Shown here piece by piece: positions 1 through 41,248 of a stretch of DNA of 41,248 bases; within the stretch, counting starts at the first letter, position 1, and the number at the start of each line of letters is the position of its first letter. A model generated the notes under the pieces. That model was not told where the DNA came from, searched no databases, and was given only the letters and a program-made list of their open reading frames with translations. Origin of the DNA: Methanosarcinales archaeon Methan_01 (lineage in GTDB: Archaea > Halobacteriota > Methanosarcinia > Methanotrichales > Methanotrichaceae); the NCBI GenBank assembly GCA_001602645.1, contig LUYE01000029.1, positions 1-41,248 of the forward strand. The letters are read 5' to 3'. Made by a program: the position numbers and the translations under genes.

Positions 1-44
1 TTGAGGGAGTTGTTGACTTATCCGTATCACAGAATATCAACCGG

Positions 45-746
45 TTAGGGGCGCACTACCAGAGCATAGGATCTGACAATTAAATCATGAATTCGTCGTT
101 TAAGGAACTCTGGAGGATTGGGGATCGGAACGGAATCAAGGTGTTCAGGTTCAATGTGGGAAACTACAGATCCATATTCGTTTGTTTGTATTAAACAGGT
201 ACCAATATTTGTTCGTAAGAATGCATAAACGAAGCCTGTATCGGTTTTTTCCTTGCATGTAATGCGGATCAGATCATGACTGAAGATCTTGTCGCTCAAT
301 GTCTTCGACACGTAACAGCAATTTCCCAGCGTACCAGAACAGGTCAACAGAATTTGACCACTTCGCACACGAAGCGCATCTATGTCGGTCTCCGTCTGTG
401 ATGATAAGTAACCACTTGGCTGCGGTTTTATCTCGCCAACCTGTGACGGCTGAAATATAGGCAGATCGGATTTTTCAACCCAAACCCTCTTGAATCGAGG
501 ACGATGATAGGCATCAGCAAATCCGCCACGTCCTGTCAACATTTTTACAGGCCACTTGCATTGTTTCAAGACCTCACGGGCGTGCTTGCCTTCGATATCG
601 AATACGCTTGCCTCTAAGCGTTTTCCCCGTTGTAGCACTTCACCGAGCGAAACAGTACACCAGTTTAGCTTTTCTTCAGGTATCTCGATAGGAGACGTTA
701 CAGATAAGATCTCGCCTCTTCTCAGAGTTTGGGCTGACTCTACCAC
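45..746 (-). CDS. hsdS: Restriction-modification specificity (S) subunit, half length
   Basis: The 233-residue protein resembles one target-recognition domain of a type I or IIB S subunit. The central part, with segments such as SGQILLTCSGTLGN and IFSHDLIRI, is typical of these DNA-recognition domains. Full S subunits usually carry two such domains in about 400 residues, so this is a half-size subunit or a truncated one. Its start overlaps the end of the upstream methylase gene by 7 bases, so the two are translationally linked. The reading frame stops at 45-47 just where the conserved spacer helix should follow. I saw no continuation in the other frames of the last 45 bases, but too little sequence remains to judge. 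Half-length S proteins can act as dimers in some systems. Function as the sequence-reading partner of the adjacent methylase is inferred. Confidence 0.75.
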   Translation of the reverse strand: MVESAQTLRRGEILSVTSPIEIPEEKLNWCTVSLGEVLQRGKRLEASVFDIEGKHAREVLKQCKWPVKMLTGRGGFADAYHRPRFKRVWVEKSDLPIFQPSQVGEIKPQPSGYLSSQTETDIDALRVRSGQILLTCSGTLGNCCYVSKTLSDKIFSHDLIRITCKEKTDTGFVYAFLRTNIGTCLIQTNEYGSVVSHIEPEHLDSVPIPNPPEFLKRRIHDLIVRSYALVVRP

Positions 747-2872
747 AAAACCGCCTCCTGCTCACACCATTCCCGGAAGGCTTTTGAAGCAAGTGTCGTC
801 TGATCGTCGATCTCTTTCTTTTTAGCCTCCATTTTGACTATTTTTTCTCCATCGGCACTTTCACCCTCCACGATAGACTCTGAGAATAGTAGTTCATTAC
901 CGTACTTATCCCTCTTAAATATGGGATTTCCGCGTTTATCATGACCAATTCGATCAACCATCGCCATGAATATGGGATAGTTCGCCATTTGTCCGGTGCG
1001 CTCTTCTTCATGAATCATTTCAGGAGTCTTCTTTTGCAAGATGAGTACGGAAGTTTGCGTACCATTACGGGGCTGGAATGTATCAGCATGAAGATCGATG
1101 CTGGCGACTATTCGGGTCTTCTGAATGAGCCATTCTCTAATGTAGCCGATCCCAGGAGCACCAAGGATCGAATCTGGTAAGACTATCCCGAGCCGCCCTC
1201 CAGGTCTAAGGAACTGGATGCAACGCTCTATGAAGAGTTGTTCGGGTGGAACAGAGCTTTGTAATCTCCGTGTCATGATCCATCTATCCCGATCGACTTT
1301 GTCTCTCTCCCAGATGTGACCAAGGTCATATTGCTCCAAAATGTGGGGGTCTTTGATAGGAATCTTACTACCGAATGGCGGATTTGTTACAACGACGTCG
1401 AAAAGCCCGATAGTACCAGAGTTACGCAAGACAGACTCTTTGATTTTGAGAGCCTTCGCAAGTTCGGCTCTGAAATCAGCCTCCCATTCATGTGGCGGCA
1501 ATAAAGAGTTGGTTTGGAATATGTTACCGCTTCCGTCGTTATTCATAACCATGTTCATCTTAGTTGCCTTAACAAGATCTGGGTTGATATCAAACCCGAA
1601 GAAATATGACGAGGCAATTTCCTTGACACGATCTTGATAAATACTTTTATCACTATCGGTCCATTCGGGTCTTGGCTTACCAATCTGCTGTACAAGAAGG
1701 TCCTCTAAATCTGAAATAATTTTATTCATGGCGATAACTAAAAATCCACCAGTTCCACATGCAGGATCAAGGATTCGCTCAGAGACTTTTGGTGCAAGCA
1801 TCTCTATCGTCATGTGCATGACGTTGCGTGGAGTAAAGAATTCGCCTCTGTCTCCTCGAAGATTCGCCCCGACTAGTTCTTCGTAAGCTTTGCCCTTGAT
1901 ATCGATATGGGTGTTGAGTAACGAGTATTTCTGAAGTTCACTAACAACATAAGATAGGCTGCGTGGTTTAAGTTTTATCTCATCATTTGGATCAAAAATG
2001 CTTGCATATTTGTTCTTTACGCGGGTAAAAATGCTTCCAATACGTTTCTGCACTGTTAGCTGCCCGTCTGGATTGGAGCGTTCACTTGACATTGCGTAGA
2101 ACTCTAACGGTTTTGGGATGTTTCTCTCATCTTCTATTTTACAAAAGATGACTTTAAGCAACTCAAAAAAAGCTGGTTGTTTCTGCATACCATCATTAAC
2201 ATAAATATGATTATGACACGACTTGAAAACAAACAGCAAATTGTCCTCAACCGCGCTTTTGAGAGTTTGACGCTTGGGGCGATCGATCTCTTCGATTTTC
2301 CCATCTGCGGATGGTATGTCATTGAAGTCATCAAACTTAAAACGACCTTTCTCATCGATGACCTTGCGATATACCTCTTTATGCTTCCCATTGGTCCACA
2401 TGCCCCATTCACAGTTTGGACATGCAGACATATATGATATCAGTTGGTCAATTCCATCTTTATCGCTGGAAGGATCAACACTTTCCTTCTTGCACTCTAT
2501 GATGATGTGGATATTCTCTTGTGTGCGTTCCTGTCTGTCATTGGAGAATATGACAATATCAGCACGGGGCTTTCTGGTACCCACTACAATAGTATACTCA
2601 ACAGCGATATATTTCCTATCATATTTATGCTCATTTACCAGGCGCTTTTCTATATTCTGGCGTACATATTCTTCAGGCGTGTCATTTCGGAATTTGCCGT
2701 CAATGTAGTCGCTGATCTTACCTTCTGGAATGGTTATAACTCTTGGTACTGCTGGTATGTCCCGCGATGCCCCTGCCACAACATCCCTCCTTCGTCGCGT
2801 TGTTATATTGCCACGACTCTGTAGAACATTTGACTTGCCCGTTATATATCCGTTTTTGTCCTTCATCCGCAT
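740..2872 (-). CDS. Nuclease-methylase fusion of a restriction-modification system (HsdM-like with HSDR_N-like domain)
   Basis: This 710-residue protein is an adenine-N6 DNA methyltransferase of the HsdM class with an extra N-terminal domain. Residues 60-170 resemble the nuclease domain seen at the N-terminus of type I R subunits: D105 in RADIVIF followed by E126-C-K128 fits a PD-(D/E)XK active site. The methylase part shows RGEFFTPR (342-349), the SAM-binding motif DPACGTGG (369-376) and the catalytic NPPF (497-500). A nuclease and methylase in one chain with a separate small S subunit recalls BcgI-like type IIB systems. No separate HsdR is visible, but the window stops just after the S gene. 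The start is an ATG two codons before a second ATG, with GAGATGAGAGG upstream. The AT-richer composition differs from the thermosome next door, consistent with horizontal acquisition. Confidence 0.82.
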   Translation of the reverse strand: MRMKDKNGYITGKSNVLQSRGNITTRRRRDVVAGASRDIPAVPRVITIPEGKISDYIDGKFRNDTPEEYVRQNIEKRLVNEHKYDRKYIAVEYTIVVGTRKPRADIVIFSNDRQERTQENIHIIIECKKESVDPSSDKDGIDQLISYMSACPNCEWGMWTNGKHKEVYRKVIDEKGRFKFDDFNDIPSADGKIEEIDRPKRQTLKSAVEDNLLFVFKSCHNHIYVNDGMQKQPAFFELLKVIFCKIEDERNIPKPLEFYAMSSERSNPDGQLTVQKRIGSIFTRVKNKYASIFDPNDEIKLKPRSLSYVVSELQKYSLLNTHIDIKGKAYEELVGANLRGDRGEFFTPRNVMHMTIEMLAPKVSERILDPACGTGGFLVIAMNKIISDLEDLLVQQIGKPRPEWTDSDKSIYQDRVKEIASSYFFGFDINPDLVKATKMNMVMNNDGSGNIFQTNSLLPPHEWEADFRAELAKALKIKESVLRNSGTIGLFDVVVTNPPFGSKIPIKDPHILEQYDLGHIWERDKVDRDRWIMTRRLQSSVPPEQLFIERCIQFLRPGGRLGIVLPDSILGAPGIGYIREWLIQKTRIVASIDLHADTFQPRNGTQTSVLILQKKTPEMIHEEERTGQMANYPIFMAMVDRIGHDKRGNPIFKRDKYGNELLFSESIVEGESADGEKIVKMEAKKKEIDDQTTLASKAFREWCEQEAVLW

Positions 2873-2918
2873 CCTCTCATCTCAACAATATCACATGCTT
2901 CGTAAAACTATATGAGTA

Positions 2919-2944
2919 CTAAATATATCAAATCATGTTTGATA
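2919..2944 (-). promoter_or_regulatory. Promoter and operator-like palindrome of the restriction-modification genes
   Basis: A perfect inverted repeat, TATCAAA-TCATG-TTTGATA, occupies 2926-2944. It abuts an AT-rich TATA-like stretch (TATATTTAGT on the minus strand, about 2919-2928) some 50 bases upstream of the methylase start. A repressor bound here would block the basal promoter. No controller gene is visible nearby. Confidence 0.45.
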
Positions 2945-2990
2945 CTCTCACACGGCCACCATATCATTGCAGTATATTCGAATCTCCGAC

Positions 2991-3038
2991 TTTACGTGCA
3001 AGCCTAAGACTTTACGTGCAGGGCGGGGTTTACGTGCA
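2991..3038 (+). promoter_or_regulatory. Three direct repeats TTTACGTGCA upstream of the thermosome
   Basis: The decamer TTTACGTGCA occurs exactly three times, at 2991-3000, 3011-3020 and 3029-3038. The start-to-start spacing is 20 and 18 bases, roughly two helical turns. The array ends about 20 bases before the TATA-like box of the chaperonin gene, a suitable position for an activator or heat-shock regulator. It does not match the published Phr or HSR1 operators as I remember them. Confidence 0.5.
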
Positions 3039-3049
3039 AAGCCCCATGC

Positions 3050-3098
3050 TAGAAAACCCTTTTATAGAAGGTCAAATAGTCTGATCCCGAGAAGGAGG
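3050..3098 (+). promoter_or_regulatory. Thermosome core promoter and ribosome binding site
   Basis: A BRE-like purine stretch (GAAAA) at 3052-3056 precedes the TATA-like CTTTTATAG around 3058-3067, placing transcription start near 3087. GGAGG at 3094-3098 sits 6 bases before the ATG at 3105. This ribosome binding site decides the start over the longer upstream reading frame. Confidence 0.55.
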
Positions 3099-3104
3099 CA
3101 TTAC

Positions 3105-4799
3105 ATGGCAAGTTTAGGTGGACAGCCGATATTGATTCTTAGAGAAGGCGCTCGAAGAGAGCGGGGACGAGAGGCGATGTCCAACAACATCATGGCGGCG
3201 AGGGCTGTGGCCAAGGCGGTCAGGTCCACCCTCGGCCCCCGGGGGATGGACAAGCTCCTCGTAGACACCATCGGAGACGTGACGATCACCAACGACGGGG
3301 TCACGATCCTCCGGGAGATGGAGGTGGAACACCCCGCCGCCAAGATGCTGGTGGAGGCGGCGAAGGCCCAGAACGACGCCGTCGGCGACGGGACGACGAC
3401 GGTGGCGATCCTCACCGGCGAGCTTCTGAAGAGGGCGGAGGAGCTGGTCGATCTCGGCGTACATCCGACGATGATCGTCCAGGGTTACAGCATGGCCGCC
3501 GATAAGGCGATCGAGGTCCTGGAGGGGATGGCGAGGGAGGTCTCCGAGAAGGATAGGGACCTCCTGGAGAAGATCGCCCTCACCGCCATGACCGGGAAGC
3601 TCGCAGGAACCCCGGACATTCAGATCTCCAAGCACGCCGTCGACATGGTCCTGGCGGTGACCGAGGAGACGGAGGAGGGCAAGAAGGTCGTCTCCCTCAA
3701 GAACGTCATCGTCGAGAAGAAGGCCGGCGAGAGCACGGACGACTCCCAGCTCTTCCACGGGATCATCATCGATAAGGAGAGGGTCCACCCCAACATGCCA
3801 AAGAAGGTCGAGGACGCCAGGATCGCGATCCTCGGAACCCCCATCGAGGCCCGGGACACCGAGACGAAGGCCGAGATCTCCATCACCTCCTCCGACCAGT
3901 TCAAGATCTTCGCAAACCAGGAGAAGGAGGCGATCAAGAAGGTGGTGGATAAGGTGATAGCCACCGGCGCCAACGTCGTCTTCTGCCAGAAGGGGATCGA
4001 AGACCTAGCCCAGAGCATCCTCGCGAAGGCGGGGATCATGGCCTTCCGAAGGATCAGAAAGACCGACCTGAAGAAGCTCGCCCGAGCCACCGGCGGAAAC
4101 ATCGTTACCAACCTCGACGAGATGACCCCAGCCGACCTGGGCCGGGCGGAGATGGTGGAGGAGAAGAAGGTCGGAGGAGCCCACATGGCCTTCGTGACGG
4201 GCCTCGCCAAAGAGGGGACGGTCTCCCTCCTCCTCCGGGGCGGGACCCAGCAGGTCGTTGACAGCCTGGAGAGGGCCCTGGACGATGCCCTCCACGCCGT
4301 CGCCGCCGCCGTCGAGGACGGGACCCTCGTCGCTGGAGGCGGTGCCCCCGAGGTGGAGCTCTACCTCAAGCTGCGAGAGTACTCGGCGAACTTCAAGGGG
4401 AGAGAGCAGCTTGCCGTGGCCAAGTTCGCCGAGGCGGTGGCCGAGATCCCCAAGGCCCTCGCCGAGAACGCGGGCTTTGACGCCATCTCCAAGCTGACGG
4501 AGATGAAGAGCAGCCACGAGGCCGGATTGAAGACCGGTGGCCTCAGCACCTTCGACGGCAAGGTCGTGGACATGTGGGCGATGGGGGTCGTCGAGCCCCT
4601 CCGGGTGAAGACCCAGGCGATCAAGTCCGCCACCGACGCCGCAAGCCTGATCCTTCGGATTGACGACGTCATCGCCTCCAAGAGGACGGAGCAACCTCCC
4701 GCCGGAGCTGGCGCCGGTATGGGCGGTATGGGCGGTATGGGTGGTATGCCCGGCGGGATGGGGGGCATGGGAATGGGCATGCCCCCAGGGATGATGTGA
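3105..4799 (+). CDS. thsA: Thermosome subunit (group II chaperonin)
   Basis: The 564-residue protein is an ATP-driven group II chaperonin subunit that folds proteins inside a double-ring complex in the cytoplasm. Hallmarks visible are the N-terminal [10 protein letters not shown] and the nucleotide-binding TNDGVTIL. The catalytic GDGTTT follows, and [14 protein letters not shown] lies in the C-terminal equatorial half. A Gly/Met-rich tail of GGM repeats, typical of archaeal thermosomes, ends the protein. The ATG at 3105 is chosen because GGAGG lies 6 bases upstream and [12 protein letters not shown] matches the usual N-terminus; an in-frame ATG at 2967 would add 46 unrelated residues. Length is normal. 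The gene is monocistronic, very GC-rich, and preceded by a triple direct repeat that may mediate stress control. The subunit class letter is uncertain. Confidence 0.96.
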
Positions 4800-4994
4800 G
4801 AGAGAAGGTCTGGAACGGGGCGTCTCCCGCCCCAACTGACGAGGCGGAGGGTCGAAGGTCCTCTCTTGGTTTCTGGACCTCTGATATAATGACCCTATCA
4901 GGTGGGATCGACCCGACCTGATCCGCCTACTCCACGCCCCGAATCGATCGACGGGATCCGAATAGAGCGCCTCCTCTGACCCCGTCCTCGAACC

Positions 4995-5002
4995 TTTTTT
5001 TT
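4995..5002 (+). terminator. Possible T-tract terminator after the thermosome gene
   Basis: A run of eight T lies about 195 bases after the stop codon. Closer to the stop, GGGGCG (4817-4822) and CGCCCC (4828-4833) form a short GC stem without a T-run. Archaeal terminators are T-rich, so either or both may end the transcript. The remaining 4834-5128 stretch shows no convincing gene. Confidence 0.35.
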
Positions 5003-5128
5003 CCCGCTTCCGGGACCGGGAGGAAGAGGGATTGACTATTAAAGGATCAACGGCTCTATCACTAAGGAGATCGGATGGGTCTCTTGCAAATTTGAGGAGG
5101 AAGGACTTTATCAGGATCCGAGGAAGGC

Positions 5129-5497
5129 TCACTTGAACTCCAGCATCCCCTCGGAGGAGTAGACCTTCCTACCCCTCATGATCCCGTATCCGAGGAGCAT
5201 GGCGAGGCCAGACGAGAGGACGACGATCCCCATCACCAGAAGTTCGAAGCTGAGGAAGGTCTCGATCCCGGCAAACCTGGCCAGGTTCGGAGAGAAGACG
5301 AGGGATGCTCCCGCCAGGGATAGGAATAGGCCGCAGGATAGACGCCTCTCGAGCCTGACTTCCAGAGGCTCCTCCCCGACCCGATCCACCACGCCCCGCT
5401 CGAGGAGGTACATCTTCTTCTTGTGGTCGAGATAATATACGAAGGCCAGGAAGGGTATCCCTTCCATGATCAACAGGAGGACGGGCCAATCTGTCAC
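5129..5497 (-). CDS. Small integral membrane protein of unknown function
   Basis: The 122-residue protein has a hydrophobic N-terminal segment (about 5-22), a charged middle (KKKMYLLERG and the E/R-rich stretch to about residue 52), and two further hydrophobic segments (about 55-72 and 82-105). This suggests three membrane helices with a charged loop between the first two. The start is GTG, supported by a GGTGAT-type ribosome binding site close upstream. It resembles small bacterial and archaeal proteins annotated only as hypothetical membrane proteins. It stands alone, convergent with the thermosome gene. I do not recognise a function. Confidence 0.65.
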   Translation of the reverse strand: MTDWPVLLLIMEGIPFLAFVYYLDHKKKMYLLERGVVDRVGEEPLEVRLERRLSCGLFLSLAGASLVFSPNLARFAGIETFLSFELLVMGIVVLSSGLAMLLGYGIMRGRKVYSSEGMLEFK

Positions 5498-6200
5498 GGT
5501 TCATCACCTTCACCCGGCATTATCTAAATCCCCATAATTAATCCTTTCGCACTGCGGTTAAAATCCGTAATAACGATATGTACAGAGTATACAGATACCA
5601 ATTTATTGACGCACCACGGATAAAAGGACGAGATCGATCGTCCGATCTGAAGACTCGCCCGCTGATCTTCGGGGCGGCCCCTGGGGAGATATGAAGCCCA
5701 CCTGATCGTCGGCTTAAACCAGTGCCCCTGAACAACTTGGAAGCCGCAGGGCTCCCTCCTTCGACATCTTCTTCTGCCGGGCCGTCACCCGGATAGGTCT
5801 TGCAGAGCAGAGGTTGGCGGTGCTCGATCCTTCTGACCTGCGCGAAGACGGCTTTTTGCAGTTGGTAAAATCATGCCCCATACATCATATTTAAACATGA
5901 CGATTTAATAAAAGCTTCGAAGATCTGATGACAACCTGCTAGAAGAGGTTCCGGAGATCGGATGGTACCTCTGAGATAATCATACTGGTAATGGGCTTAA
6001 AATAACCACAATCAATGGCATTTACCGCATGTAACCGAAGAGGACGGTTCAAGGATGGACCAATGATCGGGGGCTCAAAGAGCATTTTTTTTAATTCGTC
6101 GGCGAGGTTTATTTAGGATCAGATCCTCTAATATAGGACTGGGTCTAGACTTTGCCCTTTCGACCTACGTCGTCGTGAGCCGACCATTTTTCCCGGATCG
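5498..6200. other. About 700-base intergenic region without a recognisable gene
   Basis: Both strands contain only short or composition-driven frames. AT-rich TATA-like stretches occur near 5886 and at 6107-6116 (GGTTTATTTAG). The latter could serve the small plus-strand frame starting at 6216. I see no tRNA, large repeat or CRISPR here. Confidence 0.5.
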
Positions 6201-6215
6201 GTGGCGAAAGAGGAG

Positions 6216-6371
6216 ATGAACGTGATGCCGTTCATGGAAGCTTCAAATATCGAGGCCGCGATCTCAGATGTGCGGTGGAAGAAGCTTCGAAACCACATAA
6301 TATTGGTCACAGCTGCCTCCATCCTTCTCCTCCAGGCGATCCACTGCATCCCCGAATGCCCTCCCCCCTGA
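6216..6371 (+). CDS. Possible 51-residue single-pass membrane peptide
   Basis: A short frame reads a charged N-terminal half (ending in VRWKKLRNH), one hydrophobic segment (IILVTAASILLLQAI) and a short Cys/Pro-rich tail. GAGGAG overlaps the first ATG and lies 8 bases before a second ATG at 6225, which may be the better start. A TATA-like TTTATTTAG at about 6108 is in range. The overlapping minus-strand frame is less protein-like. It lies immediately downstream of, and convergent with, elp3. Without homologues this remains a guess, and I do not recognise a function. Confidence 0.3.
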   Translation: MNVMPFMEASNIEAAISDVRWKKLRNHIILVTAASILLLQAIHCIPECPPP

Positions 6372-6401
6372 GAGAGCCCGGCAGCGAACCGCCTATAGGC
6401 T

Positions 6402-7973
6402 CTAGGAGAGGTCCTTGACCATGTAGGGGACCCGGAGCTCGTAGCCGTGGCGACGGTAATAGGGCCTCACCCCGATCCCGCTCGTGACCCGGAGGGATTC
6501 GTAACCCCGGTCAGAGGAGATCTCCTCAGCCTCGGTGAGGAGGGTCGATCCGATGCCCCGGTGCTGCCAGCCGCCCCTCTTCCCCAGGGGCGTCATCGGC
6601 CCGTAGACGTGAAGCTCCCTGACAGAAGCCCCCTCTGAGAGGCGGAGCCTCAGGAAGCCTGCCAGGGTCCCGTCGTCCCCCTCAAAGGAGAGGAACCGCT
6701 CCTCACCGCCGCAGGCCCAGTAAGAGAGATCCCTGAGGAACACCTCCGCCTCCTCGGAGACCCCCCGCAGCCCCGCCTCCCGGCACCTGATACATCGGCA
6801 GGCCCCACCCCTCGAGAGGAGCCTCTCCTTCGCCAGCTGGCGGAGGTTGCTCTTTTTGACCCCGGCGGCTATCGCGGGGGCGGGGATGTCCCTCTGGACC
6901 CGCTGGAGCCTGGTGTAGGGGGGGATCAGCTCCTTCATCCTCGATATCAGATCTGCCGCATCGTCATCCCCCAGGGGCTCGTACTCGCCCCGGAGATAGA
7001 GGTCGTAGAGCTCGGTCCCCTCCACCACCAGAGCGGGGTAGATCTTGAGATAGTCGGGCCTGAAATCCTCGCCATCGAAGAGGGCCCGAAAGGACGCGAG
7101 GTCCCGCTGGGGGTCTGATCCTGGGAGGCCAGGCATCATGTGAAACCCCACCTTCAGCCCCGCCTCCCGAAGGGCTCGATTCGCCCCGATCGTATCCCGG
7201 ACGGCATGGCCCCGGCACATCTTCCTGAGAATTTCGTCATCGGTGGACTGGGCCCCCAGCTCCACCTTCGTCCCGCCGAGATGGAGGATATTTCGGATGA
7301 TGCTCGGACCGCACCAGTCGGGCCTCGTCTCAAAGGTGGTGCCGACGTTTCTAACCTGGGAGGACTCGTTCTCTAACGCCACCTGCTGGAAGCTCTTTCG
7401 GGCCTTCTGAAGAAAGCCGCCTCCCAGATCGGGGCTCCCCTGGGGATGATCGTTCATCGCCTCAAGACACCTTTTGACAAACCAGCTCGCATAGCCGAGG
7501 GGCCGCGAGGTGATCGTCCCCCCCATGATGATCAGGTCCACCTTGTCCAGGGGGTGGCCGATCTCCGCTAGCTGCCGGAGGCGCGCCCTCACCTGGCGGT
7601 AGGGGTCGTAGCCCTGCTGGATCGCCCTCAGGGCTGCCGGCTCCCGTCCGGTGTAGCTCTGGGGGGTGGGACGGCCGTCCCTCCGACCTACGCCGCCGGG
7701 GCAGGGGACGCAGACGCCGTGGGGACACGGAGCGGGAGAGGTCATCGCCGCCACCACCGCCACCCCTGATAGAGTCCGAGTCGGCTTTCTCACCAGAAGC
7801 TTCAGCTGCTCCCTCTCCCCCTCACCGGCCTCGGCGAGGATATCGGCGTTCTTCGGGAGGTCCGATAGGCAGAACTCCCTGCCTGCCTTCCTCTTCCACC
7901 GCTCGAGATCAGCCTGGGTGGAGATCTCCCCGGATAGGACGGCGTCGACTATCTCCCGGAGCGCCGCCTTCAC
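6402..7973 (-). CDS. elp3: tRNA U34 carboxymethyltransferase Elp3 (radical SAM / acetyltransferase)
   Basis: Elp3 forms the cm5 modification on wobble uridine of tRNA from acetyl-CoA by radical chemistry; archaea use it alone without other Elongator subunits. From the GTG start the protein is 523 residues. The radical SAM cluster CX4CX2C lies at about 83-91 (CPHGVCVPCPGG). The SAM barrel runs to about residue 350, and a GNAT acetyltransferase domain forms the C-terminus (GIGSTLLTEAEEI). GTG at 7971-7973 is preferred over an ATG at 8030 because it overlaps the nitroreductase stop as GTGA. That overlap is typical of coupled translation, whereas the longer form overlaps by 61 bases. Confidence 0.93.
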   Translation of the reverse strand: MKAALREIVDAVLSGEISTQADLERWKRKAGREFCLSDLPKNADILAEAGEGEREQLKLLVRKPTRTLSGVAVVAAMTSPAPCPHGVCVPCPGGVGRRDGRPTPQSYTGREPAALRAIQQGYDPYRQVRARLRQLAEIGHPLDKVDLIIMGGTITSRPLGYASWFVKRCLEAMNDHPQGSPDLGGGFLQKARKSFQQVALENESSQVRNVGTTFETRPDWCGPSIIRNILHLGGTKVELGAQSTDDEILRKMCRGHAVRDTIGANRALREAGLKVGFHMMPGLPGSDPQRDLASFRALFDGEDFRPDYLKIYPALVVEGTELYDLYLRGEYEPLGDDDAADLISRMKELIPPYTRLQRVQRDIPAPAIAAGVKKSNLRQLAKERLLSRGGACRCIRCREAGLRGVSEEAEVFLRDLSYWACGGEERFLSFEGDDGTLAGFLRLRLSEGASVRELHVYGPMTPLGKRGGWQHRGIGSTLLTEAEEISSDRGYESLRVTSGIGVRPYYRRHGYELRVPYMVKDLS

Positions 7974-8488
7974 CCCTCGATCCAGTGGACTGCCTCCGTC
8001 ATATCCCGTCCCAGCGGCGGTGCTGGCCACTCATTGGGCCAGCCGATGGGGACGATCGCCGTGGGTACGAGGCGTCGGGGGAGGTTCAGGATCTCCCTCA
8101 CCATCGACTCGTCGAAGGCGCCTGTCCAGCAGGATCCGAGTCCGAGATCGAAGGCGGCAAGGAGGAGACAGGTCGTCGCCGAGGCCGCATCCTGGATCGA
8201 GTAGAGCTGGCCCCGGTCGCCGTACCGCCTCCCGGACTGAGCCGGGTCGGCGCAGACGACGATGACGACGGGGGCAGAAGCGACGTGCTCCTGGCCGAAG
8301 GCAGCGGCGGAGAGGGCCTGCTTCAGCTCGGGGCGGAGGAGGACATAGTACTCCCTCGCCCTCAGGTTTCCGGCGGAAGGGGCGGTCTCCGCCGCCTCGA
8401 GGAGGAAGGCTATCAGCTCCCGGCCGACGGGGCGGTCGGCGTACCTTCTCACGGACCTTCTGCCCGCCAGGGCGTCTTTGAGGTTCAT
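7970..8488 (-). CDS. Nitroreductase-family flavoprotein
   Basis: The 172-residue protein matches the short nitroreductase fold: an FMN-binding N-terminus (RRSVRRYADRPV), the SAGNLRAREYY segment, and the IQDAASATTCLLLAAFDLGLGSCWTGAF block of the FMN/dimer interface (shown here in part). Such enzymes reduce nitro, quinone or other acceptors with NAD(P)H; the substrate is unknown. I chose ATG at 8488 (MNLKDAL) because family members begin just before the RRSVR motif and a GAGG element lies upstream; a longer frame from 8554 adds 22 unlikely residues. It precedes elp3 with a 4-base overlap. A TATA-like TTTTAATATA at about 8510-8520 serves it, divergent from hisG. Confidence 0.87.
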   Translation of the reverse strand: MNLKDALAGRRSVRRYADRPVGRELIAFLLEAAETAPSAGNLRAREYYVLLRPELKQALSAAAFGQEHVASAPVVIVVCADPAQSGRRYGDRGQLYSIQDAASATTCLLLAAFDLGLGSCWTGAFDESMVREILNLPRRLVPTAIVPIGWPNEWPAPPLGRDMTEAVHWIEG

Positions 8489-8601
8489 CGACCATCGATC
8501 GCCTCTGCGGTATATTAAAAGTTGTGATGGATCCAGGTGGAGCCGGAATGGCAAAGGATAAAAGCCCCAGAGGCCTCCACTGGAGGAAGGTGTTCTGATC
8601 C

Positions 8602-9474
8602 ATGATCAATATCGCGATTCCAAAAGGGAGCCTGCAGAACCAAACCCTCCAGCTCTTCGCTCAGGCGGGGCTCGAGATAAGAAGGACGGAGCGGGAATAC
8701 AACGCTCGGATCGACGATCCCCGGGTGGGGAAGGTGAAGATCCTCCGGCCCCAGGAGATCCCAAGCTACGTCGCCAGGGGATACTTCGACCTGGGGATCA
8801 GCGGGACCGACTGGGTGATGGAGTCGGGGGCGGACGTCGTAACCGTGGCGGAGCTCGACTACGGCAAGCAAGGCCCAGGAAAGGTGAAGGTCGTCGTCGC
8901 CGTCCCCGAGGCCCAAAAGGCTGAAAGCGCGAGGGACGTCACCCCCGGGTCCAGGATCTCGACGGAGTACCCCCGCATCACAAAGAAGTTCTTCGACGGT
9001 CTAGGAATACCGGTGGAGGTCGAAAACTCCTTCGGGGCGACGGAGGCGAAGGTCCCGGAGCTCGCGGACGCCGTCGTCGACCTGACGGAGACGGGCTCGA
9101 CCCTGGTCAAAAATGGCCTCAAGATCGTCGACGTCATCCTGGAGTCGACCTCGGAGCTGATCGCAAATAAGGCGAGCTGGGCCGATCCGGAGAAGAGGGA
9201 GGAGATCCAGGCGATCGAGACGATGCTCTTCGCCGTGACCAGGGCGAGGGGGAAGGTGCTGATCGCTCTGAACGTCCCTGAGGATAGGATCGAGGAGGTC
9301 ATCGCCCTCCTCCCGAGCATGAAGAGGCCGACGGTCTCGAAGCTCTACAACTCCGGGTACTACGCCGTCCAGTCCGTCGTCGACAGGTCCGGGATCAACC
9401 TCTTGATCCCACTGCTCAAGAAGGCCGGGGCCGAGGATATCATCGAGGTCGCCATATCGAAGATCGTGCCCTGA
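8602..9474 (+). CDS. hisG: ATP phosphoribosyltransferase, long form
   Basis: HisG joins ATP and PRPP in the first step of histidine synthesis. The 290-residue length and C-terminal regulatory domain (from about 215: KRPTVSKLYNSGYYAVQSVV) mark the long, histidine-inhibited form. The N-terminus IAIPKGSLQN and the DLGISGTDWV segment are typical. The PRPP-binding loop is seen as DLTETGSTLVKNGL. The start ATG follows GGAGGAAGGTGTTC. No other his gene is adjacent, as is usual in methanogens. It is divergent from the nitroreductase gene. Confidence 0.95.
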   Translation: MINIAIPKGSLQNQTLQLFAQAGLEIRRTEREYNARIDDPRVGKVKILRPQEIPSYVARGYFDLGISGTDWVMESGADVVTVAELDYGKQGPGKVKVVVAVPEAQKAESARDVTPGSRISTEYPRITKKFFDGLGIPVEVENSFGATEAKVPELADAVVDLTETGSTLVKNGLKIVDVILESTSELIANKASWADPEKREEIQAIETMLFAVTRARGKVLIALNVPEDRIEEVIALLPSMKRPTVSKLYNSGYYAVQSVVDRSGINLLIPLLKKAGAEDIIEVAISKIVP

Positions 9475-9550
9475 CGAGATGGCTAGTGCCGAAAAGAGAA
9501 AGGACGGAGACGAGACGATCGAAGGTCGGCGGAAGAAGGAAGCTTTTGGT

Positions 9551-9628
9551 TGGCGGGCGTGAAGGGATTCGAACCCTTGATCTACAGCTTAGGAGGCTGC
9601 CGCCTTGTCCTGGCTAGGCTACACGCCC
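9551..9628 (-). tRNA. tRNA-Arg (anticodon CCT), CCA encoded
   Basis: The minus strand starts GGGCGTG at 9628 and folds into a cloverleaf. The acceptor stem pairs with CACGCCC, and a T-arm contains GGTTCGAATCC. The anticodon loop CTCCTAA gives anticodon CCT, which reads AGG. The discriminator is G and the 3' CCA is encoded (9551-9553). A TATA-like TTGATATAC at about 9654-9662 lies roughly 30 bases upstream. The gene ends the conserved chromosomal part; the accessory locus begins just beyond its promoter. Confidence 0.93.
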
Positions 9629-9746
9629 ACAACGGCTTTCTGGAGGGGGAAACTCGTATATCAAGGTTTCCGGCGCTGTTGGTGGGTGTATCGTCCCGAA
9701 ACCTTTGACTTTAAATACTCAACAATCCCGACCAACTCAGATAAAA

Positions 9747-10028
9747 CCCGCATTTCGCATTAGCGGTTTGAACGCTCATCATTTTTCCTGCTATCGGTTT
9801 GTTTGAAATCGATATGCATCAATGCTGTAACTTGAACCCAGCTTAGATCCACGCAATCATTATAACTGATGTATGTGTGTATATTTATAAATATATGATT
9901 GTTAATATCAGATTAACAGATATAATCTAAATTATTATTTCAGAAAAGTGTGATTTGGACTTAAATTAGCAATCGATAAAGCAAGTAAAAAATTATAGAT
10001 TTGGCATAGTCTTACTGCGAAATGTGGG
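9747..10028 (+). mobile_element. MITE-like element, copy 1 (282 bp)
   Basis: The element begins CCCGCATTTCGCA and ends with the near-complement TGCGAAATGTGGG, giving imperfect 13-base terminal inverted repeats. It is flanked by a perfect 6-base duplication, ATAAAA, at 9741-9746 and 10029-10034. A second copy lies at 12831-13112 in the opposite orientation, with about ten mismatches by eye. There is no credible coding frame, so mobility would need a transposase from elsewhere. The interior is AT-rich. Confidence 0.85.
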
Positions 10029-10195
10029 ATAAAAGAATCAAACGCCATAAAAATGAGATGATTTCAACGATGTATCATTTGATTATTTTGATCAGCAAGC
10101 ATCCCTAAAGATTGCCATCATCTTTGCCATCTCGAACTTGATCCTAGAGTCTCACGTTCCACGCGTCACTTATCCGACCCAGCATCACAATATTT
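10029..10195. other. Short intergenic stretch downstream of SBP1
   Basis: Contains one target duplication of MITE copy 1 and an AT-rich part. The stretch around 10048-10076 (ATAAAAATGAGATGATTTCAACG) resembles the segment near 22563-22590 beside another SBP unit. This suggests it belongs to the duplicated intergenic block. No gene is seen. Confidence 0.4.
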
Positions 10196-11458
10196 TTAGT
10201 GTCCATTTGGATGCACCTCTGGATGATACACAAACGCGCCGTGAGTATCTAAGAAGTCCTCAGGCAATCCCTGGAATCTTGTGAGGTATTCGTTATGGAT
10301 CGCCCTTGGATCCAAATCATCGAAACGCTCTGGATGGAACCATTTGGCCAAGTATGCTACGCCCACAAAGTTTCCTTGCAATCCACCAAAGAAGCCAGAA
10401 ACGATCGAATAGACCTTTCCGTTTTCCACTGCGATAACATTTGCCAAGTCTGGACGGTTTATAATCTCGTATCTTGAATCAGACAGTTCAGCTATATCAG
10501 CGCCCACATTGCTGGAAGTACTTCCCTGTTTGACTATGATCTCAGGATTGCGTTCAATCACATACTCTGGATCTACTGAACCCCATAAATATTGGATGTC
10601 GCCAAAAATGTTGTTCCCGCCGGCTGTTGTGATTTTCTCATCATAGGAATATCCTTTACCGCTGCTAGTGTAAGGTTCACTCATTTCCCAGTAGACTTCT
10701 GGTCTATCATCCTCTGAGATTTCATCGACATTCTCTCTTATCGTATTCAACACCCCTTCATAGAAATCGATGTAAACTTCAGATTCAGATCTCTTATCAA
10801 GAATGTATCCAAGCTTTCTCGTTTCGTCTATATGGTTACCTGCCACGTAGAAATCGAAAGCAACTACTGGAACGCCTGAGAGCGTCTTAGCATGCTCTGG
10901 TGCCGCACGTGTATATCCGATCACCAAATCTGGATTTAGGCTGAGTATCGCCTCATAGTCGGGGTTCGTTGACTTTCCAACGTTCTGCAAATTACTGAAC
11001 TCTGGAAAGAACTCATATTCTTTTGCGATATTATCGCAAATACCGACTATTTTATCCTTATCCGCATCGAGCGATCGAATCAGCTCAGGAACATACGGGT
11101 TGAGGGCAACAATCCGATCTACCGGCTTTTTAACAGTTACTATCCTACTTGGTGCGTCAGCATAAGCAGAATCCTTAATCGTAAGCTCTTTTTCTTCACC
11201 TGCTATGATCAGTTCAATCTGACCTATGTCGTCTTCATCTATTCGGCCGTCATAGTTGGCATCAGCCAGCTCGGTAGCCTCGTTCGTTCCGTCTATTACT
11301 CCTTCTACGTACGATATGTCCTCCTCATCTATCGCATCATCCATGTTCGCGTTCCCGAAGATTTCAAGCGTATAATCAGAAGCATCCACTGCCGTGACGA
11401 CCAGCAGCGTAGATGATGCAATCAGCATCATCAAAAAAGAAATAGCGGATGCTTTCAT
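10196..11458 (-). CDS. Exported dockerin-module metal-chelate binding protein (SBP1)
   Basis: The 420-residue protein starts with a signal peptide (about 1-27, cleavage near VDA-SDY). Two EF-hand/dockerin loops follow (GNANMDDAIDEED and DANYDGRIDEDD, within about 35-80). The rest is a BtuF/FepB-type binding domain with the usual opening PVDRIVALNPYVPELIRSL and a C-terminal HPERFDDLDPRAIHNEYL block. Such domains capture iron siderophores, cobalamin, heme or similar chelates; the ligand here is unknown. There is no lipobox after the hydrophobic core and no C-terminal membrane helix, so the dockerin may provide anchoring. Its start lies 1 base after the SBP2 stop, with GAGGTGAG overlapping that stop, so it is the second gene of the SBP2-SBP1 operon. 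Nothing else follows it before MITE copy 1. Confidence 0.88.
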   Translation of the reverse strand: MKASAISFLMMLIASSTLLVVTAVDASDYTLEIFGNANMDDAIDEEDISYVEGVIDGTNEATELADANYDGRIDEDDIGQIELIIAGEEKELTIKDSAYADAPSRIVTVKKPVDRIVALNPYVPELIRSLDADKDKIVGICDNIAKEYEFFPEFSNLQNVGKSTNPDYEAILSLNPDLVIGYTRAAPEHAKTLSGVPVVAFDFYVAGNHIDETRKLGYILDKRSESEVYIDFYEGVLNTIRENVDEISEDDRPEVYWEMSEPYTSSGKGYSYDEKITTAGGNNIFGDIQYLWGSVDPEYVIERNPEIIVKQGSTSSNVGADIAELSDSRYEIINRPDLANVIAVENGKVYSIVSGFFGGLQGNFVGVAYLAKWFHPERFDDLDPRAIHNEYLTRFQGLPEDFLDTHGAFVYHPEVHPNGH

Positions 11459-11459
11459 C

Positions 11460-12689
11460 TCATCTCACCTCCGGATATACAAATACCCCATGCTCGTCCA
11501 AGTCGTAGGCCAATCCTTGGAACCTGGTCAGGTACTCCTGATGGATTGCCTGCGGGTCCAGATCTTCGAATAATTCAGGATAGAACAATTTGGCAAGATA
11601 AGTAACGCCAACAAAGAATGATGGTTTCGTACTGATGCTATCCGACCAAAGAAAAACCTGTCCATTCTGGACCGCTGTCGTCATCTCCCATCCAGCACGG
11701 CTCATGAATGATGACCTCAGCTCTTCAATGTCTTCAGTAGTATCTTTCTCATAGCCTGCATATTTGTTGCCATGATTTACTGATTTTACCATTATATCCG
11801 GGTCTTCGGTTATTACCCATTCAGGATCAATGATTGGATAAGTCCCAAGGAGACCGACCGCTATGTTCAAACCTCCTGCCAGCTTGCACAAGTCGTTTCC
11901 ACCTGAACCGTTGCCAGCGGCCTTCAGCTCGGAGTTCCCTTCCAGATAAGCCCTGACTTTATCCTCTTCAGGTAGCTCACTGACTCGCTCCTGGATTATG
12001 TCGAGATATCCATCATAAAAATCAATGAACTCGTAAGCTTCCTCTGTCCTTCCAAGAAGATAACCGAGCGTTGCTATCTCCTGGGACATCATCTTGGGCT
12101 TGTAGAATCCAAAGCCAACAACTGCCACACGAGGCTCGAGCTTTTCAGCGTATTCTGCTGCACTGAATTCGTAAGCTATGACCAACTCAGGCCCGATTTC
12201 CAGGATCTTCTCGTAATCAGCCTCGCTTCCCGATTTTACAATTGGTAATTTGCTTAAATCCGGGAAAAATACCGCTTTGTCCACCACATTCTGTTCCACC
12301 CCAACGACTCTATCTTCCGCCCCTAGTATTTTTATGGCTTCAGCAGAGGTATGACTAAGTGATACTATGGATTCGATGGGGTACGTCACGGTAATAGTTC
12401 TTCCAGACGAGTCAATAATGGTAAGCTCTGCTTCCTCACCTGCTATGATCAGCTCGATCTGAGCGATGTCATCCTCATCGATCCTGCCATCGTAGTTCGC
12501 ATCCGCCAGCTCTGTAGCTTCATCGGTCCCGGCGATTATACCCCGGACGTATTCTATATCCAACTCATCGATCGTGTCATCCATATTCGCGTTTCCGAAG
12601 ATGCCCAGCGTGTAATCCGACGCAACCGCGGGCATAATAACCAGCATCGTGCAAGCCAGCACCACAAATCCAAAGGCAAATCGATTCAT
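11460..12689 (-). CDS. Exported dockerin-module metal-chelate binding protein (SBP2)
   Basis: First gene of a two-gene operon under the shared SBP promoter. Its 409 residues comprise a signal peptide (MNRFAFGF..., cleavage near AVA-SDY), two calcium-type loops (GNANMDDTIDELD and DANYDGRIDEDD), and a chelate-binding domain beginning near YPIESIVSLSHTSAEA. It is most like SBP11 in the ligand-binding part: both share GNKYAGYEKD and the WSDSI segment, and both lead their operons. They are probably sisters from segmental duplication. The protein ends at FVYPEVR with no anchor. GGATGGTAGCTG immediately precedes the ATG, as in the other operon-leading copies. Confidence 0.88.
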   Translation of the reverse strand: MNRFAFGFVVLACTMLVIMPAVASDYTLGIFGNANMDDTIDELDIEYVRGIIAGTDEATELADANYDGRIDEDDIAQIELIIAGEEAELTIIDSSGRTITVTYPIESIVSLSHTSAEAIKILGAEDRVVGVEQNVVDKAVFFPDLSKLPIVKSGSEADYEKILEIGPELVIAYEFSAAEYAEKLEPRVAVVGFGFYKPKMMSQEIATLGYLLGRTEEAYEFIDFYDGYLDIIQERVSELPEEDKVRAYLEGNSELKAAGNGSGGNDLCKLAGGLNIAVGLLGTYPIIDPEWVITEDPDIMVKSVNHGNKYAGYEKDTTEDIEELRSSFMSRAGWEMTTAVQNGQVFLWSDSISTKPSFFVGVTYLAKLFYPELFEDLDPQAIHQEYLTRFQGLAYDLDEHGVFVYPEVR

Positions 12690-12754
12690 CAGCTACCATC
12701 CTCTTATCCCATACTTGACATAATACTTGTATGATTTAATGTGAGATTATATTC

Positions 12755-12776
12755 ATTAGTTATAATCATTTCGGCT
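12755..12776 (-). promoter_or_regulatory. Shared SBP promoter, copy ahead of SBP2
   Basis: On the minus strand CCGAAATGATTATAACTAATG reads as BRE plus a TATA-like box about 75 bases before the SBP2 start. A conserved leader follows, with CACATTAAATCATA and GGATGGTAGCTG. The same block precedes SBP4, SBP6, SBP7 and SBP11. MITE copy 2 lies about 55 bases further upstream and leaves the core promoter intact. Confidence 0.6.
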
Positions 12777-12830
12777 AACTTGAATAAAATAATAGAAAGA
12801 TAGAAAGAAAAAATGATTTAAACGATACTT

Positions 12831-13112
12831 CCCACATTTCGCAGTAAGGCTATGCCAAATCTATAATTTTTTACTTGCTTTATCGATTGCTAATTTAAGT
12901 CCAAATCACACTTTTCTGAAATAATAATTTAGATTATATCTGTTAATCTGATATTAACAATCAGATATTTATAAATATGCACACATATATCAGATATCAT
13001 GATTGCGTGGATCTAAGCTGGGTTCAAGTTACAGCATTGATGCATATCGATTTCAAAAAAACCGATAGCAGGAAAAATGATGAGTGTTCAAACCGTTAAT
13101 GCGAAATGCCGG
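12831..13112 (-). mobile_element. MITE-like element, copy 2 (282 bp, inverted relative to copy 1)
   Basis: Runs from CCCACATTTCGCAG to GCGAAATGCCGG and is the reverse complement of copy 1. It is flanked by ATACTT on both sides (12825-12830 and 13113-13118). The uninterrupted target survives in a paralogous intergenic segment at 16090-16112, where AACGATACTTCATCCCGTC is continuous; a diverged version lies at 30522-30540. The different target duplications of the two copies show separate insertions. It sits between the cobN remnant and the SBP2 promoter. Confidence 0.88.
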
Positions 13113-13209
13113 ATACTTCATCCCGTCTCTATTTTTGTGCTTTCAACCTCCCACAAGATAACCATCATCGTGAATCCGATCCATCTCCACCCTCGGTCCA
13201 GGTGTCCTC

Positions 13210-13313
13210 TCATTCCCCCAATACCTTCGACATCTTCTCCTTCCAGGCGGGGCCACCTCGTCTGCGGTCACGACATCAATTGCCCCGCCCTGGAACTCGC
13301 CGCCGACGTCGCC
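13210..13313 (-). pseudogene. Remnant of a third cobN 3' end
   Basis: About 104 bases match the last codons of both intact cobN genes, including those for EFQGGAIDVVTADEV and the stop position. Two extra bases in the stretch GGCGGGGCCACC (intact copies read GGCGGCCACC) break the frame near the end. Similarity stops at about 13313, so nearly all of the gene is gone. The 3' flank (CCATCATCGTGAATCCGATCC) matches the flank of cobN2. It marks a former SBP-SBP-cobN unit that lost its chelatase. Confidence 0.85.
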
Positions 13314-13406
13314 CAAAGTCAATGCCAGCTAGCTCTGAGCAATCGAGTCCCATGGCGCATGAATAGCCACCATCTTCTCGAAACGCCGCACAAGATTGGA
13401 TTTGCG

Positions 13407-13454
13407 ACGGTAGGCAGGCGTAGCCTGCCCCCAACAAGGCCGGATGCCTACCGT
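13407..13454. repeat. Hairpin-forming inverted repeat
   Basis: ACGGTAGGCA (13407-13416) pairs perfectly with TGCCTACCGT (13445-13454), and GGCAGGC/GCCTGCC offers an alternative inner stem. TTTT follows on the plus strand. It lies 19 bases beyond the SBP3 stop, so it may end or stabilise that transcript, or be a REP-like palindrome. The T-run is on the wrong side for a minus-strand intrinsic terminator. Confidence 0.45.
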
Positions 13455-13472
13455 TTTTGCGAATCATCAATC

Positions 13473-14726
13473 TTAGCGTCCATCCGGATACAGCTCTGGA
13501 TGATATACGAAGATTCCATGATTGCTTACATCGAAGTCCAATCCCTGGAAATCCGTCAGATATTCCTGGTGGATTGCCATCGGATCCAGATCCTCAAACA
13601 GATCCGGGTGGAACCACTTCGCCCAGTATGCCATGGCGATGGGATAGTCAAGTCCGTAATTTAGACCACTGTCTATTATATAAACCCTATTGTTCTTTAC
13701 GGCATTGACATCTGCCAACTCAGGACGATTCACGGTATCCTCCCATAACGCCTTGATTATCGATGGATCATCATACTTTAATCCAGCATCGGTCGCCTTT
13801 AGATGTCTAATAATAATATCGGGATTCTTAGTCACGATCTCTTCCGGATCGATCTTAACATTACCTGCATCGATATCAGCGAGTATGTTCCTTCCACCGC
13901 ATAGATCAATCATTTGCTGAGCACCTGATTTAGCACAAAACCCATTGTAAATATCTCGATCTCCACCTCCACTAACATACACTTTTGGTCTTTCGTCATC
14001 AGAAATCGTCTCTGTAAGTGATTTGATTATGTCAATATATTTATCATGAAAATCATCGACATAACAATTTGCCCCATCTTTTTTCCCGAATATGTAACCC
14101 ATTTTCACCAGTTCCTCTATAAAATTTTCTGGTTTATAGAGCATCAGAAGGGCCACTGTAACACCTGGGAGATGTTCAGCAGTCTCAGAAGCTATCGTAT
14201 GTTGAATTACAAAATCAGGATGGACACTAAGTATCGCCTCATAGTCGGGGTTCGTCGCGATACCAACATCTTGCAATTTGCTGAACTCTGGGAAGTAAGC
14301 TTCATCTTGTATAATACTATTGCTGACTCCGACTACTTTATCCTGTGTTTTTAATATTCGTATCGCTTCGGCTGGATAACTCGCAAGCAAAACAACCCGC
14401 TCTACTGGCTTTTTCACCGTAATGAATCTGTCCTCAGAATCTATCAACGTAAGTTCCTTCTCCACATTAAGTATGATCAGTTCTATTTGTGTTAGATCCT
14501 TTTCGTCGATCACGCCATCATAGTTGGCATCTGCCAGCAGGGTCTCTTCGTTTGTTCCAGCGATGATCCCTTCCACGTATGCGATATCGTCTTCGTCTAT
14601 CGTATCGTCCATATTCGCGTTGCCGAAGATTCCCAACGTGTAATCAGATCCAACGGCCGGCATGATGACAAATAGTGTTAATGATGCGAGCAGCATCGAC
14701 ACTAACGAAAATACCGAGATTTTCAT
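13473..14726 (-). CDS. Exported dockerin-module metal-chelate binding protein (SBP3)
   Basis: A 417-residue paralogue: signal peptide to about residue 28 (PAVG-SDY), dockerin loops GNANMDDTIDEDD and DANYDGVIDEKD, then the chelate-binding domain with PVERVVLLASYPAEAIRIL and the C-terminal HPDLFEDLDPMAIHQEYL. Its ligand domain is closest to SBP6: both have GLDYP/GLDYL before the final lobe and a similar CGGRNI/AGGRNI segment. It starts 1 base after SBP4 ends, so it is the second gene of that operon. The cobN remnant lies beyond its stop, where the other duplicated unit has an intact cobN. Confidence 0.88.
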   Translation of the reverse strand: MKISVFSLVSMLLASLTLFVIMPAVGSDYTLGIFGNANMDDTIDEDDIAYVEGIIAGTNEETLLADANYDGVIDEKDLTQIELIILNVEKELTLIDSEDRFITVKKPVERVVLLASYPAEAIRILKTQDKVVGVSNSIIQDEAYFPEFSKLQDVGIATNPDYEAILSVHPDFVIQHTIASETAEHLPGVTVALLMLYKPENFIEELVKMGYIFGKKDGANCYVDDFHDKYIDIIKSLTETISDDERPKVYVSGGGDRDIYNGFCAKSGAQQMIDLCGGRNILADIDAGNVKIDPEEIVTKNPDIIIRHLKATDAGLKYDDPSIIKALWEDTVNRPELADVNAVKNNRVYIIDSGLNYGLDYPIAMAYWAKWFHPDLFEDLDPMAIHQEYLTDFQGLDFDVSNHGIFVYHPELYPDGR

Positions 14727-14727
14727 T

Positions 14728-15972
14728 TTAGCTCACCTCCAGTGGTGGATATACAAATACGGCATCCTTATATACGTCTAAGTTCAAAGTTTTGTGGAAT
14801 TTGTCAAGATATTCTTGGTGGATTGCTACTGGGTCCAAATCTTCGAAAAGCTCGGGGTAGAACCACTTCCCCATGTAAGCGAGGCCTACAAATCTAGATG
14901 GCTTGCCAAGGAAATAACTGCCAAGTACGTAAACGTCTCCGTTTTTCACTGCTGTAACATTAGCCAATTCTTGACGGTTCATAATTTCATCTCTTAGATT
15001 GCTAAGTTCAGCTATATCAGTCGTACTATAAGCACCAAATGGACTTATGTGAATGAGTATTATGTCAGGATCGCGATCAATCACTGCTTCAGGATCCACC
15101 TCGATATTATTGTCCGGATTATCACCAAAAATGGTGTTTCCGCCTGCCATTTCAATATCATAAATGTAACTACTTCCACCACCTAACGTTTTATAACCCT
15201 CAGACGACCTTAATAAGAAGACTTTTGGCCTGTCCTCCTCTCGAATTCCTTCTACTCTTTCTTTGATGATGTCCACCTTTTCTTCGTAGAAATCGATGAA
15301 CTCTTCTGCTTCATCTTTTTTATTAAGAATATACCCAAGTGTTCTTATCTCTTCTATATAGTTGTCATGTTTGTAACAGTCGATGTAAACTACTGTAATA
15401 CCTAAAGATTCAAGCTTATTTGCAAAATCGTTAATCAAATGAGATGTCGAAGTATATATCATGACAATATCTGGTTGTAGGCGTAATATCTTCTCAATAT
15501 CATAATCAGAGCCACCTATGTTTTGTTCCTCGCTAAACTCTGGGAAGAATAACTTCATATTCAACGTCCATGTAGCCACACCTACGATTTTATCCATATC
15601 CAGCTGAATTGCCCGCATCGTTTCGATGTGATGGCTGTGTGTGGTAACGATTCGTTCTATCGGCTTTTTCACTGTTACTATCCTATCCGCAGAGTCAACA
15701 ATTGTAAGCTCTTTCTCGTCTCCCTGTATTATCTGCTCGATCTGAGCGATGTCATCCTCATCGATCGTGCCATCATAGTTGGCATCTGCCAGCTGGGTCT
15801 CTTCGCTCGTCCCATCGATGATCCCTTCTACATATGATATGTCATCCTCGTCTATCGTGTCGTCCATGTTCGCATTGCCGAAGATGCCAAGGGTGTAATC
15901 AGCCGCAACCGCGGGCATAATGATCAGCATCGCGCAAGCCAGCACCACCAATCCAAAGGCCAATCGATTCAT
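14728..15972 (-). CDS. Exported dockerin-module metal-chelate binding protein (SBP4)
   Basis: A clear example of the family plan in 414 residues. The signal peptide covers 1-23 (AVA-ADY). Dockerin loop 1 spans residues 33-44 (ligands N33, N35, D37, T39, D41, D44), and loop 2 spans 63-74 (D63, N65, D67, T69, D71, D74), each followed by a short helix. The chelate-binding domain runs from about 90 to the end. Although VLAC occurs inside the hydrophobic core, the following AMLIIMPAVA argues for ordinary signal peptidase cleavage, not lipidation. It heads the SBP4-SBP3 operon directly downstream of cobN1, with its own copy of the shared promoter and GGATGGTAGCTG just before the ATG. Confidence 0.9.
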   Translation of the reverse strand: MNRLAFGLVVLACAMLIIMPAVAADYTLGIFGNANMDDTIDEDDISYVEGIIDGTSEETQLADANYDGTIDEDDIAQIEQIIQGDEKELTIVDSADRIVTVKKPIERIVTTHSHHIETMRAIQLDMDKIVGVATWTLNMKLFFPEFSEEQNIGGSDYDIEKILRLQPDIVMIYTSTSHLINDFANKLESLGITVVYIDCYKHDNYIEEIRTLGYILNKKDEAEEFIDFYEEKVDIIKERVEGIREEDRPKVFLLRSSEGYKTLGGGSSYIYDIEMAGGNTIFGDNPDNNIEVDPEAVIDRDPDIILIHISPFGAYSTTDIAELSNLRDEIMNRQELANVTAVKNGDVYVLGSYFLGKPSRFVGLAYMGKWFYPELFEDLDPVAIHQEYLDKFHKTLNLDVYKDAVFVYPPLEVS

Positions 15973-16035
15973 CAGCTACCATCCTTCCAGCCATACTTAA
16001 AGTCGTATTTATATGATTTAATGTGAGTTATCCTC

Positions 16036-16055
16036 ATTATTTATAACTATTTCGG
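16036..16055 (-). promoter_or_regulatory. Shared SBP promoter, copy ahead of SBP4
   Basis: The minus strand reads CCGAAATAGTTATAAATAAT: BRE CGAAA and TATA box TTATAAATA, about 70 bases before the SBP4 ATG. The predicted start near 16015 gives a leader of about 45 bases containing the conserved CACATTAAATCATATAAATA and GGATGGTAGCTG. It is the cleanest of the five copies. Confidence 0.68.
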
Positions 16056-16089
16056 CTAACTTGAATAAAATAGTAGAACAAAAAAGATT

Positions 16090-16140
16090 TAAACGATACT
16101 TCATCCCGTCCCTATTTTGTGCTTTAAACCTCCTACAAGA
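16090..16140. repeat. Paralogous intergenic segment holding the empty target site of MITE copy 2
   Basis: AACGATACTTCATCCCGTC, then CTATTTTGTGCTTT and CCTACAAGA, lies between the SBP4 promoter and cobN1. The same segment occurs at 30522-30575 beyond cobN2, and at 12821-12830 plus 13113-13160, where MITE copy 2 splits it. It marks the duplicated cobN-to-SBP junction. Confidence 0.8.
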
Positions 16141-16145
16141 ATAGT

Positions 16146-19100
16146 CTAAGCCCCCAGCACCTTCGACATCTTCTCCTTCCAGGCGGCCACCTCGTCCGCG
16201 GTCACGACATCGATCGCTCCGCCCTGGAACTCGCCCCCCACGTCTCCCATCCGCTCTTCCATCCACCCCTCGATCTCGAGGTAGAGCGACTTCAGGGCGT
16301 CGAGAACCTCAGGATCGGCCTTCCACAATCCCCTCTGCTCCGCCTCCAGGAGCCTTCTGCCCATCTCCTCCATCGCCCAGGGGTTGTTCTCCTGGAAGAA
16401 CTCTCGGTTATCCTCGTCCATGATGAAGGTCTTTGCGATCTCGTCGAAGATCCAGTCGTCCACCTCCGAGGTCGTAGCCTCCCAGCCGTAGACCCGGCCC
16501 ACCCGCTTGGAGATGTCGCCAGCGCCCTTGTAGCCGTGCTCCTTCATCCCCTCGATCCACTTGGGGTTGAGGAGCTTGGTCCTGACCACGCGCCTCACCT
16601 CGTCGGCCAGGTCTCGGACCTCCACATGCTCCGGCTCCCTGGTGTCGCCGTAGTAGGCCTTGACATCCCTTCCGGAGATGTGCCTCGCCGCCGCGGTCAT
16701 GCCGCCATGGGTTCCGAAGTAGCAGCAGCATCCGAATAGGTCGTACTCGTCGCTGACGACCTTGTTGTAGGTCACGTCCACCGACTTGAGAGAGTTTACA
16801 AACTGCTGATGAGACTCCTTACCCGGGACGCCTTTACCGTAGGCGTAGCCGTTCCAGTAGACGAAGATGTCCGAGAGGTCCTTCTCATCCTTCCAGGCGC
16901 TGGCGTAGACTGCGAGGTTTGTTCCCGACTGGTAGGTGCCGGGCTTGCTGGCGAAGATCCGCAGCGTAGCCTCGCGCCAGTCCTTCGCAGTACCGTTCTC
17001 CAGGTTCTCGAGCGTATGCTTTCGCACAGAGTTCATCTCAAGAGGCTCATCAAGGGCGGCCACCGCCTGGACCGCCTCGTCGATAGTATCGATGCAGTTG
17101 GGGAAGTTGTCCCGCGTGATCCCCGAGACGCGAACGGTCAGATCGATCCGAGGGCGCCCCAGCTCCTCCAGTGGGATGACCTGGAAGCCCTTCAGCCGAC
17201 CGTTGGACTGCCATACGGGCTCAGTTCCCAAAAGGAAGAGCATCTGGGCCATGTCCTCTCCGTCTGCCCACATGATGTCGCTACACATCCAGTAAAAGGC
17301 GATATTCTCAGGATGGCGACCTTCCTCCTCCAGGTGCTTGGCGATTACCGCTTCTCCCAGCTTTTGGCCCACCTTCCAGGCGGTCTTCGTAGGGACACGG
17401 TATGGATCCAGTGAGTAGAAATTCCGACCGGTGGGCAGAACGTCGTCCCGACCTCGGGTGATCAGGCCGCTGGGGCCAGCCTCGACGTAGCCTCCGTCCA
17501 TGCCGTTCAGCAGAGCCTCGATCTCCGTAGAGGCCTCCATCCGAGACTGGAGGTCCAGGACCTTCTCTCGGATCGCCTCGAGCCTCAGCTCGTAACCCGC
17601 GACGGAAAACCCCAGGACCTCATCAGGCCGGGCACCGTTCCCCTCCAGATAGATCTTGATGAGCTTCTTGCAGAGGCCGTCGATCGTCTCCAGAAGCTGG
17701 CCGTGAGATCTGCCGTAGAGCTCGTCGACGGCGCCCTGGTCGGCGAGAAGCTCCTCCATGGAGAAGCCCATCATGGCGGCGACGGTGCCCCGCAGGGGAA
17801 CGCCGTTCCCCTCAAACCTCATCACGGAGTTGATGAACTCGACCCGCTTCTCGCCTTCGGGAAGCTGGCCGAATATGTGCATGCCGGAATCTATCTGGGT
17901 GTTTCTCACGCGGCTCAGCTCGTTGTGGGCCTTGGATACTATCTCCTCCACCCGCATGTCCTCGGTGAGCTTCATGCCTTTGTCGAGGTTGGCGGCCTTG
18001 ATGGCATCGATGAGCAGGTGCCTCAGCTCGTGGGAGCGTCCGTGGTCGTGCTTCGCCGTTTCGTACTCGCCGAGGAGCCGGTCCACCTCCAGGAGCTCAT
18101 CGTAGAGCCCCGACTCGGTCATGACGGTCTGCATATGATCCACCAGGACGGCATAGCTCCGCCTTTTGGCGATGGTCCCCTCGGGCGGGTTGTCGGCGTT
18201 GTAGATGTATAGATGGGGGATCGTGCCGATGCATATGTCAGGATAACAGTTTCTGGAGAGGCCCACCCCTTTGCCGGGCAAAAACTCCAGGTTGCCGTGG
18301 GTGCCCACGTGGATCAGAACATCTGCCCCGAATACCTCTTCTAAGTAGCGGTAGGTGGCCATGTATTGGTGGGTGGGCGGCACGTCCGGATCGTGTAGTA
18401 TTTTGCAGACCTGGCCGTCGCAACGCGTGCCGGCGCAGCCTCTCTTGGGCTGGACTGCGACGACGCAGTTGCCGTACAGGACTCCAGTGACGACGATCTT
18501 TCCCTGATAGAGCATGGCGGCGGGAATGCCGTCCTTCTCCTCTCCGGGAGGGTTTCCCCAGGCCTCACAGACCCGATCTCTTACCTGAGGTGTGAGAGTG
18601 CTGAACCACTTCACATACTCCTCCTTGGTCTGATAGGCAAGAACGCCGCCCTTGGCCACGATCTCCTCGATGGGGGTCCATCGGAACTCGGAGATGGCCT
18701 TCCGGTCCATGATCGTCTCGATCAGCTCTTTACCCGTCTCGGGGATGTCTTCCAGGGAGTACCCGGCCTCGGCCATCTTGTTCATGATGAGGGCCACGCT
18801 CTCGATGGTATCCAGATGGGCTCCTCCGCCTACGGCCGCCTCTACGGAGGCGCAGGGGTTGTTGTGGAGTATGAAGGCCACCTTCCTCTCGGAGGCGGGT
18901 TTTTTGGCCAAGGCCACCCATTTCTTGACCCGTCCCGCCAGCTTCACGCAGCGCTCGGGTATCGGCGTCCTCTCATCGTATTCCCCCCGCTTGGACCCCG
19001 CTCCTACAATGATCGGCTCGATCATGCCCTCAAATTCGGGCATGGCCACGGACCAGCCGATGTCGTTGGATAGACCGATGCCGTTCTCCCACTCGTCCAG

Positions 19101-19952
19101 GTTCATGTGGTAGGAGAGGATCGGCTCAAAGACCGGAACGTTCAACCTCTTCAATAGAGAGATGCCCTTTTTGTTGCTCTTCGCCTCGCCCATGCTTTTT
19201 GCCTCCTGACCGAGGAAGAAGGGGACGGTCTTCACCATGGCAGCTATGCGGGGTTCGTCATCGTTGAGGAAGTAATCGGAGACCACCTCCGCCATGCTTC
19301 TAGTTCCCAACTCCAGATCCCGGACGGAGTACGAGAATACGGGAATGACGTTCATGCCCTGCTGCTCCAGCGCTCGGATCAGCTCGTCCTCTACGTCCAA
19401 GAGATTATTTGCCCAGGAGAACCGAGAGAAGAGGAGGCCGACCGTGGGCTTGTCATCGGGCTTGTACCACTCCAGATACTGGCCGATATTCTCGAAGGTG
19501 CGAGGAGCATTCGGATGATACGCTCCCTCCCAGGGCAGGGGAATGGGAGGATCAAAGGCGCAATCCACGTCGAGCAGCTCTTTACAGAGGTAGAGGAACA
19601 TGTTTCTGACGTTCCCCTCCCCGCCGTAGGTTAGGTAGGCGTTCGCCGTGACCACCACCTCGGCCGGGGCGGTGGAGAGGAGCCAGTACGACGGATCGTA
19701 TCCGAGGCAGACGATGGCAGTGCTTTCTCCGATCTCTTTCATCTTCGGCCCGATCTCGTCCCAGATCGGATCGCTTCCTCTATGAATGAAGATCAGATCC
19801 GATTCCGCGCAAGACTCCAGGGCCACTTCCAGCCGGCCGGGCTGATCGTCGAGGCGCTGAATGGAGTAGAGCGCCAACTCGAATCCTAGGCTTTTGGTCG
19901 CCTTTGCGATTATAGGTTGGTATGAGTTTCCTACTATGCAGGTTATTTTCAT
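16146..19952 (-). CDS. cobN: CobN/BchH-type metal chelatase large subunit (CobN1)
   Basis: About 1268 residues, typical for the large tetrapyrrole-binding subunit of ATP-dependent cobalt or magnesium chelatases. The core contains VAFILHNNPC (about 358-367), HVGTHGNLEFLPGK (about 548-561, with the conserved His and Glu), AKRRSYAVLVDHMQT, and the C-terminal NPWAMEEMGRRLLEA. A Cys cluster CX4CX4C (about 506-516) precedes ILHDPDVPPTHQY. I prefer the ATG at 19952 because GAGGTG lies 5-6 bases upstream and MKITCIV aligns with the CobN2 start; a GTG at 19961 is possible. It follows SBP5 by a short gap, making it third in the SBP6-SBP5-cobN1 operon. No CobS/CobT or ChlI/ChlD partner is in the window. 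The metal and the ring it serves are unknown. Confidence 0.9.
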   Translation of the reverse strand: MKITCIVGNSYQPIIAKATKSLGFELALYSIQRLDDQPGRLEVALESCAESDLIFIHRGSDPIWDEIGPKMKEIGESTAIVCLGYDPSYWLLSTAPAEVVVTANAYLTYGGEGNVRNMFLYLCKELLDVDCAFDPPIPLPWEGAYHPNAPRTFENIGQYLEWYKPDDKPTVGLLFSRFSWANNLLDVEDELIRALEQQGMNVIPVFSYSVRDLELGTRSMAEVVSDYFLNDDEPRIAAMVKTVPFFLGQEAKSMGEAKSNKKGISLLKRLNVPVFEPILSYHMNLDEWENGIGLSNDIGWSVAMPEFEGMIEPIIVGAGSKRGEYDERTPIPERCVKLAGRVKKWVALAKKPASERKVAFILHNNPCASVEAAVGGGAHLDTIESVALIMNKMAEAGYSLEDIPETGKELIETIMDRKAISEFRWTPIEEIVAKGGVLAYQTKEEYVKWFSTLTPQVRDRVCEAWGNPPGEEKDGIPAAMLYQGKIVVTGVLYGNCVVAVQPKRGCAGTRCDGQVCKILHDPDVPPTHQYMATYRYLEEVFGADVLIHVGTHGNLEFLPGKGVGLSRNCYPDICIGTIPHLYIYNADNPPEGTIAKRRSYAVLVDHMQTVMTESGLYDELLEVDRLLGEYETAKHDHGRSHELRHLLIDAIKAANLDKGMKLTEDMRVEEIVSKAHNELSRVRNTQIDSGMHIFGQLPEGEKRVEFINSVMRFEGNGVPLRGTVAAMMGFSMEELLADQGAVDELYGRSHGQLLETIDGLCKKLIKIYLEGNGARPDEVLGFSVAGYELRLEAIREKVLDLQSRMEASTEIEALLNGMDGGYVEAGPSGLITRGRDDVLPTGRNFYSLDPYRVPTKTAWKVGQKLGEAVIAKHLEEEGRHPENIAFYWMCSDIMWADGEDMAQMLFLLGTEPVWQSNGRLKGFQVIPLEELGRPRIDLTVRVSGITRDNFPNCIDTIDEAVQAVAALDEPLEMNSVRKHTLENLENGTAKDWREATLRIFASKPGTYQSGTNLAVYASAWKDEKDLSDIFVYWNGYAYGKGVPGKESHQQFVNSLKSVDVTYNKVVSDEYDLFGCCCYFGTHGGMTAAARHISGRDVKAYYGDTREPEHVEVRDLADEVRRVVRTKLLNPKWIEGMKEHGYKGAGDISKRVGRVYGWEATTSEVDDWIFDEIAKTFIMDEDNREFFQENNPWAMEEMGRRLLEAEQRGLWKADPEVLDALKSLYLEIEGWMEERMGDVGGEFQGGAIDVVTADEVAAWKEKMSKVLGA

Positions 19953-19976
19953 TTTGGACACCTCAGCTAGATTTCA

Positions 19977-21227
19977 TTATGCGCTTGGATAGACGTAGTA
20001 ACCCCGATAGGAGATCCCCTGCCAATCCTCAAAATATTCTTTCAGTATGTCCTTAGGTTGAAGGTCCTCAAATAGGTCTGGATAGAAGTATTTGGCCAGG
20101 AAAGCCATGCCTGCCACTTCCATTGGACCGCGATTAAGATCGGTGCATACGATGAGGACCTTTCCGTCTTCGAAAGCGTTCGTAGAGCTGATGGCAGGAT
20201 CTGAAAGAAGCGTATCCCTGACCGTCTTCATGTTCTCTATGGCGGTTTCATTGGCGCTGTAACCCGAAAAGCCGCCACCGAGCACGCTCGCCACGATTAT
20301 ATCTGGGTTCTGAGACATCACCCACTCCGGGTCCACATCTGCAGTACCCGTAGTGCTGAGAAGATCCTCGGCTATGTTAATTCCACCAGCATCTGCCAGC
20401 AATGCATGGTCTCCGCTCTCGCCGGTTCTTACCTTCAAGATCGGATAGTAGTAATCTGGATAACCGAAGAATAGCGTCCTAGGTCTCTCATCATCTGCGA
20501 GATCCTCTAATCGTTCCGCAATAAGGTCCCTGTATCCACTGTACCAATCGATCAGGTCGTTTGCAGAGTCTTTTTCACCAAATAGCTCGCCGAGAATTCT
20601 GACGTCGCTATCCAGTACGTCCTTATCGTGACAATTGATGCACATTACTGGAACGTTTATATCATCATAACTCTCAAATGATTCTTCGTCTTTAGGCCGG
20701 CTATATAGTATGACCAGATCCGGGTTGAGCTGGGCTATCTGCTCGTAATCAGGGCTTCCGTATTTGACGCTCACCTTATCCTGAAGCTCGGGCCAGTAAA
20801 GGGGGTCCTTGATGGCGTAAGATGTCACGCCTATGAGCCTCTCCTCTATGTCGACACCTATGGCCCGCATTATCTCTATGGCGCCGGTATTTACGCAAAT
20901 CACCCTTTGTATCGGCACCTTCAGCGTCACATTCCTTTCTTGGGCATCGACGATGGTGAGTTCCGTCTCGTCCCCGTTTATGATCTTCTCGATCTGATCG
21001 ATATCCAGGGCGTCTATCTCGCCGTCATAATTGGCATCGGCGAGCCTGGTGGGCTCATCGGTGCCTTCGATGATGCCCTCGACGTAGGCAATATCAACTT
21101 CGTCTATGCCATCGTCCATGTTGGCGTTGCCAAAGATTTCCAGTGTGCAATCGGACGCAAGTGCTGGAATGACTACAAGAGCAGATGCTGTAAAAAGCAT
21201 CCATAAAAATAAGGTCGGTGTTTTCAT
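19977..21227 (-). CDS. Exported dockerin-module metal-chelate binding protein (SBP5)
   Basis: A 416-residue family member between SBP6 and cobN1. Signal peptide to about residue 24 (ALA-SDC), loops GNANMDDGIDEVD and DANYDGEIDALD, then the binding domain (PIQRVICVNTGAIEIMRAIG). It is one of the more diverged copies: the C-terminus reads QPKDILKEYFEDWQGISYRGYYVYPSA rather than the usual IHQEYLTRFQG (quoted in part). It carries a Cys (residue 27) right after the predicted cleavage site. The start overlaps the SBP6 stop as ATGA, so translation is coupled. Co-transcription with cobN1 is the strongest direct link between the binding proteins and tetrapyrrole metallation. Confidence 0.87.
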   Translation of the reverse strand: MKTPTLFLWMLFTASALVVIPALASDCTLEIFGNANMDDGIDEVDIAYVEGIIEGTDEPTRLADANYDGEIDALDIDQIEKIINGDETELTIVDAQERNVTLKVPIQRVICVNTGAIEIMRAIGVDIEERLIGVTSYAIKDPLYWPELQDKVSVKYGSPDYEQIAQLNPDLVILYSRPKDEESFESYDDINVPVMCINCHDKDVLDSDVRILGELFGEKDSANDLIDWYSGYRDLIAERLEDLADDERPRTLFFGYPDYYYPILKVRTGESGDHALLADAGGINIAEDLLSTTGTADVDPEWVMSQNPDIIVASVLGGGFSGYSANETAIENMKTVRDTLLSDPAISSTNAFEDGKVLIVCTDLNRGPMEVAGMAFLAKYFYPDLFEDLQPKDILKEYFEDWQGISYRGYYVYPSA

Positions 21228-22453
21228 ACGGTCACCTCCAAGGGCGGATATACAAAGACACCCTTTTCATCCAGGTCGAAGTCCGATCCCAGATACTCTG
21301 TCAAATATTCCTGATGTATCTCCTGTGGATTCAAATCGACGAATAGATCTGGATGAATAATTTTCGCCCAATGTACAATACCTAAAAGATAATCAAGCCC
21401 GTAATGGAGGTTTACATCTACCATGTAAACCTTCCCATCTTTCACCGCAGTGATATCAGCAAATTCAGGGCGGCTCATGATTTCATCCCTCAAATCCGCC
21501 AACTTTGAAGGATCTTCCACCTCGTATCCAGCATCAGTATACGCGCCTACGATGATGACGTCAGGATTCCTCTCCAGGATCGCTTCAGGATCTACAATAG
21601 GAATTCCTTCGAGATCGGAAAAGATATTTCTCCCACCGGCCAGATTAATCGATTGATGGGCGCCTGTGGTGTGACCATAAGTCTTGTAAGGCTTGTTGCA
21701 CTCTACATAGACCTTTGGTCTCTCCTCGTCCGACAACTCTTCTGTCCGCGATTTGATGAGACCAATATATTTTCCATGGAAATCATCGATGTAGCGACTT
21801 GCATCATCTCTTTTTCCAAAAATATAACCAAGCATCATCAATTCATCAGTAAGATTCTCTGGTTTAGTAAAGGATAAGTCAACAACGGTGACGCTGTCTG
21901 GAAGGGTCTCAGCAAGTTCCGAGACGGTTGGCGACCACCATGTAATGAGTAAATCTGGATCGAGACTGATAATCGCCTCAAGGTCTGGATCTTTGGCCAT
22001 GCCAAGCGCCGGTAGGGTGCTGAGTCCGGGTAGATATGTATACTCAGTAATAGGATTGGACACACCAACTATTTTATTCTGGACCCCCAACATCTGTAAA
22101 GCATCAGCACAATACTCATTCAATAATATAACACGCTCAACGGGCTTGCTTACTGTCACAATTCGATCCGTATAATCGATGATCGTAAGCTCCTTCTCCT
22201 CACCTGCTATGATCAACTCTATCTGAGCGATGTCCGCCTCATCGATCTGGCCGTCATAGTTGGCATCTGCCAGCTCTGTAGCGTCATTTATTCCTTCGAT
22301 TATTCCCTCCACGTGCGCTACATCATCCTCGTCTATCGTGTCATCCATATTAGCATTGCCAAAGATGTCGAGCGTGTAATCATCTGCAACCGCAGGCATA
22401 ATAGCCAACGAAATGCATGCCAGCACCGCCAATCCAAAAGCCAATCTATTCAT
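21224..22453 (-). CDS. Exported dockerin-module metal-chelate binding protein (SBP6)
   Basis: First gene of the SBP6-SBP5-cobN1 operon, 409 residues. Signal peptide 1-23 (AVA-DDY), loops GNANMDDTIDEDD and DANYDGQIDEAD, then the binding domain with PVERVILLNEYCADALQML. Its ligand domain resembles SBP3, supporting duplication of the whole unit. It ends FVYPPLEVTV and has no anchor. The shared promoter lies about 65-85 bases upstream. The ribosome-binding region is slightly altered here (GATGATATCTG instead of GGATGGTAGCTG). Confidence 0.88.
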   Translation of the reverse strand: MNRLAFGLAVLACISLAIMPAVADDYTLDIFGNANMDDTIDEDDVAHVEGIIEGINDATELADANYDGQIDEADIAQIELIIAGEEKELTIIDYTDRIVTVSKPVERVILLNEYCADALQMLGVQNKIVGVSNPITEYTYLPGLSTLPALGMAKDPDLEAIISLDPDLLITWWSPTVSELAETLPDSVTVVDLSFTKPENLTDELMMLGYIFGKRDDASRYIDDFHGKYIGLIKSRTEELSDEERPKVYVECNKPYKTYGHTTGAHQSINLAGGRNIFSDLEGIPIVDPEAILERNPDVIIVGAYTDAGYEVEDPSKLADLRDEIMSRPEFADITAVKDGKVYMVDVNLHYGLDYLLGIVHWAKIIHPDLFVDLNPQEIHQEYLTEYLGSDFDLDEKGVFVYPPLEVTV

Positions 22454-22516
22454 CAGATATCATCCTCTATTCCATACTCGAGGTTCAAGTAGTATGATTA
22501 GATGCGAATTGTGTTC

Positions 22517-22537
22517 ATTATTTATAACTTTTTCGAC
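22517..22537 (-). promoter_or_regulatory. Shared SBP promoter, copy ahead of SBP6
   Basis: On the minus strand TCGAAAAAGTTATAAATAATG gives BRE CGAAA and TATA TTATAAATA. The leader is diverged from the other copies but keeps the TATA-to-ATG distance. Bases 22454-22678 hold only this promoter and unassigned flank of SBP7. Confidence 0.62.
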
Positions 22538-22678
22538 TAAATGCGTCAAATAATAAAACTACATAAAAATAGATGGGTTCAACGATGCGCTATTTGGCGC
22601 GCATCTAACCACCGTCATCTCGACTTTGCCCTATCTCATACTCGCGATTCCAGCATCTGATCCACAAAACCTTCACTC

Positions 22679-23965
22679 TCAGGAAGCACCGTGGCTTTGA
22701 GGGACGTATCGATCAGGAATTCCCGCTAGGCCACCATCAATTTCTATCGGAGGATACACGAACACACCATGGTCATCCAAGTCATAGTCTATGCGTTGGA
22801 ATCTATTAAGGTATTCTTTGTGAATCGCTTCAGGGTCTAAATCTTCGAAGAGCTCTGGATGTAATAACTTTGCCAGATATGATATGCTTATAATCTGTTG
22901 TATCGAATGTACAATATCTGAAGCGACACAATAACAATTTCCGTTCCTGATTGCTTTGACATCCTTCAGTTCAGGACGGTTAATAACGCCGTCTCTTGTT
23001 GCGTCTACTCCTGCCATATCATCAATGCCATAGCCAGAAGGATCGGCACTCATCGCACCGATAAAAATGAACTCGGGATTTTCCGTAATAACCCACTCTG
23101 CATCCACCACCCCAGAAAGTTTGTCGGCAGCGATATTTGTTCCACCTGCCATTTCACATACATAACCCTCAACTGAATCTTTGTTTCTGGTATAATACTC
23201 GCTATAATGAGGGAAAGCCTCTATGAAAATCGTCGGTTTGTCCTCCTCAGAAAGTCCTTCAATTCTACTATGGATCATCTCTATATGTTCCCCATGCCAT
23301 TCACAGAACTCCTCGGCCTCAGCCCTCCTATCGAGAATATATCCAAGTTTTTTTAACTCCTCTTCCATGTTACTTCCCCGGGAGTTTATTCGAACAACAG
23401 CGACGTTAGGTGCTATCTCTTCATCAAGTTCAGATTTCAATGAATAGTATCCAAGGACCATATCTGGTTCTAAAGCAAGTATTGCTTCAGCATCTGGCTC
23501 TAAATAATCTCCAACTGTTGGTAGCTTGGACATCACTGGTAGAAGTACATATTCTTCTGGAAGGCTTGAATCTATGCCTACCACTTTCTCTTCGGCTCTA
23601 AGTACCCTCACCGCGTCAGCCTGTGAATCTCCAAGAACAACTACTCTTTCCACAGGCTTTTTAATTGTTACATCTCCGCCATTGCTATCTACAATAGTAA
23701 GCTCTTTCTCGCCATCAGCAATGATCTGCTCTATCTGGGCGATGTCGCCCTCGTCGATCTGGCCGTCATAATTGGCATCTGCCAGCTGGGTCTCTTCATT
23801 TGTTCCGTCGATTATTCCTTCTAAGTACGTCACATCATCCTCGTCTATCGTGTCGTCCATGTCTGCGTTGCCGAATATTTCAAGGGTGTAATCAGCTGCA
23901 TCCGCAGCCATAATGGCCAACGACGCGCATGACATAATTATCAATACAAAGGTCAATCGATTCAC
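22679..23965 (-). CDS. Exported dockerin-module metal-chelate binding protein (SBP7)
   Basis: A single-gene unit of 428 residues. I place the start at GTG (23963-23965): VNRLTFVL then aligns with the MNR start of the paralogues, and GGATGGTAGCT stands at the same distance; a frame from 23986 would run through that ribosome binding site. Signal peptide near ADA-ADY, loops GNADMDDTIDEDD and DANYDGQIDEGD, then the binding domain (PVERVVVLGDSQADAVRVL). The C-terminus carries about 18 extra residues after FVYPPIEI, unlike any sibling, perhaps from read-through of a lost stop. It has its own promoter copy. Confidence 0.86.
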   Translation of the reverse strand: MNRLTFVLIIMSCASLAIMAADAADYTLEIFGNADMDDTIDEDDVTYLEGIIDGTNEETQLADANYDGQIDEGDIAQIEQIIADGEKELTIVDSNGGDVTIKKPVERVVVLGDSQADAVRVLRAEEKVVGIDSSLPEEYVLLPVMSKLPTVGDYLEPDAEAILALEPDMVLGYYSLKSELDEEIAPNVAVVRINSRGSNMEEELKKLGYILDRRAEAEEFCEWHGEHIEMIHSRIEGLSEEDKPTIFIEAFPHYSEYYTRNKDSVEGYVCEMAGGTNIAADKLSGVVDAEWVITENPEFIFIGAMSADPSGYGIDDMAGVDATRDGVINRPELKDVKAIRNGNCYCVASDIVHSIQQIISISYLAKLLHPELFEDLDPEAIHKEYLNRFQRIDYDLDDHGVFVYPPIEIDGGLAGIPDRYVPQSHGAS

Positions 23966-24028
23966 AGCTACCATCCTCCTTACCATACTTAGTCACTAAT
24001 TAGTATGATTAGGTATGAATTATGCCCA

Positions 24029-24046
24029 TATTTATAACTATTTCGG
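24029..24046 (-). promoter_or_regulatory. Shared SBP promoter, copy ahead of SBP7
   Basis: Minus strand GCCGAAATAGTTATAAATAT carries the same BRE/TATA core as the SBP4 copy, about 70 bases before the GTG start of SBP7. Confidence 0.62.
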
Positions 24047-24061
24047 CGATCTCATCTTCTA

Positions 24062-24141
24062 AGGAACTCCCTGGGGGTCGCAGCAGCCATTCGCGAGGCC
24101 AGAAAGGTGAAAACCGAGGGGTATATTTCGGCGTTTAGCTG
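24062..24141 (+). pseudogene. Possible short coding remnant
   Basis: A GC-rich island inside an AT-rich gap reads RNSLGVAAAIREARKVKTEG and a few more residues to a stop on the plus strand. The composition is like a buried helix of a conserved protein and unlike the flanks. No start codon or domain is recognisable, and it overlaps the end of the radical SAM gene by a few bases. It may be chance. Confidence 0.15.
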
Positions 24142-25388
24142 AATCGTTCGCGACAACTCCGTAGAGTATTGCTACCTAAGGGAGTTGTCTTTATTTCCCG
24201 ATCATCTCGATTTATTAATCCTTCTTTCTCTAGCTCACAGATCTGATCTGGGAATATTTGTTCTGGTAATACGCCAAATCTTTTTAGAAATACTGTTTTA
24301 TCTACGGCTGAGCTCAACCCTCTCGACATAAAACGCTTCATAAGCTGGTCGTCTGATAAACGTTTATTCATAGATATGGGCAAAGCTCCTCCCTTGATGG
24401 ATTCGATGTAAGATCCCAATTCATCCGTATTTCTAAAGCTATATTTTTCTAATAGGCTGAAAAACCAATTGGTTATGCCTAGACCCAAGCCTTCATGTTG
24501 ATATTTATAGAATAAGTCATAGTATCTGCTTTTTTTCCCAGGCAAAGTGAATCCTGATGAATATTGTTGTTGATAGCCACCGTCCTTTAAGATGTCAAGA
24601 GCGACGTTACACATGTCGTCAGCAATTTTACTTTCTGGCATCGGCGGAAGCACACCAGATTGTAACTCTTTAGCCAGCTTCAAGTTCGGATACAAATGAA
24701 ACCTGAATATGCTTATATTGTCGACGCCCAACTCGATTGCTTTGAGAAGATCACTCTCCCATGAGTGCGTATCTTGGCCCGGCAAATTATACATAAGATC
24801 TATTCGGATGGCTTCGCAACCTAATTTCTTTGCCTGCAAAATTGTTTCTGCTACCACATGGCTGCTGTCGGTACGATTTAGGTTTTTCCTAATGATGTTG
24901 TCAAACGTCTGCACGCCGATATATAGGCGACTTAGACCGCAATCTAATAGCCTGTTAATCTTATGGGCATCGAGGTTGTGCGTTGTGCTTTCTACCGTCA
25001 GCTCCATATCTGCATTAAAATTAAAGCTATCTTTGCAGGTCTGTATGAGCACCTTCAACTCATCAGAGGAAAGCGTGGTGGGTGTTCCACCATGTAGGTA
25101 AAGCGCACCAAAATCACTTGACTCAATATATTTCATCCCGGACCAAAGTCTTATTTCCCCCTTCAGAGCCTGAAGATAGTTTCGCAACGCTTCATGGGTC
25201 TTAAAAAACCTTTTAGCGTTGCAAAATGAGCAAATTGAATCACAGAAGGGCACTGTTACGTGAATAATCCCTTCGTCTTTTCTGCAATCTTCTCTTCCCA
25301 AAAGAGCTACGAATTGATCCAGATCAGTGCAAGTTGTATCAGAAGCCAATAGAGGAAACAGCGTGGAATTGGTACAGTCCGCGTTCAT
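24135..25388 (-). CDS. HemW/HutW-like radical SAM protein
   Basis: About 417 residues with a radical SAM cluster motif CX3CX2C in PFCDSICSFC (about 48-56), the SAM-binding GGTP (YLHGGTPTTLS), and a coproporphyrinogen-oxidase-like layout ending in a winged-helix-like C-terminal part. Relatives include HemW (heme chaperone) and HutW/ChuW (anaerobic heme-opening methyltransferase). Assignment within this group is not possible by eye, but heme or other tetrapyrrole as substrate fits the neighbourhood. It is the last gene of the SBP11-SBP8 operon. I prefer the ATG at 25388 since GGGAG lies 6 bases upstream; an ATG at 25424 overlapping SBP8 is also open. The gene is clearly AT-richer than cobN, suggesting separate acquisition. 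Confidence 0.83.
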   Translation of the reverse strand: MNADCTNSTLFPLLASDTTCTDLDQFVALLGREDCRKDEGIIHVTVPFCDSICSFCNAKRFFKTHEALRNYLQALKGEIRLWSGMKYIESSDFGALYLHGGTPTTLSSDELKVLIQTCKDSFNFNADMELTVESTTHNLDAHKINRLLDCGLSRLYIGVQTFDNIIRKNLNRTDSSHVVAETILQAKKLGCEAIRIDLMYNLPGQDTHSWESDLLKAIELGVDNISIFRFHLYPNLKLAKELQSGVLPPMPESKIADDMCNVALDILKDGGYQQQYSSGFTLPGKKSRYYDLFYKYQHEGLGLGITNWFFSLLEKYSFRNTDELGSYIESIKGGALPISMNKRLSDDQLMKRFMSRGLSSAVDKTVFLKRFGVLPEQIFPDQICELEKEGLINRDDREIKTTPLGSNTLRSCRERFS

Positions 25389-25413
25389 ATTCATCTCCCG
25401 TAAATACCCCGAT

Positions 25414-26655
25414 TCAAGCTGCATCCGTTTCAGGATATGAGAAGATCAAATCCGGGCACTCCAATACTAAGATATCACTCAAATACTCTCGGTAAGCCGC
25501 TACGGGATCTGCATCGAATTCTGGGTGAAGCATCTTCGTCCAAAACAAATATCCTACAATTCCATCAGGCCCTTCCATCACCTCATTGCTGATCAAATAT
25601 ACACGTCCATCTTTGACGGCCTTCAAATATTCCCAGCCATCGCGGTTTATTACGCTGTTAACCAATGATTCTGGGGTTTCTGTACTATTCCAACCCCACT
25701 CCACCTCAGAACTCATGACATATTTGATAATAACATCAGGATCTTCGTTAATCACCCACTCACTATCAACATGGGGATAGGAGATTTGAAGGATATCAGC
25801 AATATTTTTACCGCCGACCATCGATAAACCAATATCGGCCTTTGTGCCGGTGCCATAGGTGCTTATATCTCCTGGGCCACTGTACGCAGTCTCTAAAAAA
25901 GTTCTCGGCTTTTCATCTTCGCTCAGCTCGCAGACGAACTCATCTATCATGACTTTATATCGTTCATTCCAGATAGAGTATTTTTTAGCGTTATCTCTTT
26001 CATCCAGAAGGTAGCCCAGCTTCTCAATCTCTTCGGTTATGATGCTTGGGTTAGTAAATTCGAGTGCTATCACTGGAATTCCGAAGTTATTCAGGTTCTC
26101 TTCGACTTCAGATATCGGCGGCCAATTAGCATAACTTATGACCAGATCTGGATCAAGAGCGGCAATAGCTTCATAATCTCCTACCTTCCAATCGCCTACT
26201 GACGGCAGATCAGACAGATCTGAGAAATAATAATCTTTTTTCTTTATAATATTGGATACGCCTGCAAGTTTATTCTCCGATCCGAGAATCCTAATCGCTT
26301 CAGCAGCATGCCCGCTTACGACGATTATAGTTTTCACGGGTTTTTCGATAGTAAGTGTCCTGTTGGCAGAATCGACGATTGTTAGTTCAGACTCTGTCCT
26401 GTCTATGATCAGCTCAATCTGGGCGATGTCATCCTCATCGATCACGCCGTCGTGTTTGGCGTCTGCCAGCTCAGTCTCTTCGTTCGTACCCTCGATGATC
26501 CCTTCTACGTACGCGATGTCACTCTCGTCTATCACATCGTCCATGTTCGCGTTGCCGAAGATGCTGAGCGTGTAATCAGATGCATTCACATGCATAATTT
26601 CCGGTGCAGTGAATGACGCAAGAATCATTAGACTAAAAAGATAAATAATTCTCAT
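25414..26655 (-). CDS. Exported dockerin-module metal-chelate binding protein (SBP8)
   Basis: Fourth SBP of the long operon, 413 residues. Signal peptide to about 25 (VNA-SDY). Loop 1 is GNANMDDVIDESD. Loop 2 reads DAKHDGVIDEDD, so the usual Asn at the third position is Lys; this may weaken calcium binding there. The binding domain starts PVKTIIVVSGHAAEAIRIL. The C-terminus is diverged (HPEFDADPVAAYREYLSDI) and lacks the FEDLDP motif. The start follows the SBP9 stop directly, with GGAGG inside the SBP9 coding end. The radical SAM gene follows. Confidence 0.87.
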   Translation of the reverse strand: MRIIYLFSLMILASFTAPEIMHVNASDYTLSIFGNANMDDVIDESDIAYVEGIIEGTNEETELADAKHDGVIDEDDIAQIELIIDRTESELTIVDSANRTLTIEKPVKTIIVVSGHAAEAIRILGSENKLAGVSNIIKKKDYYFSDLSDLPSVGDWKVGDYEAIAALDPDLVISYANWPPISEVEENLNNFGIPVIALEFTNPSIITEEIEKLGYLLDERDNAKKYSIWNERYKVMIDEFVCELSEDEKPRTFLETAYSGPGDISTYGTGTKADIGLSMVGGKNIADILQISYPHVDSEWVINEDPDVIIKYVMSSEVEWGWNSTETPESLVNSVINRDGWEYLKAVKDGRVYLISNEVMEGPDGIVGYLFWTKMLHPEFDADPVAAYREYLSDILVLECPDLIFSYPETDAA

Positions 26656-27918
26656 TTAGAGGTCCTCCGTCTCTATCAACGGGTAAGCATATACTCCCTT
26701 GAAGTCTACGCCAAGGAACTTTTGTAACCATTCTTCATGAACAGCCACTGGGTCCATATCTTCGAAGAGCTCAGGATGTAACCACTTGGCAACATAGGAG
26801 CGAAAAATGCTTGGATGTATTGACGATGCGTCGCTGGTAATGACGTAAACTCTTCCAGACTCAATTGCATCGATTTGATCAAACCCTGGACGACGCATGA
26901 TATCGTCTATCTTATCCTCCATTGAGCTCATATCAGTTACATCATAACCGCAAGGGAGGTACGATGAGTAAGTCATATGAAGAATTACTTGTGGGTCCCT
27001 GACGATCACTTCTTCAGGGCCTACCTCAAGATCATCTTCGAGGTCATCAAAGATGTCGACACCACCACAAGGGACGATGGAACCTGTGATGCTGCTCGTT
27101 GGTTCACCCAGCCTGTAATCCCGATAGTTCTCAGCATAAATAAGAGGCTTCTCTTCCTCTTCCAGGTCCTTGACTCTCTCTTCTATGAAATCGAGATGTT
27201 GCTGTTCGAAATTGATGAGTTCTTCAACTCTTTCTTGCTTATTTAACATCCATCCCAAATTTCTTACTTCGCTTGCATACTTTTCAGGTACATAAAAGTC
27301 CATCTGAACTATTGGAATGCCTACAGAATCCAATATATCCCTATACTCTGAATAGTCATAACACGCATAAGCAAGTACAACATCTGGTTCCAGCTCGATG
27401 AGCTTTTCCATATCCCACTCAGTACTTTTTCCTATCCCAGGTGTATCCTCTATTAAGGCCCTAAATTCACCTCGCGTCTTTGCACCATCAGTAATCGCAA
27501 CGATATTATCCGCCTCTCCAAGGGCACAAAGCATATAGGGACCATAGGTACCACCAAGCGCAGCTATAGTCGTTATCGGCATCGAGACCGTCACCGGATC
27601 TTCAGTATATGCCACGGGATGTTTAAGATATTGAACGAGCGTAAGCTCCTTCTCCTCACCAGCAATGATCAGCTCTATCTGAGCGATGTCCGCCTCATCG
27701 ATCTGGCCGTCGTAATTGGCATCTGCCAGCTGGGTTTCTTCGTTCGTTCCGTCGATTATTCCTTCTAAGTACGTCACATCATCCTCGTCTATCGTATCAT
27801 CCATGTTGGCGTTGCCGAAAATGTCGAGCGTGTAATCGGATGCAATCGCTGGTGTGACAACCATCAAGGCTGATGATAGAATAAGCATCGTCAAAAATGA
27901 GAATACGGATGATTTCAT
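26656..27918 (-). CDS. Exported dockerin-module metal-chelate binding protein (SBP9)
   Basis: A 420-residue paralogue: signal peptide near AIA-SDY, loops GNANMDDTIDEDD and DANYDGQIDEAD. The linker to the binding domain is unlike the others: TLVQYLKHPVAYTEDPVTVS replaces the usual short 'IVDSADRIVTVKKP' strand, so the first lobe may be shaped differently. The C-terminal HPELFEDMDPVAVHEEWL block is kept. It directly abuts SBP8 and SBP10 without gaps. GAGGTGAGCTGA precedes its ATG. Confidence 0.87.
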   Translation of the reverse strand: MKSSVFSFLTMLILSSALMVVTPAIASDYTLDIFGNANMDDTIDEDDVTYLEGIIDGTNEETQLADANYDGQIDEADIAQIELIIAGEEKELTLVQYLKHPVAYTEDPVTVSMPITTIAALGGTYGPYMLCALGEADNIVAITDGAKTRGEFRALIEDTPGIGKSTEWDMEKLIELEPDVVLAYACYDYSEYRDILDSVGIPIVQMDFYVPEKYASEVRNLGWMLNKQERVEELINFEQQHLDFIEERVKDLEEEEKPLIYAENYRDYRLGEPTSSITGSIVPCGGVDIFDDLEDDLEVGPEEVIVRDPQVILHMTYSSYLPCGYDVTDMSSMEDKIDDIMRRPGFDQIDAIESGRVYVITSDASSIHPSIFRSYVAKWLHPELFEDMDPVAVHEEWLQKFLGVDFKGVYAYPLIETEDL

Positions 27919-29172
27919 TCAGCTCACCTCCGTTGGCGGATATACAAACACTCCATGCTCTCCCAGGTTGTAATCCAGCCCCTGGAACCTGGCCAGGTAC
28001 TCCTGATGGATCACCTGGGGGTCAAGATCCTCGAAAAGATCCGGATGGAACCATTTTGCCAGGTAGCCTACGGCCAGGAAGTGTTTATTGCCTGTAAGCT
28101 CCTTGATGATTACGTATACTTTGTCATCGTCGACCGCAGAGACCTGGGACATCTCAGTTCGTCCAACCATTTCATCATGCATATCTTTCAGCCACTGTGG
28201 ATCATCGACGTTGTATCCATATTTGCCCCGGGCGTAACCTTGCACGACTATGATCTCTGGATCTCGCACCATCACCTCTTCTTTGTCTACAACTTTGTAG
28301 CCTGTTACATCTCCGAAGATGTCGTTGCCTCCAGCCTCAACCACTATCTGATGGGTGACAGTTCCCACACCACCCACGTTGTAGGGATCTCCAAAACCCT
28401 CGAAGTAAACTCTGGGTTTCTCGTCCTCGGGGATCTCTTCCACTTTATCTTTGATGTGATTCAGGCATTTGTTGTAGAACTCGGTGAAATCGTCTGCATT
28501 CGTTTCTTTGTCGAGAATGAAACCTAATTTGCAGACCTCATCGAGATAGGTCTCCGGCTTGAAACAATCGAAACGTACCACTTTAAAGCCGGCATTTTCA
28601 AGCTGACTTTGAACCTCATCACAAGATGTTACAAATTGGGTTGCATATAAAAACACGATATCTGGATCGGCCTCTATCACCTTCTCAACGTCGGGTTCCC
28701 ATCCAGTGCCCACATCTAACGTGGTTTGGAACTCCGGAAAGAAATCCCCCTTGGATGTAACACTCGACGATACCGCAACGATGGATTCTTTATCCATATC
28801 GAGGGAACGCATTACTTCGAGAATGTTTGCGTTTAGCACGATAACTCTTCTCAGAGGTTTGTTTATCGTGACGGATCGCCCCGTGGTGTCTATTATTGTG
28901 ATCTCATCTTCGTCATCGTTCACGATCTGAGTTATCAGAGTTACGTCATCCTCGTCGATCACGCCATCATAGTTGGCATCTGCAAGCTCTGTAGCTTCGT
29001 TCGTTCCTTCGATTATTCCTCGTACGTACGCTATGTCATCCTCGTCTATCGTATCATCCATGTTCGCATTGCCGAAGATGCCCAGCGTGTAATTATCTGC
29101 AACCGCAGACGTGACGATCAGTAGCGTAGATGATGCAAGCAACATCATCAAAGAAAATATAGATAATTTCAT
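27919..29172 (-). CDS. Exported dockerin-module metal-chelate binding protein (SBP10)
   Basis: A 417-residue member with signal peptide near AVA-DNY, loops GNANMDDTIDEDD and DANYDGVIDEDD, and a very acidic linker (NDDEDEITI) before the binding domain (PLRRVIVLNANILEVMRSL). It ends HPDLFEDLDPQVIHQEYL and FVYPPTEVS. The GNDIFGD segment resembles SBP1 and SBP4, pointing to a shared subgroup. Second gene of the operon led by SBP11, 1 base after its stop. Confidence 0.88.
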   Translation of the reverse strand: MKLSIFSLMMLLASSTLLIVTSAVADNYTLGIFGNANMDDTIDEDDIAYVRGIIEGTNEATELADANYDGVIDEDDVTLITQIVNDDEDEITIIDTTGRSVTINKPLRRVIVLNANILEVMRSLDMDKESIVAVSSSVTSKGDFFPEFQTTLDVGTGWEPDVEKVIEADPDIVFLYATQFVTSCDEVQSQLENAGFKVVRFDCFKPETYLDEVCKLGFILDKETNADDFTEFYNKCLNHIKDKVEEIPEDEKPRVYFEGFGDPYNVGGVGTVTHQIVVEAGGNDIFGDVTGYKVVDKEEVMVRDPEIIVVQGYARGKYGYNVDDPQWLKDMHDEMVGRTEMSQVSAVDDDKVYVIIKELTGNKHFLAVGYLAKWFHPDLFEDLDPQVIHQEYLARFQGLDYNLGEHGVFVYPPTEVS

Positions 29173-29173
29173 T

Positions 29174-30409
29174 TTAGCTCACCTCCAGTGGCGGATATAC
29201 AAACACCCCATGCTCGTCCAGGTCGTAGTCCAGTCCCTGGAATCGGGTCAAGTACTCCTGATGGATCGCCTGGGGGTCCAGATCCTCGAATAGGTCGGGA
29301 TAGAGCCATTTGGCCAGATAAGTTACGCCGACAAAGAACGATGGCTTAGCGTTGATGCTATCCGACCAAATGAAAACTCTTCCGTTCTGCACTGCATCGA
29401 TCATCTGCCACCCGATCCGGTTCATGAAAGATGCTCTAAGCTCATCTATGTCTTCAGTGGAGTCTTTCTCATAGCCAGCGTATTTGTTGCCGTGGTTTAC
29501 TGATTTCACCATCACCTCTGGGTTTTCAGTTATCACCCATTCGGGATCGACAACTGGATAGGACCCCACCAGATCGATGGCGATGTTCACACCACCAGCC
29601 AGCTCGCACAGCTCGTTGGTGCCCGAGCCGTTGCCAGAGGTCGTATAATCGTTGTTCTGCTCCAGGTAGACCCTGACCCTCTCCTCCTCTGGCAGCTCAC
29701 TGACCCTCTTCTGGATCGTGTTCAGATATCCCTCGTAAAAATCGATGAACTCATAAGCCCTCTCGGGCACCCCCAGGATGTAGCCTAGCATTGCGACCTC
29801 CTGGGACATTCTCTTTGGCTGGTAATATCCGAGGCCGACGACTTTCACATGGGGCTCGAGCTTTTCGGCCCATCCTGCTGCGCTGGATTGATAGCCTATG
29901 GCCAGATCAGGCTTGATCTCGAGGACCTTCTCGTAATCTACCTCAGATCCGGACTTTACAATGGGTAGCTTGCTTAACTCAGGGAAGTATATCGGTTTGT
30001 CTGCTATATACTGTTCGATCCCTACAATTCGATCTTCTGCTCCTAGCGATTTTATAACTTCTGCAGCGCTTTGACCAAGGGCAACTACGGACTTTATCGG
30101 GCACTTTAGCGTAACCGTCCTATCAGCAGAATCGATGATGGTAAGCTCTTTTTCCTCTCCTGCTACGATCATCTCTATCTGCGAGATGTCGTTCTCGTCG
30201 ATCACGCCGTCGTAGTTCGCATCTGCCAGCTCTGACGCCTCGTTCGTCCCATCGAGGATTCCTCGCAGGTACTTGATGTCGTACTCATCTATCGTATCAT
30301 CCATGTTCGCGTTGCCGAAGATGCCGAGGGTGTAATCATCTGCAACCGCGGGCATAATGACCAGCATCGTGCACGCCAGCACCATCAATCCAAAGGCCAG
30401 TTGATTCAT
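29174..30409 (-). CDS. Exported dockerin-module metal-chelate binding protein (SBP11)
   Basis: Operon-leading paralogue, 411 residues: signal peptide 1-23 (AVA-DDY), loops GNANMDDTIDEYD and DANYDGVIDEND. Its ligand domain is nearly that of SBP2 (GNKYAGYEKDSTEDIDELR, WSDSINAKPSFFVGVTYLAK in parts). It follows the cobN2 gene by about 210 bases, just as SBP4 follows cobN1, with the shared promoter between. The operon continues SBP10, SBP9, SBP8 and the radical SAM gene with essentially no spacing. Confidence 0.89.
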   Translation of the reverse strand: MNQLAFGLMVLACTMLVIMPAVADDYTLGIFGNANMDDTIDEYDIKYLRGILDGTNEASELADANYDGVIDENDISQIEMIVAGEEKELTIIDSADRTVTLKCPIKSVVALGQSAAEVIKSLGAEDRIVGIEQYIADKPIYFPELSKLPIVKSGSEVDYEKVLEIKPDLAIGYQSSAAGWAEKLEPHVKVVGLGYYQPKRMSQEVAMLGYILGVPERAYEFIDFYEGYLNTIQKRVSELPEEERVRVYLEQNNDYTTSGNGSGTNELCELAGGVNIAIDLVGSYPVVDPEWVITENPEVMVKSVNHGNKYAGYEKDSTEDIDELRASFMNRIGWQMIDAVQNGRVFIWSDSINAKPSFFVGVTYLAKWLYPDLFEDLDPQAIHQEYLTRFQGLDYDLDEHGVFVYPPLEVS

Positions 30410-30473
30410 CAGCTACCATCCTTCAATCCATACGTTAAATCATATTTATATGATTTAATGTGAATTAACTTCA

Positions 30474-30495
30474 TTAGTTATAACTTTTTTGGCTA
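30474..30495 (-). promoter_or_regulatory. Shared SBP promoter, copy ahead of SBP11
   Basis: Minus strand GCCAAAAAAGTTATAACTAATG has the TATA-like TTATAACTA with a weaker BRE. The leader with CACATTAAATCATATAAATA and GGATGGTAGCTG is close to the SBP4 copy. It should drive a five-gene transcript. Confidence 0.6.
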
Positions 30496-30620
30496 AAATG
30501 AATAAAATAATAAAATGAAAAAACGATGCTTCATCCCGTCTCTATTTTGTGCTTTCCACCGCCCCCAAGATAACCATCATCATGAATCCGATCCATCTCG
30601 AACTCGAGCCGGTGACCCTC

Positions 30621-33600
30621 TCATTCCCCCAGCACCTTCGACATCTTCTCCTTCCAGGCGGCCACCTCGTCCGCGGTTACGACATCGATTGCCCCGCCCT
30701 GGAACTCGCCCCCCACGTCTCCCATCCGCTCTTCCATCCACCCCTCGATCTCGAGGTATAGCGACTTCAGGGCGTCGAGAACCTCAGGATCGGCCTTCCA
30801 CAATCCCCTCTGCTCCGCCTCCAGGAGCCTTCTGCCCATCTCCTCCATCGCCCAGGGGTTGTTCTCCTGGAAGAACTCGCGGTTATCCTCGTCCATGATG
30901 AAGGTCTTTGCGATCTCGTCGAAGATCCAGTCGTCCACCTCCGAGGTCGTCGCCTCCCAGCCGTAGACCCGGCCCACCCGCTTGGAGATGTCTCCTGCAC
31001 CCTTGTAGCCGTGCCGCTTCATCCCCTCGATCCACTTGGGGTTGAGAAGCTTCGTCCTGACGACGCGGCGGACCTCGTCGGCCAGGTCTCTCACCTCCAC
31101 GTGGTCGGCATCCCTCGTGTCGCCGTAGTAGGCCTCGACCTCCTTTCCCGAGACCTCCCGGGCGGCGATGGTCAGGCCGCCGTGGTTTCCGAAGTAGCAG
31201 CAGCAGCCGAAGAGATCCTTCTCGTCGGTGGTGGTCTTGTTGAAGGTGACGTCCACGCTTTTCAGCTGCTTTATGAGCCTCTCCTGCGACTCCTCGCCGA
31301 AGAACCCTTTGCCGTAGGCGTAGCCATTCCAGTAGATGAAGACGTCTGAGAGGTCCTTGTTCTCCTTCCAGGCGCTGGCATAGACGGCCAGATTCACCCC
31401 ATTCCCGTAAGTTCCGGGCCGGCTGGCGAAGATCCGAGGAGTTGGGCCGTTCTCCAGGTCGTGCTTATGCAGAAAGTTCATCTCTGGCGGCTCGTCCAGC
31501 CCAGCCACCTCCTTTATCGCCTGGTCCATCATCTCGATGCAGTTGTAGAAGCAGTCCCGGGTGATCCCCGAGACGCGGACGGTGAGGTCGATCCGAGGCC
31601 GGCCCAGCTCCTCCAGGGGAACTACTTTATAACCCTTCAGCCTGCCGCTCTTCCAGACGGGCTCGACGCCTATGAGGCTGAACATCTGGGCCATCTGCTC
31701 CCCGTCGGCGTACATCACGTCTCCCGCCATCCAGAACATGGCCACGTTCTCGGGAAGGCGGCCCTGCTCCTTTTGGTACTTATCGATGAGGCTTTTGGCC
31801 AGCTTTCTGCCCACCATCCAGGCCGCCTCGGTGGGAATGGACGACGGGTCCAGAGAGAAGAAGTTTCTGCCCGTCGGCAGGACCTCGATCTTCCCTTTGG
31901 TGATGAGGCCGGAGGGGCCTGGCTTTATGTAGCCTCCAGAAAAACCGTGAAGGAGGCTTTCCATCTCCTCTGACTCCTCGATCCTCATTCTGAGCTCTTC
32001 CACCCGATCTCGCAAGGCCACCAGGGCTTCGTTGGCCTTCAGCCCCCGGGAATCCAGGACGGAGTTCAATTTGAGATCTCCAGAGCCATCATCTCCCATC
32101 ATGGCAGAGATCAGCTCTTTGCCGAGGCCGTCCACCTCCAAAAGATCCTCCAACCGGGCCGTGACCTCTATGCCGAGAAGCCCCGCTGCCGCCTTCCTCA
32201 CCTGGGGGCGGAGGATGGCCCGAACCATCTCTTCCCTTCTCTCGCCCTCAGGAAGCAGGCCGAAGATGTGCATGCCGTCAGGGATTTGAGTGTTGTAGAG
32301 CTGGGAGATCTTGTCGTGGGCCCTCTCCAGGATCTCCTCGAAGCTGGCCCCCGACCCCATCATCTTCTCGAGCTTCATCTCCTTGGCCAGGTTGCTCTTC
32401 TCCAGAAGCTCCAGGATGATATGCTCCAGGGCATGCGCTCTTCCGCCATCGGAGACTTTAGCCCGATGGTACTCGGCGATCCTCTCCTCCAGCTCCTTCA
32501 GCTCTCCGTAAAGATCGGAGTCGGTCATCACCGTCTGCATGTGATCGATCAGGACGGCGTAGCTGCGCCGCTTAGCGATCGTCCCCTCAGGAGGGTTGTC
32601 GGAGTTGTAGATGTAAAGGTGCGGCAGATCTCCGATCCCGATATCGGGATAACAGTCACCGGAGAGGCCGACCGATTTTCCCGGAAGAAATTCCAGGTTT
32701 CCGTGGGTTCCTACATGCACAATCACATCCGCACCAAAGCAATCCTCGATGTATCTGTACGTGGCCAGATACTGGTGGGTGGGCGGCACATCCGGATCGT
32801 GGAGGATCTTGCATACCTGACCGTCACACCGCGCCCCGGCGCAGCCTCGCTTGGGCTGGGCACAGACTAGCCCATGGCCGTACTGGACCCCGGTGACGAC
32901 GATCTTTCCATGATAGAGCATGGCAGCGGGGATCCCGTCCTTCTCCTCGCCGGGAGGCCTTCCCCAGGCCTCGCTGACCCGATCCTGGACCTTCGGCGAG
33001 AGCCGGTCAAACCACCGCCGGTACTCTTCCTCGCTCAAATAGGCAAGGGCGCCTCCCTTCTCCACGATCTCCTCGATGGGCGTCCACCGGAACTCAGAGA
33101 TGGCCTTCCGGCCCATGATCGTCTCGATCAGCTCTTTGCCGTTTTTGGGAGGGTCCTCCAGATGGTAGCCGGTCTCGACCATCCTGTTCATGATGCGGGC
33201 CACGCTCTCCAGGGTGTCGAGATGGGCCCCTCCCCCCACGGAGGCCTCCGCCGATACGCAGGGGTTGTTGTGCAGAATGAAGGCCACCTTCCTCTCAGAG
33301 GGGGGCTTCTTCTTGAGGGCGATCCAGGCGGAGACGCGGCTGCAGACCTTCGAGACCCTCTCCTCGAGGGGGACATGCCGCTCTATCAGAGCGCCATCAG
33401 AGATCGATTTATCGGTTACGCCTATGATCAGAGGCTCGATGACCCCCTCGAACTCCGGCATGGCCACGGACCAGCCCACCTCGCTGCTGGAGAGGCCGTG
33501 GATATCCTCCTGCCACTCCTCTTCCGTCTTATGGTAGACGGTGAGGGGATGAAATACCGGGACGTTCAGCTTTGAGAGAGAGCCTACGGCACCCTCCAGA

Positions 33601-34322
33601 TTTTTAGCGCGGAAGATGGGCTGAAGGTTGACGATGGCATCGACCCTGCCGAGGAAGAACGCCTCTGCCGCCTGGCCGCTGGACATGGCTCCCAGATCCT
33701 CGTCCCCCATGCCGAAGCAAAATACGGGGATCACAGAGAACCGCTTTTCCAGCTCTTCTATGAGGGCGTCGACGAGGGCGAGATCCCCGTTCGCCCAGTA
33801 GGTCCGGGAGAAGATTATGCCGACGGTTGAAGATCTTAGGGGGCCATACCACTGCAGATATTCGTCGATGGAGGCGAAGGGCGTCTCATGACGGGGATGA
33901 TACAGCCCCTGCCAGATCAGCTCCTGGGGCGGATCGTAGTCTAGATCCAGACCGAGGACCTGGCGGCAGGCGTACTTGAGCATATTCTTGTAGTTCTCCG
34001 GACCGCCGAAGAGGATGTATCTATTGACGGCGGTGGTGACCTCCGAAGAGACGGTAGAGAGGACCCAGTGAGAGGGGTCCCGCCCAAAGGAGATCACAGG
34101 CGTCTTTGGGTCCAAAGCGGGAATTATATCATCCCAACAGCCATCGCTGGAGGGATGGAGGAGTATTATTTGAGCTCTTTTGAGGGATTCGAGACATTCT
34201 TCCATATATTGAGCTTCGGCGAGCTGAGAAGAGGACCAAGCCTCCAGGTCCAGTCCCACCTCCTTCGCGCTCTCTAGCAAGAGGGGCAGTTCGCTGCTCC
34301 ACGTAACGGACGCTATCAACAT
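30621..34322 (-). CDS. cobN: CobN/BchH-type metal chelatase large subunit (CobN2)
   Basis: A 1233-residue paralogue of CobN1 with the same core: VAFILHNNPC, GCAGARCDGQVC (CX4CX4C), ILHDPDVPPTHQY, HVGTHGNLEFLPGK, AKRRSYAVLIDHM and LFGCCCYFGNHGG. The N-terminal 300 residues are well diverged from CobN1, while roughly the last 130 are almost identical even in DNA, suggesting gene conversion. It lies between the Gate-domain protein and the SBP11 operon, downstream of the nitrogenase-like genes. That recalls the pairing of BchH with BchLNB but without other chlorophyll genes. The ATG at 34322 has GGTGATG 7 bases upstream and a TATA-like box only about 23 bases away, so the transcript may be leaderless or nearly so. 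Confidence 0.9.
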   Translation of the reverse strand: MLIASVTWSSELPLLLESAKEVGLDLEAWSSSQLAEAQYMEECLESLKRAQIILLHPSSDGCWDDIIPALDPKTPVISFGRDPSHWVLSTVSSEVTTAVNRYILFGGPENYKNMLKYACRQVLGLDLDYDPPQELIWQGLYHPRHETPFASIDEYLQWYGPLRSSTVGIIFSRTYWANGDLALVDALIEELEKRFSVIPVFCFGMGDEDLGAMSSGQAAEAFFLGRVDAIVNLQPIFRAKNLEGAVGSLSKLNVPVFHPLTVYHKTEEEWQEDIHGLSSSEVGWSVAMPEFEGVIEPLIIGVTDKSISDGALIERHVPLEERVSKVCSRVSAWIALKKKPPSERKVAFILHNNPCVSAEASVGGGAHLDTLESVARIMNRMVETGYHLEDPPKNGKELIETIMGRKAISEFRWTPIEEIVEKGGALAYLSEEEYRRWFDRLSPKVQDRVSEAWGRPPGEEKDGIPAAMLYHGKIVVTGVQYGHGLVCAQPKRGCAGARCDGQVCKILHDPDVPPTHQYLATYRYIEDCFGADVIVHVGTHGNLEFLPGKSVGLSGDCYPDIGIGDLPHLYIYNSDNPPEGTIAKRRSYAVLIDHMQTVMTDSDLYGELKELEERIAEYHRAKVSDGGRAHALEHIILELLEKSNLAKEMKLEKMMGSGASFEEILERAHDKISQLYNTQIPDGMHIFGLLPEGERREEMVRAILRPQVRKAAAGLLGIEVTARLEDLLEVDGLGKELISAMMGDDGSGDLKLNSVLDSRGLKANEALVALRDRVEELRMRIEESEEMESLLHGFSGGYIKPGPSGLITKGKIEVLPTGRNFFSLDPSSIPTEAAWMVGRKLAKSLIDKYQKEQGRLPENVAMFWMAGDVMYADGEQMAQMFSLIGVEPVWKSGRLKGYKVVPLEELGRPRIDLTVRVSGITRDCFYNCIEMMDQAIKEVAGLDEPPEMNFLHKHDLENGPTPRIFASRPGTYGNGVNLAVYASAWKENKDLSDVFIYWNGYAYGKGFFGEESQERLIKQLKSVDVTFNKTTTDEKDLFGCCCYFGNHGGLTIAAREVSGKEVEAYYGDTRDADHVEVRDLADEVRRVVRTKLLNPKWIEGMKRHGYKGAGDISKRVGRVYGWEATTSEVDDWIFDEIAKTFIMDEDNREFFQENNPWAMEEMGRRLLEAEQRGLWKADPEVLDALKSLYLEIEGWMEERMGDVGGEFQGGAIDVVTADEVAAWKEKMSKVLGE

Positions 34323-34339
34323 TTCGGCATCACCAAGAA

Positions 34340-34489
34340 CGAATTTATATCGTTGCTGATTTCCAGGTTTAGGTCATATCTTATTATTAACAATTTTGGT
34401 TTGGATGTTATCATATTATCCAAAAAAACCAATTAATAATTTTAAGTACTAATTTTTAATTAGATAATAACATTAAAATCAATTGGTTT
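34340..34489 (-). promoter_or_regulatory. cobN2 promoter with operator-like palindromes
   Basis: The minus strand CGATATAAATTCG at about 34339-34351 is TATA-like. Upstream, TTTGGAT (34400-34406) and ATCCAAA (34418-34424) form a 7-base inverted repeat with an 11-base spacer. AAACCAATT (34426-34434) and AATTGGTTT (34481-34489) form a 9-base pair of arms. The whole 34376-34490 stretch is strongly AT-rich. Metal- or redox-responsive control is plausible but unproven. Confidence 0.45.
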
Positions 34490-34529
34490 AGATCATCTTC
34501 CTGCGACACTCCCGGTTTCTAGAGACGGA

Positions 34530-35474
34530 TCAGGTTGCCATCATCAGCAGGAACAGTACCGTCAGCCTCACCATGACGCTGATGAACGTGGAGGTGGCCA
34601 CCAGGGAGATCCCCATCCGCATGCCGAAGATCGAAGTATAATTTGGAATCTGCGATCTGAGAGCTATAAACGGTAGCATGAACATGCTTCCCAGCATCAG
34701 GACTATCAAGGCCTCTACTTCCGAAAGGCTGCCGTTTTGAACCATGGGGCCGAGAAGAGTCATGCCAGCCTTGGGGCTGGCCACGAATACGGTCAGCGGA
34801 ACTATCGTCTCCGGAGGGACCTGAAAGATATGGGCGATGGAAGCTGCATCCAAAGATGCGAGAACGCCCATTTCATCGAGGTAGAGAACCGAGAAGGTCG
34901 TTATGAAGAAGATGCCAGCCATCCTGAGAAATATCGGGATCTCACCTCTCAAGGAACCTTTCGCGGCCTCCAATATGTTCGTCTTTGATGACAGTTTAAT
35001 CGATCCTTCTAAGACCATAGGCTCTTCGAACAAACATTTTCTGCCCAGGATCACCACGATTAACAACTTTATGACCCCGGTAGCAAAAAAGATGATCGCA
35101 TACATCCCGCCCACTATCGGGCCCATGACGGGGAGGACAAAGGCCAGCTGATATGTGAATAATTCGCGAAAGTAGGCCGGGACGGTATTCATCAAGGCGC
35201 TGAGGAAGGCCCCTCGATCTGAGAGATGCCCCTCCTTCGCCAGCCTGGCCGTCATGGTATTGGCGGCCAGAACTGAGCCGAAGCTGATTACAAAGGTGGA
35301 GGCCGAGATGGCAGGCAACCTCGATATCGAGACCAGGGGCTTGGCGATGAAGGAGACCCGATTAAATAAGCCCATCTCCACCATTATGCCTGTCAGAAAG
35401 AGCATCAAAAATACGATCTTCATGGTGGAGACCGTAGAGCTCAGAGCTTCTGAAAGGAGATCGAGGAACGCCAA
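34530..35474 (-). CDS. Gate-domain (nucleoside-recognition-like) integral membrane protein
   Basis: A 314-residue membrane protein with about eight hydrophobic segments and the pattern of the archaeal Gate/nucleoside-recognition family: an N-terminal ISFGSVLAANTM-type region and a mid-protein NTVPAYFRELFTYQLAF. Family members are often annotated as nucleoside recognition proteins, but their substrates are mostly unknown. The nominal start is TTG at 35474. The same frame stays open upstream and encodes a hydrophobic stretch (ISGLIAGIILA) back to a stop without an ATG or GTG, so the true N-terminus is uncertain. It follows the nifH-like gene by 58 bases and precedes cobN2, so it may move a metal or tetrapyrrole precursor for this pathway. 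Confidence 0.75.
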   Translation of the reverse strand: MAFLDLLSEALSSTVSTMKIVFLMLFLTGIMVEMGLFNRVSFIAKPLVSISRLPAISASTFVISFGSVLAANTMTARLAKEGHLSDRGAFLSALMNTVPAYFRELFTYQLAFVLPVMGPIVGGMYAIIFFATGVIKLLIVVILGRKCLFEEPMVLEGSIKLSSKTNILEAAKGSLRGEIPIFLRMAGIFFITTFSVLYLDEMGVLASLDAASIAHIFQVPPETIVPLTVFVASPKAGMTLLGPMVQNGSLSEVEALIVLMLGSMFMLPFIALRSQIPNYTSIFGMRMGISLVATSTFISVMVRLTVLFLLMMAT

Positions 35475-35532
35475 TATGATACCCGCTATCAGCCCGCTTA
35501 TGCATTCGGATCAGGCTCGACGAAGCAGAGGC

Positions 35533-36426
35533 TCATGCGACGACCGACATCCTGGCCTTCTTCCTGGTCTCCTCCCTGATCTTCTGCGCCATCACCGCAA
35601 GGCTATCTCTGGTTAGGGGCTTGGGAACTGCAGCATATCCATTCTCCAGAATTGAGGTGGCAAGTATCCTGAACCTCTCGGCGGCCAGGGACTCTCCCGC
35701 GTACTCTATGACGGTCTGGCCGTAAAGCTCGCTCTCCGTGATCAATGGATCGCTGGGTATCGATCCCGTCACCTTGGATCCTATCTTGGCGGCAAACTCT
35801 TCCACCAGCTCCAGATCGTCCAGAGACCCCCGGACGTTGTAAACGATGCCTCCCAGAGCTGATCCGCCCCTCCCAGCGTGGCGCTCTATCCCTTTGCAGA
35901 TGTTGTTTGCGGCGTAGATCGCAAGATAATCGGCTGAGGTCACCACGTAAACGTCTTCTGCAAGCCCCTGGCGCAGAGGCATGCCAAAGCCTCCGCAGAC
36001 TACGTCTCCCAGGACGTCGTAGATGACCACATCCAAGCCGCTCTTGTAGACGCCCAAACGCCTGAGGAGCTCTACTGCAACTTTTATCCCCCTTCCGGCG
36101 CAGCCCACCGCGGGCTCGGGTCCCCCCGCCTCAACGCATAGAACTCCTCCGAAGCCGGAGAAGACCACCTCCTCAAGATCTATGCTCTTGCCCCTGCCCA
36201 TCTCCGTCAGCTCGAGCTTGTCTCCGCCCTTCTCCCTCATCACATCTAATATCGTGGGGATATCTCGATCTCCTCTCAGGTTCCTGGTGCAGTCCGCCTT
36301 GGGGTCGCATCCCACCTGCATGACCTTCTTGCCCATCTCCGCCAAGGCGGCGGCAACATTGGATGAAACTGTAGACTTTCCAATGCCCCCCTTTCCGTAA
36401 AACGCAATCTGCAATGGTTCTTTCAT
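35533..36426 (-). CDS. NifH/BchL/CfbC-like ATPase, electron donor of a nitrogenase-like reductase
   Basis: The 297-residue protein is a dimeric [4Fe-4S] ATPase that passes electrons to a NifDK-type partner. It shows the P-loop GKGGIGKST (11-19), switch I DPKADCT (41-47), and both cluster cysteines, C109 (AVGCAGRG) and C144 ([10 protein letters not shown]). Their 35-residue spacing equals that of C97 and C132 in Azotobacter NifH. The FGG(V)[10 protein letters not shown] segment is intact. Its start overlaps the nifK-like stop by 4 bases (ATGA type). By sequence alone it could be called NifH, but the partner subunits rule out ordinary nitrogenase. Confidence 0.92.
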
Positions 36427-37688
36427 GCTTTTACCTCGTCTTTATTCCGGGTTAGAATTGAGTTGATGATCTTCTCGCAGAGGTGCGCAATTCCGGAGAA
36501 GCCGGCAAAAGGCAGATCTGAGAGCGATATCTCGTCGATCACCGGATAGGAGACTCTCACCAGAGATGCCTGGAGCTCTGATGCGATCCTCTTCTCGAAG
36601 CTGGAGCCGAAGATGAGGGCCGCTCCGGAAGCCTCCAGCGCTCGGTTCATATCCCAGCGATCTGGCTCTATCATCAGCTTCTGATAGTGGGCTTCTTTCG
36701 CTGTCATCTTCTCCGGGGTGGCGAAGTTGCTGGAAGATATGGCCAGCAGTTTCACGTCCATCCCCAGCTCCGAGCTGAGAAACTCGGCGAGATCGAAGGC
36801 TCTGCCGCTCTCCCCGACGACCGCCACCGGCATCGAGTAGATCCCCTGGAAGAACATGTGCGCCCGCTCCACGGTCCTTTTCACCCGCTCCCTCTCCATC
36901 TCCAAGATCTGCGGGTCCGCCTCCCTGCCCAGGGCGCCCCCGATCATCTCGACGAATTGGACGCTCTTCTTCAGGCCGTAAGGGTAAGGGACGGATATGT
37001 AAGGGAGGTCAAACTCCTCTTCCATGGCCTTGGCGCAATCCAGGCCGTCCCCGCCAAGGAGGACGTTTAGCTCCGCCTGGGGAGCCTTCTTCACCTCCTC
37101 AAAGGAAGAGCCGCACAGGACCGAGTTGAGGGGAAGACCCTGGTCTCGCAAAATTCTCTTCATCTCATTTAGATCCCCTCGGCTGCAGAGGTCATCGGCT
37201 TTGAATCCCAAAAGGTTGATCCCACCTCGAGGCACGTCTTCGTTCAGCCTCATTCTGGAGACGAGCTTGGTGAGCGCCTCCTCATAGCCGATCCATGCCG
37301 GTCCCTCCGGCCCTCCAACGTCCATGGCGACCAGCTCCGATCGCGTCTCACCTTCCAGGAGCAGCTCCAGACCCTCGACATCTTCACCCATGATGACCGG
37401 AGCGCTGCAGTTCAATACGGCGATGGCCTTCGGCTCGAAGACCTGATCTGCGAGGCGAATGGCCGAGGAGAGCCTCTCCTCACCGCTGTACACCTCGTCG
37501 CTCGCCTTGAGACCGCTAGTTAGGACCCTCACGCTGTTCTGCTCCGATCCCAGAGTCTGCAGCAGGAGAGCGCCGCAATGGCATCCGTTCCTGCCATGTA
37601 TGATGGAGATGCAGTCGTTGATGCCGTGCATCGCCCGAAGGGCTCCCACCATCTTGCAATCGAATAACGGATCATATATTGTGCTCAT
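36423..37688 (-). CDS. NifK/NifN/BchN-like subunit of a nitrogenase-like reductase
   Basis: A 421-residue subunit. Three cysteines stand exactly where NifK holds the P-cluster: C11, C36 (HGRNGC) and C94 ([11 protein letters not shown]), with spacings of 25 and 58 as between C70, C95 and C153 of Azotobacter NifK. Extra cysteines at 26 and 38 are unusual. It is about 100 residues shorter than NifK and close to BchN in length. It overlaps the nifD-like gene by 17 bases and nifH-like by 4, so the three are one coupled operon. It probably forms a heterotetramer with the 510-residue partner; the substrate is inferred to be a tetrapyrrole or other small molecule, not N2. Confidence 0.87.
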
Positions 37689-39204
37689 TCAGCTCCACCC
37701 CGGCAAGCCCCTGGAAATGATAGTAGTACCCATCCCTGAAATTTTTGGATCGGAGATGATGGAACGATAAGGCGGTCTTGGCCCAATGAGGCGTGAGATT
37801 GGAGATGCCCCCATCGAACTCCATCAGGTCGAGGAGGGGAGAGCGGACTTTCGCCTTTCCCAACGCCTCCCGGAAGACCCGGCACAGCTCAATGGAGGGG
37901 AGAAAGCCGACGTTAAGCTTCTTCTGCGTGAAGTCGCCCACGTCAACGGTCCTGATCCCCTCTCTGTTGTAGAAGTGGGCGATCTTCGCGGGAGCCATGA
38001 CCAGGTCCACCTGCAGCTTTCGGAAGGTCTTCAGCTCCTCATCCGGAGTCGGGTTGACCAGAAGCTCGGGATGAAAGCCGTACAGTTCCGCCAGGCTCAG
38101 ATTAGCTCTCTCGATCTCCCGGACGGCCCTCTCCGTCAGGCCGTGGGATAGGGTCTGGGTTCGATAGACGAGGGCAGCGACGTCGACGCCGATGTCCTTC
38201 AAGAGATTGAGGCTGAAGCCGACGGGGACGGCAACCTTCACCCCTTTGAGCTCCTTTGATGCTGCCTCAAGCCTCGCCTCGGTCGCAGTCCTATTTTTCT
38301 TGATCACCGGTTCGGCTTCTCCCTCCCGTCCCATGATCCTCGCGATCTCCTCCAAGAAGCGGCAGCTTCCGGCGATGCCGTAGGGGCTGATGAGCTCCGG
38401 ATCCTTCTTCTTGTTGTATCTGTCCCAGCCCGTGATCTTGCAGTAGTCGACGTTCATCTTTTCCTTCATCAGCTCGGCCCAAGGCATGCGGTAGCCTGTG
38501 ATGTTGAGGTCGGCCCTCGCCAGGTCCATCATATCCTCGGTGGTGGTGTGATCGAAACAGATCTTGTTGATCTTGATCTCCATCTGGGTGAGCAGCCGAG
38601 CCATCTCCTGGAACTTGAGGGCGTTTCGCTGCGTCGGAGAGTTGATCAAGTTGACGGAGCCTTCGTTCTTCTCCACCTCATTCCGACATATCATCTGGTC
38701 GGCAACCGCATAGAGGGCGTCCTGGATGCCCACGGGTCTTGATCTACCTACGAAATCCCCCGTGGAATAGACAACGGGACAGCCGACCATCTCCATCGCC
38801 TTCTCTACGGCGGCCTCGATGTCGTCACCTATCAGATCCGTGGTGCAGGTGGTGATCACAATTATCAGCCTGGGTGAATACCTCTCATAAGCCTCGACGA
38901 CCCCCTTGCAGAGCTTCTCCTCGGCACCGTAGACCACGTCCACATTGTTCAGGTTGGTGCATGGAGTATCGTAGAAGGTGGACGAGAGGTTGAAGGGGTT
39001 GAGCTTCCTTTGAAAGGCACATCCAACTGGGCCATGAATGAGAGGCAGAGCATCCACAATCGCATCGGCGACCGCCAGAGCTCCAACGATCTTGCCGTGG
39101 ATCGCCGCCAGATGGTGTACAGGAACGGCGCTGTAGATGCGTCTCATGGTATCAAGGATCGGGGCTTCATCCCTCGATATAAGATCCAGTTCTTCCGGGT
39201 TCAT
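37672..39204 (-). CDS. NifD/NifE-like subunit of a nitrogenase-like reductase
   Basis: The 510-residue protein has the NifD-family pattern HGPVGC (C62), ITTC-TTDLIGDDIEA (C120), and a further C82. The first P-cluster cysteine of NifD is absent; H36/G37 stands there. The FeMo-cofactor ligand Cys275 of NifD, in CYRSMNYI, corresponds to G237 in TGYRMPWAELM, and no equivalent of the C-terminal cofactor His is evident. Thus it cannot bind FeMo-co in the known way. Length equals BchB but the motifs are NifD/NifE-like. It is first in the operon and differs from CfbD, which is shorter (about 370) and works as a homodimer. Co-location with CobN2 suggests ring reduction. Confidence 0.87.
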   Translation of the reverse strand: MNPEELDLISRDEAPILDTMRRIYSAVPVHHLAAIHGKIVGALAVADAIVDALPLIHGPVGCAFQRKLNPFNLSSTFYDTPCTNLNNVDVVYGAEEKLCKGVVEAYERYSPRLIIVITTCTTDLIGDDIEAAVEKAMEMVGCPVVYSTGDFVGRSRPVGIQDALYAVADQMICRNEVEKNEGSVNLINSPTQRNALKFQEMARLLTQMEIKINKICFDHTTTEDMMDLARADLNITGYRMPWAELMKEKMNVDYCKITGWDRYNKKKDPELISPYGIAGSCRFLEEIARIMGREGEAEPVIKKNRTATEARLEAASKELKGVKVAVPVGFSLNLLKDIGVDVAALVYRTQTLSHGLTERAVREIERANLSLAELYGFHPELLVNPTPDEELKTFRKLQVDLVMAPAKIAHFYNREGIRTVDVGDFTQKKLNVGFLPSIELCRVFREALGKAKVRSPLLDLMEFDGGISNLTPHWAKTALSFHHLRSKNFRDGYYYHFQGLAGVELNEHNI

Positions 39205-39247
39205 ACAAATTCATCTCAACTTTTTTTTCGGCGATTATTACAACCAT

Positions 39248-39262
39248 TACAATATAAATATA
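39248..39262 (-). promoter_or_regulatory. Promoter of the nitrogenase-like operon
   Basis: Minus strand CACTATATTTATATTG forms a TATA box about 50 bases before the nifD-like ATG. TTGTAATGGTTGTAAT, a 7-base direct repeat (39235-39251), overlaps its downstream edge and could be an operator. GAGATGA precedes the ATG. I saw no GGAA-N6-TTCC NrpR site. Confidence 0.5.
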
Positions 39263-39282
39263 GTGTATTAAGCTAGATTTTA

Positions 39283-39351
39283 AAAATTGGCGGTGAGACG
39301 GGTTGGCCAAATTTATGTCCCATAACCCGTCTCTGACCGCTCTCCAATTTT
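39283..39351 (-). terminator. Strong intrinsic-type terminator after SBP12
   Basis: AAAATTGG...CCAATTTT at the base plus a perfect 10-base stem GAGACGGGTT/AACCCGTCTC form a long hairpin. On the minus strand a T-run (CCAATTTTT) ends it. It lies 7 bases beyond the frame-corrected SBP12 stop and insulates the nitrogenase-like promoter from upstream transcription. Confidence 0.7.
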
Positions 39352-39357
39352 GAGGCC

Positions 39358-40412
39358 TCACACCTCCGGATATACGAAGATCCTGCCCTCTTGCTTCTCG
39401 AGGCCCATGAACTCCAGATACTCCCCGTAGACCTCCTCCGCATCCAGCTCGATCCCGGGATGGAGGATCTCTGCCAGAAGCTGAAGGCCAAAAATACGCT
39501 GTCCATCCCGAAGAGGATCTGAGCCTTTACGATGTAAACGCGGCCGTTCTTCACAGCAGATATCTCCTCGGCGCCGGGCCGGCTCAGGAGCTCGTCCGGC
39601 TTCGTCTCCAGCTCATTGGAGTCTTCAGGGGAGGTGGCGCTCCAACCCGGCAGGCCATCGGATGCCTTGAGATAGTCGGTCTTGATGATCACGTCGGGGT
39701 TCTGAGATACAACCCATTCCCAGTCCACTTTGGGATATGCCAACTCCTCTTTTACGACGTTCTCTCCGCCCGCCTTCTCCAAAAGCATCGCAGATCCTGA
39801 TTGAGCACCGAAGGTGGTGAGCTCGCCCACGCCCGTCGAGCTTCCGCTCTCCAGGTAAACCCGGGGACGGTCAAGATCAGCCACCGCAGATTCCACCTCA
39901 GATTCCACCTCAGATGCTCTCTCATCATGCCAGTTCACGACCTCCCTCGCCCGGCCTTCTTTTCCAAGAATCGATCCCAGCAGCGAAAGCTCCCTGCCCA
40001 GGGTCTCCTCCTTATAAAAGTCAAGCCCTAAAACAGAAAGCCCCTCGATGGATTCGAGGTTTGTTGAGACCGCTTCAACCCCATTCGGCTTTCCGGGATA
40101 GACGTACCCGACGACGATGATGTCCAGCGTCATAACCTGACTCCCGTTGTAAGCGATCTCTCCGATCATCTCGTAATCTATATCGTTCCAGGTGCCCACT
40201 GAGGGGCGATCCTTCAGACTATAAAACTCGTAGGTCTCCTTTATCCCCTCCGCCAGGCCGACGATCGTATTGGAGGCGCCAAGGATTGTGACCGCCTCTG
40301 CCGCATCAGTATTTAGTGCGATGGCCCTCTGAACAGGCATGGGGATAGTAACCTCGCGCCCAGCCGAGTCGGTGACGGTCATCGGATAGCCTCCGGCCTC
40401 CGCGGAATCCAT
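39358..40412 (-). pseudogene. Dockerin-less, frameshifted chelate-binding protein (SBP12)
   Basis: The gene starts at an ATG with GAGGTG upstream but encodes no signal peptide and no dockerin module; it begins directly with the binding domain (TDSAGREVTIPMPVQRAIAL). Near 39482 one base appears missing: the frame turns from GMDSVFLAF into an Arg/Ser-rich tail, while the next frame continues LLAEILHPGIELDAEEV to IFVYPEV and a stop at 39358, as in the paralogues. The corrected product is about 351 residues. It is either a decaying gene or a sequencing error in CCAG/CAG. Without a signal peptide it could not work as an exported binder. Confidence 0.75.
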
Positions 40413-40489
40413 GTTTTTTTCACCTCTTATTCAGTCTCCTTCCGTCGATCAATCGCAAAAGCCGCCCGAGCTCCAAAAAGGAGGGAAAT

Positions 40490-41248
40490 TCAGCTCTCCT
40501 CCAGGGCCGGATAGACGAAAACACCGTGCTCATCCAGGTCGTAATCCAGACCCTGGAACTTGGTCAGATACTCCTGATGGATCGCCTGGGGGTCCAGGTC
40601 CTCGAAGATATCGGGGTGTAAGAACTTTGCAAGATATACAAGGGATACAAACCAGCAAGGCCTGCTGGTGATCTCCGTGGTAAACAAGTAGACTCTCTGC
40701 TCCTTTATGGCAGTGACGTTGGCCAGCTCAGGGCGGCTGGTTATCTCGACCCATTCCGCCTCCATCTCGGAGATATCATCCACGTTATAACCTCCGGGCG
40801 CGCTCCATTGAAACATCACCTCGGGATTGGCCACGATGAGCCATTCCAGGTCCACCTCCGGATACATCCCGCCGGTACCGCCCCTCAGATCGGCCGCTAC
40901 ATTCGACCCACCCGCCTTGAGGCACAACATGTGAACGACAGATCCCTCAGAGCCTGGCTTCCAGATGCTGTACATCGGATACACTCGCGGCCTTTCATCA
41001 TCGGATAAAGTGGCCAGGCGATCTTCTATCAGGTCTAGATAGCCCTCCTCAAACGCCACGAATTTCTCTGCCGACTCCCTTTCATCCAGGAGGTATCCAA
41101 GGATCATCATCTCCTGGAGGGAAAAGTCTGGATAGGTGAAGCCCATGCGGACTACGGGAATTTCAAATCCCTGTAGCTTATCCTCCAGCCGGCTTTCCGC
41201 ATCAACCCTCCAATCCGTAGTATTTTTCACAATCCTGCCCCAACAATC
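40490..41248 (-). pseudogene. Partial, apparently disrupted chelate-binding protein (SBP13)
   Basis: The C-terminal 230 or so residues match SBP2, SBP4 and SBP11, ending HPDIFEDLDPQAIHQEYL and FVYPALEES. Upstream, the family motif IVGAG is readable at the very edge of the window but in another frame. The usual 40-50 residues between it and the KLQGFEIPVVRMGF strand are missing, so the gene seems to have both a frameshift and a deletion. The window cuts the 5' part, so presence of a dockerin cannot be judged. A GTG at 41230 opens the remaining frame but has no domain logic. Confidence 0.65.

Follow-up and report, generated by a model that had tools for sequence, protein, structure and literature searches.

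Secreted binding proteins of a Methanotrichaceae archaeon carry a constrained dockerin module in a genome where no cohesin was found

Eleven genes on a Methanotrichaceae contig encode secreted substrate-binding proteins (SBPs) predicted to begin with a type I dockerin, in a genome in which profile searches found no cohesin. Dockerins are defined by cohesin binding, and the Methanothrix group comprises important acetate-using methanogens living inside a tubular sheath. Our reading as a whole, which we regard as evenly balanced, is that these proteins serve FecCD-type importers, catching tetrapyrroles or metal chelates, while the dockerin holds them on an extracellular partner that is not a cohesin.

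The eleven open reading frames (409-435 aa each) lie on the minus strand within positions 10196-30409 of the window, i.e., the whole stretch of 41,248 nucleotides analysed. This interval also includes a CobN gene and a HemN/HutW-like radical SAM gene, outside the eleven. The features are as follows:

10196-11458, minus strand: dockerin-SBP 1 (PF01497); dockerin at about 11174-11374, from the dockerin alignment
11460-12689, minus strand: dockerin-SBP 2 (PF01497 and PF00404 places)
13473-14726, minus strand: dockerin-SBP 3 (profile matches); dockerin at about 14442-14642
14728-15972, minus strand: dockerin-SBP 4 (profile matches)
16146-19961, minus strand: CobN/ChlH-type class I chelatase large subunit (CobN1), signal peptide not seen (PF02514 1302 bits; NF004646 2206 bits)
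19977-21227, minus strand: dockerin-SBP 5 (PF00404 24.9 bits, the best in the genome); dockerin at about 20949-21149
21224-22453, minus strand: dockerin-SBP 6 (profile matches); dockerin at about 22178-22378
22679-23986, minus strand: dockerin-SBP 7 (profile matches); dockerin at about 23690-23890
24135-25424, minus strand: HemN/HutW-like radical SAM protein, reaching no NCBIfam cut-off (TIGR00539 157 bits against 205; TIGR04107 211.8 bits against 400, so that a ChuW/HutW haem-degrading enzyme is not supported)
25414-26655, minus strand: dockerin-SBP 8 (profile matches, dockerin alignment), loop 2 Asn to Lys; dockerin at about 26374-26574
26656-27918, minus strand: dockerin-SBP 9 (profile matches)
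27919-29172, minus strand: dockerin-SBP 10 (profile matches); dockerin at about 28891-29091
29174-30409, minus strand: dockerin-SBP 11 (AlphaFold models, see below); dockerin at 30134-30334
30621-34322, minus strand: second CobN/ChlH-type chelatase (CobN2; PF02514 1242 bits; NF004646 1778 bits)
34530-35474, minus strand: Gate-like membrane protein (PF07670 below cut-off), recurring in related loci L151, L157, L171 and C70
35533-36426, minus strand: NifH-like reductase (PF00142; passes NF009701, falls short of the CfbC and NifH models)
36423-37688, minus strand: nitrogenase-like component 1 subunit B (PF00148; NifD/K/E/N cut-offs not reached)
37672-39204, minus strand: nitrogenase-like component 1 subunit A (PF00148)
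39273-40412, minus strand: SBP remnant lacking both signal peptide and dockerin, its C-terminus apparently frameshifted (reading of the open reading frame)
40490-41230, minus strand: SBP truncated at the N-terminus by the contig end (open reading frame and profile match)

Both chelatases pass NF004646 (CobN cobaltochelatase subunit; cut-off 1468 bits). All eleven SBPs open with a signal peptide of Sec-like appearance (assigned by eye), followed by two 12-residue EF-type loops whose starts lie 30 residues apart and then by a Peripla_BP_2 (FepB/BtuF-type) domain. This domain passes the PF01497 cut-off throughout (E about 1e-21 to 1e-32) and has the metal-chelate SBP fold; in the full-length AlphaFold model of dockerin-SBP 11 it is confident over residues 87-410. 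The original prediction had given all eleven this architecture together with the loop 2 pattern DxNxDGxIDxxD; the architecture held, and the pattern is exact in ten, the exception being the copy at 25414-26655, which reads DAKHDGVIDEDD. It had also described the proteins as having neither a lipobox at the cleavage site nor a C-terminal helix, both of which we confirmed; the signal peptide of a few copies has an unconserved Cys in its hydrophobic core.

Single members match the Pfam dockerin family weakly: the first scores 19.4 bits against a Dockerin_1 cut-off of 22.9, and of the 41 places found genome-wide 3 pass the PF00404 gathering score, with many others a few bits below. Across 131 related modules, 114 match Dockerin_1 at E up to 0.01, and the PDB profile matches of the module are headed by dockerins. 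The full-length model, built on only 11 alignment rows, was uninformative on this region (residues 1-83 at pLDDT below 50, the dockerin not packed confidently on the SBP domain). The dockerin of 29174-30409 was remodelled alone with 131 rows, which gave a pLDDT of 93.4 and helices at residues 17-28 and 47-58, one after each loop. The best 32 matches of this model in a PDB fold search were all dockerins (TM about 0.65-0.77), with fold-match probabilities of 0.94-1.00 for the first 30. The models and these dockerin-only matches rule out that the EF-type loops are part of the binding domain and bear out the earlier claim of a separate fold; as modelled, the N-terminal module is a type I dockerin standing outside the binding domain.

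The genome holds 41 dockerin-SBPs, far exceeding chance occurrence of the module. Two 12-residue loops with D/N ligands at positions 1, 3, 5, 9 and 12 are found in 40 of its copies and in 178 copies from the family. Across the 40 copies, the calcium-loop ligand positions are invariant or almost so, and the constrained non-ligand positions include E13, Y18, G25, Q48 and E50. Amino acid-changing differences are far fewer in the dockerin than in the SBP domain (pN 0.17 vs about 0.49), while pS is close to saturation in both (0.74 and 0.78-0.80, respectively), giving a dockerin pN/pS of 0.23. The dockerin is therefore under strong purifying selection, and synonymous differences almost as high as those of the SBP domain argue against recent gene conversion as the cause of the near-identical dockerins. 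Furthermore, it is carried by SBPs from widely separated branches of the SBP tree. We infer that it most likely acts as a functional, calcium-loaded docking tag.

The original prediction had envisaged a cohesin-bearing surface or sheath protein as the docking partner. No cohesin was found in the genome with PF00963, a 26-sequence archaeal cohesin profile or an ANME-1 cohesin profile, nor a scaffoldin with several cohesins, and profile searches of 50 Methanotrichaceae genomes returned a cohesin in one. We regarded weak cohesin-like matches in four genomes (G009, E 0.002 with PF00963; G015, G016 and G040) as noise, and a 1523-aa protein near the permease on contig C83 proved not to be a cohesin, bearing DUF11 repeats and ending in a prenyltransferase/cyclase-like region. 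Table 2 of a 2017 paper (PMC5244752) lists 17 dockerins, 0 cohesins, 0 IPR008965 domains and 0 PGF-CTERM for Methanosaeta concilii GP6. As such, a cohesin-bearing partner in this organism is not supported. The prediction was thus borne out as to the module, its loops forming a separate dockerin rather than part of the binding domain, and not as to the cohesin.

Tethering by dockerin nevertheless looks real as an SBP strategy, as had been proposed. In ANME-1 contigs L169, L190 and L195, cohesin genes stand directly upstream of homologous dockerin-SBPs, which makes tethering likely there. L169, whose cohesins lie at 3234-5382, carries, in order, FecCD, an ATPase, a small membrane protein, a two-cohesin protein, a cohesin protein bearing a PGF-type anchor at its C-terminus and three dockerin-SBPs. 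The ANME-1 genomes hold 10-19 cohesin modules, including proteins with two or more. In ANME-1 the dockerin would probably plug into these neighbouring cohesins, including a membrane-anchored one next to the permease. At positions 10, 11, 18, 21 and 22 of repeat 1, ANME-1 dockerins have M, R, R, L and R, whereas those of Methanothrix have mostly E, a variable residue, G, a variable residue and G; the calcium loops are kept and the recognition face differs.

The reported lack of a permease gene nearby holds within the contig, but not as a real absence: none is seen near the eleven because the contig ends at 41248, and FecCD permeases lie among the same kinds of genes on this genome's contigs C34, C70, C75 and C83. 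Sister loci here and on named Methanothrix contigs carry FecCD, ATPase, CobN and Nfl genes with the same SBPs, so that the FecCD-type importer (permease and ATPase with SBPs) is found in the sister loci rather than in the window. The genome totals are 69 binding-protein places, 41 with dockerin, and about ten strong FecCD permease matches. The SBPs would accordingly form a large paralogous set of secreted binding proteins for FecCD-type ABC importers. SBPs with no dockerin, or with a single EF-type loop, occur in the same loci and are likewise unanchored, a condition common to dockerin-free SBPs of this genome. The dockerin is thus not needed to account for retention, which weakens the idea that it substitutes for a membrane anchor here.

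With the cohesin missing in Methanotrichaceae and the recognition face changed, the tag most likely holds the SBPs on a different extracellular partner. This may be a non-cohesin surface protein, e.g., an Ig-like sheath cap or an S-layer protein; inspection by eye of the Methanothrix loci gave no recurrent extracellular neighbour as a candidate, the recurring proteins being permease, ATPase, CobN, Nfl and Gate. Perhaps the partner sits on the Methanothrix surface, with the sheath a guess drawn from published work (PMC11576556). We would go further only tentatively, and with more doubt than conviction, to suggest that Methanotrichaceae have re-purposed the dockerin, up to forty-odd SBPs per genome using the changed face to plug into a receptor other than a cohesin, possibly the sheath caps, which would make the sheath a nutrient-capture surface. 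If true, this would to our knowledge be the first case of a dockerin system whose partner does not belong to the cohesin family. Two publications on the Methanothrix sheath and transcriptome contain no mention of dockerins.

Three other accounts of the module compete with a non-cohesin partner. The family may possess a true cohesin so diverged that the SBPs form an ordinary cohesin-dockerin array: the fold is canonical and strongly constrained, the ANME-1 homologues adjoin cohesins, cohesins can diverge far and escape sequence profiles, and Methanothrix sheath proteins bear caps, Ig-like and carbohydrate-binding-like, to which no function is assigned (PMC11576556). We consider this rather unlikely, given that the three profiles gave no match here, yet PF00963 exceeds its cut-off in 116 of 238 genomes from the class, that the published M. 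concilii table pairs its dockerins with neither cohesins nor IPR008965 domains, and that the recognition face is unlike that of cohesin-paired relatives. It is also improbable that the dockerin has no protein partner and, retained from an ancestor with cohesins, serves the binding protein in calcium-dependent stabilisation, folding or self-association. Such a role would suit both the failure of the three profiles to find a cohesin and the coexistence of unanchored SBPs with no dockerin or one loop, but the constraint on the dockerin is three times that on the domain to be stabilised, the non-ligand positions above included, and the module rides on very distant SBP branches; the unpacked full-length model points the same way, weakly in view of its shallow alignment. 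That the dockerins are vestiges of cohesin loss accords with the absence of cohesins across the family and is very hard to believe beside their low pN/pS and ligands intact in practically all of the 40 genomic and 178 family copies.

As to cargo, the nearest solved relatives of the SBPs bind metal chelates, B12 or haem. The same loci here repeatedly contain CobN, nitrogenase-like, ChlI/D-like and CbiK genes, and the first two do so in relatives too. Over 50 genomes, the number of CobN genes follows that of dockerins (Spearman 0.67, with no correction for kinship). From gene neighbours and fold relatives we take tetrapyrroles or metal chelates to be the probable cargo; CobN-type chelatases and nitrogenase-like reductases might then process them in the cell. 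The closest fold matches, i.e., YiuA iron-siderophore binding proteins, HI1472 (molybdate) and CeuE, make siderophores or other metal chelates with coincidental neighbours a real possibility, if not a probable one, and one compatible with any docking model; the recurrence of the tetrapyrrole-type genes and the tracking of CobN number speak against it.

Many constrained dockerins without a cohesin offer a clean test for an alternative dockerin receptor, with the ANME-1 loci, where cohesins, permease and dockerin-SBPs stand side by side, as matched control. The arrangement bears on how sheath-dwelling acetate-using methanogens keep secreted SBPs near membrane importers, and on the roles of archaeal CobN and nitrogenase-like proteins.

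Among known systems, the HmuS haem de-chelatase and CobN superfamily (PMC12583661) likewise has CobN-type proteins adjoining haem or chelate importers; archaeal CobN function is called unclear there and is a prediction from the genes here. The M. concilii GP6 count (PMC5244752) records the same orphan state of dockerins without cohesins, as a bare table entry with host proteins unnamed. Closer are the ANME SBPs of Chadwick et al. 2022 (PMC9012536), which join a dockerin to SBPs of importers for metals and peptides and whose homologues we found in the ANME-1 contigs; the types named there are OppA and TroA, not this Peripla_BP_2 array, and ANME have cohesins and scaffoldin-like proteins, whereas Methanotrichaceae have none recognisable. 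Clostridial type I dockerins (1OHZ, 2VN5, 5LXV) differ in that here the module is N-terminal, has a binding protein and not an enzyme as its fusion partner, has acidic recognition positions and has no cohesin in the genome, but they share its fold, its two calcium-loop repeats and its conserved ligand order.

The eleven open reading frames of the original prediction are all present on the minus strand, and 11/11 encode a signal peptide followed by a module of 55 residues that holds two calcium-type loops, and then a Peripla_BP_2 domain. The window is the complete contig C23 of a 2.61 Mb host draft genome, and its minus strand also carries two CobN-type chelatases, a HemN/HutW-like radical SAM protein, a Gate-like membrane protein and a nitrogenase-like H/B/A set. 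A further substrate-binding protein (SBP) gene at 39273-40412 lacks signal peptide and dockerin, and its C-terminus reads as frameshifted, pointing to either a pseudogene or a sequencing error. Single modules score close to or under the Pfam cut-off (PF00404), therefore module identity was put to three further tests. PF00404 was matched by 114 of 131 modules, and the best hits of a PDB search with the profile of these 131 were mostly dockerins. Modelled alone, the module reached a pLDDT of 93.4, and dockerins made up all of the top 32 structural matches; meanwhile, in the full-length model the binding domain is complete at residues 87-410 and the first 83 residues fall outside it. By sequence and predicted structure, the N-terminal module is a dockerin.

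The host genome holds 41 dockerin-SBPs, one of them cut by a contig end, and 69 Peripla_BP_2 places against 12 for the importer permease FecCD (ten strong); in the related loci examined, every dockerin found sits on a Peripla_BP_2 SBP. Across 780 pairs from the 40 complete copies, median pN was 0.17 in the dockerin versus about 0.48-0.51 across the SBP domain, with pS near saturation in both (0.74 versus 0.78-0.80), therefore the dockerin is under purifying selection; the same near-saturated pS alongside low pN argues against recent gene conversion. The calcium ligands are nearly invariant among copies. On a tree of 106 SBPs, dockerins occur in two far-apart parts and the N-terminal state (dockerin, single loop or none) switches at least 13 times. 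One tag on varied binding domains is the pattern that would be expected of a common docking function. SBPs on four other host contigs (C37, C8, C4, C45) bear a single EF-type loop (GDxDGDxIVSDEEL) at the dockerin position and may be half-dockerins minus loop 2.

As the original prediction said, none of the eleven proteins has a cleavage-site lipobox or a C-terminal helix. Most dockerin-free SBPs of the host genome likewise lack both, so that the missing anchor is, as judged from these proteins, a general trait common to SBPs with and without dockerin. This agrees with a published M. concilii count, which gives zero PGF-CTERM and zero PEF-CTERM domains (PMC5244752). The claim that no permease lies nearby holds within the window, where there is no FecCD gene, but not beyond it: FecCD permeases accompany dockerin-SBPs on host contigs C34, C70, C75 and C83 and on Methanothrix contigs L148, L150, L151 and L159, therefore the lack is a contig-edge effect. 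Most of these loci have an ATPase, with CobN and nitrogenase-like genes in varying combination.

A cohesin-bearing surface or sheath protein had been proposed as the partner. Neither the PF00963 profile nor an archaeal cohesin profile (26 sequences, E up to 10) matched in the host genome, and an ANME-1 cohesin profile gave nothing convincing across the 50 genomes of the order. PF00963 exceeded its cut-off in 116 of the 238 genomes of the class and in one of the order's 50 (G047), which had no dockerin match. IPR008965 is the carbohydrate-binding superfamily to which cohesins belong. The published M. concilii GP6 table agrees with the host-genome negatives, listing 17 dockerins, 0 cohesins and 0 IPR008965 domains (PMC5244752).

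A scan of 84,980 genomes with the SBP alignment, seeded with two dockerin peptides, matched almost only Methanotrichaceae, together with ANME-1/Methanophagales contigs and one Methanosarcinales-labelled contig (QMVO01). By the topology of the SBP tree, the ANME-1 SBPs would fall inside Methanothrix diversity. Their loci provide a matched control, in which homologous dockerin-SBPs occur with cohesins present: at L169, L190 and L195 cohesin genes lie directly upstream, and three cohesin-positive genomes hold 19 (L169), 14 (L190/L173) and 10 (L191) cohesin modules. The order at L169 is FecCD permease, ATPase, small membrane protein, two-cohesin protein, then a cohesin protein with a C-terminal membrane anchor of the PGF type, as identified by eye, and finally three dockerin-SBPs. 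The natural reading is that in ANME-1 dockerin and cohesin would tether SBPs beside their permease. With permease, ATPase, two cohesin proteins and three dockerin-SBPs united at L169:345-9522, this locus can serve directly as a system in which to test dockerin-tethered import.

In repeat 1, six ANME-1 modules share M10, R11, R18 and L21, with R22 in most, while 178 Methanothrix-type modules have mostly E10, G18 and G22 with positions 11 and 21 variable. The Methanothrix-type modules are also the more acidic group, at a mean net charge of -11 against -8 for ANME-1. By eye, the L191 dockerin, with cohesins in its genome, has the ANME-1 face and the L175 dockerin, with none, the Methanothrix face. 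This difference would fit a change of partner, as a correlation over few lineages. Methanothrix sheath proteins bear Ig-like and carbohydrate-binding-like caps. Among the sheathed ANME-1-group genomes shown in the same work are QENH01 and QMVO01 (PMC11576556), whose record sets also contain dockerin-SBPs; therefore the sheath, as a putative partner, is a lead and a reasonable first place to look.

Dockerin-SBP fusions were already known from ANME archaea (PMC9012536), and a published table (PMC5244752) had given the number of orphan dockerins in M. concilii. The Peripla_BP_2 dockerin array, with its scale, constraint and chelatase context, the ANME-1 cohesin-permease locus and the changed recognition face have no description in the accessible literature and are apparently new. 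Two 'Bacteroidales bacterium' contigs with Methanothrix-type dockerin-SBPs (L149, L183) are probably misbinned, as probably are three labelled 'Methanocellaceae UBA148' (L163, L176, L185), two of which have CobN pieces that share 92-95% identity with those of the window.

The closest folds to the SBP domain were YiuA (iron-siderophore) and HI1472 (molybdate); CeuE, BtuF and ShuT-type haem binders ranked lower. CobN, which passes NF004646, and nitrogenase-like proteins recur as neighbours of dockerin-SBPs, and single loci of the host genome add a ChlI/D-like protein and CbiK. CobN and dockerin numbers correlate across the 50 genomes (Spearman 0.67, kinship ignored). We consider, with moderate confidence, that the likely cargo is tetrapyrroles or related metal chelates. 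What CobN proteins do in methanogens has been described as unclear (PMC12583661). At least three nitrogenase-like H/B/A sets occur in the host genome, each among SBPs:

window 35533-39204, minus strand, nitrogenase-like H/B/A set
C34:60432-64066 (L093), nitrogenase-like H/B/A set
C75:7038-10613 (L097), nitrogenase-like H/B/A set

The window set passed no cut-off of the NifDK/EN and CfbC models. At L092:7011-7940 a cobalt chelatase of the CbiK type, which appears to carry a signal peptide, adjoins an SBP and a FecCD permease. CobN open frames about 1420-1950 aa long recur across many Methanotrichaceae genomes. One such protein, of 1746 aa (L222:4464-9704; G000:C83:32464-37704), lies near NifH-like, DUF2162 and MotA/ExbB genes and comprises a signal peptide, a PQQ-type beta-propeller, the CobN domain and a C-terminal membrane helix, a layout that recalls the membrane-bound de-chelatase HmuS.
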